Below, piece by piece: positions 1 to 64,000 of a DNA stretch of 64,000 bases. The notes beneath the pieces are model-generated. The model had not been told where the DNA came from. It made no database searches and saw only the letters and a list, made by a program, of their open reading frames with translations. The DNA comes from Heterotrichella gracilis (taxonomy: Eukaryota > Sar > Xanthophyceae > Tribonematales > Xanthonemataceae): contig JAULBX010010214.1 in NCBI GenBank assembly GCA_032358255.1, positions 1 to 64,000 of the forward strand, in the 5' to 3' direction. Numbering within the stretch: position 1 is the first letter of the stretch; each line of letters begins with the position of its first letter. The translations under genes were made by a program, and so were the position numbers.

Positions 1-32
1 ATCACCAAGGTTGTCCTCGGTGACTTTCCACA

Positions 33-398
33 TCACAACTTTCTTGGTCCTGCTTTCTGCCTGGGTAGCTGCCAGTTTCCCCTAGAGCCTCCAGGCTGGA
101 GGGCCTGGTTTTGGTCCCGGAGGTCCATAACGACACCTTCGATGGCTGTCAGCCGTTCTCCGAGGGTATGAACAGTGGTATCCACTGTGTCAACTTTGGA
201 CATAAGCTGCGAGAAGGCAGCACTGAGGGCTTGAACGGAGTCGGAATGCTGTTTGGCTTGCTGGGCAACTTGGGCCATCATAGCCTGGATACTGCCGGTG
301 GCGAGCTGCTGGAGAGGCGTTTCGTCCTCGGATATGCATGTGTCCATGGTTGCAGCACCGATGGTGGGTTTAGCACGTTTAGCAGCTGAGGTTGCCAT
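33..398 (-). CDS. Uncharacterised 121-aa coiled-coil protein
   Basis: This is an uninterrupted ATG-to-TGA frame of 121 codons. The first 20 residues are Ala/Lys/Thr-rich. Residues 30-95 are Gln/Ala/Leu/Val-rich with heptad-like spacing, as expected of a coiled coil, and the tail is Gly/Arg-rich. I recognise no family. An AT-rich TATA-like stretch (ATATATC) lies about 15 bases upstream of the ATG. Farther upstream, at 551-586, a 17-base unit is directly repeated. The frame could be a real small gene, the first exon of a gene leaving the window, or an N-terminal piece of a mobile element. No catalytic or nucleic-acid-binding motif is visible, so no function is assigned. Confidence 0.3.
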   Translation of the reverse strand: MATSAAKRAKPTIGAATMDTCISEDETPLQQLATGSIQAMMAQVAQQAKQHSDSVQALSAAFSQLMSKVDTVDTTVHTLGERLTAIEGVVMDLRDQNQALQPGGSRGNWQLPRQKAGPRKL

Positions 399-1655
399 GG
401 TATTGGTTGAAATATATCAAAACTGTAAAGCGTTGGTGAAGTAAGGTTTCGTATGCACAGATGCAGGTGATGCCGTACACATGCGACGGTGGCACCCAGT
501 CAACCTGTCAACGTTCCAGACGACAACTTTACTTTTCAGACGACAACTCGTTTATAACCACTAGCTACTTATAACCACTAGCTACTACACAGCATTAATA
601 GTTACAGTACTACTTGCTGGTCTAGTATCACCATTCGAGTGTGCCAACGCTGGTCGTGCCATGAAAGGCGGTATTCGCCGTGCAATCAATCAAACATTTT
701 CGGCAGGCAAGATAGGGCTTGTTACAGCCTCACAAAGAGCTCCAAAACACTTCTTCAGTATACCCATCAGCAACATAAAGCAGAATACTACCTGCTCGGG
801 ACAGTCACTATCTATCAAGTCTTGCAGTGCTTTACCACATACATTGCACCATGCTTTGTGCCACCATGGTTAGCCGATGCTTGGCAGGGACAAGAAACCA
901 CTTTCAGCACCATACAGAGGACAGGACGGTAAGAGTGACGGCAGTTTCAGCTGCTGCTGCTGACAAATGGAAAGGCAATGCTGTACATACAAGACGGGCC
1001 ACAGGGCAAAAGCATGCTAGACTGACTGTACACGCCTAGCGAGCAAGTGACCAACAGGTAACAATGAAATAACTGCTGCAAACGTCAGCGCTTGTGGAAA
1101 CCTACTTCTACGCCAGACACAGCTGTTCCAGCTGGCCATACACAGCTAGGTGTATAAAACATGCACAAGTGTTCGCAAGGATGACGGCAAACCTATCACT
1201 AGCTGTTGAGGTTCTGGTTGGGTTGAGTTTGAAAAAGACCTATGTGCACTAGCTCACAGCGAGCAGCGCAAAGCTGAAACCATGGTTGCAAAGCTCACAC
1301 AAACACAGTAGACAAAAGCAAAGTAAGCGAGGCGCGCTACAAAGAAGGGCAAATGGCAGTGAAGTGGGTACAGCCTGCAAGAGTAGGGAAGTTCGCCCCC
1401 GCCCCCATTCCAGGAGGACACTTGCAACTAGGTAATTCTGCTACGAAAAATTTTCCACTGTGTCACACAGCAAACTACAAAGATATTTTATTTCTGGGAC
1501 TATTAGAGGCACTGAGTACACGCAACATGCTTGTTGGAATAAATACAAGCATACACAACAGCGCAGTGATGCGGAGGATAGCGGCCTAGCCTGACGGTGG
1601 ACTAAAGGGCGACAGAGCATGACCTACTTCTGCAAATCAAGAAGGGTCGCAGGCC
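399..1655. other. Non-coding stretch with short direct repeats
   Basis: No convincing gene is seen. A short direct repeat with the core TTATAACCACTAGCTAC occurs twice at about 551-586, just after a second repeated word, GACGACAACT (about 519-550). The stretch contains the 3' flank of the KH-domain gene, whose stop codon is at 1656. Confidence 0.5.
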
Positions 1656-4600
1656 TCAAAAAAGAGCTGAAGCTGGGGAATACTGCAGCGCGTCCAACCC
1701 ACCAGTGAGCATGGACGCCTGTATGAGGTTCTGTGCTGCCATGCACTGCTCCACATTGCCTGACACCTCCAACACCCGTTCCTTGAGCCCCAGGCTTGGC
1801 TCAAACACCTTGACTCGTGCACCAGAGATCTGGACGCCACACACACGCTGGCTTGGAACCCTGGCAACCCACAACGCCCTGGCCCTAGAACGAGTTGAAA
1901 CCCAGCAGAGAGAGGTCCTGCTCTCGCTGCATTACCTGCCGAATCTGGCTGACGTTGCAGCCCCCCTTCCCCAAAATGGACCCAATCTGCAGCTCCGGCA
2001 CCGATATCTTGATGCTCTCCACCATCTGGCCTGGCGCGTCTGCCATGCGGTTCAGCGAAGGCAGCAACTGGGGCTGGATTGCTGGCTGCTGCAGCTGCTG
2101 GAGCGTTTCCAGCTCGTGCTGAAGCTGCAGCAGCCCAGCAGTGGTCTGCAGCTCCTGGAAGGTCTCGGGCAAGCCGCGGGAGACAGGCGGCGGGGACGAG
2201 GAGCCGATGCTGGCGCTGCCAAAGTGCACGTTGCCAGTCATCGACATGGGCGTGGCTGCCAGGGACTGGGGCGAGCTGCACATTCTAATGAATTGGCGAA
2301 CCTGAAGCAGGAGGTCAAGCTGTCAGTCGAGCACATGACCAGAGCTGTACCCAAGGCAACAAACCCAACAAAACAAACTGCAAAACTGTACCCACGGCAA
2401 CAAATCCAGCAAAACAAAAATGTCGAAAACAAGAAACCAACCTGCCAGCCGCGCAGAAGCGCTGCGATCGCCTGGACAGCGTGCAGGCACGACGTCTGGT
2501 TGCCCTCAATCTGCACCAGCTCATCGTTCTCTAGGAGCTTGACGTTCAGCTGCTGCTGGTCTGCTGCCATGATCTTGATGTGCGCCTTACTCTCCTGCCT
2601 CAGCTGGGTGATGATGGAGCCTCCCTTGCCCAACACCGCGCCAACCTGTACCAGCAAACCTCTCAATGTCATGCTGCTTTTACTCCACCACAAAAATAAA
2701 CAGGCACGAGCTGCTGTAAATTTAAAAGCCTTTCTTGCTGTCGCGACTCCCTACAGCTTGCAGCCACCCCCACTGCTTACCTGAGGGGACTGCACCAACA
2801 GCCGCACACTGCGGTGCTGTGGCGCAGTCGGGTCATCGCACACCAGGCATGCCGCACAGCGCAGCAGCGCGTCCACTCCCGAGCTGTAATCCATCAGGGG
2901 GTCGTCGTAGGAAGTGATGGTGACAACCCTGTCGTCGGTGGTGTTGGTGATATCCTGGACCTTCACCCTGGCATCTGTCTCCATCCTGCGATAGAAAAGA
3001 GTACTTAAACCAGGCATGGTGTTTGCTCGTGGTCAGCGGCTTGTTCCACAACTTCCCGCCAGTTGCAGTTGTGGTGCACCAAATCACCCACCTTATCCGC
3101 TTGATGACCTCCCCACCACGCCCGATGATGCTGCCAATGCGCTGTGCTGGCACCAACAGCCTGAAGTGCACTTCCGCACCGTTGATGTTTCCCTGAAAGG
3201 ATGGAACTTTTACCATCAACACATTGGGTTGCTAATGAAGGTTGAAGAGGTGCTGCAGACAACCAACTTGTGCCACCACAGCCTACTGCACACACAGGGT
3301 GAGATAAAGCCAACCTTCACATACCTGTCTGATTGGGCTCTGGGGTGGCAGCATGGAGCCAAAGTGGGCTGGCAGCAGCCCAGGAGCGTGCAGGCCAAAC
3401 ACGTCTGCTGGCATTGGCATGTGCAACATGGCGAGAGCTGGCGGTGGTGGTGGCCGAAGCGGGGCTTTGCGGAGCTGCTTTGCGATGAGGTTCAAGGCAA
3501 GGATGACCTTGCTCTGCTCGCCGGATATCTGCGGAAAAGGGACGGTTCGTTCGTGAATGATGGACTAGCGGTGCTCGCCCACAAGGGTGCCAGTGGCCAC
3601 TCAACCCATAGCACTTCCAGGCAAACGCAGTGGGCCCCACCTGAACAAGCTCCTCTGTTGGCAACGCGCAGATAGGCAGGTCTTGCTTGCCCATAACCCG
3701 TATCTGGGCGCCAGACTCCTTGCGCAGCTCGACAATGACGCTGCCAGAACGACCCAAGATGCTTCCCACTTGGCTTGACAAGACGAGCATGCGGAAAACA
3801 ACGGTGCCCACTACCGGCTCGCCGTCGCCTTGTACCACTTTGGTGAACACCTTGAAGAGGGCGTCGGTTGCTGCCGTCCATTCGCCGTCGGTCGCACTGC
3901 AGGTGCACATGAAGCTGATGTGAAACTGGCGGTGAAACTGGTACGCGCAGTGACAGACCCAGCAGCAGCAGACCCCACAGGGCATGCAGCCAGCGCACAG
4001 CCCCCATGCGGTACGCACGTGCCTCAGCAGTAACCTAGAAGTTGCTGAACACACGCAGACCACAAAAGGGAAGCAGTAATGATGGCGATGGAATGCACGG
4101 AATGTGGTGGGCGAGTTGATGCGGTTCCGGAAACAGGCGGCCATTGCCAAACATCGACCCAGGGTCTGCTCTTCTCCCCATGCCCACCACAGCATGAATA
4201 CATAACCTTAAAGACAAGGCCTCGGATGCTATCAACAGTACCGTGGCGAGTGTGCAAGGCAGTCATTTGGGGGCATCGGTCCCAGTGAGCGGCATGAGTT
4301 ATGGCGAGCCAGGCCATACCTGGCATTGCTGAAGATGGTAATGACCCTTTCATCGCAGCTGGGCACCGCGTCCTCAATCTTTATCTTGGAGGTGGTTTCG
4401 TTTCGTAGTTGCTGGATGACGTCTCCTCCCTGGAAAATGGCACGTAAGTTACTGGGTGCCCGCCACCACCCAAAAGCTCTCCGACACCCATGAGCCACTG
4501 CTGACAGCTTACCTTGCCTATGACCGAGCCAGTGCGGTTGAAAGGGCACATGATCCTGTAGAAGACGCTCGAGGTCTGCATGTTGCGTTTACCATCGGTA

Positions 4601-4849
4601 CTCTGCAGCAGCAAGCGTAGAAGCGTTACACCACGGGTTTGAACCGACAACCACGTTCCTCTCAGAAGCTGTCTTGAAACACCATTCACAGCCCCACAGC
4701 CCAAGCCACACTGACGTGGAAAACAAGGGCCTTGACATTGCCGTTGAAACAAGCCTGTGAAAGGTCTAGAGTTGTCGTACGTGGGGGCTGGACGTGGAAG
4801 AAAAGGGGCGAGTCTGTGTGCTCGCCAGAAGGATGTCCTCCACTGCCAT
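1656..4849 (-). CDS. Five-KH-domain RNA-binding protein (HEN4/RCF3-like architecture)
   Basis: A 592-aa protein is predicted from ten exons in transcript order: 4849-4781, 4602-4513, 4429-4320, 3896-3641, 3528-3325, 3192-3092, 2985-2781, 2645-2442, 2301-1936, 1829-1656. All junctions are GT-AG and in phase. Five KH folds are marked by GXXG loops at about residues 52-55 (GKGG), 138-141 (GRSG), 267-270 (GRGG), 351-354 (GKGG) and 524-527 (GKGG). Each loop follows an IG-S-I/V-I/L pattern and, in KH1-4, precedes a basic helix. A 70-residue Gln/Leu/Pro/Ser-rich linker separates KH4 and KH5. Plant proteins with five KH domains act in pre-mRNA processing in the nucleus; that role is inferred here. 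The first exon (start MAVEDILLAS) is the least certain, since it was chosen only because it supplies an ATG and a phase-0 donor. Without it, translation could start at 4581. Confidence 0.85.
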
Positions 4850-6128
4850 TGCCCAGAGTTCTGTATCGCCTTCCAAGCGCCCACCAAGGACCTTGTGAAC
4901 GCCACCGCTGGTTTGAGCCTGTATTCACTGCCTTTTATCTGGACGGTATAGAAGTGAGCTGGGTGGGTCTGTGGTTTGTGGCGAACAAGATAAAACTCAG
5001 TTGAAAACGTTGTCGGTAAAACTGAGGCTGCACCCTCGGCTGCCTGGTACAGCTATCAGCTCAACGTGAGCAGAGCTATCCACTGTCAGGTGCTGTCGAG
5101 TCTACCACAACCTCTTAACCTACGTCCTTGCGGCAATCTCCAGGTGTACGTGCCGTTCTCGATGCTCATGCGGCTTTGAACGCTGTCTGACTGCTGCGTT
5201 TACAGTATCCTCGACAGCCGGCTGCGCACGCATGCCAGCTCGACCGCAGTACAAACGCCAGCGTGGCACCAAGCCAGCGTGGCATGAAACAGCTTCCACC
5301 CAGCTCCACCATAAGCAAGTGCTGAAAACCTGCAGCAGCTCAAACCTGATACGTTGTTTTTGATGCATGTACTTGGCAGAGTTGCCCAAGACTGTGCTTT
5401 GGGCCATTGGTATGCCGTTTACAAGGATTGAAAGTGATGCACTGCAAGTGCATATGCATGCATATGTTCACACACCCACCCACGCTCGCATTGGTGGCAT
5501 GCCCATGCCCCATTTAGTACAGTACTCTTAACCCCCCCAAGCAAGGAATATCTTTTGCGAATTTTTTCAACACCCCACGCCCTGAGTTTAACCGCACACC
5601 GCCCCCTTGTCACAACAAGGCAGGCCACACCAGTGGGCCATGCCACCGGGCAAGATGCCACCCCTGCTGCGTGAGAGTGGCTGGCACCTGCTGAAGAGAT
5701 CTTGCAAGGAACTGCTATCCAGGGCACCACAGGGCACCCGGATCATATGCACCTCAGCAGAGGTATCCAACCTGGCTGGAAGGGGTTCAGCCCAGGCCAG
5801 CACATCATACCAAATATCCAGTGACCAGTTTTGCAGCCAGCTGCCAGCCTACATTGCACTGATTGATACCAACCACCCAGATTTTGTCTCGTACACTGCA
5901 CAGCCCAACTACGGACAGCACAGCACACAGTGCAGCCATGGTCTCCACGAGGACCCTCACAAGGGTTTGTATCAACAACGACCGTCCACGCACGTTGACC
6001 AAAGCTGGAGGGGCAGCATGGGATCTCTTCCACACAGCAAATCATACAAGGCTGCAACGCCATGGCCTAGAGAAACCACCTCCGGCAGCCAGGTACGGGC
6101 CCAGCGGCCAAGCTTTGGCGCCCGCGTA
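4850..6128. other. Intergenic region, divergent promoter of KH and HAD genes
   Basis: About 1.3 kb lies between the starts of two divergent genes. The plus-strand frame of the HAD gene stays open upstream from about 5607, with an in-frame ATG at 5641, but the extra residues look like unselected sequence. No other gene was recognised. Confidence 0.4.
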
Positions 6129-9100
6129 ATGGCCACAGCAGCATCAACGCCAGCCCTGTGCGCACATGCATTGGCCATGCCAGTACCACCACGAGCCCTC
6201 CGCGCCTGTGCTCTGGCCACAGCTATACCATCACCAGCCGGTGCATTAGCCACAGCAGGTTCAGCACTCCACCCTCCTGGTTGCCACAGCTGTATGGGAT
6301 CTCGGGGCGTCAGCAGCACAGCAGGTGTGGGGGCAGAGGTACTGTTCCCCACTGCCCCACCGGCCTTTGTGTTTGACATTGATGGCGTGCTCATCAGGGG
6401 CAAGCGGGTGCTGCCGGCGGCACAAAGGTATGCCAATGTGCATGCGGATCATGAGGTGGAGGGGTGGGGGTTGCACCGGGTGCACAAATGCACAGGTAAG
6501 ACTAAAAGCATGCATCCCAGCAGCACAAATTCATGTGAGACCAGCCTGCTGTTCCGCACTGCTCCATCGGCGTTGGTTTGTGGCATCGATGGTGTGCTCA
6601 TCAGGGGCGAGCTGGGCTGGTGCTGCTGGCATTGCAAAGGATGGCGGTTTGGGGTTTAGGGGTTGGCCATGTACAGAGGTGACATGCATGGAGGATGTAG
6701 GGTGTAGGTTGGGCGTTGCATCACAATGCGCATGCACAGGGGGGATTTAGGGTTTAGCAGGGTGCTGCATCACGATGCACATGGGCTGCGGGGGTACCAC
6801 CAAAAAGCGTGGGGGGAGCACCATTGCAGTGCATGGGGCGATCAGGTGATGGCGCCAGCAGTGGGCATGGCAGCCGGCACGGGATGGAAAAGCAGGGTTG
6901 TTTTGTAGGGTTTAGGGTTCAGATTGGGCATTGCACCAGCTTGCATGAGCTCAGATACTCATGTGGCCAGGGCCAAGTAATTATCCACTTCTTGCGCAGC
7001 ATGTGCCTCCCAGCTCTTAGACTGCAGGGCTCCAGGCATGATCAAATATGCAAATTTGAGGGTTTGAGTAGCTGCATGGTATGGGGCAATCAGGTGATGT
7101 CCTTTGCAGTGGGCAAGGCTACAGCAGGGCCTGCAGGCAACCAACAAAAAACCAGAAAAGGCATTCCCAGCCCGCGGCTAACTGTGTACACTTCATGCCT
7201 CTGCAGGGCATTGGCGAAGCTGTACCACAGCGACGGGCAGCTGCCTCGTTACCCTGTGTGCTTCCTGACCAATGGCGGAGGCATGCTGGAGGCGGACAAG
7301 GCGGCGCAGCTGTCTGGGTGGCTGGGCGTGCGGGTCACAGAGCAACAGGTGGGCAGCACGTGGACATGCCACGTAGGCAATCACGTGCATGCATGCGCAC
7401 TTTGTGTCAGTATGGGAATCCTTACTGACATGCGTTTTAGCAAAAGGCCAGATTGGGAATAGGTCGTACTTGTACAGTATGGGAGTAGGTTTGAATTATA
7501 TGAGGGTCCAAACAGGGTTGTTTGGGTACACAGCACTGGGTCAATACATACATGCGTCCCGGCAGCAAGGCCAGATGTGCAGTCACCCTTGCACAGAAGG
7601 GTAGAGTACAAGTTTTGGTAGGGGTTCATACCAAATTGCTACATGACCACATGCTGACTCTGCATGCCATGCCATGCCCACCTTTACGGCTGCCCACAAC
7701 CTTCAAGGTGCAGCCACGCAACCCTGTCCTATGGGTATTTGGGATGACGCACTAGGATGGCCTCTTGACTGATGCCAAGAAGGTCATCTCATGGGCCTGG
7801 GTGGGAGACACACCAACAGTGGGCTGGCTGCCGATGCCAGTGCTGGGTTTGGAAGTCAGCTTTTAGGGTTTAAGGTTTATGGGCACAGAAGGCTGGAGCT
7901 GGGCCAGGGCCATTCTCGCTGTTTTCTGACATTTAAGCTTAGGATTTGGGGGCTAGGGTTTACTGCAGATTGACATCGAGCATGCGTGCTCGCAGGTGGT
8001 GCTTTCCCACACGCCGTTCAAATCACTGGTACCCAGGTTGGGGGACGTCCCAGTGGTCATCTCTGGGCGGGGCCAGGTGGGGCGCGTGGCACATGCATAT
8101 GGATTCAAGCGCGTGGTGACAACGCAGCAGCTGGCGGCGGCCATGCCTTTGGCTGTACCTTTTATGGACAACACAGGTGAGCCAGGGGGTGCAACCGCGC
8201 TGCATGTGAGTGGCATTTGTTGTGCATCTGGTTGATTTATGTTACAAGGGTGGATGAATGGCGCCCTGGTGTGAGGACCCCAATTGAAGCCAGAGTGGGC
8301 TTCTGGGCTTCCACCCTTGTGCCCTTAAAATTTGCTTTGTGTGTTCACTTTTTTGTTACAAGCAACAACTGCTAACTTGCCAGAGTTGTAGTACAACCCT
8401 GGGGATAAAAACCACCGTTTCAAAGAGCTGCATATCAATATATATCACACAATAACTGCTAAATTGGATATTCTCAAACCACAATGGACGCCAACGTCAA
8501 CACGAAAAATGAAATCAACTTGCCAGAGTTTAAGTCCAACCCTGGGGATAACAACCACCGCTGCAAAAATTTTCAGATCTATTTATTTCAAAAGTCGTAA
8601 ATGTGGCAACAGTGGTTTTGTTTTACACCTATTATTTGAGTTTCTACGAAATAGTAATCATTTATCTGTTGCGATGCCTCAAAACTCCACAAAAACAACA
8701 ACAAAACCCCATGCCAGCCAAACCCTTACTTAAAAGTTCCTGAAAATCACACTGTCTTGCAATTGGTGCTGGTCAGCACCCGCCACATTGTATACACACC
8801 GACCAAGTCAACTGTCAGCACCACATTCCCTGTCTTGGCTGGCTCACCTGCTGCGCCCTGGCAGCCCCAGTGTCCCCTCCTCCAACCCCATTCCCTATGC
8901 CCCCCGCTCCTGCCCTTGATTTTACTCCCCCTGGATCATCAACCCTGGGTCATCAGCCCACGCTCACTTCGATGGCCTCCTCCTTGGCCACCTCGGTCTT
9001 GGGGATGGTGACGGTCAGCACGCCATGCTCAGCCTTGGCCGACACCCCCGAGGCGTCCACGTGGTCGGGCAGCTGCAGGCGGCGAAAATAGGACCCATAG

Positions 9101-12100
9101 CGCCTCTCCTTCATATGGTACCCCTCCTCCTCCTTCTCCTGCTCCTCGTTGTGCTCCCCCTTGATGGTCAGGACCTTCTCGGGGGAGATGGTCACCTGCG
9201 AGGGGGCACATGGAGGGGTTAGGCACGCGCACCATGCAGCAGCTGAATAACCTCAAAATTCAATGAAAGGTGTGCAATCTGCCAAAGCGAGCTGGATAGC
9301 ACAATGGGAGTGCACACATGCATACACGGTTTTGGTTCAGGCCATGCTTGCAAACCTGTGTATGCAGAAAAACTATGGCCAGCAAGGTTGACAGAAAGTA
9401 GTGGGTTTAAGCACTAATTAAAGCACAAACACTCCTCCCATGGCACACTAGCAATAATAGTTTTGCAAACTACAACCTCTCCTTGCTCTTGTGTGTTGCT
9501 TAGTCACTGCAGCCTGGCAAAGGCATGCACACATGCAGGGTAGTTTTCGCTCACCTTGATATCCTCCTTGGTGAGGCCCGGGACGTCCGCCTTGACCACA
9601 AACTGCTTCTCCTCCTCCTTGACGTCGATGGACATCTGCCTCATCTGGGCCAAGGGTCCCGCCACAACAGCAGCGGGGGCGACGTCAGGGATCAGCGACA
9701 GCGCAGGCCCGCCGAAGGCACGCAGCATGTCGTTCATCTCGCGCTCCATCTCCCTGAGAAACAAACGTAACCGCCCTCAGAAAACTGTTATAGACTCCAA
9801 GGAGCATGGGGAACAAGTGGACAGGCAGGCAAGCAGGTCTGCAAAATCAGGAGCAAGCTAGAAGAAGCATGGCCATGGTGGGCACTCGCAACCACACAAG
9901 GGGACAACGCCTAAACTCACGCTCCACCCACCTGAACATGTTGTTGATCCTGCCATAGCTGGGGCTGGGGAACACAATGTCGGAGGCGGTGCCTGGGGAG
10001 CCGCGGGACACCTTGCCGCGCCCTGCCCTCTGCTTCTCGATCGCGCCCCCTGCTTGGACCGACCCCTCGCCCTGCTCATGCTCGCCACCTTCCGCCTTGG
10101 CTGCGAGGCTGGTTCGGAAGCGGGGCATGGGGGCGAGGTGCCTCCAGCCACGGGTGATCACACGGGAGGGAGACATGCCCAGGGTCTGCACGCCGGGCTT
10201 GCAAGCGGTCTTCAACAGTGAGGTTGCCATGGTGTGGGTGCGTGTGTGATACGTGTACGTGAGAGGTTGGACAACAGCGTCGAGATGGTAGCAAGGATAC
10301 AGTTGACAGCAAGTGTGTAGATAGGTGTTCGAGTTTGCAAAGTGGAAGGAGCGTGGGGTGCTGTCCCTTATATGCAATCTGCGCAGAGGTTCCGGACTTT
10401 TCTGAGAGGTTGGTTCCCGCCAACTCTAGAAAGTCCGAGACACGGATCACGTGCCAATTTTGCCACGTGTCATTTCAACAGGTCTTTGCGTGCCCCACGA
10501 AACCCTCCTACAGGTCGCTGTGTCCATGCCTCGGGTATTTTCCAGAAGCATCCACTGCAAGCCCAGCGTGGGTTCGCCCTGCCTGCCTATTGGGTGTGAT
10601 TTCATAGGTTGCCTTTGGAGAAGTTCCTCCCCCACAGGGTGCGCAAGCTCCACAAGTACTCCCGCACACACCCTAAACAACACTGCAGACATGCCTCAGG
10701 AACATGCTCCTGGCCAGGATGCAATTTTTGTATCAACCTGTGCAGATTGGTAAACTATTTGTGTATTTTTCAGGCTCCGCCGCGGCCCTCCACCCCAGCG
10801 AACCCTGCCCCATCCGCGACCATGGCGTGGGCAGCCCTGAAAACCCTATCCGTGCGGTGCTGATCTTCCATGACCCCAGCAACTGGTACAGGTACGCAAG
10901 CTCAATACCCTAGCACGTGGTCACGTTACCCTAACAAGTGGTACAGGTACGCAAGCTCAATACCCTAGCATATGGTCCGGGGACACAAATCAAGGTACCC
11001 TGACAAGTGCTCAAACCACAAAAAACCGCAGTACCCTAACCAGTGGTACAGGGTTTATGGTTTATGGTTTACGGTTTGCACAACACGCAGTATTTTAGCG
11101 AGTGGCACAGCTGCACAAAACACAGCACCATTTGTGCTCCAGGACATTCCGGCATTGGCCAGCGCCATCAGCCAGGTGCCCTGGTGTGAGCGCTCTGGAT
11201 TGCACCTGTTCCCCTTTACTTTGCGCATCATTAAACCCTCTTCCTTACTCCCAACTGCGGAGCGCGCATTTATTCTAATCCTTTGCTTTTTTCCTTTCCC
11301 CCTTCAGGGAGCTGCAGCTGCTGTGCGATGTGATCATCTCAGGGGGCGCGCCAGGGCGCCACGTGGCGCCACCTGGCTCCCCGCCTGTGGAGGTGTACTT
11401 CAGCAACCCCGACCTGCTGTGGGCAAACGACTTCAGCACGCCGCGGTTTGGGCAGGGGGCATTCGCCGCGGCGCTGGAGACCCTGCACATGCGGGTGAGC
11501 GGGGTTTAGGGTTTTGGGATTTGGGACGGTGCTTGAGATGCTGCACATGCGGGTGCGAGGGGGTTTAGGTTTTGGCCAGTGGGCAGGTCCTGGGATGCTG
11601 CACATGCGGGTGAGAGGGTAGTGAAGTGGGTAGGTCGGGGCGGATAGCGGAGCGCAGGTGGTCGCGGTGGTGCGCATTGTGGGAGCCTGACGGCTTTACA
11701 CACCATAGTCATCAAGCATATGCAGGCGGCCTTGCATGGTGTTTCTGGATGTTGCTCTCACGAGCCATATGCATGCAAGAGTAAATGTGTTTCATATTGC
11801 GCATGCAAAAGTTGAATGTGTTTATTCGTGCGCATGGGCATCAGCAGCGGCAAGATCAGTGTAGGGTTTAGGGTTTGAGTTGTCTGGTAGGGGGTGAGCT
11901 GTTTCCAGCAGAGTCAACTCAGCATTGCAGCCGTACTTGTCCTTTTCCCTCTCCACTACCTGATTGCTGTGCACTTGTGTAGTCCACTGTCCAGCCCCAG
12001 TGCGCCGTTGAAAAATAATCATGTTTTGGGTACCCAGGCATCAGACTCCCACCAGGGCTGTTTAATCGCGGCTGATCCCCGCTGATTACCGCCCACATGC

Positions 12101-12962
12101 ACAGGTCACCGGACAGCCCCTGCAGGCCAAGAAGTACTTTGGCAAGCCCAACGCGGAGCCCTACCGGCTCATTGAGCGCATGCTGCTGCACCAGGCGCAT
12201 GTGATCGGGGCCCAGCTGCCGGAGCTGGCACCCGGGGTGGATGCGCTGCCCTTCAGTGGCATCTACGCGGTGGGGGACAATCCTGCAGCGGACGTGCGCG
12301 GCGCCAACTCTGCTGGTGCGTGGGATGGTGTGTGGTGTGTGGTGAAGCACGTGGTATGAGCTGTCGTGGATGTTGATGTTGATGTGGGAGGGGGGAAGGG
12401 TGCGCGTGGTTTTTGTGCACTGCTGTCGCACGTGTGCATGGGTGCTTTTCTTGTGAACTCCTGAGGTGGATGCGCTTCCCTTCATCGGCATCAATTCAGT
12501 GGGTGACAACCCTGCTGGTGAGTGCCATGTGGTGTGCAGTGCAACGCAATCAGCACGCAAGTGTGGGGTGCAGGCGTGGTTGTATCTGCTCTTGTTTCCC
12601 ATGTAAAATGTGAGGCTAGGCTTTCATGGGATGTGCCGACATATGTTGGATGCATCACACCATAATCCTGTACATCATAAGTGAAAATGGAAGCCCCAGA
12701 ATTCTGTAGCCCTAGGATCGGGGCTAATGATGCAATTCAATTTGAATATAATGTAATGATTGAACCTAATTGACTTTATTTACCCCCTTCCACTACTGCA
12801 GGTCACCCCTGGGTGTCTGTGCTTGTGCGCACGGGGGTGTTCCAGGGGCCAGGTGAAAACTGCCCACATGACCCTGCGGCGGTGGTGGTGGGGGATGTGG
12901 AGGGGGCGGTGGATGCCGCGCTCCACCGCACCCGCGAGCTCAAATGGCATGCAATGAGGTGA
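6129..12962 (+). CDS. HAD-superfamily hydrolase, HDHD5/CECR5 type
   Basis: A 432-aa protein comes from seven exons: 6129-6427, 7207-7348, 7996-8176, 10774-10891, 11308-11494, 12105-12315, 12802-12962. All introns are GT-AG and phases agree. HAD motif I is FDIDGVLI (Asp83 and Asp85), motif II is FLTNGGG, and the C-terminal metal-binding motif is VGDNPAAD. The long cap between motifs II and III and the KYFGKPN segment fit the subclass IIA family that includes human HDHD5/CECR5 and yeast YKR070W; substrates of that family are unsettled. The Ala/Arg/Pro-rich first 70 residues look like an organelle presequence, so mitochondrial or plastid location is inferred. The start was placed at the ATG that opens this presequence. 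Intron 3 (8177-10773) houses a complete antisense heat-shock gene, and introns 1, 4, 5 and 6 hold echoes of neighbouring exon edges. Confidence 0.88.
6550..6640 (+). repeat. Echo of HDHD5 exon 1 inside intron 1
   Basis: The stretch repeats 6343-6427 at an offset of about 207 bases. It retains the block encoding the HAD aspartate motif (GATGG-GTGCTCATCAGGGGC) and ends at a GCAAAGGAT remnant of the exon's splice donor GCACAAAGGTATG. By eye, roughly 80% of positions match. It is a decayed tandem duplicate lying in an intron. Confidence 0.75.
8953..10230 (-). CDS. Organelle-type small heat-shock protein (Hsp20), nested in an intron
   Basis: A 246-aa protein comes from three exons: 10230-9932, 9753-9555, 9195-8953. 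The alpha-crystallin domain spans about residues 140-235. It starts at MSIDVKEEE and contains [15 protein letters not shown], a Glu/Lys-rich loop, and the hallmark [10 protein letters not shown] short IEV near the C terminus can serve as the I-x-I/V anchoring motif. The first 60 residues are Ser/Thr/Arg-rich with few acids, as in plastid or mitochondrial presequences. Residues 103-112 ([10 protein letters not shown]) form the amphipathic, Met-containing helix typical of plastid Hsp20. Family role: ATP-independent holdase that oligomerises and protects unfolding proteins. The whole gene lies within intron 3 of the plus-strand HDHD5 gene. A TATA box and heat-shock pentamers lie upstream, and TGTAA words on the minus strand occur beyond the stop (8356-8360 and 8242-8246). 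Confidence 0.93.
10367..10433 (-). promoter_or_regulatory. Heat-shock promoter: TATA box and HSE pentamers of the Hsp20 gene
   Basis: On the minus strand a TATAAG box lies at 10372-10367, about 137 bases before the ATG. Just upstream are pentamers of the nGAAn/nTTCn type. Read on the plus strand these are GTTCC at 10389-10393, GGACT (one mismatch) at 10394-10398, TTTCT at 10399-10403, GTTCC at 10413-10417 and AGAAA at 10428-10432. The first three are contiguous, as in a heat-shock element with one imperfect middle unit. The position beside a TATA box and the downstream gene support heat-shock-factor control. Confidence 0.6.
10936..11056 (+). repeat. Echoes of the HDHD5 exon 4 donor region
   Basis: The donor region of exon 4 (10881-10915, AACTGGTACAGGTACGCAAG followed by CTCAATACCCTAGCA) is repeated almost perfectly at 10936-10975. 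A shorter match, CAGTGGTACAGGG, lies near 11041. Each copy contains the TACAGGTA splice-donor word, so each could act as a decoy donor. Confidence 0.75.
11530..11625 (+). repeat. Two echoes of the HDHD5 exon 5 end
   Basis: The exon 5 end reads CTGCACATGCGG followed by the donor GTGAGC (11483-11500). It recurs twice downstream in the intron, at about 11539-11556 and 11597-11613, each time as GATGCTGCACATGCGGGTG followed by a GT donor-like sequence. TTTAGG words lie between the copies. Confidence 0.7.
12462..12520 (+). repeat. Echo of HDHD5 exon 6 end in intron 6
   Basis: The stretch matches the segment of exon 6 encoding V-D-A-L-P-F-x-G-I (from about 12236) and then runs into GTGGGTGACAACCC and GCTGGTGAGTG. 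It thus combines the metal-binding VGDNP codons with a copy of the exon's final GCTG and donor. The block between them (ADVRGANS) is missing, so the copy carries an internal deletion. Confidence 0.7.
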
Positions 12963-13882
12963 ACCCGTGCAACGGGTGGACGCTGTGTGTTCATGCCATG
13001 GCAAGCCATGGCGTGCATACAAGCTCTCGGGGGGTTGGCAAAGTGCGGCCCAGGGGGGGATGGGTGAGTCTTGGTCAAGGCCACGGGGTGGCAAGGGTCG
13101 CATGGTTTAGGGTTTAGGGTCTAGGTGTGGCAAGGACATACGATGGGCAACTTTTATGGGTTGTACACTACGCCACGTGACATGTATGCCTGTGGCGTTT
13201 CCATTTCCTCAATATACCTTGGGGTCTTAACTCGCGGCGCAAATTAGTGGTGTATTGTCCCCAAAATCCGAGAATTAATTGGATTTAGGCCCTGAGTCAG
13301 ACCAATATGGTGGTGGTGGATGGTGCATGTGTTTGGGTGGGGTAGGTGTGGCGAATGGAAAGGGCTCAGTGAAATGGCAAGGCACTTAGGGACTGTGCCG
13401 GGAATTTTCTGTTTCTCATGGGGGATCTGCCAGTCGCAGACGGTGTAAAACCGTTTTTTCCGAAGACTGTGTAAACCACGCTGCGCGCTAGAGCGACACA
13501 CGCATTGCACAAAGAGCCCACACCCTCTCCACTCAACCTACTCCGGGCGTCGTATGCTTGCAAACAACGCAGATAGCGCTCTAAGCACGTGGCACAGCTT
13601 CGGGTTTCACCCAGATCAGTGGCTAACCACACAACTCTCAGTGGCACACAGAGTAGCGAGAGGGCGGCTTCCCACACTTTGACCCCGCGCCTGTTGCCGG
13701 TTGTCAGGGTTGCCGCTGGTATTCGGTGGAAGGTTGTGGGTTGACCAGCAACAGAACAGATTGGCCCTTGGCATGCTAGCCACCCCTCCATTTGGTGCTG
13801 TCATCGAGTCTCCGCAGCATTCGTCAAACAGCTTGGGCGAAGGAAAAACGTACTCCAACTGGCACAGACCACCGTCGAGGCG
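12963..13882. other. Intergenic region between HDHD5 and the pseudokinase gene
   Basis: It carries the 3' flank of HDHD5, a TTTAGGG tract at about 13103-13120, and TGTAA words near 13445 and 13473. Long minus-strand frames at 13366-14149 have no start context, homology or splice logic, so I regard them as spurious. Confidence 0.45.
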
Positions 13883-16800
13883 ATGCTTGCGAGCAGGAGT
13901 GTAGGGCTGTCTCGGCCAGGGCCACTCCAGCGCTCGAGGCTGAGGCGGTGTGCCAGGCAGAGCAGATGCGGCAGCAGGCGTTCGGCCAACGTTACAGCCA
14001 CCCTCACCGTTTTTGAAGCGGAGGTGGGTCGTACAAATAAGGGACTTATAATACGAAGATGTACAGGTTGTTTGAGTGGCCTGTGGGGTGTGGGTTCCGA
14101 TTTTGCACATGCACATGCATGCATAGTGTCCCATGCCCATGTTGCACATGCATGCAACCTCTCATCGACGTCTGTGAGGTCAATACTGACGCACAAGGGT
14201 CATAATTACCTAATTTATATTGGGACCCTGGACCACACTGGCCATAAGCCAGTGCCTGGCTTGGAAACGTTATAAAGGGCGATTGTGCAACATCTACTAT
14301 ACCCAGCCTCAAACTGCCACCCTTGCACTAGCATGCGCCAGCACTGCTGTTCGTGACTTAATCTAACGCATTATTTCTCTCTTTGCACTAACACTTGCAC
14401 GCACCCTGCAGGATGTGGCGATTGAAAACACGCTAGGCAGCCTGGCCTTCATCAACATCAGCAGGTATGGTGGGGCCTTTGTGTAGGGCTTAGGGTTACA
14501 AGATGAGATGGAGGCACCCTGTACAGTGGCACAAGCACACGTCTTACCCCCGCACCCCGTTACTAGCAAACATGCACCAAACCAACTGCACTCAGGCTGA
14601 ACTCTACAGGTTGCACCCTATCAACTGGGACAACCTCACCACATCCAACCCCCTGTTACCTTTTCTGGTAAAATGCTCTCAGCACAGCCACACTTGCCAC
14701 TAACTTCCCTTGCATACCAAACCTGGGTTGAAAACCCCTCCTGCGCTGCAGTTACCCTCAAGGGTTTGACGGCGGCCAGTTTGGTGAGGGCAAGGGGTTG
14801 AAGGAGGTGCAGCAACTAGGAGGGCAGGTGCTGTCAGAGGGCGATGTCGTGGCCAGGCTGTACACAGGGTGCGTTCAGGTTTAGGGTTTGGGGTTTAGGG
14901 TTAAGCTGGGGTGCAGGGGCTAATTTAGCGGGACGTGGTGACAAGGCTGTGCTTGGGTGGTTGGGAGGGTCGGGGGCAGAGAGGGCGGCATCGCAGTGGA
15001 AGGTGGTGGCAGGAATGGTGTCACACTCAAGGGGCGCACCAAGGTTGGCACGCTTGCATCCACCAACCAGGACGCGTATTCGCACAAGTGGCTATGTTTA
15101 ACAACATCATATGGTCATTTAAAGTATGGCTTTGTCGTGCAACTTCACGTGCCGTGCATGAGCACCAGTGTGTTATTTTTGTGTTATGGCCAGTGGCTTG
15201 TGTGCATCCCTGACTCCCTGGCAATGGCTGGTGGAGGAAATGTAGGCGCAAGCGACAACATGTGCTAGTCAGCCTCTCTTGTATATGTGCCTGTGAGCCT
15301 GCATGTGCCTTTGGTTGCGGGTGTGACGGGGGCCATGTGTGTCGCAGGCGAGTGGTGCGGGGGGAGCTGTCGGGCGCACGGGTGTTGCTCAAGGTGGGTG
15401 TAGGTCGGAGGGTTTGCATGTGCGGTTTAGGTTTTACAGGTGGTGCGAGGGTTTACTGTTGGGCGCATGGGTTTTACTCAGGGTGTGGGTGATTGTAATG
15501 GGGGGATTGGATGCAAATGGTATAATCGCTTTCTGTACCTCCTTATAATGTTATGAATAAGACGCGATGCTTGCACTGATTTCCTACACTCTAAATCCGA
15601 TGCTGAAATCCTATGCCTACACCCCGAATACTATGGGTCACGGGTGCCCAAAACCCTACACTCTGCTCCTCAGGCCTGAAATCTAACCCCTGCATGCCCC
15701 CGCAGGCCTACCCCAAGGGCGCTGGGGGCACAGCCGATGTGCTAGCGGCAAACGAGCTCGCCTCCCACGCAGCGCTGCAGCCCCCCGTAACCCCCAGTGA
15801 GTGCGACCAGCTCGCCAAGCTGCTGGGGGGGTTCGTCATACAGTCGGGCATCTCGGCAGGGGAGCAGGTGAGTGGACGGCTTAGGGTTTAGTTGAGGGTC
15901 GGGGTTCTGTCACCAGCCAAGGCAGGGAGGTCTGAAGAAAGCTGAATTTGTTCCTTGCCTGCGTACACCACTTCGATGTGAGTCTATCATATATTACGGC
16001 TTAGTATCGCGCTGAGGCATGAAAAGCTGATGTTAAGTGATTACAATCAACCTCCACCTTGTGGTTTGCAGTGGCTTGTGTTCCGCAACGACGGCACCGC
16101 CCCCGCAGCCATGTACGCCACCAGGGCGGCGCAGGCGACTGCGGGCCAGGAGGCGGTGGGCAGCGGCGAGTTCTGGGACAGGTTCGATCCCGAGCGAGCG
16201 CTGCGGCGGCGCCAGGTGTTCCTGGTGTGCATGATGAGACAGGTGGGCGGGTGGGTGGGGACGGTTGTACAGTTGTGATTGCGGATGTGACTCTCATTTA
16301 CAATTGCTTGGGGTACTGGGAGGACCGCATCACACCATGATTCGGCTGGATGTTGAAAACTCGCTTTCGCAACCCAATTTTTTCTCTGTCGCGTAGGTGA
16401 TGCGCGGACTGGAGTACATGCACAGCCGCAACCGCCTGCACCAATCCCTGGGACCCAATTCGGTGCTGCTCAACACCACCGACGAGGGCAGCGTGCGAAC
16501 CCTAAGGGTTCACATCTGGGACCTGGCCTTTGCTGTGGATGTGTCTGACGAGGCGCTGTGGGGCGGCGGCACCCTGGGCGAGCTGTGGGATAAGGGGCGC
16601 GTGAGGAATGGGCTGTGAGTGCTGCATCAAAAGGCTATGCATTCTGTGATGCTCGTTGAATTGTGCTGTAAGGTTTTTTTATTCCCCTTCTATGTACTTA
16701 CCGTACCCTGATACGGTGTGGGTGGATGAGGCATTTGTGGGGAAGCACGATCTATGGATTAGACGTAGGTGTGGGGGACAAACCCTGAACCAAAGGTATT

Positions 16801-18128
16801 TTTCTCTTACATATGAACCCCCCTGTCATGGCTGTGGTACATTCATTGCCAGTAAATTGGGATTTTTTGTAATTGGCTGCTCCCCACATGCAGGGACATG
16901 GTGTCTGAGGACCTGTGGCGGCGCGCACGTAATGCCGGCGCTGACACAAACACAGAGCGCAGGAATTTTGGGTATGCCGACGACATCTACGCTGCAGGTG
17001 GGGCAAACATCAGGGTATATCGCTGAGCGCCCACCTGGGTGTGTGCATGATGCACATCTGCATTGCTGGAATGCATGTAAGCAACTGAATTTAACATATC
17101 AACTAAGGAAAGGGCTCTACCTCGCTACCTCTTCTTGCTTCTATACATATAGCTCACGTGGGTAGGCTTGGGTAGTCGTATTTAAACACTTTGATTGGAT
17201 ATCGGTGCGGGTTAGGTGGATAATCACCTAAATGATCATGTTAATGAACAATCAAATGAGTGATGCCCACTGCAGGCCTACTATTTGCCTACCTGGCATT
17301 TGTGCCCTTTTGTGACCCGGGGTCCATCGATGGCCCCGCGCTGCAGCGCCTGATTGAGAGCACATTTCGACTGGATCTAGAGGCGGCTCGGGAGTACTGC
17401 GAAGCGGACGACCGGTGGGCCAAGGCAGTGGGGTTTTTGGATCTGGGGAACAAGGCAGGCTGGGACTTGCTACAGGTAGGGTTGCGGGTTGCGGGTTGCG
17501 GGTTTAGGGTTCGGGTTCCTTGCCGAGTAATAAGGTACCAGGTGCGTAGGGTATATGGGAAGGAGTTTGTGGGTTTTAAGGTCGCCTGGGAGTGCTGTTG
17601 GGCTGAGAGGCAGAGGTCCAATGCGGAGGGTTCGTGGACATTGAAAGAAGGCAGGCTGTCACTTGGCACACTCAAGTGTAGGGTGTATGGCAACCCTAAA
17701 TCCCTTTGTGAGCGACGCATGTGGACGTGTTGCATGCAATGGCTTAAGTACATGCTGTGCGCCCCTTTGTTGAAGGGACAGGGTTGCCTGGGAGATGCAA
17801 TCATTTGTAACAGTTGGTTGACTATCAGGTCCTGAGCAGCAAGTGTACAATGGGTTGGGATGTACTATTGTTTGTAAGGTTTCGGTGCAATCAGGGGTCC
17901 TCACCCCCCACCCCCCACACCATACACCCCACCACCTAGCCCCCTCCCCCACGCCTCCTCCCCCATTTGCAGGCCATGCTCAACCCCGACTGGCGCCGGC
18001 GACCCACAGCCGAGTCCTGTCTCAAGCACCCCTTCCTCACGGGGGAGTCATTTGACCCCAACCCCCCCCAACCACCTGGCGCATTTGGGTCAGCGGCGGC
18101 GTCAGGGAGCAGCATGGATTCAGTCTGA
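13883..18128 (+). CDS. Plastid-type protein-kinase-like protein, predicted pseudokinase
   Basis: A 455-aa protein comes from ten exons: 13883-14023, 14412-14464, 14752-14868, 15348-15393, 15706-15867, 16072-16242, 16397-16614, 16894-16997, 17276-17475, 17973-18128. The first 40 residues (start MLASRSVGLS) are Ser/Arg/Ala-rich without acids, like a chloroplast transit peptide. Kinase landmarks follow: an ARVLLK strand whose Lys119 equals the ATP-binding lysine, the helix GLEYMHSRNRLH, the catalytic-loop equivalent HQSLGPNS (245-252), a WDLAF (271-275) in place of DFG, a DDIYAAGLLF segment (subdomain IX), and WRRRPTAESCLKHPFL (subdomain XI). The proton-acceptor Asp of HRD is Ser247 and the loop Asn is Ser252, so phosphotransfer is unlikely. 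Plastid kinase-like proteins such as Arabidopsis FBN11 (which adds a fibrillin domain absent here) are a possible comparison; orthology is not claimed. Confidence 0.82.
15400..15492 (+). repeat. Weak echo of the pseudokinase exon 4 end
   Basis: GGGCGCATGGGTTTTACTCAGGGTGTGGG at about 15460-15490 resembles the exon 4 end GGGCGCACGGGTGTTGCTCAAGGTGGGTG (15371-15399). The match spans the splice donor. The similarity is short and therefore less secure than the other echoes. Confidence 0.5.
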
Positions 18129-19060
18129 CCATCGATTACTTGGTTGCTGAGCATCATGTTGAGATGGATATTGGTCATTTGGGGCGGAGTCACCAGGGAC
18201 CAGCATGGACTCCATTTGATGGATGGTCGACCATAACTATTCTTTTGAGAGGCTTTTGTAGTGGGCAGCGGCATTGCATGGGCAAGGCGCGGGCTGGGTT
18301 GGTTATGCTATGCAGGCAATGGAGTGAACTGTTTAGCGTACAGGGGTGGGGCGAGGACTTGCAGCCCCATGCAGGGAGTGCACTGTTGAGGGCTTTTGAG
18401 GGTTGGGAGGGAAGGGCGCTGTCGAAGGCTGAGGCTTAATTAAGGGATTGGGGCGAGGATATGTGTGTGGGGTACGCGTCACCACATAGCTGCTTTGGCT
18501 TTTCTTCTTAGGTGTAGGTGCGCCCCGACTTGAAGCTTGGTGTGACACTCAACTTGTGGCAGTGCAGCCACGCCAGGGTAGGGTAGGGTTTTCTGGACGG
18601 GCCCATAGGGTTTAGGGTTTAGGGTTTAGGGTTTTCTGGATGGGCCCATAGGCAGGGTGTCAGGACATGACATTGGTTGACATATTGCTTTGAGCAGGGC
18701 GTTTTTAGTATTCCGGTGGGTTCGTTGTTGGGCCATGTCCACGTTGTGGTTGCTTGGTAAATGCAGTTCAAGTATTCACCATTCCTATTCGTGGAGTTGG
18801 CTAGTAATGTGCCTTTAAGTGCGAAACATACAAAACTGCTCGCCTAGCCACAAAAATTGGCTCACACGCAATCTGCATTGCGTCGTATTCGTTGGTGTTG
18901 CTCCGCCTCTAGCAACCTCATTTTGGGTCCCGCGTGTATGCATGCATGCATTGTCCCAACAACCCAACAAAGCCTGCACCCCACAAGACAAACGACTAGG
19001 TTTACTAGGCAGTGAACTCCTTTGACCCATCCAAGGCAGCCGTCCACGCTTTGGAGCGCG
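18129..19060. other. Intergenic region with a telomere-like tract
   Basis: No gene is seen. It contains the interstitial TTTAGGG tract described separately (18586-18651). Confidence 0.5.
18586..18651 (+). repeat. Interstitial telomeric repeat inside a 43-bp tandem duplication
   Basis: About 3.5 copies of the plant-type telomere unit TTTAGGG lie at 18608-18632. They are flanked on both sides by a 23-base sequence reading GGGTTTTCTGGA[C/T]GGGCCCATAG, at 18586-18608 and 18629-18651. The flanks differ at one position, so the duplication is recent. Confidence 0.85.
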
Positions 19061-19459
19061 ATGGGCTTGGACTTTGAGCAGGCTCGGCACCTAGCCGTCG
19101 AGTGGATAGGTGCTTGGCATGCATACGACTTGGATAAGCTTATGGCCCACTATGCGGATGACGTGCGCTTCTCCTCCCCTCGCGTGGCCCAGGCCTTCCA
19201 AAAGTCCCAAGGTATGGTTGGTTCAGAGGACGGGGTGATCAAGAGCAAGGTTGAGCTTCAGGCCTACTTTTCACTGGCACTCAAAACCGTGAGCAACCTG
19301 AGGCTGGAGCTGCTGGACGTGATGCTGGGTGTGGGGAACAAGGTGGCTATCGTGTACAAGAGGGAGACGGGGGCGTTTGTGACGGAGGTGATGGAAGTGC
19401 GGCCCGGGGATGGTGCGGTGGTGGCTGTGGAGGTGATGTATGGGGAAGGGGGGATGTGA
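19061..19459 (+). CDS. SnoaL/NTF2-like small protein
   Basis: This single-exon frame of 132 aa starts at the ATG of MGLDFEQARH; the frame is open upstream but has no earlier ATG. The pattern is that of the SnoaL-like branch of the NTF2 fold: an N-terminal helix with WIGAWHAYDLDKLMAHYADD, a strand VRFSSP, a central helix with LQAYFSLALKT, then three beta strands (LELLDVML, KVAIVYKRET, AVVAVEVMY). The W-x-x-a-D-x-x-x-l-x-x-h-Y-x-D-D signature is typical. Members include enzymes, scaffolds and proteins of unknown role, so no reaction is assigned. No targeting peptide is visible. It is the only intronless protein gene in the window, apart from the doubtful frame at 33-398. A TGTAA polyadenylation word lies at 19791-19795. 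Confidence 0.85.
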   Translation: MGLDFEQARHLAVEWIGAWHAYDLDKLMAHYADDVRFSSPRVAQAFQKSQGMVGSEDGVIKSKVELQAYFSLALKTVSNLRLELLDVMLGVGNKVAIVYKRETGAFVTEVMEVRPGDGAVVAVEVMYGEGGM

Positions 19460-20050
19460 AAGCACCAGCAAGGCATGCCAAGTTGCTCTCCACAGTTAGT
19501 GCACAGAGGCAAGCCAGCTACCCATCCTACTGCAGCTGTCAAGGTGTATGGTGGCTGTGTGAGAACAGTGTGAAGGAGGGTCCAGGTGGTCGGTGGTCAC
19601 ACCGCGTACCCACGCATGTCAGGTGCCGCCCTGCTGGTGTTAGAAACAGTTGGCTGTGGACTCTGTTGCGTGTCAGCAGACACGCAACTATTGAGATGAT
19701 CCAGACTTATTCAAGCTGCCACACAGTATACTTGTATCTAGCTGGCCTTCGGTACTGACACTGTGGCTGCATTATTGGGAAGCCTGTGCTTGTAATGTAT
19801 TACTACAACCAACAGGAGTAATGGATACAGCGGCTGCCAGAAGTTCAGCAAAAATCCACACAAAGTACGCAGTGATGGTTTGCAACAAGAATCATGATTG
19901 ACACATGGTTTTCAACCCCAATGATACTTCCTCCACCTCCCGGTGCCCCACCAACCCCAAGATCGGCTGGTAACCATGTATTGTAAGGCATTGGTATTGT
20001 CCATTGTGGTACGCTGCCCACTTGCTCCCCCTAGCGAAGCTCCCCCTGGC
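19460..20050. other. Short convergent intergenic region
   Basis: This region holds the 3' flanks of the SnoaL-like gene (plus strand, TGTAA at 19791-19795) and the FAD monooxygenase (minus strand, stop at 20051). No further gene is seen. Confidence 0.5.
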
Positions 20051-23000
20051 TCACAGCTTGCCACAGTCGAACGTTGCATGGTCTAGGAAGTGGGCGGGCG
20101 AGAAGAGGGTGCTCACAAACAGGTTGCGGGCCGCACACACCTGCACACAGCATAGAGTTTAGGGTTTAGGGTTGTAAGGTGCGACTAGCACACGACTGCG
20201 CATGGGAGCTGTGCATGGCTGCTCGTAAAGGATGCTTAAGGGTTCACCAAATACTACTGCACATGACCGGTACAGCCAAGCCATCATCAACCCAAGACCA
20301 CAAATGGGGACAGCAATGAGGACGCACTGAAAGCAGGACATCAATCTTATTGAAAATAAGTCCTGGCATGCGCATGACCTTGCCAAGACACTCTACTATT
20401 TGCATGGCATGCTGGTACCGTTGTCCTGGCATGCGCATGCAACCCTCAAGGTAGCTCTGGCATGCGCTTGGCATGATGATGGCACTCCCGACATGCGCAG
20501 GGCATGCTGATGATGGTCTTGGTATGCGTATGCAATCCTCAAAATAGGTCTGGCATGCGTGCGGCCTGGTGAGGGTACCCCTGCAGGGCGGGGCGTACCG
20601 GTGGGAAGGGTATCTGCAGCGCAGCACCCATGAGGTTTGACCTCAGCGTCAGCGGGAAGCAGCGCCGCGTGCGCTGCCGCTCGTACTCACGCAGCGCCCC
20701 CGCCAGCTCCCACCCCTCGCCCGCCAGCCCCTCTTTGCTGCCGGCCGCCTCCACCAGGCACCTCGCAAGCACCACACCATCCTGCGCACCCACACACCGC
20801 TTCCTCAACAACGCGGAAATGGCTACATTAGAGGAGACTTCGACAGTACATAGATGCCAGAGATGCCAAGAACAAAGGACAAGACCTCCAAATTTGGACT
20901 CAGGAGGAGGAGAAATAAGAGAAGGTCTGTAATGATGGACATGTGGACAGCAGCGATATGCCAGCTAAAGGTGGGGCACAGGGATTGGAGTGAAAAGTAA
21001 TTCACTCCATCATTTACTATGTTGGCCCCAAGGGAGTGGTGGTGCAACATGAAAGTTGCATTCCATATGCACTGTCTGACATGTGACTGGGAGAGAAAAG
21101 AGCGGGATGTTATGCGCCAATGCGATGTGGCTTTTCCATGACAGTCTTAGAGAGATACTATGTAACGCTTTCAGAACTTCAAATTCAGAGTTTAGAGCAG
21201 ACACAGATGCTGCTGCTGCTCCCACAAGCCACTTTCTCGATATTTCCTATAATTTCTGTACCTCCAGTGCTGTGCATCCTCCCTGGCCCAGGTTGGGTGT
21301 CATCGGGTGTGCTGCATCCCCTGCCACTGTTACGCACCCCTGGCCAAAGGTGGCCCCTGGGAAAAGTTGCCTGCACACAGCATGCAGCAATGGGTAAGGA
21401 AAGCCGACCATATTTTTGACCAATTGGTGGCCTCAAACACTACTAACAGGGATTTTCCTTGGCACAAAACAAAAACACCACTACAAGGGGCACCGTTTTG
21501 TCATGAAAGCAATCCAAAGCGTAGAATTACCCCTCCTTGCAGTGCAGCTACCAAAAAGTGCCTGTTTCCTCCTACAGCGTTGTGCATGAACCACTCACAA
21601 AGAAACATCTAGTTGCCCATGCCTCGTGGACAGCCCACCTGTCCACAATCCTGCTGCGCACAATGCCCTCCTGTGCCGTCGCCTGTATCAGCTCCTCAAT
21701 CCCCCCTTGCCACCCCTGCATCCACTGCAGCGCCTCCGTCTTGCGCTCTGATGCGGTGGCGGGGCCAGTGGTGGGTGGGCCATTGTCGGTCACAAACCAG
21801 TAGACCTGGGTGGGCGAGATGGGGTAGATGCCTGCCCTTTTGCCCTCGCCCCAAATTTGGCGCACGGTGTTTGGCGGTAGGGTGTCCAGCGGGGCATCGA
21901 GTGTTGCAATCCCCCTACAGGGGTGCAAGGGTGGCATATGGAGCCGTGGGAAGGCAGGGGCAGCCAGGAGTGTGGCACCAACCGCATTAGGGGACTTGGC
22001 AACCGTGCGCGGCTGACTGCATGTGTTCCAAAACGATACACCACAATGGCCCCATTGGATTTGTAATGACTGTGCATGGGTGGGTGCACGTCGCAATATG
22101 CTACAAACGATAATCGGTTCCATTCCAAGCCAATGTTCAAACGAAATAGAATATTGTTTGTGGCACAATGCGTGGTGCACCCACCCACTCTTTCTAAAAT
22201 TGAAAACAACTTTGCATTGCAATGATTATCGTTTGTAGCAAAGTGCGTTATGCACCCACCTGTACGCCAAATAGCCGGCATAGGAGGGGGTGGGCAGTTC
22301 CAAAGCAGCCGCCACCTCACTGCGCACGCCGTCGCATCCAATCACAGCGCGACAGGTCACCTCCTCCCCAGACTTTAGCCGCACTACTGGTCGACCTGAA
22401 CGCCAGTGTATCAGGGTTTGCGACCTAGGGTTAAGGGGATGCGCATGCGGACGAAATGCATGTCACAGTGGATGCCTCCACCTGGGCGCATGCGTGCACC
22501 GGCAATTGTAAGTGCGACAGCGCATGCGTGATCTTTATAATGGTAATGCCAGCAAAAGTATATTACTTTTGTGCATGCATGGCAATTGGGTGGCGCCTCA
22601 CCTTGCGGCCCCTGTATCGTCACCCCACCCACCGCCTGCCCAAAGCGCACCGCATTCCGAGGCACCGCCTGCACCAGCGCCTTGAGCACATCCACCCGCA
22701 GCAGTCCCCGGGTCTCGTGAGGACCCCCGTCGCACTCTGAGAATGAGAACTCCCTCAGCAGCTTGCCCGTGTTGGAGCACAGCTCAACCCTGCAGGGTGG
22801 GGTGATAATCCCAGGGTTGGGGGGTGGCGGATACTCCTGGGAATTCCCAGATTGACAATTTGGGAATCAGGGTGCCACGGGGACCACGGAGTAGATTGAT
22901 AATGATGGACTTTTACGGATTTAAAACAGCGCTGCATTTTCACAAGTCCCACTCTCACCCAAAAGGAGGTGGGTGGGGACTGGTTGCAAGGGTAATAAGA

Positions 23001-24227
23001 TAATAAAAGGACTATTATTTTCTTATTACCCTTGCTGGTTCTTGACATGCATCATGGGGTGCCTTGCCATTGCAGAGGTGAAAGTCCACGGCAGGAGTTT
23101 AGGGTTTATACATTAGGGTATAGGGCGGGGGTTAAGGGTCATGTGGCTGCCTTGCCTCTCCAGGGTTGTGCTCCCTTGTCGGATTGTGTCAGCCACGCCC
23201 AGGGCCTCCAGGGCCTTGAAGGCGTTGGTCCACATGGCAATGGCGCTGCCTGCGCCCGGCAAGCTGTCCGAAGCCTCGAGAACAACCACTGGCAGGTTCA
23301 CCTGCAGTGGGTTGGTAGGGTTGGGTCAAAGGGTTTTTTCCGGGGGTTCTATCAAGGGTACAACTGCAGCGGCTGGCAAGGTTTCTCCTAAAAATATTGT
23401 ATTGAAAATTAGCCAAGAAGTTTTACTAAGACCAGTGCAGCAGATGAGCGTACTGTTGCTCTCAAGCCAACAGTCTTTGCAGCGCAAGCGGATTTTAGGG
23501 CTTAGGCTTTTCCTGGTATATATGTTGTGGTTATATGTGTCAGCCAAGACCATGCACTGGTCGGTGAATGTGCAGGTGCTTCGCACCGCCTAAAGGATGT
23601 CATGGGCGGTGCCCACCTTGCGCATACAAGCCCGCTCCTGGCTGCTACTAGGGTTTCAGGGTTTACTTACTTACTGTTAGGGTTTAGGGTTTGAGGTGCA
23701 GCCTACCTTATGCAAGGCTGCTGCTGTTGCAAGTCCTGCGATGCCGGCTCCAACAACAACAAAGGTATCGTCCCGTATCATCTCCCCTGGAGCCAGTGCA
23801 ATATACATTTTCCCGAAGTCATTGCAATGCATGCACCCCATGGGTGATGTGGGAGGGGATGGCAGCAGATGGGAAGAGTTAGTCCCGATGCAGGCTGCCA
23901 CATAATGCTGAACACACGTGCATTGCGGTGTGTTGTTAGCCAAGCACCTTGTGACCCCCTGAAGCACTGTGGCCTAGCTAGTGGTTCTGGGCTTTGCCCA
24001 GCAATACCGTACACCGTCGCACCACGGTATGTGACACAACAACGCACGGGCAGCACGGGATAACCGATAGCCCTACCTGTTGCGGAGCACGTCACGGCAT
24101 TGCGAAGGAGCTTGGGGCATCTTCGCCTAGTGCCCACACTTGGCCGTGTGGTGGAGGACTGAGCATGTCGTACTGTGGCTGAGGGCGTTCGCCCAGAGCT
24201 AGTGCAACAAGGCAGGAGGGATGCCAT
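20051..24227 (-). CDS. FAD-dependent monooxygenase (CTF2/zeaxanthin-epoxidase-like class A)
   Basis: A 452-aa protein comes from nine exons: 24227-24077, 23786-23707, 23301-23156, 22789-22602, 22395-22260, 21914-21639, 21370-21262, 20781-20599, 20140-20051. FAD-binding signatures are complete: GxGxxG in VVVGAGIAGLA (63-68), the conserved middle DG motif in VIGCDGVRS (210-211), and GDAAHPMTPNLGQGG (343 onward), followed by ALEDGVVLARCL. The first 50 residues are Ser/Thr/Arg/Cys-rich and free of acids, suggesting a plastid or mitochondrial presequence. Class A flavin monooxygenases hydroxylate or epoxidise small molecules using NAD(P)H and O2; the substrate cannot be read from sequence. Intron 3 is GC-AG (donor GCAAGG after 23156); the GC donor is required by phase. 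The last exon encodes LFVSTLFSPAHFLDHATFDC, a conserved tail of this family. Confidence 0.88.
22070..22260. mobile_element. MITE-like inverted-repeat element in FAD monooxygenase intron 5
   Basis: The arm at about 22078-22115 (GGGTGGGTGCACGTCGCAAT... through CTACAAACGATAATCG) is the reverse complement, with a few mismatches, of 22224-22260 (GATTATCGTTTGTAGCAAAG...TGCACCCACC). The right arm is also repeated directly at 22151-22187 (period 73). No coding capacity is seen. The outer end of the right arm coincides with the GT splice donor of exon 5 (exon edge at 22260). Target-site duplications were not identified, so classification as a MITE is provisional. Confidence 0.55.
22983..23036. repeat. 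Near-perfect hairpin in FAD monooxygenase intron 3
   Basis: GCAAGGGTAATAAGATAATA at 22986-23005 faces its reverse complement TATTAT..CTTATTACCCTTGC, which ends at about 23036. The loop is AAAGGAC and the right arm has a small bulge. It could be the remnant of a small inverted-repeat transposon or a structured intron element. Confidence 0.65.
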
Positions 24228-24843
24228 AGTCCTACAAACGCTGCCCTTCCGAGAATCAGACTGGCTTTTAACGCAGGCAACAGCAGCAAGCTCGTGCTAC
24301 AATGGTCCCATTGGGCGCATGTGGCGTGGTTCAAGTACACTTCGTTCCAGGGACAGGTGCGTATCAACCAGTAGCGTTAGGAAACATACGTGTAGGCCGG
24401 TTGGAGATAAGCAGTTAAGCATGCACGTCTGGGAAGAGAATGCGTTTTGCATGCATTGTACTGCGGGGACGATATTTGGGATTTTGCGGGTGCGCGCTTT
24501 TTCAAATTTCAAACCGTGCTGACAGATGCATCAACAGTTCAGCATATCTGTGTGGCATATCTGTGTGGATGGATAGCGTGACAAACTGCTTTTAACACTC
24601 GTCGGCGACATTTGATGCACCCACTGGTATCGTCCCACGTTCACAATTCGCTTGGAGCCCATGCACCAACTTCAGCTTGCGCCCTGCTGTCGTCACTGAC
24701 ACCTCTTTCGTTGCAAAATCTGTTGTTGTAACGTAAGGTGTCTACAGGCACTGCCCGTTTCACAAATACCCCTCACATAGTCACTGTGCCAAACGGTTGC
24801 AGCAGCAAGTTGCAAGCCAGCTGTTGACACCAGACCCTCCACC
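24228..24843. other. Divergent promoter region, FAD monooxygenase and WDR76-like gene
   Basis: The two ATGs lie 616 bases apart on opposite strands. No gene and no unmistakable TATA box were found. The direct repeat GCATATCTGTGTGG occurs twice in tandem at about 24541-24570. Confidence 0.5.
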
Positions 24844-27800
24844 ATGGCTGGCAGGCAGCTCAAGCAGGCCAGCCTCTTTGGGTTCTTCAAGCGGCCCCAG
24901 CAGGACGACGCCAATCCCCCACAGCCTGCAAAGAAAGCAGCTTTGGCTCAGGCACAGACCAAGGAGCCGAGGCGTGCAAGGGCTGTGGAGGGGGCAGTGG
25001 GGTGTGGGGCAACGGGCAAGGAAAACCAGGGGCTTCCTCAGCTTCCTGCAGCCCAACAGAGCGTTCCATCGTGCAGTGGAGTGCAGAATGGGACAGCGCC
25101 AGTCCTATTCAGGATTGATTGCAAGCAGAGCACAGTACTACCGGTGGCAGTGCTCCAAGACCAAGCACCTGACACTCTAGTGCAGGCCTCTGTTGAGGGG
25201 CGCAGCGCCTCAGCATCTGAGCCAAACCACGTCACAGAAACTGAGCATGCGGGGGGAGGTGGAAGCATGTATGGCACAGTTGAAACAGCTCCAGACACCA
25301 ACCTAGCAAGTGGGAACCATGAGACGCACGCCAGGCCTGGCGACCAGTCGCGGTCTGAACCAGCCAGCAGTGACAGTGAAAGCAGCCAGGCATCGGAAGA
25401 GGATGATGCAGGAACAGAGGTTGATGGGGTGAACCAATATGAGCTAGAGGTATGTAATGCACATTGCTGGTAGCCTGCCATCGTTGCCATGTTGATACAT
25501 GGCACTTGGTTTATACCTGGTTTTTCCTGTTCGTGGGATTCGTGCAACCAGGCACCACAGGACTCCACACTAAACGCAACCCTGCTGATCCTTGCAAGAC
25601 ATAAAACCCCTCACTTGGCAAACACAGCAACTGTAATTCTTTTCTAATTATGTATTGTTTGTGGTTAGGGTATAGGGTATACAGCATATGCCTTGAACAG
25701 TGCCATGGTATGCTGTAACCTCTGTTGTAAACTATGCGCAGCGGCAAGAGCGCATCAGGCGCAACATTGAGATGATGCGGGGAATGGGGATACTGGACAC
25801 AGCAGCCAGCATACTGAAAGGGGCAGCCAACGCAGCACAGGCAAAAGCCAAACCCAAGAAAGCAAAGCGGCCTGTGCCAAGGCCTGCGCCCTTGGAGCGC
25901 AAGAGCTACAGCCTGCGCACAAGGGGCAACGATCAGAATGACGGTGTACAGACTGCAAGCTTTGAAGTGAGTGTTGGACTAGCACGCGCACAAAAAAAGA
26001 AATAACAAGATTGGATTGTGACAGGATTAAATTGTTGCTGATTCCACATTTTATGCTTTGCCACATTGACAAGGCATGAGGTCCTTGGCTTGAAAGTCCT
26101 TGTGCTCGTACTGTATCAAGTCTCAACCGCCCCAAACCAAAATGCACTCAATGTCTACCAGGTGGCGGAGGCACCAGTGGTGGAGGACCCACAGCACACC
26201 TTTGATGACTCATCTGTCCTCAAGTACATCTGCCAAGCAGCTGAAGCGGTGCCCATGGACAGGCAAGTGCTTGCATTCCAGGGTTTAGGGTCAAGATTTC
26301 AAGCCAACATTCGATGGCGTCTGCTACCTGCTACTGGTATAGGAGGCCACTTCCTCTGCAATTTCCTGCATTCCAGGGTGTAGGGTCATGATTTCAAGCC
26401 ATTATTAGATGGCGCCCTGCTACTGGTATAGGAAGCCATTTCCTGCAAGCCATTTTCTGCATTCCAGTGTCAGCAATTCCCATGGCCAAATCTGCGTCCT
26501 TGTGTATACTGTATACACATATACACATATATATGGTTGTTGAACACACATATATATGGTTGAACACACTTATATATGGTTGTTCAACACACATACACAG
26601 TATACATGGTTGTTGAGACAGGCTTGTTGTCATGCAGGGAGCCAGTGGCGTTGGCTGATGACATGCAGCTGACATCATTTGCGCAGCACCCAGCATCGTT
26701 TGTGGATGCCAATCTGAAGCTGATCTACAGGTGCGGAGAATGCCAGACGCACCATGCATGATGCAACCTATATGAAGTTGTGGTCTTTAGTATGTAGAGC
26801 CCAGGTTACTACTGCTGTGTTGGTTCCGTTTCATCAACTCTTGTATTGGTTTGCAGCATGCACACCACAGCCACGCTCTTGGCTGCGGGAGGGAAGGATG
26901 GCAGAGCAGCAATTTTTGGACTCCAAAGCCTGATGGTAAGGATTGGCGTTGTAGGAGTTACCAAAGGCGTGCTGGACATGTCACATTTCCACTACGGCTT
27001 ACGCCAATTGTGGTGGAATATATTAAACAGAAATCGGGTTTGCAACAAGCATGGATGATCACATGGGTGGGAAAATGCTAGGCCACACATAGCATAATAA
27101 TGGAGAGCAACCAATAGCAGTAGATAATCACAGAGATATAACCAAAAACGGATATAAACATAACCATTCATGTGCAGGGGGCCAGCGAGGATGTGGACCC
27201 CCTCCTCAGCGCCAAGCTGCACAAGGCATGGATCTCGGACGTGCAGTTCCCCTCCACCCAGCCCGCCAGCTCAGCGCTGCTGCTCACATCGGCCAACGAC
27301 GGGCTGGTGTGCCTCTGGGACCTGGGCCAGTCTGTGCAGGAGGGGCGCCAGGCGGGCATGCCCAAAAAGGTCCTGGAATGCGGCGATTTCCACACAGGTA
27401 TGTGGGCGCTTTCCTGGCATATCTATAGCCAAGAAAAGTAATCTTGCATCCACAGGCTGTGGGATACAGGTCACAAAAGTAGTGATCATTGCAAGGTTAA
27501 TGATGTGATATCCTGCAGCTATGGCAACTGCAACGTATGTCAATTGCGGCGCTGAGCACTGAACCACACCCAAAAGCACGCCCTTGCACACCTTCCATCA
27601 CACCATACTAAGTATACCATCAGCCTGGTGCCGGTACCCGCAGGGGGCAAATTCTCAGTGCACGAGCTGGGGAGCACACCCTTTCACATATACATTATGT
27701 AACAAATCTTGTAAATTTTGATATCGCGCGCCATTTTAACCAGCTCGGTGCCTGTACCAGGGGGCATATTCTCAATGCACGAGCTGGGGAGCAGCGTCCT

Positions 27801-29010
27801 CACCGGCTCCAAGGACGCCACTGTGGTGCTGTCCAGCCTGGCCAATGACAGCCTGAGGCTGACTCGCCTGTACGATGACCTGCACCAGTCTGTGGTGAAG
27901 TGCGTGCGGTGGAGGGATGGGCAGTGCTTCGCCAGCAGCGGGAATGACCGAAATGTGGTGGTGGTGGACACGCGCCAGGCACATGGGGCACTGGCCTTCA
28001 AGGTGGGGAAAGGTGCAGATGAAATTGCAATTTCTTAATAAAATTGCCTATTCAATTATAAACACAGTTCAGCACAGGTGCAAATACATGGTGGAAAAAT
28101 GTGACAATTCTATAATTTGCAAGTGCAACCAGGGGGATTACTTCACCATATTCATACAGGAAGCCCCATCAATTGCATGCTTTTGCGCGACAATCTCACC
28201 TAAATTATAAATATTTTTGGCCGGCAGGATGCGCATGGAGGCACCATCAACTGCGTGCGCTGGCACCCCACCGACCCCACCCTGCTCCTATCAGCAGCCA
28301 GCGACCCGCACATCCACCTGTGGGATACCCGCTCCCCCGCCGCCCCACTGCACACCTACACAGGGCATGTCATGGGGGGCAGGGCTGCCGCCATCTACCA
28401 GCCGGCATTTGTGGGCGGTGGTGGGGCGATAGTGAGCGGCGGGGATAGGAGCCAGCAGCTGTCGCTGTACTGCACAGCCAGCTGCAGGTGGGTGGCGCAG
28501 CATTTCATTTAGGGTTTAGGGTTTAAACAATTACATCATTGTGCCGATGCTGTTGCTGTACTGCACAACCAGTGGGAGGTGGGTGGCGCAGCATGTGGCT
28601 AGTCAGTGCAGGGTGCAGGGTGTAGGGTGTAGAATATTTTACACCAGACTAACAAAAGAGGGGAAATACCAGTTGCAATACATGGGATTTGGCGCAAATC
28701 TCCGCGAGAATGTACCTCCCGGGAGGCAGAATTTGGCCTGCTCAATGAACTGCATTGCACAAGCTCGCTGACCCGGCACCCACCTACACCTCCTCTTGCC
28801 CAAGCAACATGCCCCACTCTCTGTCCATTCACCCCTTGCACGCATGACTGACACGTGCTGCAACCGCTCCGCAGGACTTTGAGCCGAGGGGATGTTGGCT
28901 TCACCCCGTTGAACCTCATCAGCGCCCCGCTGGGCCCAGGCGGCGCCCCCCCTGCCCTGCTGTGCGCCGCACCACGGGCAGTTCACTGCTATCAGCCGGT
29001 GTACACGTGA
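24844..29010 (+). CDS. WDR76/CMR1-type WD40 protein with N-terminal PIP box
   Basis: A 653-aa protein comes from nine exons: 24844-25449, 25742-25966, 26162-26262, 26638-26730, 26857-26935, 27178-27397, 27761-28002, 28228-28487, 28875-29010. The N-terminal 200 residues are disordered and acidic, and begin with the PCNA-interacting motif QASLFGFF (residues 8-15) followed by KR. The segment YELERQERIRRNIEMM, then a basic stretch and ERKSYSLRTRG, is the family-specific N-terminal signature of WDR76/CMR1. The beta-propeller contains LLAAGGKDGRAAIFG, LLTSANDGLVCLWDLG, SSVLTGSKDATVVLS, ASSGNDRNVVVVD and SAASDPHIHLWDTR; the last is a WDxR motif of DDB1-binding propellers. WDR76/CMR1 relatives work in DNA-damage response and as CUL4-DDB1 receptors, so a PCNA-linked nuclear role is inferred. 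Intron 3 is GC-AG (donor GCAAGT at 26263); a GT alternative 5 bases on would break the frame. Confidence 0.88.
26274..26468 (+). repeat. About 93-bp tandem duplication in WDR76-like intron 3
   Basis: GCATTCCAGGGTTTAGGGTC followed by a TTTCAAGCCA and CTGCTACTGGTATAGGA block at 26274-26366 is repeated at about 26367-26450 with substitutions and a deletion. A third fragment (GCAAGCCATTTTCTGCATTC) follows. The unit starts only a few bases after the GC donor of the intron. Confidence 0.7.
26505..26620 (+). repeat. AT-rich minisatellite in WDR76-like intron 3
   Basis: At least four imperfect copies of a 20-30-base unit with the core CACATATATATGGTTGTTGA lie just upstream of exon 4. Alternating TATACACATA is present at the left edge. 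Unit length varies between copies. Confidence 0.75.
27638..27690 (+). repeat. Echo of WDR76-like exon 7 start
   Basis: GTGCC[G/T]GTACC...GGGGGCA[A/T]ATTCTCA[G/A]TGCACGAGCTGGGGAGC is shared with the true acceptor and exon start at 27749-27793. In the upstream copy the acceptor is CGCAG and is followed by GGGGGCAAATT, so it could compete for splicing. The offset is about 107 bases. Confidence 0.8.
28541..28600 (+). repeat. Echo of WDR76-like exon 8 end
   Basis: GCTGT[T/C]GCTGTACTGCACA[A/G]CCAG is followed by GTGGGTGGCGCAGCAT in both the true exon end and donor (28458-28503) and this intronic copy (28549-28594). A TTTAGGG tract (28509-28523) sits between them. Confidence 0.8.
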
Positions 29011-31218
29011 GGGCTGTCTGGGACTACTCTTGGTTTGATATCGATGTCTGTCCTGTTAAGGGCTGCCCAAGGGAGGAAAAGAAGTACTTACCCATACCTG
29101 TAGCATGCCATTCCCATGGCCTTTCCTTTTCCTGGTGCCTTCTCTTCTCCCTAGTACCTACAATGACAACACGGTAGGCAGTAACGCTGGCTACAAGCTT
29201 GTGCCACCGGCCTTTTGCCTAGTGCTCTCTGTCTGCCCAGCCACCTCCATGCCTGGCAGGGCTGTGACTCGGTGCGCAGTAACCACTTCACGTGGACACC
29301 ATCAGAACCTTGAAAGAAAAGTGGCCAGCTCATGCGCTGCCTTTTTGCGACAGGATTGAAGCACGAAAGTGCGGTAAGCGGCACGACTGGTTGGCCACCA
29401 TCTGCCACACTGGAAACAGTGTCTGTTAAGCCTTGGGTCTAGGACTGGGGTGAGGCATACCCAGGCATGCTAACCTGGCTTCAAAGCTGGAAAGCAAATA
29501 CTTACTTACTTATTGAAGGCCTGTGCACCTGCTCCAGATGCACCATGCTACTTGCAGTTCTGTAGTGCCGCCCACCCCTTTGTTGGCCCAAGTTGCAATA
29601 CCGCCCGGCCCGGACAAATGCTGTCAGACTCTGTTTAACATTGCTCAATAAGTTATTGAGCAATGCCATTCTTGAAGGCCTTGCAGGAATTCAATCAAAA
29701 GCTTCCTGTTCCCACGTTACTCTCAAAGTTGAAATTCGTGTGCGCCACAATTGTGGCGCAGAACTGTAAACAGTTGTGGAATTTCCACAACTTTCAAAGT
29801 GTGTTGTCAATGACGACTTGGCATACTATGGGGGCTTCCTCTAAACTTTAAGAAACAGGCAGGCTGAGCATAATGTATGCTGCCTATCTGTATGCATGCA
29901 AGAGCCATTAACCATTGTCTTAAGAGGTTTGATATTACATACTGCAGTGCGGAGGTCCTAGCGTAGGTCCTAGCGTAGGTCTGGACGCTGCCGAAGTGCA
30001 TGCGATGATGGACCATTGCCACACACCGCCATTACCAAGCCCTGGCATACTATGCTTGAACAACACAAGCAGCTGCTGGGTCCACCGCATATGATTAATT
30101 CTGACGAATGAGCTACGCACCAATCCTAAAAACAATTGATGCCAAGTATGCATACATGCAAAAGGTGTTGTTGGCATTTGCTGCTACAATGAAACTGATG
30201 CACGCACTGCATTGTTCCCCAAATCCCCAATGAAAGCAATTGGCGACGCCTCGTGATGAATTCCAACTTCACCAAAAGGGCAAATTGCAAAACTCTCACT
30301 CCCACTGCAATGAAAATCATAATACAAAACACTTAGTTCATTTGTTGGTTTGTGCCAATAGCATCTCACAATAGCACCGCATGCCATGCATACTGGTCTT
30401 AATTTGAAAGCAGACACGGTCAACCCCACTGGTACAGAACCAGCTTCACTTGAGGGAAGGTGTCAGTGGCAAAGAACTACTAGCGGGAAAGGTACGAAAT
30501 AGAATTGAAAAATGAGGGTTGTGTACACTGACGATCATACCCTAATGAAGGGTTGTGTATATAAATGGTGGTGCCCTAAAACGCCTGCCTGATAAACCAA
30601 GTGCCCTGATGCGATCTACAGGGTACCTTGTACAACTTGCTATGCTACAGGCACGCTAATTGGTGTCTGGCAGTGACTGCGAAACTGTCTCCCTCATACT
30701 TTAGTGCGAAATTGACTCCCTCATACACAGTGAAAAGCTAACCCCACCACACCCCTAAGATTGGCATGTGCACTGCCCTCCAACGTTGTGTGCACGCTTG
30801 CCCTTGGCCACCACTACTACACTAAACCCTAAACCCAGTCAAGCTGCTATGGAGCAAACCTGCCCCCTGGCCATGGCAACAAATGGCATCACCCACCCTT
30901 CCTGCCTCTACCCTTTGTGAAAAAGAATTGGCCACAGCGCTCCCTACCCCATACCCTGCGCTGCCCTGCTACCCCGGCGGAGGACCCCAGCCGCCATGTC
31001 CCTCGCGCCCCCCCCATGACATCTGTTACTGCTGCTGCTGACGCTGCTACCGCCCCGTGCATCATCAGGTCAACCGCTGCACGCTTCGTCACTTCAACGA
31101 GTACCCTAAACCCTAATCCTGCGACGCATCACATGGTCAGCTGCCCCAATACCCCACCCCCTCTCACTCTCTTAACATTATTCCCCGCCATGCGCCACGT
31201 GGCCACCTGCACGCCGCT
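29011..31218. other. 2.2-kb convergent intergenic region
   Basis: The region lies between the 3' ends of the WDR76-like (+) and TBC (-) genes. It contains CCCTAAACCC telomere-like words at 30824-30836 and 31103-31114 and a small direct repeat, AGGGTTGTGTA (30515-30560). No gene was recognised on either strand. Confidence 0.45.
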
Positions 31219-34046
31219 TCACTCGGAGGACCACCCCTCTCCATCCCGCTCGCCCTCCACGATTGGGGTGAGCGGTGTGGTGGGGCTGCTGCGCCCCATG
31301 GGGCTCCCTAGGCCGTGGCTGCCCACCACGGGCTTGACCAGCAGCTGCAGCCTGCGCCGCTGCACCTCCAGCTGCTCCTCGATGTGGCTGATCTGGCTCT
31401 CGCGCGTGCGCTTAATGCTGGTCATGGACAGCGTGCCGATGCCCTTGAACGCAATCTGGGGAGGGGAGGGACAGGGCTTCAAATGGGAGAAACAGCACTG
31501 TGCATATGCGTGTGCATGGATGGGCAGCAGCAGGGGAACAACACTCGTCGATATCATAGGGGGCAAGGCGCATGTGCATGTTCCTGGGTGAGCCACGCCC
31601 CTCCCCACCGCAATGACCAAGGGTACGTGCACATCCGCATGGGTGGGCGAAGCGCCCGCCCACTGCTTGCTTGCAGGCTGGTGAATGACTGACTAGCCTT
31701 GCTCACTGGCACCACCCACCCCCACCCGCACACCCCTGACTCCAACTGCTACATGATGGGTGCCTCCATGACTACCCCCTTGGCCATGTGCACGTGGTGC
31801 ACGCCAGCGCGCAGCCTGCAATTCCCTCCTATGTGGTGTCATTGTCCAAATCCTCACCTTGAGCAGTGCGTCAGGGTCGTATGTGCGCGCCGCGCGCCAC
31901 TTGAGCACCCGCGCGATCTGCAGCCCATAGTGGCTGGTCACCAGGGTGCCTTCGTAGATCTTGCACAGCGCCAGCGCCACGCGGAACAGCACCTGCGGCA
32001 ATGAGCAATTCAATATGATGATAAAGTGTTTTCTTGGTAATGATGTAATTTCAGTATGAGAAGTGGTTTGTTGTGCACAGCGCCAGCGCCACCGTAACAA
32101 GCACCTGCGGCGCAAGCCACGCCAGGCATCGACCAACCGGTGCAACCCATGCACAACGTGCTTCCCCACTACCAAGCACAGCAGAAGACAAGCCACTGCC
32201 AGAAGTCCAGGGTTCAGGTTTTACCTTTGGCCCCTCCAGCATGAGGCAGTCCCACACGCGCGCGGTGGTCTCCGGCGGCAGCGCTGTGACGAACAGGCAG
32301 CGGAACCACTCGTCTGTCAGTGTGGTGATGTTGATGTCCAGCGCCGCGCATGAGGCCAGCAGCTTGGGGCAGCGCTTGGCCAGCAGCTCCTTGAACACCC
32401 GCTCCTCCACGCGGCAGCCCTTCAGGTCCTGGAGAACCCCAGAGAGGGGATATGTTAGTTGAGTGGGGGTTGAGGTTAAGGGTTAAGGTGTAAGATTCAG
32501 CTCCTTGAACACCCTCTCCTCTACATGTTAACCCTCGAGAGGCAATTCAAGGGATGGCAGCCCATTGCTGGGCTCACCGCTGCTGTGGCTGTGATGATGT
32601 CACTGTGCAGCGTGCACAAGCCCATACATATGGAAGGCATCTGACTGGCAGACAGCCTGGTGCAGGGCTGAATGATCTTCTATCTGTACTGCTGCGAACG
32701 TGCCAACTGCATATGTGGGGCTCGCTGCTGCTCTGGCTGTTCTGCTGGCAGCTGGAACCATGCAACTGCAAACTTTCAACCACCCAAGGGCAACTGAAAG
32801 GCTGACACCCCATCGTTGACCGCCCACGCCCAACAGCGGCAAGTAATAGTTGACGGATCAATGCTGCTGCAAATGTTGCTGCAAGGCTGTCTGCTCCTCT
32901 GCCTGTGCGCATGCCACCCGCATATGACCAGCAATGCAACGCTCAACACCCCGTCGCTGCTGCAAGACTGCCTGTCCATTTGGCTGTGGACTGCTGGCAT
33001 GCATGCAGCTACCAAATCTCGACACCCACAGGACGCACCTCAAAGTAGTTGTTGTACAGGCGGTCCTCGGTGAGGCCAACCATGGTCCAAAACACGTCCT
33101 CCTCCCGCTCCACACCAAACACCGCCACCACGTAGGCTGCAATGCTCACGATGTTGTGGCTGAACCCCACTGCGTGGTGATACACAGAGTACGCCACAAC
33201 CACCCTGGTCAGGGCTTCCAGTGAGCCAGGCTTGGCCAGGCCGCTGTGGGTCGGGAAGCAGCGCTGCACATCTGACTCCACCTGTGCAAAAGCAGGAAGT
33301 GTCATGCATAAGCAACTTTGAAAACCGATGATTTGCAAACTTCCTTTATCACAGCAGAGCTGACCAGATGTGTGGTGCTTCAAGTTGTGCAGCGAGGCTC
33401 CTTGGCAGTCAATAGATATGCCCCTTGTGGGATATGCAGTGCACGTGCTAGTGTTGTTTTTGAATGCCCACCTGCATGCGGGCAGCCTTCATGTCCTCAC
33501 ACAGGCTGACCAGGGACAGGTAGTAGCCCATAGGCTGGTCCTTCTTCCTGTCCAGCCCGCCAGAGAACTGGAGCCAGAGGCTGGGCCTGAGCCCCACTGG
33601 GATGCCGTGCCTGACCAGCTCCTTCAGCTTCCTCTTGGCTGCGTTCTCGCCATGTGCGGGGGCCCACACCAGGCTCGGGACCCCCTGATACCTATTAGCC
33701 TGCAGTGTGCGAACAATAGGGGTTGGTCACGTAGAAAAAATAGTTCAGCTGTTCACGGGCCCCTGGGGTTGTGCACTAACTGCCAGAATGCGAAATGCAG
33801 CCAGATCTGCCCACCGCAGTTTTCCACACAAACAAAGCAGTAATTCCTCCCAACCAGGGCCCCCACGGAGACAGCATTTGGCAAGTGTGCGCGCGTTTGC
33901 ATATGCACTGCGTGGATTTAGCCTCCGCCACTCCTCACCATCCTCTCCACCCGACCCGCACAGTCCCCTCTCGCCCTTGCCTCCACATCCGACAGGCCCA
34001 CCAGAGGAAACCCGTACACGTCCAAGGCTGCCTCCCTGGCAACCAT
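31219..34046 (-). CDS. TBC (Rab-GAP-like) domain protein with altered glutamine finger
   Basis: A 384-aa protein comes from six exons: 34046-33939, 33699-33472, 33281-33039, 32428-32225, 31992-31858, 31455-31219. The first exon supplies ALDVYGFPL, a motif placed just before the TBC domain in many algal and plant members. TBC motif A is LVRHGIPVGLRPSLW. Motif B is VESDVQRCFP with the arginine finger at Arg119. The domain continues through AVFGVEREEDVFWTM, then CPKLLASCAALDINITTLTDEWFRCLF and ARVWDCLMLEG, to a coiled, basic C-terminal tail. The usual Y-x-Q-G of the glutamine finger reads F-S-H-N (152-155), so one of the two catalytic fingers is missing. TBC proteins accelerate GTP hydrolysis by Rab GTPases on membranes; here reduced or non-catalytic Rab binding is inferred. 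No membrane segment or presequence is seen. Confidence 0.87.
32056..32112. repeat. Echo of TBC gene exon 5 start in intron 4
   Basis: GCACAGCGCCAGCGCCAC followed by AACA-GCACCTGCGGC, at 32077-32111, repeats 31967-31999, which spans the exon 5 start and its splice acceptor. The intervening bases have diverged. The copy is in the same orientation. Confidence 0.75.
32494..32535. repeat. Echo of TBC gene exon 4 start in intron 3
   Basis: CAGCTCCTTGAACACC[C/A]TCTCCTC at 32498-32521 repeats the exon 4 coding sequence at 32384-32407, offset about 114 bases. The copy has an in-frame interruption on the coding strand, so it does not encode a usable exon. Confidence 0.75.
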
Positions 34047-35287
34047 GGCGGCAGACTGTCACGCCAGCGGAGCTGGTAGAACGGGAACCCGAGCGCTTCA
34101 CCATCCACGAAAGTTGGGGGAGTACCGACAGGGGATACCCCGCACGCAAGAATGCAACGGCAAGAAGGACCAGCAACGGAATGAGGGTCAGAGGGCAACA
34201 ATGGCGCAGCAGGTGACACGGAGTTGTGTTGAGGGCGGCGAATTGTAGGCGCTGTGCAACGGTTGGCGTCTGATAAGAATGCTGGCAGCTGCCAAGGGCT
34301 TTTACGTAGGGCGCGGGGCGCTGATTGAGCTCCATCGGATCTGATCAGATCGGATTGCCACGATCAGAGGGCCAAAACTGGGCATCCCAAGAAATTCTCA
34401 GCCGATCACCTTCTGCAGGGTTCCTGTGTCTGACTGGAACCTTGTCCACCAACCCCTCGCCCAAGGTTTAGGTGGTGAAGACACAGGATCCGAAACTCTA
34501 GATTCTGACTGTTTCCTGGGCAGGCCCAAGTTGTGGGCTGCGCTTGCAGTCCTAAGTTGCACCACCGCCCTTGCGGATTGCACAACATCTTGTCTGCAGG
34601 CCTCACGAGGGTGTAGCATAGGCATTGTCCCCTGAACCCAGTGCCCACTTGCTCAGGTTATAGAACATTAAGGTGAGTTCCGCTGGTGGCTACAGCCCAC
34701 CCACCCTGAAGCTTGCCCAATGCACAACCTCCCTTGACTTCCTGGGCGCCTGGTTTTGGAACTTCTTTCTCACGGTATGCAATCAGCACATGTGGGTAAC
34801 ATACCATACCTAAATGCCTCACCCAAGGGTATTCAGTGACAGCCTAGAATGGGCACTTGCACATATATTACAGGGCGACGCCATTGGCATGGCAATGGCA
34901 TGGCGTGGCTCGGCATGCAAACATAGGTGCAGAGCGGTTATACTCTCACCAGAGCATAAAACGACGTCCCTCGAGGATAAGGGATGGGGCATACGAGAAA
35001 CACAGACAACGCTTGGCAATTAACCTGGTCAACACAACGCAGGCAGGCACACGACGCAGGTTGCAAAAGGGCAAAGGAAGCCACCACTATATGGCACAAG
35101 GTTCTCCAAAAGACTGCACAGCACACCAAAGTGGCTGTGTTAAGCGCAGGTGACTTTGCAGCAGCTACAGCGACTTCAAAACCTCAACAGCTGTCCTCCC
35201 ACAGTATCTTGCTCCCAATTAGATCACTGCCTGACTGTTACCTGACTGACCCTAAACCCTAAACCCTGAACACAGCCCCCACGGTGG
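34047..35287. other. Intergenic region between TBC and ALDH6 genes
   Basis: It contains the TBC promoter side and the 3' flank of ALDH6. Notable items are a short palindrome ATCTGATCAGAT (34337-34348) and CCCTAAACCCTAAACCCT at 35251-35268. No gene is seen. Confidence 0.45.
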
Positions 35288-38200
35288 TCAGTGCTTGCTG
35301 GGCGCGGCTGACGCGCCCACCGAGTCCAGCCCAGCCCGCTTGCCTAGGTTGTCGTCCCTCCAGTTGGCGGTGACCGTCTTGGCCTGCGTGTAGAACTGCA
35401 CCCCCGCGCGGCCATACATGTGCAGGTCACCATAGAAGGACCCTCGCCACCCTGCACGCACCATGGGGAACCTTGTTGGCACAAGGTGTGTGTGGGGCCG
35501 CCACCAGGGGCTTGTCAAAGACAGGAATGCATGGCGTGTGGCCTTTGTAAGTTTACTGCCTCAACTCTGGGGCACGAATGATGCTGTGACGCCACAGTGC
35601 GTGCTACTCAAAGGGAATGAGCTACTGGAGCACAGGGGATGCAAAATGAGCTGGACCCCCCCGTTTCCAGCGCAACTACTCTGCGCTCAAACCCTGGGCT
35701 GCAAATCTCACAGTGCAGTGCAGCGCACTGTCCAAGGTCATAATCTTACCTGTGAATGAGAAGAAGGGCAGGGGCACCGGGATGGGCACGTTGATGCCCA
35801 CCATGCCCACCTCCACGTCGTGCTGGAACTTGCGCGCAGCCGCCCCGCTCTGCGTGAACAGCGCCGTGCCGTTGCCGTGCTCGTTCCTGTTAATCACCTG
35901 GATGGCCTCCTCCAGGGTGTCCACCTCCAGGCACACCAGCACAGGCCCAAAGATTTCCTCCTGCGGGGGTGGTGTTGGGTGGGGGTTGCTGCAGGTCCTA
36001 ATAGGAGTATGCAAGGCAGGTTCCTGTGGGTGCCAGAGGAGGCTTAGGTGATACACCCATAGTCACCCAAACCTCCTCAGTCACCCCTGTAAGTGGGGCC
36101 AGGGGTGCCCAGCAAGAGGGGCGCCGCCAGGCGCCCGCCAGGGCTGCCCTGCCTGAGGGGCGCCGCCAGGCGCCCGCCAGGGATGCCCTGCCAGGGATGC
36201 CCATATGTGGCTGCCTCAGGCGCCTGCCTCAGGCGCCTGCCAGAGACGCCCATATGTGGGTGGCTGCCAGCCATGGGCCACTGACTGGGCAAGGGTGGTG
36301 TCACAGGCTGGCAAGCCAAGTGTCAGGGCAGGGCAGCAGCAGTGGCGGCTGCCACTGGCCCGTGGAACTAACATGCATGCCTTCGCCCAGCCCTTTTCAC
36401 TGTTCCGCGTCGGTGGCGTTCCACAAACATACTCAATATGAAGGTGGGTGTAAAAAATTGTTTCGTGCGTGGGTGGAACCACGTGTGAGTTCCGCATATA
36501 CATAAAGCGCCTTAATTTCACTGTTGTCAACAGCTGCCCGGATAGCTCAGTTCGGTAGAGCGCCAGGCTCTTAATTAGAGCACTGACCGAAGTCCTATCT
36601 CTCAGAGATGGAAGTGAAACCTGGTGGTCGTGGGTTCGATCCCCACTTCGGGTGTGGCACAATTTTTGCATTTTTTGAGGGTTTTTTGCGGTTTTTTTGG
36701 CTTCTTCTTGATTATTTTGCCATTCTTTACCCATTGCCGTGCTCAACAACAACATCCGAGCGCTGCACGGTCGATGGAAGCTGGAGGAAAGTGCGGGGAA
36801 ACTGTGCGGAAGGTGTTGTTTACCAAACGTCTGGCCCGCCGTTCGGAAAACGCATCACACCGCCATCATCACCGCCCCCCATTGCCCCCACCGTCACCAT
36901 CCCTAAGCCGGTGTGGCCTTCACTACATTTTGCTACTTGTTGTGCAAATTCTCGGGGTTTTGTTTTCGCCTTTGTTTTTTGGACCTCGTGGTTCAATTGG
37001 GCAACCTTTTTGCTCCTCCAAGGGTTTTATTTTGCTTTTTTTGGAGTGTTTTCGCTACTTTTTGGGTATATTTTGGTATTTTTTGCTTTTTGGGTATTTT
37101 ATTATGATTTATTTGGTTTGAAAGGTGGGTTCAGCCGTGGGCATGTCTACGCAAGTGTAAACCTGGCACAAATTGGGCACCTGTTTAATTTTGGTTCTTT
37201 TTAATGGATTTTTTGGGGCAGCTTTGGGCTTTTCTTGAGTACTTTTGAAAGCATTTTGCTTACTTTTGCTTTTTTTCCCTTTCAGATGGGCTTGTACCCT
37301 GGCTTCCCCCATCATGGTCCTGGTTTCCCATTCCCCAGCCCACGTACCTGGTAGCTGTCCATGTCAGGCGTCACCCCCGCCAGCAGCGTGGGCCCCACAA
37401 AGTTGCCGCTGGCGTAGCCCGGCACCTGCACGCCCCTGCCGTCCACCAGCAGCGCGGCGCCCTGGTCCACACCAGACTGGATGAGCCGCTCCACCCTGGC
37501 CTTGGCCTCAGGGGAGATGAGGGGCCCGACGTCGGTGCCCGGCTCATGGCCGGCGTTGACCTGCGGGGGCGGGAGGCAATGCCACGTGTCGCCACCACCA
37601 ATAGTTTGACAAGGGAAAGCAGCAGGGTTTGCAAGCGATCTTTGTGCTTCAAAGTCCCAGCTAGATAAATTTACATGCAACACCAAGACTCCATATGGAC
37701 TCCACATGCTCCACTTGCCATTACCACCCGCTCAAGAGGGTACAGCATTGAATCTTCTCCCTCTTTCCCACCCCCCTTGAAGTTCATTGCACCCCCTGCA
37801 GCACCCACCTTGAGCCCGTTTGCCTTGGCCACCAGCACATCCTTCCACTCCTGGCTCATGCCCCCCACAAACACAGCCGCGGAGATGGCCATGCAGCGCT
37901 GACCCGCCGCACCAAAGGCGGCGTTGGCAATCGCGGTGGCTGCGGCATCGAGGTTGGCGTCGGGCATGACCACCGCGTGATTCTTGGCGCCCATGTTGGC
38001 CTGAGGGGAGGGATGCAGCAGCAGGGTGAGAGGATCTGGGTGCGCAAATGCGGCAGGTTGAGGTGGGGATGTGGAGTAGGGTTAAGGGTTCACAACGCAG
38101 TATGGGTAACAGCAGGCATGGTCATTCCTAGATTCCTCGTACGGCAGGTTGCTGGTGCCACAGGTGATTTGGCTGCTGCTCAAGAGCAATGCGCGGGTGT

Positions 38201-40782
38201 CGGACTGGTGCAGGTGTGAGTGCAGGTGCCACGACGGTGCATGATGTCGCTTCTACCGTGCACCACATCTGGTTGGTGGCGCTACAGGTGAGGTGGCTGC
38301 TGCTTACCCATAGTGCAAGTGTGGGTGCACGTGCAACAATGGTGCATGATGTCGCATGTACAGCACACCACAGATGGGTGCCCCCCTCCCCCCACCCACC
38401 CACCTGCACGCGCTTGCCGCTGGCCGCCCCCCGCTCGTAAATGTAGCGCCCCGCATTGTCCGACCCCACAAACGCCACCGCCTTGATGTCTGGGTGGTCC
38501 AGTATGTTGTTGACGGTGTCGTGCGTGCCATGCACAACGTTCAGCACGCCCCTGCGCACGCGGGGGTGAGCGGCATTGCAATGAGGAGCATGTTGCAGCA
38601 GTGATATAATTGCCAATGATCAGCAATGCAGTAAGGCCATGGCACATCCAATCTTGAACACGTGCAGGCGGTCAGGCGCGCTCATCACACAGGCATTAAC
38701 TTGCAACCCTGCTGCCCTGGTTGAACATCCTCACCACCACAGAACCCTAAGCAAGGGTTAGGCATAGGCATGCACTGTCCAGGTGTGCAAAACAACTCCC
38801 TTGCGATGGATGTATTACAATTTCGAAAAGCAACAAGCCATTGTGGGATGGCATGCCTGCGTCAGTTACAATGGCAAGCCCGGCTGCAGCGCCAAGTCTT
38901 ACAAAGATATGCACTGCTTTCAGTGTGCAAAATGGTTCCATACAATGGATGTGCTGCAACTTTTGGAGGCAAAAAGTCGTTGTGGCGCGGCTTACTTTGG
39001 CATGCCTGCCTGCAGCGCCAGGTCAGCCAGCATGAGCGATGCGCCTGGGTCCTTCTCGGAGGGCTTGAGCACAAATGTGTTGCCTGCAGCGGTGGCCAGG
39101 GGGAACATCCACAGGGGGATCATGGCGGGGAAGTTGAAGGGGCAGATGCCGGCGCACACCTGCGGGTGAGGGAGGGGGTTGGATCAGGGCAGCATTGTCG
39201 GTGTTGGTGCAGTGCATGGGTGGTACTGGGTGCAGCAGCCCTACCCCCAGCGGCTGTCGGAAGCTGAATGTGTCGATGCCGTTTGACACATTCTCCACCA
39301 TCTCTCCCATCAGGTCCCGAGCGATGCCGCATGAGTACTCCACCACCTCTGCAGGCAGGCAGGGGAGGCAGCTGAAACACAAGCTTGATGTACACAAGGT
39401 AGCCCACAATATCAATGTAACCGTTTGTAAAGTGGGAAGTTCCTGATGTGGCAGCATTGTCGGTGTCAAGAGTACTGCCTTTAATGGGCGGGTTATGCTT
39501 GTGGATGGGCTTTGCACAGCACCTACCCAGTCCCCTGAAGACATCCCCTCGCGCGTCAGCCAGCGTCTTCCCTTGCTCCAGCGTTATGTTCGCCGCCAGC
39601 TCGCCCTGCATGGAAACCACAGCAGGTTGCCCCGTGGACCACGCGATCCAGTTTGTAGCAAGTGCAACCACGTCCGTCAAGTTATTTTGCCGCAGTTATG
39701 GCCAAAGCTGGCACACCACCCGCACCACCCGCTGGTGCCACGACGGCATGCTGGCAGGAACAGGGCTATGACAGAGCTGACTTGCGGAGGGCATTGTGTA
39801 GGGTTTACGGTTGAAGGCTGCGGCCCACCCGCCCCATCTGGCTGCAATGTCTGAATGCAAGTTGTTGGCTACCCCGCACCATGTTGGCTTGAATGAGTTC
39901 CTGCAGCTTGAACATGACGCGGGTCCTGGTGGGCACCGGAGTGTTGGCCCACTTGGGGAAGGCATCCTTGGCGGACTGCACCGCCGCGTTGAACTCCTCT
40001 GGGGTGCAGAGTGGCAGCCTCGAGACCACCTCTTGGGTTGCCTGGACGATAGGTGGTTAGTGACATGCCTTCCAGCAGCACAGCCCAGATATGCGGTTGG
40101 GCCATTCAACCCTTTCCTGGCGTTGCTTGCCTTTGCGTACCAGTTCTGACCTCTTACTGTGCATAAATGTGGCGAATGGCATGTGGGCAAAGTGAACTGC
40201 CCAGTTGAGGACCACACCAGCAATAAAAACTTCATAAAAGGTTGTGTAAAGTGGACATGCGCAGCACAAACCTAGATAGGCCCTTGCTACAAGCTGTACC
40301 ATAGGCATGCATCCCGTGTTAGGTCAAACAGCATTTATGCGACAAGCCGGTGTGCCTCTCCGCCACACACGGCAACCTATCATACTGACCATTTCCTTTT
40401 CAAACTTAGAAGTCCCATACCCTGTCCAGCTGGCCAACAGCCATTCCATGCTCACTCGCAAAGGCATGCATGCATATTTGGATGGGAGCTTACCGGGTTG
40501 GTGACGTCTACCCACTGCTTGGTCCGCGACTCCACAAACTCTCCATTAATCAAGAGCTTGACTGTGGGCTGCAGGCACAGTAAGGTTTGTTACAACTTGT
40601 CCCCCTGCGCTGCAATGCATGCACACTAGGACACATGCCAACCCTCGACACCCAACAAGCCTTACCGGCTCGACAGCAACTGGTGCAGCCTCCGAAGCAA
40701 ACCCATGGTTTGGTTGCTGGGACAGGCTTCGAAACACGGCAACCAGTGGCGTCTTCTGGCCCCTGGCCAACTTGGAAAGCAT
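35288..40782 (-). CDS. ALDH6: Methylmalonate-semialdehyde dehydrogenase, mitochondrial (ALDH6)
   Basis: A 542-aa protein comes from eleven exons: 40782-40666, 40568-40494, 40041-39880, 39605-39527, 39348-39245, 39159-38996, 38551-38404, 38000-37809, 37560-37348, 35960-35750, 35451-35288. Phases agree throughout. The enzyme converts (methyl)malonate semialdehyde to propionyl-/acetyl-CoA using NAD+ and CoA in valine and pyrimidine breakdown. Signatures are [22 protein letters not shown] in the nucleotide fold, NMGAKNH where most aldehyde dehydrogenases carry the general-base Glu (Asn is normal for this family), the nucleophile Cys319 in [11 protein letters not shown], and EEIFGPVL. Residues 1-39 (start [10 protein letters not shown]) form a basic mitochondrial presequence. 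The 1.4-kb intron 9 contains an antisense tRNA-Lys gene, a minisatellite and a T-rich stretch. The frame is open upstream to 40917, but the presequence argues for the chosen ATG. Confidence 0.95.
36108..36262. repeat. GC-rich minisatellite in ALDH6 intron 9
   Basis: Imperfect copies of GGGGCGCCGCCAGGCGCCCG + CCAGGG[C/A]TGCCCTGCC (period about 46, at 36117-36200) are followed by GCCTCAGGCGCCT twice and CCCATATGTGG twice. The units share the palindromic core GGCGCC. The block lies between exon 10 of ALDH6 and the tRNA gene. Confidence 0.8.
36536..36654 (+). tRNA. tRNA-Lys (anticodon CUU) with a 45-nt intron
   Basis: The acceptor stem GCCCGGA pairs with TTCGGGT (36647-36653) using two G-U pairs, and G36654 is the discriminator. 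The D arm is GCTC...GAGC. The anticodon stem CCAGG (36563-36567) pairs with CCTGG (36620-36624), and the loop is CTCTTA|A with anticodon CTT at 36570-36572. The T arm is GTGGG-TTCGATC-CCCAC. An intron at 36574-36618 sits at the canonical position after base 37 and contains AAG words able to pair with the anticodon. A box TAGCTCAGTTCGG and B box GGTTCGATCCC are intact. Mature length is 74 nt before CCA addition. The gene lies in intron 9 of ALDH6 on the opposite strand. A tRNA-derived SINE is an alternative, but the intact fold and nearby T-runs favour a working gene. Confidence 0.92.
36663..36676 (+). terminator. RNA polymerase III T-run terminator of tRNA-Lys
   Basis: Runs of five and six T (36663-36667 and 36671-36676) begin nine bases after the tRNA 3' end, the expected place for Pol III termination. 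They open a 600-base T-rich stretch that continues to about 37275. Confidence 0.75.
38190..38395. repeat. Tandem duplication in ALDH6 intron 7
   Basis: A unit of about 115 bases is present twice. The shared blocks are GTGAG/GGTGCA, ACGGTGCATGATGTCGC, GCACACCACAGATGGGTG-like and GGTGGC/GGCTGCTGC. The copies are about 38195-38285 and 38300-38395. The right-hand copy ends at the splice donor of exon 7 (38404). Confidence 0.6.
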
Positions 40783-41525
40783 TGTGTGGACGCTGATTGA
40801 GTGTGGTTCGCACCAACAAACAACTTTCGCGAACAGTTCGTCCTCGGCAAAAGAAACCACCGACTTTATCGAAACACCTTTCCAACTTGCCACTGGAGGT
40901 TCAGTCTGTGCCGCCAACGTGTTCTGCCAGCTGCGTTAATAGTATGGGTTGCCAGCTTTGTACTGTAGTTTACGTACAGGTCGGACAGCTGTATAAGACT
41001 TGCCACGAACACCAAAGCCTTTGGCAAACGTTTGTCGGTTCTGGATGCCTGACGAAGGCGATATTACATGGCCTAAGCACGTAAGGTATGAGTTGTGCGT
41101 AAGGTAAGAGTTTCAAAAGAGGTCTATCAATATCAAGAAAGTTGCACTAGTCGCCCACATGTGGCATTCGCATGGCTTGGGCATGTGTGGCATTGCAAGA
41201 TATGGCATCTTTATTGGACTCAAGTATGGTCACACCATTGCACACAGTGAAACATTATGCAATAGCCTGCTGATAGGAAACAATTCTGTCTAGTGTTATT
41301 GCTGTCCGCCTGGTAATAAAGCGGCTGATGCGTCCAGAGCATAATAACTGCAGCTGGCGGAATCCACCACTTCCATGCTGGGTCCCCACTGCCCCTCCTT
41401 GAGTAGTGTCCCTCTTTTGCAAGCAGTTTCAAGCCTGCTCCTGTTTTCTTCTGGTACTTGGTCGTCACTGGTCAAGGCCCATGCCTGTGGCTCATGCGTA
41501 CGGCTCCCGCCAGCGACATTCCAAG
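40783..41525. other. Intergenic region between ALDH6 and PET117-like genes
   Basis: It holds the promoter of ALDH6 and the 3' flank of the PET117-like gene, both on the minus strand. No other coding segment or RNA gene was recognised. Confidence 0.45.
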
Positions 41526-41878
41526 CTATTCCTGCTTGCCTTTCAGCTCCGCCGACTTGATCGCATAGAGGAGTTCGTCCCTCAACACCCCCTTGTGAAG
41601 GTTCTGCGGCAGCATAGTGATGGTGTCGGATGCCTTCCAACGTCATGCTTGACCATATGCATGCATATATATTGGAGCTGTTCCCACTGGGTGCACTCCA
41701 CCATGCCTGCAGAGAATGACGGGTATGATGTAAATCAGCAAAATCTCGTGTGCACTGGCGGCTGCGGCAGTGTGCACCTCACCTCCCGCTCCACCTTTTG
41801 CCCATAGTGCACCCAGGCGATGCCCGCCAGAGTGACGCCACTGACTCCCAGCAGAAAGACCACCCCTTTTGATACCAT
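41526..41878 (-). CDS. PET117: PET117-like cytochrome c oxidase assembly factor (57 aa, two exons)
   Basis: Exon 1 (41878-41783) encodes MVSKGVVFLLGVSGVTLAGI followed by AWVHYGQKVERE. After a 179-base GT-AG intron, exon 2 (41603-41526) encodes NLHKGVLRDELLYAIKSAEL and KGKQE before TAG. Phase is 0 on both sides. The layout is that of PET117: a short N-terminal hydrophobic segment (residues 5-24), then a charged H-Y-x-Q-K-x-x-R-E run, then L-H-K-G-V-L-R-D and a Lys/Glu-rich helix. PET117 is a small mitochondrial inner-membrane protein that works with the haem A synthase COX15 in complex IV assembly. The gene is too short and split to be noticed by ordinary ORF scanning. It diverges from the folate synthase gene across 675 bases. 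Confidence 0.8.
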
Positions 41879-42553
41879 GCCACCCACCACTTGGATGCAA
41901 GGGTGGTATGGCCTGCTACCCCCTCACAGCCCAGTCAGCACAAGTTGCAGTGCGTTATTGCATGGGGCACACCGGGGATGACCACCGGTCATCGGCCGTG
42001 ACCGCTCACTGCTCAGTAAAGTATATTGAGCTGCTTCTCAGGGTTAAATGTCCTGTGAGTCAGTATGTGTTTCTATGTAAGCAGAGTCAGCCTTGCTCGC
42101 GAAAGAGTGGGAACAGGGGCAATGCGGGGAAGCCCCGCATATTGCAGCTGCGGCTGCATGGCTTGGTTGACGACCAGTGGGGAGCACACACCACGTATAG
42201 GGCAGAGCTGTGCCCACAAACAGCTGTTGTTGTTGTCCTTTGGCACTTCCAGAAGCTGGCAAAGGTTTGGGGTGTACGTGGCCATGCCCCAAGGGAGGTA
42301 CACTGCGACTCCCCCGCTGCTACAAATATGCATGCATGCATGTGTTTCATGATTGGTTCACCTTCTAAACTCTTGCGTGCGGCAGGCCATCGGAGTTTTA
42401 TTCCAGTGAAAGAACTTAAGCTTTTCTTATAAATCGTGGAGCAGTTGCGCCTTTGAAACGTAACACCTATCGGCCACTGCCAGACCATTGCATATCTTGG
42501 GCACAGATACGGCCACACCTGGCCCAGTGCAAAACAGCTTTCCGTGAGCGAAG
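41879..42553. other. Divergent promoter region, PET117-like and folate synthase genes
   Basis: A region of 675 bases lies between two ATGs on opposite strands, both for proteins predicted to be mitochondrial. No TATA box was identified with confidence. No gene is seen inside. Confidence 0.45.
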
Positions 42554-45500
42554 ATGCTCGCTTTAAAGCACTCGTTTTACGCTTCTATATCGTCTGCCAA
42601 CAACTTGCAACACTTGAGGTATGGAACCAAGACATGCTAGGTGTCGGAGATGCATGCAAAAGAGGGGAGACGTGACACACAAACGCGCTACTGAGCTATT
42701 TATAAAACCTGCGCCAAGGTTTTACGGTTCTCTGTTAAATCTCACCTAGCCTGGATGTGGGTTTTGTTAGTACGCACGGTGTGTATCGGGCCCTGAGTGG
42801 TGCGCCCATGTGGTGATGCCAGGTGGTTTGCTTCAGTCCCAGCCCTCGAATTCCTGAAAGAGTTCCTCAGCCATGAAGCAACCGGCTACAAGAAAGGCGT
42901 TGGCACAGACACGCCCCATGGCTTTGACATGGTACGAGGCTGGCAGACATGTGGCACTAGCTAGAACTTGTGTACTCACCCGGCATCACAATTAGCAGTA
43001 AAGCCAAGTGGGCAACACCTTGCAAGTCACTGTGATGGTGAGGATATTTCTAGCTATTCTTGGCGAGCTAGCTGGGACTGTTAGGGTGGAATGCAGCTGC
43101 CTTGACGCCGAATATGGGACTAAGCAGCATGGGTGGGCCAGCAGTGGCGCAAACGCCAGCTGGCGAGAGACACTTGCTTTAAGTGGCGCCGACTGGACGT
43201 CGGCACAGAGTTTAGTTTTCCTAAGTGCCTTACATATTACAGTGTGTAAGGCTGCAGCCTGTGCGCAGCCAGGGAATATGAGACCTGTGCTTGCACGCCC
43301 ACCCCTGCTGACCCGCATATTCATACCAGGTCCTTTGGAAACACTAACTCAATTGGGCGCTTCTCTTTGTCAACCCCCTCGGTGTGCTCTCTGCAGGGTC
43401 ACATGCACAAGCTGCTGGCGGCCTTTGGCAACCCCCAGCAGCAGTGGCCCGCGGTGCACATAGCGGGCACAAAGGGCAAGGGGTCCACCGCAACCATGCT
43501 GTCGCACATATTCGCAGCGTCAAAGTACAAGGCAGGGCTCTACACCAGGTGCGACACACAATTTCAGGCTTTAGGCAGGTTTGGGATTTTGTTAGGGTTT
43601 AGGCAGGGCTATACACCAGGTGGGGTACACACAGACAGCGGCAGAATAACTAGAACCCGAGCATGCGCTTGTTGGCAGCCAACTGTTCTATCTGTCACGG
43701 TTGCAAGCATGGGGCAGTCTGCTGCTGTTCCTGCGGCTTGCAAAGGGCGCCAGCTGGCACCATGGAAGCGAGACTCATATGACCCAGCCACTCCTGCAGG
43801 CCCCTATGACCCTTACCTGTTGCACCTGTGCTTGTGCACTGTCAGCATGCCGTACCTTGTGTTGTCATCCCTCCCGCCTGCACCATGCACAGGCATCCCC
43901 TCCCCAAAAGCCCCATTCTACCTCCCTCATGCCCCGCATACCCTTCCTCCGCAGCCCCCACATCACCTCCCTGCGCGAGCGCATCTGCGTGGACAACACC
44001 CCCATCAGCCAGGCGCATTTTGAGGCGCTGGTGGCGGCGCACCAGGACAGCATACGCGCAGTGAACGAGGAGGTTACGGGCAAGCTGTCGCAGTTTGAGA
44101 TCATGACCGCGCTGGCATACAGGCACTTTGCGGACCAGCAGGTGCGCACATTATGAGCATCAAGGCATACAGGAACGCTTACATGCGCGCGTGTGTCATG
44201 CCTGTCATTAGCGTTCCACGCACGCGGAGGTCTGCAAATGCTTGGGTGTTGTGCCTACCAATGTGTTTTTGAGGGTGTTTTCGCACCCACCTTTGGTGCC
44301 CCGCCTTGCAGGTTGATGTGGGAGTGATTGAGTGTGGGTTGGGTGGCAGCCGGGACGCCACAAATGTGTTCACCCCAGACCAGCTCAAACTGGCCATCGT
44401 GACAACCATAGGGCTGGAGCACAAGGAAGCCCTAGGTAAGGGTTGGCGGGGCAGTGGGTGCAGCATGGGCCATCAGGATGCGGATTCAAGCCGATCAATT
44501 TCAATTTAGATCCATAGTAGCAAAAGTGGAATAAAATTGAATTGATTGAAATTTAATGGCAGCTACTTACATCCCCGTATTGTTGGAAGGCGCTTGTGAA
44601 GAACCCCAGGGAGTGGAAATAGCCCACACTTGTGCTCGTGGGATGGCTCTGTACTTGCGGCACCAGTGCCTTGCTGTCCAGTGCGTGTGGGGATGATGAG
44701 CGGATCTCCGTGCCGCATGCACACATACACACACCTCTGCGTGCACTACACACCCTCCACCCACCGCATGCGCACCGCCCCCCAGTCCGCCACCCGCTCT
44801 CCCATTTTAAACCACACCTCACCGCAGGTGGGGGCATCGACACCATCGCCCTGGCCAAGGCAGGCATCATGAAATCAGGCCGGCCCGTGGTGCTGGCCCG
44901 CCAATCTGAGGCGGTTGCAGATTTCATGCTGCGCCAAAAGGCGTATGACCTGAGCTGCCCCATCGTGGATGCCACCAGTGAGGTTGCTGCGCACGCCAAG
45001 GGGACGCGGGAGTCGGAGGGGAGGTTGTACGAGCTGTGCAAGCTTGACTTCATTGACAAGGCGCATGGCGGGCTGGAGGGGCCCCAGGTCACCACGTACG
45101 GTAAGGGTTTCTGGCTAGGGTTTTGAAACAGGGGTAGTCCATTGGTTTTTACCCCAGTCTCACCGTCTCCAACCGATGGCATGTCCCCTGTTTGCAAAGT
45201 TATCTCGGTTTCCCCTTGTCCGTAACCCCTCTTCTGCAGTTGTCACGCATTTACTGTACTCCCCCTCCCTCCTGCAGATGTGAAGCTTCCCCTGGTGGGC
45301 ATCCACCAGGTTGAGAACGCGGGGGTGGCTGCCGCAGCGGCACTCCAGCTGCAATCCCGGGGATTTGATCGCATCACCCAGGAGACAATCGTGGCAGGGC
45401 TGGAGGCAACGCGCCTGCCGGGCAGGTTCCAGGTGCGTACGGTGTGGAATAAGGGGCAGCACAATAGGAAACCCTTAGGGATATCCTTCTTTGTCACGCA

Positions 45501-46984
45501 TTTCTGTCCATATTTCCACCTCCCTCGATCCTGTCTCCTCAACCCCTGACATGTCCCCCCGTCCGTAATTATGGTCTCGTATCCCAAACAAGCATTCTTC
45601 CCATCACCAGTCACCATGGCCTCCCCCTCCCCTCACCTGATCATACCCGTGCCACCCCTGATCATCATACCCGCCACCCCCCCTACCCCACCAAATGTCA
45701 ATCCCCTCCTTCCTCCCCTGTTCATGCCAGCATATCCCCTTCTCACTCACAACCGACTCACCCTCACCCACCCCCACCCACCCCCACCCCCCACCCCCCG
45801 CAGACGCACAAGCTCCACGAGGAGGGGCGGGAGGACCCCCACTGGCTGGTGCTGGACGGGGCCCACACACCCCTCTCCGCCCAGGCACTGGCCACCACCC
45901 TGCGCCGCGCCTTCCCCCACCGCCCCCTGGCCCTCATCATCGCCATGGCCAATGACAAGGACCACAAGGGGGTGGTGGAGGCGCTGCATGGGGTGGGGCC
46001 GCAGGTGGTGGTGTTCACCTCGTGCCCCATCGCTGGCAGCACGCACAGGTGGGGGGTGGGGGGGAAACGGGAGGGTTGCTGGGGAGGGGGAAAGGACATG
46101 GGGACAATTGGCTGTGTTTAGAGTGTGGATTCAAGGGTTTAGGGATTGTGTGTTCCCCCGTTGGCTCCTTGCCCAATAGTCACTGGTGGGGTTACCCTCG
46201 TGCCCCTTTTTGCTGGCAGCACGCACAGGTGGGGTGTGGGGGGTGTTTGGCGGGTAGGGGGCATGTGGGTGGGTGTGGGGGTGTTTTGTTTTGTTACAAA
46301 GGGGTACCGTTATGGTTATGGTATATAAAGTGTGCCCTAGGCAGGATGATTCCACCAGCATTGGCCACACGACATGCACGCCTGTCCCGCACAGTCACAC
46401 ACAATGAGCCTCCCACACTCTACGCCCTAAACCCAAAACCCTAAACCCCAAACCCTATATCTGCAGGCAAGCCGCCCCAGGGGTCATCGCAGCGCACTGG
46501 CAAGCGGCAGCCATGTCCAAAACCGGACCCGCATCTAGGGTTCGCACAAGGCAGCTCATCCAGGTACTGCAAACCCTAAACTTTGACCCCCAAAACCCTA
46601 GCCGCTTGCACCCTGTGTACGCCCTGAAATGCAAACCCTTACACCATGTCCAAAACCCTAGAACCCGTGCACCTTGCTGGCGGCTGCATGAGACACGGCA
46701 TGTTCACCACACACATACGCACACCATCACCCCACCACCAGCCGCCTCACCCCCACCACACACACACACCTGCGCAGGCCTCCCTGACTGCTGCCCTCGA
46801 CAAGGCGCGCACCGAGCTCAATGCCAGCGGAGGCGATGGTGTCATCTGTGTGTGCGGGTCGATGTACGCGGTTGCCGAGGCGCTGCGCTGCATGCCGGAG
46901 GTGGCGCGGGGTATTGCGGAGGCCGGGGCGGTGGTGGAGGAGGGGGGCCAGGCGGCGGCGGCGGCGGCGGCGGCGGCACAGTGA
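42554..46984 (+). CDS. Dihydrofolate synthase / folylpolyglutamate synthase (FolC family)
   Basis: A 537-aa protein comes from ten exons: 42554-42618, 42823-42931, 43397-43548, 43955-44141, 44312-44435, 44828-45100, 45278-45432, 45804-46048, 46467-46563, 46778-46984. All phases agree. The first 30 residues (MLALKHSFYASISS onward, then LRWFASVP) form a mitochondrial presequence. The ATP loop is GTKGKGST (82-89). Further family signatures are SPHITSLRERICV, GVIECGLGGSRDATN, GLEHKEALG, AGIMKSGRPVV and the C-domain motif WLVLDGAHTP. The enzyme adds glutamate to dihydropteroate or to folates. Plants separate DHFS and FPGS into paralogues, and the sequence alone does not decide which this is. The tail ends in an alanine run from a (GCG)n tract (46953-46977). 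Introns 3 and 8 contain echoes of exon ends. Confidence 0.92.
43590..43625 (+). repeat. Echo of folate synthase exon 3 end
   Basis: GGCAGGGCTATACACCAGGTG (about 43602-43622) repeats GGCAGGGCTCTACACCAGGTG at the true exon 3 end and donor (43531-43551), offset about 71 bases. It contains an intact copy of the donor CAGGTG. Confidence 0.75.
45640..45803 (+). repeat. Very long polypyrimidine tract before folate synthase exon 8
   Basis: CCCACCC and CCCCTCC words dominate 45640-45803 and end directly in CCCCGCAG, the acceptor of exon 8. The opposite strand has repeated G-runs and could form quadruplex structure. Confidence 0.6.
46190..46245 (+). repeat. Echo of folate synthase exon 8 end
   Basis: CTCGTGCCCC[A/T]T..[C/T]GCTGGCAGCACGCACAGGTGGGG at the true exon end (46019-46053) is repeated at 46197-46233 and is again followed by a G-rich stretch. 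The offset is about 179 bases. Confidence 0.8.
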
Positions 46985-48604
46985 AAAGGGGGAAATGTGT
47001 CCCGGGGGGTAGGGGGTCTAAGTTCTCAGTCCTACAACGTCAGGGCCTAAAATGTGGTACAGGAACCAAGGGGGATACAGTGCTTGTGGTGAAGCGGTGC
47101 ATGTAGGGGTGCAGTGCAGCCATGAGGGGGGGGGGAGGACTGGTGGGTGGGTGGTGGTGTGGGGTTGATAGGCCTACAGGCTTTGCAAAGGCTGTGATGC
47201 GGGGGTTGGGGGTGGGGGAGAGGAGATTTTGCTCGTCCAGGGCCGCATTTTTGGCAGCCTCTGCGCCTTGGCGACTCAGTGTTTGTAGATTAGGTTGACA
47301 AGGGGGGGAAGTGCGCTGGGAACCGGATAGGGTTGACAACAAGGGAGGGGTGACAAGGGCCGGGGGGATACATCAGGCGATGGATGAGTTGACAACATGT
47401 GGGTTACGTGTCCAACACACATGAACGCTTGGGCAGCGTTTCTGGTGCACTGTGCCACAGTGTGCGCTACCCGGGTAGCCCTGCATGTTTGGTTGGTGTC
47501 ATTTCCCCTCCTTCAGAATGGGCACCAAAGGAGAGGCCTGTGCGATGTTCCCTGTGATGCAGCTGTGATCCAAGCAGGCGGGGTGCGAATTCAATCTTTC
47601 AATCAATCTTGATCATCTTGACCATACAAACGTGTCCATTATGGCCCATGACCCTGTCGGACAGGATTTGAAAATTGGTAAAACAGACAAATAATGCACT
47701 TGGTGTGTGCAACGGATGTGGATTCCACAATCTCCGCCCATCATATAATTACTGTTCTGTACACATATAAATACACCAGCATACCCAGCGGTGGGGTATT
47801 GCAACTGCAGTGAACTTCAGAATGCTGAGCATGCGCTTTGTCAACGGGCGAGCGCTAGGTACAAGTCTTCTTTGGCCCCTGCTCCTGCCGTCACTAAATG
47901 GCACTGGAGGCTATATTATGTACACAGCGCAGCAGCGATGCATAGCAGTAAAAGTTAAATTGAATCATTATTGGACATGATACCACCGTGTATTATACTG
48001 GTATACCTGAAGCGCGTTGCATGTATACGAGCCTCAGTTTCCAAGCAATGTTTCATCACGATGAGTTTGCAATATGCTCAGTTCTATTCGTGGCTGCATG
48101 CCCAACTCCTGGACCAGCCATTGGCAGGCTGTATGCATGTATGGCCAAACATCAGGCTGGACTGGGTCATGCGGCATGGTGTCAAGACTTGCACGTGGTG
48201 AGTTTGCAATTGGCAATGTGTTACTCTAGCAATACTGGCAATATAGAATAGTGAGTCAAGGATTGAGTCAGGGTAACCTAGCAAGTGGATGGTCACCATT
48301 GTTGAACGTAACGTGCATAATCTCTTATAGTAAATTTCGAAGCCATGCACATGAAGGCGCAGTGCGCAACCCTGCAGAGCACTTCACAGCGCAATACCCA
48401 GCAGTGGGCTGCAGCACAGAGCGCCATGCCCCATGCATACCTCATGTACCCACAACCAGGCCTAGTAGGCCTGGTAGTACCCTCAATACTGAAATCTCGC
48501 GATTGAGTTGAAGCGGGTGCGCAAGCGCTTGTTGTCATTCAAACCCAGTGAGTATGTTGGACGATGCTGCAGGCTGCATCCAGTGGAGTTGCCAAAAGAC
48601 GAGT
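46985..48604. other. 1.6-kb convergent intergenic region
   Basis: The region lies between the stop codons of the folate synthase (+) and ankyrin-transacylase (-) genes. Purine-rich on the left, mixed on the right. No gene, tRNA or clear mobile element was recognised. Confidence 0.45.
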
Positions 48605-51600
48605 CTATGCCGCCACGTTCTTGAATGCCTCCCACACCTTGGGGTCGATGCGCTTCACCATGGCCTTGATCTGCGCGCCAGGCCCCAGCTCAAACAGCTG
48701 AGTCTTGCCGCCCCCCACCAGCTTCTTGATGGTGGTCTCCCACTGCACGGGCTCCACCAGCTGGCGGGCCAGCATGGGGCGGATCTCCTCTGCGGTGGCA
48801 AAGGGCTCGGCGCTGACGTTGGAGTAGACGGGGATGCGAGGCTCATTGACCTGGACTGTCTCCAGCACCTGCAGACATTGGTTCCCGCATCAGCTGAATG
48901 TTTTGCGCCTTGTATGCATGTGCATACATTTGGCTGCTTATCCGGCTGTAATGCTGGAATGCATGGAATTGATGAAGCATTGAGCTCAATACATAACTGC
49001 AACTGTACATCGATGTCATTTGTTTACACGTTGCGCTGACATTAAGAGAGCAGATCCTAAATACTTTTGTAATGATTGTGTTGCTGGTATGCGTAGTTGA
49101 GATTTTATCACTTTCTTATTGTTGCTGATTCCAGCAGAAAGCGACGCCAAGCTTGCAGATTGCAAATGCGCACTCATACCTTCTTCAGTGCATCCCGGGC
49201 TGGGTTCATCAGGCTGGTGTGGAACGCCCCACTGACTGCCACTGGGGCGGCCTTGAGGGCACCCTTCTCCACCGCCAGCTTCTGCACGGCATCCAGGGCA
49301 TCCTTGTGGCCCGAGCACACCCTGCCCTGAGGGAACAGGTAGTTGGCGATCTGGCACACGCAGTCGCCGCCCTGCTTTTGCCTCACCTGCAAGAACAATC
49401 AGTCATTCATAGGGTCATCAAGTGCACTTTGAGGAGGCAAAAATAAACAATTAAATATGTACGCAGCCTGTCCTTGAACAGGCGCATTGGTTAAGGAGCA
49501 CGATTAGGAGGGAATGAAGAAACATGGGAAGCTGCTGTACCTTTAAAAGTTTCCACGGCCGCTAAATTGTTAAGAGCAGTGACGGCTTTAGATTCCTCCA
49601 TGCGTGGCACAATTACACTCATTACTTATTTACCTGCTTGCAGATGGAGTCGAGGTCGGCATCTGACAGCCCCACAACAGAGAGCATGCCGTGTGGCTTG
49701 CCAGCAGCACCAGCCGCTGACATGCTCTCAGAGCGCACTTTCACGATCTTCAGCCCGTCCTCAAAGCTGATAGCCCCAGAAAACGCCAGAGCGCAGTACT
49801 CACCTAGCACACACAGCGTGAGTCAGAATCAATCCAGGCCAGAAGCAGATTTGCTACTGTTGTGCAGGTTTTTCGAAGGTATTCAGTGGTTTTTAAGGTA
49901 AGGGTTGTAGGGTTGCTAATTTCAAAATTGCAATAAATACGATTATTTCAAACCTTTAAGTACGAACAACAAATTGTGCTGGTGGATCCCTTTTGCACTC
50001 ACCCAGCGACAGCCCAGCGACAGCACTGCAGTTCTCCACTGCCAGTGGGTCGTCCTGGCGCAACCGCTCCACGGCAGCAAGCCCAGCAACGTACAGGGCA
50101 GGCTGTGAGTACACAGTGGCATCCAGCTTGCTCTTGGGCCCATCCATGCACAGATGCAGCAGGTCGTACCCCAGGATGTCCTTTGCCTGCGCCAGCATGG
50201 CCTTCACAGCTGGGATGTCCTTCGACTCCTGCAGGCACAGGTTCAATACCTCGCGTCAGTCACTGCAGCTCCTAAAAAGGGAGGGAAAATACAACCGGCG
50301 CCAAGGGCATGCATTCACTGCGGCATAGCAACATGCCAGAGCCCTGGTATTGCATTGTAAACCATGTTCCCTTGAAACCCTGCGTTAACACCAACCTTGA
50401 GCATCCCCACTGCCTGAGAGCCCTGGCCAGGGAACAGGAATGCAATGGGGCTGCTGGCGGTCAGCGCCCCTGTGACCCCCCCTCCCTCTGCGCGCTTCTT
50501 GCGCCTGTCCTCCTTCATCTTCTTCTTCAAATCCGCCTCCTTCTGGCGCTTCACGGCCTCTGCAGTGCACCAGGTTGTACGCGTTAGGCAAGTACGTAAA
50601 TGAATACATAAGAAACAAATATATATTTGCAGCCTCTGCAAAGCACAAGGTTAGACACCCTCAACTGTGTAGGGTTTAGGGTTGAGGGTTTAGCAGGTAC
50701 ATGGTAAAACACTTGGACAGGTTTCCCCCTGACTCAGCGTTGCAGTTTCCCTTCCTTTCTTTCTCTACGCAGCAAATCCACGTGGCTGACTCTGCACAAG
50801 CGGTGCCACACAGCGCAGCAACCACTTGCCTGGGTATGGGTGGACGTAGTCCGCCTTCCACTTCTTGATGGCATCCAGGCCATAGTCATACAGGGCCCAC
50901 CAGTCACCAATGTCTGGATGGGGCACCCGGACCTTGGGCACGTCCCTGTACTTCTCCTCCAGGAAGGTGATCTTGCTCCTGATGATGGGGTCGTCCACTG
51001 CCACCTCCACTGGGATCTTCTTGCCTGGGTTGAGGTAGGGGTCCCAATCCTCGGACTGGATGGATGGATCAGCACCACGACTCTACAAGTACAGCAAGGA
51101 ACTGTCAGGGGTTGCCTTGGAGGCTCCTGTGTATGGCCCCAACCCAAACAAACCCTTTCACTGCAGGATCAGGACCACCCACATAACGCCCCCCACTGGT
51201 CACTGGCAACACATGCATTTGAGCGGTTTAAACTCAGGAACCCTACTTGCAGCTCATATGAGAGTTTGAAGCATTTGACAGCAGCAAAGTTGCGGTGCGG
51301 GTGCCGGTTTGTGCGGTGCGGGTTCGCATGTGTGCTGATTCCGCAGACATTCCGCTTGTTTCCGCCTCACCAGCAGGTACTCGTAGATCTCGATGTACCC
51401 GTCATAGTGAGCGAGATACGCAGCCCTGTGCAGAACAGTGAATCCCTTGTCGTCCCTCTGGTTTATCTCAGCTCCGTTGTTGAGCAGGTGGTGAATCTGC
51501 AAGCAGCATTGTGTAGCGTCACATCTGGGCCCCAACCAGTGAACCGTTGCCGATTGCAATGCGCCATAAACTTCTCAATAACGCACCATATCCAGCTGCT

Positions 51601-51784
51601 TGTAGGTGGTGGCGAAGTGGAGGGGCCCTCCAGCGCCGTTGTCCTGCGTGATGTAGTATGGGTCCACTTCCATGACGTGCGCGAGGTGTTCCGGGTCGCC
51701 CTGCCTCACTGAGGTGTAGAAGACGATGGGCGGGTACTTGGGCTGGGGCGGGTACCGCCCCGTGCCTGTCATGTCGCGCGGCAT
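48605..51784 (-). CDS. Ankyrin-repeat / malonyl-CoA:ACP transacylase fusion protein
   Basis: A 535-aa protein comes from eight exons: 51784-51587, 51496-51371, 51082-50830, 50559-50396, 50228-50003, 49803-49634, 49386-49180, 48868-48605. Residues 23-125 hold two to three ankyrin repeats (GGPLHFATTYKQLDM; DDKGFTVLHRAAYLAHYD; SRGADPSIQSED). A linker follows with a Lys/Arg/Glu helix at 196-217. Residues 230-535 are a complete FabD-type transacylase: FPGQGSQ (235-241), nucleophile Ser321 in AGLSLGEYCAL, the malonate-binding Arg in VKVRSESM, His435 in SGAFHTSLM, and a C-terminal NVSAEP segment. The join crosses a GC-AG intron (donor GCAAGT after 50830) and is in phase; a stop follows if that intron is not removed. 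MCAT transfers malonyl from CoA to acyl carrier protein for fatty-acid synthesis. The N terminus (MPRDMTGTGR) does not look like a transit peptide, which is unusual if the enzyme serves plastid synthesis. Confidence 0.85.
50632..50656. repeat. Echo of ANK-MCAT exon 4 start
   Basis: GCCTCTGCA-AGCACAAGGTT at 50634-50653 resembles the true exon 4 start and acceptor GCCTCTGCAGTGCACCAGGTT (50557-50577), offset about 77 bases. The match is short but spans the acceptor like the others. Confidence 0.55.
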
Positions 51785-53116
51785 CTTGGCGAGATTTGCT
51801 GTGCACCTTCAGACGACGCGGGGTGGTGGTAGAACTGGCATTGCAAAGGCTGGTTTGCCTGTTATTGTTCGTGAGAGGTGATGGGCATTGCCTGAGCGCC
51901 CAAATTTGGCCTCGAAAAACCCCTAACAGAACCCTAAAAGGGGGGCCAAAAAATCACCAGAGTGCCGGAGCAGAATCGCCCACATGGTCACGCTGAAAAG
52001 GCTGCTCGCCACGATGGGTGGGCGTGGCACATCCCCTCACATAAGCTGCGTGAAACAAGGAAGCAGAGTAACGTTGTATATTGCGATTGATGCATCTAGG
52101 AGACTCCATTTGTGAGGTTGTCAACTCAGTGAGCTGTTCTTGCTGTATGGGCCAGCGTTGAACGCCGTCCAAGGTTGTCTGCAAGCTGTGAAAGCAACGT
52201 GGGTTTGAACTTCACGACTTCAAGGAAGGTTGCAAGCAGAGCGTACCCACTGACAAGACACAGGCCAGATAGTCGCAGAGCGGGCCACCACGTTGTAGCC
52301 CAAACTTGTGGCATACAAAGGGTTTCACAGGCAATATCGATTTTCGCTGTTTCCTTGACCACCAGGCAACCACTTAGACACCCAGGCCTCTTGTCTATAC
52401 AGTACTTCTGGGCCTTACAATGACTGATGCTGTCATTTAGCTAAATGGCAGTCCTATAGGACTGCCCCTTGGAGTTGTCACACCGCTAGCGCCTGTCCTA
52501 GGCCTTGAACAATACAAGGTGAGGGAGTGTAAATAATATTGTGGTTTCCAATACCCCCTCTGCAAGCTGCGCCAGTAAACCCCATGCATGAAGCTACCCT
52601 CCATGGTGGACCAAGCTAGGGGTTAATCATGACCTGAAAGCATCAGAACATGCCCCACTCCATGGAGGGGGGTCCACAGCGCACCATGGGAGGCCTTGGG
52701 GGCGCACAGCGCATCATGGGAGGTCTTGGAAAACCCTGGCAGGCTTGCGAGGTTGTGTCCAATCCGAGATCCACCTGCTAGTAGCTGACACATGGTGAAT
52801 CAGCTTGTCACTTGTACGTTCCCATGATGCCAGGCTAGGCGCTGGTGAATGCTTCTTCCAGAGAGCAGGCTTCAGCTCACGCGTGGAGTACAATCCTGTG
52901 TCACAAGGACAGAGCGATTGGTGTCTTGTGAAGGCATCAGCCAGGGGCCGTCAGCTCGGCATGTGTGAAGACAGTGCTTCTGATCAGATGCACCACTGAA
53001 GCAGCTGTGGGCAGATTATGAATAATCATGAGGTGCCTGTGAGGGGAAACATAATCCACATGCCTCAGAAGCCAAGTATTTCCAGTGCCAAGGCCATGCC
53101 TGCCCACCATCGCCCC
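51785..53116. other. Divergent promoter region, ANK-MCAT and carboxypeptidase genes
   Basis: About 1.3 kb. A short duplication with the core GGTCCACAGCGCACCATGGG, then AGGCCTTGG, recurs as GCACAGCGCATCATGGGAGG at 52671-52735. No coding sequence was recognised. Confidence 0.45.
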
Positions 53117-56100
53117 ATGCGCATCTTTTTCTCCAGCCTCTTGATACCTCTCGCAGCTGCTGTCCGCTCGCAATTCCCAATCGCCCCAGCGCCAGCTGGC
53201 ACACAAGCCCTAGAAGGGCCTCTCCATAACGCATGGGGTTATCCACAATGGCCAGAATACAACGCAGATGTTCTGCCCCAGCCAGCCCCATCACTGCAGC
53301 ACATCCCTGCGCTCAGTCAGGACAAATTAGCCAATGGATCCACACCAGCACCAGCACCGGAGCCAACAGGGGAGGAACAATCATTTAACGGGGAAGGGAC
53401 AATCAATATACCCAATTTGGCTGGTGGGGTGACATACGGTGCTGGACCAGCACCTGCAGCAGGCCCCAGCATCCCAGCAGATGGTGTGCAGCCGCCCAAC
53501 GTGACTTACTCAGGTAGGATCATAGTGGATTGCGCAATGCCATTTTTTCCGATAACTCCTCGTATTAAATTAATGCGCCTGTTAAAGCCTTTGATTGGGT
53601 CCCTCACGCAACCTTTACGCTTTGCCTATGGTGTCAACTTATTTGGCTTGTTTCTGTGGTGTGTGTGTAATGTGAATTCATGGGTGCAGGCTACGTTGAG
53701 GTTGCCTCTCGGCCGGGCTCCCAGCTGTTTTACGTGTACTATGAGGCCAGCGAGGTTCAGCCCAACGATGACAAACCCATCATCATGTGGGTCTCGGTAC
53801 GTAGCTAAGTCCAAAGCCACCTGTTAGTGGCAGCTGGTATCACGGATGTATACTGCACATCCCATTCCTATTAGGGACAATGTATCGTCTTCATTTATCT
53901 GTTTCATTGTGTCCCGCATGTGTGGCTCACCATGATATGATATGTAGTGAAGTGGGTTCTTGCTGAAGATTTTTCCTTGCAAAGCCAATCAGTACAGTAC
54001 AGATGTTGAAGGTCACGACATACCATGCGTGACTGCAGGGTGGTCCAGGATGCGCCGCCATGTTCAGCAGCTTGTACATGCTGGGTCCTCAGTGGGTGGC
54101 GCCTGATGGGCAGACGCTCATGGGCAACCCTGGCACATGGGCGGGCACAATGGGGCTGCTCATGTTTGACCAGCCGGTTGGGACGGGGTACAGCATACCA
54201 GGTGCGTGCGTGTATGCATGCTCACATGATATATTATAACTGAGACCAGCACCAACCAATACCTGGCTAGCCGTGCTTACTTTGGATGGCATTCAATGTT
54301 CTCACGTATTCCTACTGTAAGGATTCCTCAGCCATCCCCTCCTCTCTTCCTTCCGCTGTTTCCAGCGCAACTGGTAGTGCTCAAGAATTGGCCGCAAAAA
54401 GCTTCCCCGGGGAGTTTACCTATACATATTTCCACCTTGGCAGGTTCCTTTGGCATCCCCACCACCGAGGCTGAGTCCACCATCGACCACTACCTGGCCA
54501 TGCTGGCTGTGTTTGACCTCCACCCGCAGCTGCAGCAGCGGCCGCTGGTGATTGCCGGGGAGAGCTACGCAGGGAAGTACATCCCGCAGCTAGGTAGGGG
54601 TTTTGGGGTTTGGGGATACAATTCAGGACGCAGGGTTTAGGGTTTAGGGTTTTTCTCCACCGGCAGCTGCAGCAGCGGCCGCTGGTGATTGCCGGGGAGA
54701 GTTACGCAGGGAAGTACATCTCGCAGCTAGGTAGGGATTTTGGGATTTGGGGATACAATTCAGTGCTCGGAATGGGCTCAGGGTTTAGGGTTACAGGTTT
54801 ACCTACACGCGCAGCTGCGGCAGCGGCCACTGGTGATATTATCCGATTAGAAATTTAGCGGGGAGAGCTACGCAGGGAGGTACATCCCGCAGCTAGGTAA
54901 GGCATGCAGGGATGTACTGCACCACCAAGTTCAACACGCTTACGTTGCACAAAGTTAGATGGTGTAAAGTATAGAACAGATGTCACCACTTTCTAATTCA
55001 AGCAGAGTTAAGTAATGGATATACATATTCACTTGTGGCGCAATACAACCATTCCTCCATACATCTGCATGCTTTTACCGAAAACACCTTCAAACCATAT
55101 ACAACTGCTTTACCCTGATGAAGGGTCCAGCCTAATGAAAGTTTGAAAGCAGCCCTTGGCACGGTGATCTGCAGGTCACCTCGTCCTGGAGCTGATGCTC
55201 GCCAACAACCCCTCCTCGCCCCTGGCCACCAGCTTGGCAAACTCCACAGCCGCGCCCTACCCCTCCTTTTCACCGTCACCCCCCCCCACCTCCTGGTCTC
55301 CCCTCCAACAACCGCTTCCCGGCATTTACGTGTCTGGGATAAAGGCAACACCTCCGCCCCAGCCACCGCAGCAGACAAGGGGTGCTGTGGTGAACCCCAT
55401 AGGCAGTCCCACCAGGCGCATCAACAGTACCAGCGGTGTTGATCCGGGAGGGTCGTTGGGCATTGGGTGGGCGCAAGGCAGGTTGAGTGGGGCCAATGGC
55501 GCAACATCGCAGGTATGCACATCAGCGTGGGTAGTCACATGATGTGGTACGCCAATACAACTTCATGAAGCATTATTGCTGCTTCGTGTATCACCCATTT
55601 ATTCAATCCTGGCTCTGGTGGATGGGCTGCCTTAGCAAGCTCACATTCATTGATCACAACCACCCATCAGGGCCTGCTTGAACCACTGAAGGAATGAAAG
55701 GACATTTTATACACAGTGTCTACCATGACGACCAGGAATGTAAAGGTGTTGACGGGTCCACACAGAGCTAAGATTCTTGTGCTGACAGGTGTTCTCTCCC
55801 ACCCCTGCGGGCACATCTGCTCTGCAGCACCTCACCTGGCAACTGGATCTGCCCAGCTGGGCCCCTCCCCTCCTGCGCCCACCAAATTTTCAATTGGCGG
55901 GGCTCATCATTGGCAGCAGCTATGTCGATCCCTACACCCAGGTAAGTTTAGGGCTGAAGCTAGGGTTTTTGGTAAGGGTTCAGGGCTTGGGGTATAACTT
56001 GGACCTGGGTAGAGAATTACGGTTGGAGTTGGGATTTGCAGGGTAGGGTTTACGGCGATAATTCTTGTGTTGTATTGTAAAACATCATTTTGGGACAGCT

Positions 56101-59100
56101 TTGATGGTCAACAATTCAAGGACACCACCCGTTACGTTTAAATATGGCGGGCGGGCAATCAATTGCGTTTTGGTTCAAGCTTGACGGTGGCAATGTTGGT
56201 GTGGGTACCCATACCCATACCACTGCCGCAGTGCGAGGTATACCCACGCCAGTACTGCAACGGGCAAGGAAGTTTGAACCAAAACGCAAATGATTTGTGT
56301 GCCGTCAATGGTGGAAACACGTCTGAACTGCCAAAATGCAGAAACACATTTGCTGGATGAAACGCAAACGTCACCTTCGAGGTTTGGCTTGGGCAGGGTT
56401 TTGTGGACCTTAAATTCAACCCTGCACAAGCACATGCCAGCACCTGCAAATCGATTCTAGGAGCACTGTCAGAAGCTGCATTCCTTGATGGACCACCATG
56501 TATATTGGGCGATCATCCAGGGTTATGGCCAGGCACCCCTCTGGCCCAGGTGAAGTGGCATATGATCATGAGGGCTGCAGCGCCTCTGTGAATGCTTACG
56601 GAGGGATTGTGAAAGCTTGCATGTCTTCACTGCGCCAGGCATCAGACAGGTGAATGTAGCTCTTCTGTGCTTTCAACTGCATTCGACACTGTCAGTATGC
56701 AGGCTCACCATTCACCTATGCAATGCCTGGCGTAGTGAAGGCATGCACGCTTTCACTTTCACTACCTGAGAGTCACAGGGAGTCTGCAGCCCTCATGATC
56801 ATATGCCACTGCGCATTGTGTCTTGCTGCATTGCACAGCACGAATGATGACATAGGCTGCTTCCTCTTGGTGACTCCTCGAGATGTACTCCCTGAGGGAT
56901 CACAGTGAGGCTGCAGCCCTTGCAATCATGCAAGCTGTGGGCTGCAGTAGGACACAGTGTTTGCAGCTTGCCAGTTTTGGCGACAAATTAGCAATTTAGC
57001 AAAGTTTAGGCCACTTTAACACATCCCCGTTCCCTCCTTACCCTTCTTTGTGTTGCAGAGCCATTCCTGCTGGCTCTTTCAGGCAATGTACCTTCCGCGG
57101 ATGAGTCCACTGCTGGACAACACAAGGCAGTACAGTTTACTAAAATTGAATAGTAAAGGGGATCTGTCACTTGAAGTGTTCGCTCGAGGCTTCGCTAGCT
57201 GCTAATGGACCTTTATTCTAGTCCAGTACATGCGCCAGATTTCTGCCCAATCTAGGCCCATAAGGTGGCAATGTTCTAGATCACTGCTCAGAAGCTGCCA
57301 ACAGCAGGGCTTAAAACCCTAGGGCTTCTACCAATATATTCTACCTATAGGCAGTAAAAAGTCACCCTTCCCGCGCGCATGACACCACCATTCCCCACAT
57401 GGCCTCAAGTTTTGGCCTGTGGACCCCATTCAGACCCAAGTTGTGGCCACACTTGAGGCCACGATTGCCCAGCTGCTACCATCAGAAATTTGATGGTAGC
57501 AGATGTGCTCGTCTGATAAGTGTTCTCTGAATAAAAGAATTTGCGCCAAGCTGATATTTCATGAGAGCCCCTTTTCTGCACAATGCCATCCTCCCTGCAC
57601 GCAGGACACCACGATCTCCCGCATCGCCTCCAGTTTTGGCCTGCTGGACCCCGCTCAGACCCAAATTGTTGCCACACTTGAGACCACCATCGCCCAGCTG
57701 CTGGTGGCAGGCCAGGATGCAGCCGCCTTCTCGCTGCGCAACCAGATGTACATGTATATGCGCAACCAGGCGGGGGTGGTCACGCTGCTTGATGTGCGGC
57801 GCACCTCGCCGTATGATGGGGACGGGGCGGTCCAGGGGTACATGAACCGCAGGGAGGTGCAGGTGGGTTGTGAGGTGCTGCGTGGGTGTGGGTGGGTTAA
57901 GCAGTGCAGGGGTACATCAGAGAGATGGTGGGGGGGGTGGATGATGGGGCGGTGCAGGGTACATGCACAGAGGGAGGGGTGGTGCAGGGAGGTGTGGATG
58001 GGTGGATCGTGTCTGCGTTGAACGCTAGAAGACTTACTTTGTTTTCTAATAGCTACACTCTTGATACCCTATTGGTGCCCTACTGCAGGATGCGCTGGGA
58101 GTGTCTGCCCAGTACAGCACCAGTATAATTTACCACTTTCTCTTGTATTGGTTACCCTATTAAAACCCTGGTGAACCCTACTGCAGGACGCGCTGGGAGT
58201 GTCTGCCCAATTCAATGCCAGCGGCAGCCCCGTCCAGGACTGCTCCTCACAGGTGGTGGCCACACTTACTGCTGACACCATGAGGAGCACAAAGGGGCTG
58301 GTGGCGGACCTGGTCAGGGCAATGCCAGTGATGCTGTATCAAGGTGAGAAATTGAAAATATTAGGTCAAAATAAATAGTAAAATAATGAATCTTAAATTG
58401 AACGTCACTGGCACCGCTGACACCATGAGCTTTATATGTTGTTTCAGGGCAGATGGACCTCCAGCTTGGTGTTGCCAGCAATGAGAAGTGGGTGGACAGC
58501 ATGGGGTGGGAGGGGCTGGATGCCTTCCTAGCGTCCCCCAGAAACATTTGGACCCTGGATGCGGGCACCCTCCAGAGCGCCCTCATTCCGCCGCCATACC
58601 CAATCTTGGTGGGTGCCAGTTTTTTTAAACACCTTAATTGTCATAGTTGTGAGGGGCACAATGATGGTATTAACATTAGTTACACAAACGCCCAGCCTGG
58701 AGGAGCCAATGCCGAGAAATTGAGACCGTGCTGCCACATCTGCGTGTCATTTGCGTTGTGAGTCCTAGAGTGTGGATCCATGCCTGGCGTCCTTTGCAAT
58801 TGCATTTGGAATTTGCACTCGTGTGTATAGTCAAAGGTGCATTTGCTGCTTGCCATTGTGCAATGCCATTTACCATCCGTCTGTGATTTAAATATGCAAC
58901 TGCTTTTTGTCCCCTGCAGGTTTGGAACCCAGGTCAGGCATATGATGCACCTGTGGTAGGCACTTGGAGGGAGGCAGGCAACCTGGCACAGGTAGTCCGC
59001 TAGTTGAGATGAAATGAGAATCGTGTCAATATTGTAATAATTAAAATGAGGTAAAAATATTGGAGTATCAAGCTTGTTTCATTGACAAACCTGGGATCTT

Positions 59101-60263
59101 CCTGGTGGAATCCACAATCCACAATGTAGCCAGCGAATCTAGTGCCATGGTATACACCAGAACTACATTAGTAGGGATGGGGGGAGGGGAGGGAACCATT
59201 GTCAACCATCATCAACTGGTGTGCATGGGCAGGGGCAGCTAAACTTGCCATCTTTTGACCCTTTGCATCTCTTGGAGCTCGTATATGTCGGCATCATACT
59301 TGCAAACACAAAGAGATCCCATAAGCTTGAGTAAATCCACCACTCTTATTTCCCTCCCGGATGTGACCAACTGCAGCGGGAGGGCAATCAGAGTCGTGGG
59401 ACTTTTCAAGCTTAAGGATCTCTGTGTGTTTGCAAGGACAGCAGACACATACGTGCTGCAACAGATGCAAAGGAGCACCAAGTATTTGGTTTTGGTGCCT
59501 TAATAGCTACACTTCTTTTCTTGGCTTTATAACTTGTATTAGGTGTTTTGTACCATTTATAGTGTGCCAAATTCTATTAAAGTATCATTTCTATACGTTC
59601 TATTATTGCTTTTCTTTGTTTGGCACGATGGGTTGTGGGCAATGTTGGGGCAATCTATGTTCAATATTTTAAAAAAATGTACAGGAAAAAAGTTCATGTT
59701 TTGATCATTTTCCATGCACGAGATTGATCCTTGCTGCAGGTGGTGGTGTGCAATGCGGGGCATTTTGTGACCCGCAACCAGCCCTTGGTGTCCCGAGCCA
59801 TGGTGCAAGACTGGGAACCATCATGTACATACAAAGGATAATCCAGATATGAGATATATAAATTCATACTAGATTTGATCCTTGGCGCAGGTGGTGGTGC
59901 GCAATGCGGGGCATTTTGTGACCCACGACCAGTCCCTGGTGTCCCGAGCCATGGTGCAAGACTGGGAACCATCATGTACATACAAAGGATAATCCAGATA
60001 TGAGATATATAAANNNNNNNNNNNNNNNNNNNNNNNNNNNNNNNNNNNNNNNNNNNNNNNNNNNNNNNNNNNNNNNNNNNNNNNNNNNNNNNNNNNNNNN
60101 NNNNNNNNNNNNNTTGGCGCAGGTGGTGGTGCGCAATGCGGGGCATTTTGTGACCCACGACCAGTCCCTGGTGTCCCGAGCCATGGTGCAGGCCTGGGTC
60201 AACAGGACGCTGCTGCCTGCCTTTGCGCGGGGCATGCCTGGCAGCATGGCGGCGCAGGGGTGA
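53117..60263 (+). CDS. Secreted serine carboxypeptidase (peptidase family S10)
   Basis: A 698-aa protein comes from eleven exons: 53117-53513, 53690-53796, 54039-54201, 54444-54593, 55175-55512, 55789-55941, 57605-57862, 58187-58343, 58448-58608, 58920-58991, 60123-60263. All phases agree. The N terminus (MRIFFSSLLIPLAAAVRS) is a signal peptide, followed by a Pro/Ala-rich segment. Family signatures are GGPGCAAMFSS (169 onward), nucleophile Ser263 in GESYAGKYIP, GSSYVDPYTQ, acid Asp578 in GQMDLQLGV and base His660 in NAGHFVTHDQ. Several N-x-S/T sites fit passage through the secretory route to a vacuole, lysosome or outside. It removes C-terminal residues from peptides. A 100-residue Pro/Ser-rich insertion is encoded by exon 5. 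Introns 4, 6, 7 and 10 carry duplicated pieces of exons 4, 7, 8 and 11. A TGTAA word follows the stop at 60910-60914. Confidence 0.93.
54655..54900 (+). repeat. Two echoes of carboxypeptidase exon 4 (catalytic serine segment)
   Basis: The exon 4 end (54524-54596), which encodes the GESYAGKY motif and ends in the donor CTAGGTAGGG, is repeated at 54665-54735 with only two or three changes. It recurs, more decayed, at 54811-54898. Each copy keeps a CTAGGTA donor. TTTAGGG tracts lie between copies (54637-54650 and 54781-54792). Confidence 0.9.
57375..57482 (+). repeat. Decayed echo of carboxypeptidase exon 7
   Basis: Bases 57375-57482 match the acceptor and first 110 bases of exon 7 (57598-57708) at roughly 80%. 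Shared blocks are AGTTTTGGCCTG, TGGACCCC, CAGACCCAA, GCCACACTTGAG and GCCCAGCTGCT. A single-base loss and a changed acceptor make it unusable as an exon. The offset is about 225 bases. Confidence 0.85.
58083..58135 (+). repeat. Echo of carboxypeptidase exon 8 start
   Basis: CCTACTGCAGGA[T/C]GCGCTGGGAGTGTCTGCCCA at 58079-58111 is identical but for one base to 58178-58210, the real exon 8 acceptor and start (offset 99). The upstream copy then diverges into AT-rich intron. Its acceptor CTGCAG is intact, so it could compete as an alternative 3' splice site. Confidence 0.9.
59722..60200 (+). repeat. Tandem array of carboxypeptidase terminal-exon copies across an assembly gap
   Basis: Copy A (about 59725-59870) and copy B (about 59876-60013) share a 151-base unit. 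Each has an acceptor (CTGCAG or GGCGCAG), codons for VVVRNAGHFVTHDQ including the catalytic histidine, and a downstream intron-like tail. Copy C is the genuine last exon at 60123. Copies A and B leave the exon after codons for SRAMVQ and run into a stop, so use of either would shorten the C terminus by about 25 residues and replace it with a short unrelated tail. Confidence 0.9.
60014..60113. other. Assembly gap (100 N)
   Basis: Exactly 100 unknown bases sit inside the terminal-exon tandem array. The gap was probably left because the repeat copies could not be resolved, and the round number is a placeholder rather than a measured length. Confidence 0.98.
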
Positions 60264-61816
60264 GCTTGCACCACCTCGCCGAGCGCAGCGTCTACGAAGT
60301 AGTCAAGGTAGCTGCACAGGAGAGTGGCAAAACCCTAGGATAGGGTAATGCACTCAAGTGGGTGCCCAGGGGTGTGAGCTTCACTCCCTCGCCAGGGAGC
60401 GCTTGTAGGCATGGCGCTGAGGAAGGAGCGAGTTTAATTGCATTGGAGTGGCTGCCATGCTCCGGGGCTATGACAGCCAGATAGGGGAACGCATTTGAGT
60501 GGTTTACACCCTGGCCATAGTGGAGGGCTGGGTCAACACAACGCTGGATGTGTATGAGGCATTGTATGCAAGAGAGCATGGCGGCAGGGGGATGGGTTGC
60601 ACGCCCTCGCTAGGCAGTACAGCTTAAAGCCTAGTGGGTTGGAGCAATGGTAGTTGATTGGGATGTTATGCCAGGAATTGCCCATTTTGGGATTGATCTA
60701 TGTACCAGTATAGTCTTGTGAGCTGAAAGCAGGGCAGGGTATGGAATTGCGTTGCTAATATGAAATCTGATGGGGTGCACTGACGCATTGCCATGTACCA
60801 CACGCGTATATGCATATGGCGTTGGCAGGTGTTAGTTGAACAGGTGGGGCTATGGGTTGTTTTGTTTGGCAGGTAAACAGCCTCTGTTGCTGTGTTGCAG
60901 CGATCAGCATGTAATATAGGGCATTCTGTACCTTACAATCACCTAGATACAAATTAGGTATTTCACTTCGGGTCGAGTCCAAGATGTATCATTTGCACAT
61001 CACTGCAATGCTGCACTGATGCTTAGCACTACCAATAATCATTAATCTTCACGTGCGCATGCACTGCCATGGGTCCCATGTACAGTTACATGGTGCCGGT
61101 GCCCATGTTTGTTATCTTGGCACCATCAATTTTATGTGACATATTCATAAGCAGTGCTCCCTGATGGTCTTTATTGTGTCCCTGTACTCTGTAGTCATAG
61201 GTACAGTGATTAGCGGTTTCTATACAGTCTTGACGTTCATCGCCATGTCACCGCATTATAAGATTACATATCATGTACCGTAATATCCTTATTAGGGATT
61301 TCCCAGCATCCAGCTCCGTCCTTCGTCCCCTGGTCTGTATGCATGTGTCACGAATTCGGAGCTTCATTGCTGTACACTGCTCAGCTGCATGCCTGCCAGG
61401 CTGGGACCATGGGCAGATGTGCACACCGCTCGAGCGCGTTCCTGCATGTTGAGAAGAGAATATCCACCAATTGAGCAAACTTTTGTTGTTGAAAGTTGCT
61501 GCGGATTATCCTTCCTTGCAGAGCACTTGAAGGTGGGGGCTTAGGGGTCGTTGTCGATGCCCTGGGTTTAGGTTTTTAGGGTTGTTCCACTGTGGCACAT
61601 GGGTGCATCAGGGGCGAGTAAGATTTGATGTGGAGAACCATGTTGCTGGTGTTTCCTGGCTTGGGAAAATCTTCGAGGATATAGCTGGATACAACTGTCG
61701 TGGGCACCTTCTTAGAACGGCACACACAAAGGAACACTCAACTTGGGGTTTGGATTACTTCACTTCTCTCGGAAGGCCCTTTTTTACTCGTGAGGTTGCT
61801 GCCAAATGCGGAACGC
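60264..61816. other. Intergenic region after the carboxypeptidase gene
   Basis: Fragments resembling the carboxypeptidase 3' end (GGGGTGTGAGCTTCACTCCCTCGCC near 60369, and CATGGCGGCAGGGGGATGGG then TTGCACGCCCTCGC near 60578) suggest two further decayed copies of 60238-60280. Beyond about 60700 nothing is recognised until the nocturnin-like gene. Confidence 0.5.
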
Positions 61817-63935
61817 ATGCTCAGCAGAGGCTCAGTAGGTTTGCAGCAGCTCAGACTAGGGAGAGCTTACTTGTCTAGAGCTTTCAGCAGGGGCAGCAGC
61901 CTACAAGTCGCACGTTGTGCGATGCCAGCCAACGTCACGAAACTCCGGCGACGGTTTGTGGACCTAAAACCGTTCGACACGGGCGACATCGGGACATGCC
62001 TCACGGTGCTCCAATGGAACATGCTAGCGGACGGGTTGGCCCAAAACGGAGACTATGTCAAGGTGGGTTTCTTTCCTATTGTGTAGGGCTTGGAGCGGAA
62101 TACCAGGGTCCACAAGGCTGTATGCATGCATATGAGGAGTGAACGAACTGGCCAAGTCCCAAACTTTTAACTAAAAGTAAGCAACAGCTGCAATTTATAT
62201 ACGATTTGCTATATCACGATTATGTTGCAAAGAAAAACGTCTTTGAAACAGGCTGCGCCAGAGGTGTTGTCATGGGAGAACAGAGAGGGTGCGCTGCTGC
62301 ACGAGCTGCTGGAGTCCCATGCGGACCTCATATGCGTGCAAGAGGCGTGCCATTTCGGTGAGGGGGTGGTGTTGATACAGCTGGTGTCCGAATACTGCAA
62401 CTGAGGATCTTTTGTAGCTGCTGCATCGGCATGGTGCATGCCGCACTGAGTGACCGCAAGAACGAGCCTGTACTGAACAGGCGCGTTTTTGTTTAGGAAA
62501 TTGGGTGCATAAAATGAATGCACTGCCTTCCTGTCCGTTAAAGCATGGAACAAATGTTGACGCCGCCACACCTTGTGCAGATGACTTTTTGCAACCCGAG
62601 CTGCGGCAAGCAGGCTACAAGGGCTTTTTCTTTGCCAAGCCATGCTCTGCTGCTCTGCGCTTCAACTGCCCCTCTGACGGCTCGGCCATCTTCTACCGCG
62701 CGTCGCGCTTTGACATGCTGACGGACTTTGTGGGTGCGTGGGCAACACACAATTGTAGGGTTTAGGGTTTAGGGTTTAGTCCAATGCGTCCCGCTTGGAC
62801 TTGTTGAGGCATTTGGGGGGTGGTTGGTCAATGGATTGTTAAGGAGTTACGAGTCTAGGGGTTTGACAAGCATGGTCTTTTTGTTGGTCAGCGCCGCGCC
62901 ACACGCCACTTATGGTTGCAGTATCTGCACCACTCTTTGCCCTCATGCATATCAGTGCACATAGAGAAAACCGTACAATACCAGGGGCTCCTGGCTTGTT
63001 TCACCCACCGGCATTGCTTCCTGCATTTGAGACCTTACTTCCATTACTCCCTTCCACAGCCTGTTGCGCTGCACACAAAGCTGCATGGGCTAAAAATGCC
63101 CAGAACCCTCTATCCCAAACCCTTGACAGCACTGTGCTGCCCCAGTTGAGCCCTTCCTCAGCACCACCAGCCAGCCTGAGAACCCCGCACCTTACACTCT
63201 AAACCCTACATCCTACACTTTAAACCCTGCACACTCTAAACAGCACTGTGCTGTCCCCAGTTGAGCCCTTTTTGAGCACCACCAGCCAGCCCGAGAACCA
63301 GGCTGCCTCCTACGTGGGCCTGAAGGACAAGCTGACGGGGTCGACCATACTCCTGGCCAACACGCACCTCAAGGCAAAGGCGTCGCAAGCCAACGAGATC
63401 ACGCGGATCCTTCAGGTAGGAGGCAGGCAGCACAACGGGGATTAGGGTTTGCAATCTAGGGTGTAGGGTCTATAAGGTTGAGGGGATCCTCCAGGTAGGA
63501 GGCAGGCAAGGGTGCAGCGCAACCCAGGGATTAGGGTTGACAAGTTACGGTGTAGGGTCCATACGGGTTAGAGTACTCTCCAGGTAGGCTATGCTTGGGG
63601 AGGAAGTGCGGTGCAGAGTTGAATGGAAGCATATATTTGGGCAGGTTGTATAGCCTTGGGGCATATGTATGCTACTGGGCTGTTGGGGCTAGGGTTGCTC
63701 ACCCTTATAGGGCCTTGTCAGGCAAACCCATGCGCAGTACTTACCACACTGTGCATGGTTTGGCTGTGCGCGCACGTGCTGGTCCTTAGGCGGGGGTGTT
63801 GGCATGGCGTGGCACTTGCTCAACACCATACCCTAACCATACCCTAACCTGGTGCCAACCTGCTCCTCAGGCCTCCCAACTGATGGACAAGCTGGATAAG
63901 GGCGCTTCCATCACACGCAGTGAAGCAGGCAACGG
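61817..63935 (+). CDS. Nocturnin-like protein (EEP family), 3' part outside the window
   Basis: Five exons are visible: 61817-62062, 62252-62357, 62581-62733, 63261-63415, 63871-63935, ending at a donor, so the gene continues to the right. The EEP signatures are LTVLQWNMLADGLAQ (metal-site Asn), VLSWENREGALLHELLESHA, LICVQEACHF (metal-binding Glu), LRQAGYKGFFFAKPCSAAL, SDGSAIFYRASRFDML and ANTHLKAKASQANE (catalytic His). The W-N-x-L-A...Y-x-G-F-F-x-x-K-P...DG-x-A-I-F pattern fits nocturnin better than CCR4 or ANGEL. Animal nocturnin is an NADP(H) 2'-phosphatase partly located in mitochondria. The first 35 residues (start MLSRGSVGLQ) are Arg/Ser/Leu-rich without acids, consistent with such targeting. 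A later in-frame ATG (61922) could give a shorter, untargeted form. Intron 3 contains a copy of the exon 4 start. Confidence 0.85.
62752..62782 (+). repeat. Telomere-like TTTAGGG tract in nocturnin-like intron 3
   Basis: GTAGGGTTTAGGGTTTAGGG followed by TTTAGT lies 20-50 bases after the splice donor of exon 3. It is one of many such tracts placed shortly downstream of donors in this window. Confidence 0.85.
63125..63190 (+). repeat. Echo of nocturnin-like exon 4 start
   Basis: CAGCACTGTGCTG[C/T]CCCCAGTTGAGCCCTT...AGCACCACCAGCCAGCC[T/C]GAGAACC is present at 63128-63186 and again at 63241-63299, which contains the real acceptor (CCCCAG before 63261). The upstream copy keeps a CCCAG acceptor. 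The offset is 113 bases. Confidence 0.9.
63478..63592 (+). repeat. Echoes of nocturnin-like exon 4 end
   Basis: GGATCCTCCAGGTAGGAGGC at 63484-63503 repeats the exon 4 end and donor (GGATCCTTCAGGTAGGAGGC, 63405-63424). A further CTCTCCAGGTAGGCT lies at 63578-63592. All copies retain CAGGTAGG. Confidence 0.85.
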
Positions 63936-64000
63936 GTGAGGAGACACTAGCTCTGGGAGGGGGTAGGGTTGGTGCTGTGTGGGGTGCGGAGCTACTAGCT

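Follow-up and report, generated by a model that had tools for sequence, protein, structure and literature searches.

Direct copies of exon–intron borders within adjacent introns of the alga Heterotrichella gracilis

Introns of the alga Heterotrichella gracilis carry direct copies of short pieces of their own borders ('echoes'), and these copies peak at splice junctions and have been neither made nor kept uniformly. Among 40-mers centred on a junction, 42 of 675 had a direct copy in the neighboring intron, as compared with 20 of 3404 from intron interiors, an excess of 10.6-fold (5.0–21.3 by bootstrap over genes) that amounted to 6.2-fold after removal of the three richest genes.

Results

Genes were modelled with a self-trained, two-strand gene finder across 244 kb of the genome, comprising the window (the whole stretch of 64 kb that was analysed, positions 1–64000) and 180 kb from elsewhere. 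These models, which derive from sequence alone, predict 387 introns in 46 genes. The stretches outside the window (L025–L030 and L032) are a non-random sample chosen around light-harvesting genes; the C1 stretches (100 kb) were excluded as foreign. The junction test took 40-mers centred on each splice junction and scored direct copies at least 60 bases away and within 450 bases on the intron side.

The presence of exon-edge copies in introns, reported in an initial annotation of the window, was confirmed well above chance: 224 kb contained 103 clusters of local direct repeats at offsets of 12–1500 (none of them above 500) and one cluster at control offsets of 4000–5488, and self-BLAST of the window gave 19 near pairs and 2 far pairs. 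Orientation was direct in 34 cases and inverted in 1, with 0 in the other-intron control (score of at least 34; 887 junction and exon tests), and on these counts templated insertion in both orientations was rejected as a source.

We collected 53 non-redundant junction events by means of 40-mers whose centres lay between −40 and +20 relative to a junction. Because of this selection the inclusion of the junction in 43 of the 53 is partly built in, and the unbiased result on copy location is the position profile of 40-mers. The window holds 20 of the 53, and 20 of the 121 introns of its genes carry an event. Match lengths are mostly 30–120 bases, and the identity of copy to original spans about 76% to 98–100%, in agreement with the mixed ages initially described. 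The description of the copies as tandem applies to the 9 of 53 that are head-to-tail (spacer of at most 5 bases); two more have spacers of 14 and 23 bases, and most are spaced, with 42 of 53 separated by 30 bases or more. Offsets are distributed evenly modulo 3 (16/19/18). Spacers differ between loci; inspection of the junction events by eye revealed neither a common spacer sequence nor a common end motif, and G is scarce in the spacer next to the real acceptor, as in the flank of a native acceptor (p = 0.017 without correction, in one test of six).

Eight genes of the window had been listed as carrying echoes. Copies at offsets of at least 60 are present in the HDHD5, WDR76-like, TBC, folate synthase, carboxypeptidase and nocturnin-like genes (Table 1), and absent from the other two: model 48605–51784, taken by position to be ANK-MCAT, has a copy in 0 of 7 introns at such offsets, and the pseudokinase part of model 10526–18128 has none by the junction test (0 of 18 introns). 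The TBC gene carries a RabGAP-TBC domain, the folate-synthase-like gene Mur ligase domains, the carboxypeptidase Peptidase_S10 and the nocturnin-like gene Exo_endo_phos; the Hydrolase_6 match of the HDHD5-like gene falls below the Pfam cut-off. The copy number of the near-identical array at the last exon of the carboxypeptidase is uncertain because it contains a 100-base N gap.

Table 1. Exon-border copies in the window, with coordinates of each feature
Gene	Feature	Span	Strand	Remark
HDHD5-like	exon copies 6342–6432 and 6549–6643, offset 207	6342–6643	+	both called exon by gene model
HDHD5	exon piece 12236–12286, copied at 12465–12515 in next intron, offset 229	12236–12515	+	
	two short tandems across donor edges, 10873–10977 (period 55) and 11469–11618 (period 58)	10873–11618	+	under offset-60 cut of junction test
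WDR76-like	intron-side repeat from donor on, 26263–26379 / 26358–26470	26263–26470	+	
WDR76-like	acceptor 27761; echo 27621–27676, real 27741–27793, spacer 64	27621–27793	+	
WDR76-like	donor after 28487; real 28458–28503, echo 28549–28594	28458–28594	+	
TBC	acceptor 31992; real 31962–31999, echo 32074–32111, spacer 74	31962–32111	−	
TBC	exon start 32384–32410, echo 32498–32524	32384–32524	−	
Gene 35288–40782	donor 38995; real 38992–39024, echo 38866–38898	38866–39024	−	
Folate-synthase-like	donor 43548; copies 43530–43560 and 43601–43633	43530–43633	+	
Folate-synthase-like	donor after 46048; real 46006–46063, echo 46184–46243, spacer 120	46006–46243	+	
Carboxypeptidase	exon end and donor in three copies, 54518–54607, 54655–54736, 54798/54859–54902	54513–54902	+	
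Carboxypeptidase	acceptor 57605; echo 57363–57477 (frame-shifted), real 57587–57702	57363–57702	+	
Carboxypeptidase	donor 57862; copies 57821–57888 and 57943–58004	57821–58004	+	
Carboxypeptidase	acceptor 58187; echo 58036–58111, real 58135–58209	58036–58209	+	
Carboxypeptidase	last-exon acceptor in three copies, 59718–59862, 59868–60013, 60114–60198	59718–60198	+	around N gap 60014–60113
	exon end 60180–60279, weak copy 60514–60610 (80%)	60180–60610	+	
Nocturnin-like	acceptor 63261; echo 63126–63184, real 63240–63299	63126–63299	+	
Nocturnin-like	donor after 63415; overlapping repeat 63405–63499 / 63484–63588	63405–63588	+	

The rate of copies was also high for exon edges (32/637) and low for intergenic sequence (4/1613), and among copies of at least 0.9 identity the counts were 20/675 at junctions, 12/637 at exon edges and 8/3404 in intron interiors. 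Comparison of exon-edge with interior sequence had been put forward initially as the test of the idea; it came out in favor of the junctions, and did so again with the window excluded (28/469 versus 8/2397). At offsets below 60 no junction peak was observed (junction 3/675, exon edge 2/637, interior 13/3404). The peak centres on the junction, lying within about 40 bases of it on either side at donors. Interior 40-mers searched in the opposite direction, in which echoes see their own source, scored 35/3386, well below the junction rate. Copies of exon-interior 40-mers toward the exon side (29/1659) exceeded the intron interior although they are selected against, a rate that may include protein repeats. 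Copies on the wrong (exon) side of a junction, which are partly copies called as exons, numbered 8/333 at donors and 5/340 at acceptors. A smaller set of 154 introns, at a score of at least 35, gave 13/154 for acceptors versus 14/616 for intronic pieces, and no excess for donors (4/154). Weak similarity below the threshold is likewise raised at junctions (p = 3e-5), which would fit the presence of many older, unrecognisable copies.

The suggestion of a genome-wide process held to the extent that echoes occur beyond the window as well; for the remainder it extrapolates to a genome of 68.5 Mb from a sample of 244 kb, over which the distribution is very uneven, with echoes strongly clustered in some genes and no echo at all in 28 of 46. 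The coding-sequence GC content of a gene is only weakly correlated with the fraction of echoes (one test of six; rho 0.34, p = 0.03). Echo-carrying introns are not significantly longer than others of the same genes (median 299 versus 248, p = 0.6), and intron growth through echoes is therefore not demonstrated. A paralogue (C147) considered as a possible empty site proved to be a fragment and was of no help.

The decay of the copies was followed in 35 clean events, the 18 in which both copies were called exon being excluded. Differences at codon positions 1, 2 and 3 numbered 49/407, 40/402 and 80/399 (12, 10 and 20%; third-position excess, p = 3e-5), and 21 of 23 indels shift the frame; substitutions in the copies number 169 versus 23 indels. 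The GT/AG words of the echoes are kept no better than the rest of the copy. The copies decay like non-coding DNA, and this neutral decay, together with the lack of special retention of GT/AG, argues against both a decoy or alternative-exon function and an error of assembly.

Discussion

We consider it about evenly probable that local direct copying begins preferentially in exon or junction DNA and that only those events that are neutral for splicing survive. Pieces mostly of 30–120 bases straddling an existing junction would be copied into the adjacent intron at a distance of some 70–300 bases, as a rule separated from the original by unrelated sequence. Such copies would be harmless because the outer splice site (the first donor or last acceptor) stays in use and the mRNA is unchanged. 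The preferential start in exon or junction DNA would be the cause of the focus, and candidates for it include fill-in or template switching during the repair of breaks in exon DNA that is transcribed and rich in GC. Selection would purge the events that fall within exon interiors, those spanning a junction would be spliced around, and intron interiors would seldom be struck, leaving echoes as relics of a copying process and not working parts. Exon preference alone does not account for the clustering of echoes by gene. Signs of repair were looked for at the copy and spacer ends; no excess of microhomology was found (0.33 versus 0.50 bases), which counts against preferential copying from exon DNA.

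Uniform neutral duplication, in which copies crossing a junction are skipped by splicing and stay visible longer since the exon copy is conserved, does predict the splice-neutral geometry and the neutral decay. We simulated it, with duplications kept only if splicing survived and with slower divergence in exons, and obtained 1.20-fold (0.90–2.04 in 14 replicates; 1.33 for young copies) versus the 10.6-fold observed; the plain neutral filter therefore fails. Young copies, moreover, peak equally strongly, and we strongly disfavor this explanation as a quite improbable one. A process aimed at the junction itself, in which a nuclease, a transposase or a spliceosome- or R-loop-linked lesion recognises CAG/GTGGG or TGCAG/G (slash, junction) and repair of the break leaves a long flanking duplication plus filler, would place the peak where it is found and would yield spacers that vary by locus, as they do. 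The lack of any common spacer sequence or end motif visible by eye, and the G-poor spacer by the real acceptor (in the single uncorrected test of six noted above), which resembles old intron and not filler, lead us to regard it as unlikely.

That the copies are artefacts, produced where contig ends, haplotypes or strains were stitched at conserved exon edges or where gaps were filled with raw reads, is suggested by the array spanning the N gap, by the clustering of echoes by region and by an assembly of 903 contigs that includes a bacterial-looking one. Alleles, however, would not carry frame-shifts and differ by 11% at the first two codon positions, and read errors would produce neither the third-position excess (20% versus 11%) nor so few indels; we judge an artefact very improbable. 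As little credit is due to functional echoes, whether decoy splice sites, parts of alternative exons or splicing enhancers under selection: 34 of the 43 readable echoes contain the junction words, but 32.7 are expected from overall identity alone, and selection is contradicted by the frame-shifts and by first and second codon positions that have changed almost equally, so that the initially proposed supply of decoy sites and alternative exons is not borne out. Intron birth from duplicated AGGT-bearing exon segments, also raised at the outset, appears highly improbable. Four of 351 introns do lie between two copies (local score of at least 34) versus 0 of 1695 control pairings, and a potato gene is reported to have gained an intron through a tandem duplication across a boundary (PMC4974935), but each of the four falls at an echo event where one copy was taken for an exon by the gene finder, and donor surroundings are in general no more similar to the acceptor surroundings of the same intron than to controls (mean identity 0.252 versus 0.251).

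Introners in algae arise repeatedly and shape introns, and echoes resemble them in this respect; they differ in that introners form a dispersed family of near-identical intron sequences, whereas each echo is specific to its locus. No such dispersed family was seen in the sample, where self-BLAST of 224 kb gave 8 pairs at least 2 kb apart, or in two whole-genome DNA searches with parts of the genome as queries: window positions 53000–64000 matched 4 other places, and L030:1–5700 had 37 matches besides itself, most of them to the stretch 1095–1156. Tandemly duplicated and mutually exclusive exons (PMC9013439) also repeat exon sequence in the adjoining intron, but there a whole exon is duplicated in frame with both copies usable, whereas echoes are mostly partial, frame-shifted (21 of 23 indels) and decaying neutrally. 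Fill-in of staggered breaks (with 43-base overhangs) by CST/Pol alpha-primase yields small tandem duplications, according to PMC8355091, that are direct, local and tens of bases long, much as the echoes are (34 direct to 1 inverted, mostly 30–120 bases); those duplications are head-to-tail and not tied to junctions, unlike the present copies, of which 9 in 53 lie head-to-tail and 42 have a spacer of at least 30 bases. In the potato RdRp gene a local duplication across an intron–exon boundary is reported to be spliced out (PMC4974935); here, copies are numerous, lie inside an existing intron, are mostly spaced and generally create no new intron. Our literature search returned no account of splice-border copying into adjacent introns.

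It is possible, though we hold it at somewhat below even probability, that this alga has a copy process specific to exon or splice-junction DNA that repeatedly writes junction pieces into the adjacent intron, so that its introns would in part be decayed copies of their own borders. Intron growth and length control are poorly understood, and a Chlamydomonas paper calls the mechanism behind the conspicuously long introns of that alga unknown (PMC8226300); border-focused copying would be a concrete and datable source of intron sequence. It would also yield spare splice sites, and could be tallied in any genome whose genes are well modelled.

The echoes are a warning for annotators as well, since gene finders call such copies exons, as ours did in 18 of the 53 events. 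Among our own models, 52603–65436 is two genes joined, and 10526–18128 is probably another such fusion.

Local repeats and gene models

The initial annotation had described pieces of exon edge repeated within neighbouring introns. These local repeats are genuine; self-BLAST of the window gave 19 direct pairs less than 4 kb apart and two far pairs, and when 224 kb were scanned along ungapped diagonals, 103 repeat clusters appeared at offsets up to 500 against one at control offsets. In the carboxypeptidase gene, the array of three acceptor copies encloses a run of Ns (see table), and the copy number of that acceptor across the gap is an assembly guess.

The genome that holds the window (C104:1-64000) comprises 68.5 Mb in 903 contigs and contains 43 light-harvesting matches. 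One predicted light-harvesting protein matched green-lineage chlorophyll a-b proteins, the best over a single stretch being 6kac (419 bits), which we take to be from Chlamydomonas. Because of this resemblance of a predicted protein, the host alga is placed among the green algae. Gene models were self-trained on both strands over 244 kb of this one genome, with structures derived from sequence alone, and the sampled stretches were chosen in part around light-harvesting genes. The models, which are free of in-frame stops, comprised 57 genes with 413 introns in all; a score of 40 was passed by 46 genes with 387 introns. Five of the six proteins tried from echo-rich genes (those carrying copies of exon–intron borders in the neighbouring introns) had Pfam support. 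A tRNA match in the window is longer than its model, and this tRNA therefore probably contains an intron.

Features of the window and sampled stretches, with Pfam matches of proteins from echo-rich genes
Feature	Location	Strand	Description
Young copy	window 27621/27741		identity at least 0.9; flanked by unrelated spacer
Young copy	L027 1057/1257		identity at least 0.9; flanked by unrelated spacer
Echo-rich protein			S10 carboxypeptidase and endonuclease/exonuclease/phosphatase domain
Echo-rich protein			FtsH
Echo-rich protein			C2/SMP
Echo-rich protein			TBC
Echo-rich protein			Mur ligase
Echo-rich protein	L027:26-4094		zero Pfam matches
tRNA match	window 36536-36654	+	119 bases against a 71-position model
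N gap	window 60014-60113		100 bases
Carboxypeptidase exon	window 58192-58348		piece also in L033 (C147:20001-23000), surroundings unrelated
Long imperfect palindrome	window 22077-22187
Long imperfect palindrome	window 22986-23035
Long imperfect palindrome	window 56157-56295
Long imperfect palindrome	window 56554-56810
Long imperfect palindrome	window 59260-59473

Copies are centred on splice junctions

We took 40-mers every 20 bases from each junction, searched the next 450 bases towards the intron, and counted copies with a score of at least 34 at an offset of at least 60 bases. Copies of donor sequence peaked at the junction itself (5/288 at −40, 11/313 at −20, 22/332 at 0, 11/367 at +20, 10/357 at +40, 5/344 at +60 and 2/333 at +80), and acceptors gave 12/301, 21/324, 20/343, 10/368, 6/356, 1/345 and 0/334 at the same positions in order. 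Within introns (80–180 bases in, donor and acceptor ends pooled) the count was 20/3404, and 4 of 1613 intergenic 40-mers had a copy. The junction peak was absent from the same profile at offsets below 60. Towards the opposite side, copies at the junction numbered 8/333 for donors and 5/340 for acceptors. Junction echoes were carried by 50 of the 387 introns, in 18 of the 46 genes.

The resulting ratio of junction to interior copies was 10.6 (gene bootstrap 5.0–21.3), and remained 6.2 without the three richest genes. Junctions in the window had copies in 14/206 cases (interior, 12/1007), and those outside it in 28/469 (interior, 8/2397); two sampled stretches, L025 and L032, had no junction copies (0/39 and 0/30). 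Echoes were strongly clustered by gene, with a chi-square of 105 against 46 simulated (0/5000).

The 53 non-redundant events had offsets of 68–413. A spacer of at least 30 bases was present in 42, and nine were head-to-tail. Spacer sequence varied from locus to locus, being AT-rich in some cases and containing TTTAGGG-like words in others. By earlier gene models, introns across all sampled contigs (127 kb) hold 583 TTTAGGG/CCCTAAA 8-mers, whereas 60 kb of exon has 4 and 56 kb of intergenic sequence has 90. Within introns, the G-rich strand of these words lies near donors; the C-rich strand has its main peak near acceptors and a lesser one at the 5' end.

Decay and origin of the copies

Decay was scored in 35 clean events, leaving out the 18 with an exon called on both sides. 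Differences at codon positions 1, 2 and 3 numbered 49/407, 40/402 and 80/399, a third-position excess with p=3e-5, and 21 of 23 indels shifted the frame. This pattern is what results when a copy drifts freely while its source exon stays constrained: third positions change in both lineages, first and second positions in the copy only. Alleles would not give the observed changes at codon positions 1 and 2 together with the frame-shifts, and read errors would not give the third-position excess. The GT/AG words of echoes were intact in 34 of 43 cases (expected, 32.7), and the fate of echoes is neutral.

The copies are focused on junctions, direct in orientation and splice-neutral in geometry. Simple tandem duplication does not account for the unrelated spacer that flanks several young copies (for example, those in the table). 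When simulated uniform events were filtered for preserved splicing and exons were made to diverge more slowly, the ratio was 1.20 (1.33 for young copies). Copying would instead start preferentially in exon or junction DNA, and selection would then purge exon-interior events; such initiation, however, leaves the strong clustering by gene and the source of the spacer unaccounted for. Searches of open-licence papers, among them PMC3446292, PMC8226300, PMC4974935, PMC3443670 and PMC8355091, listed no account of copies centred on junctions; the reports that come closest concern introns gained through tandem duplication and duplications produced by break fill-in.

Related observations

By eye, the intron of the carboxypeptidase fragment in L033 seems to hold an inverted donor copy. 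Stretches L002–L011, from an 894 kb contig (C1), have a GC content of 33–38%, in contrast to about 50–58% in the other stretches. Long open reading frames without introns on C1 resemble, by eye, Bacteroidota surface proteins, and C1 is probably a bacterial contig within the assembly.
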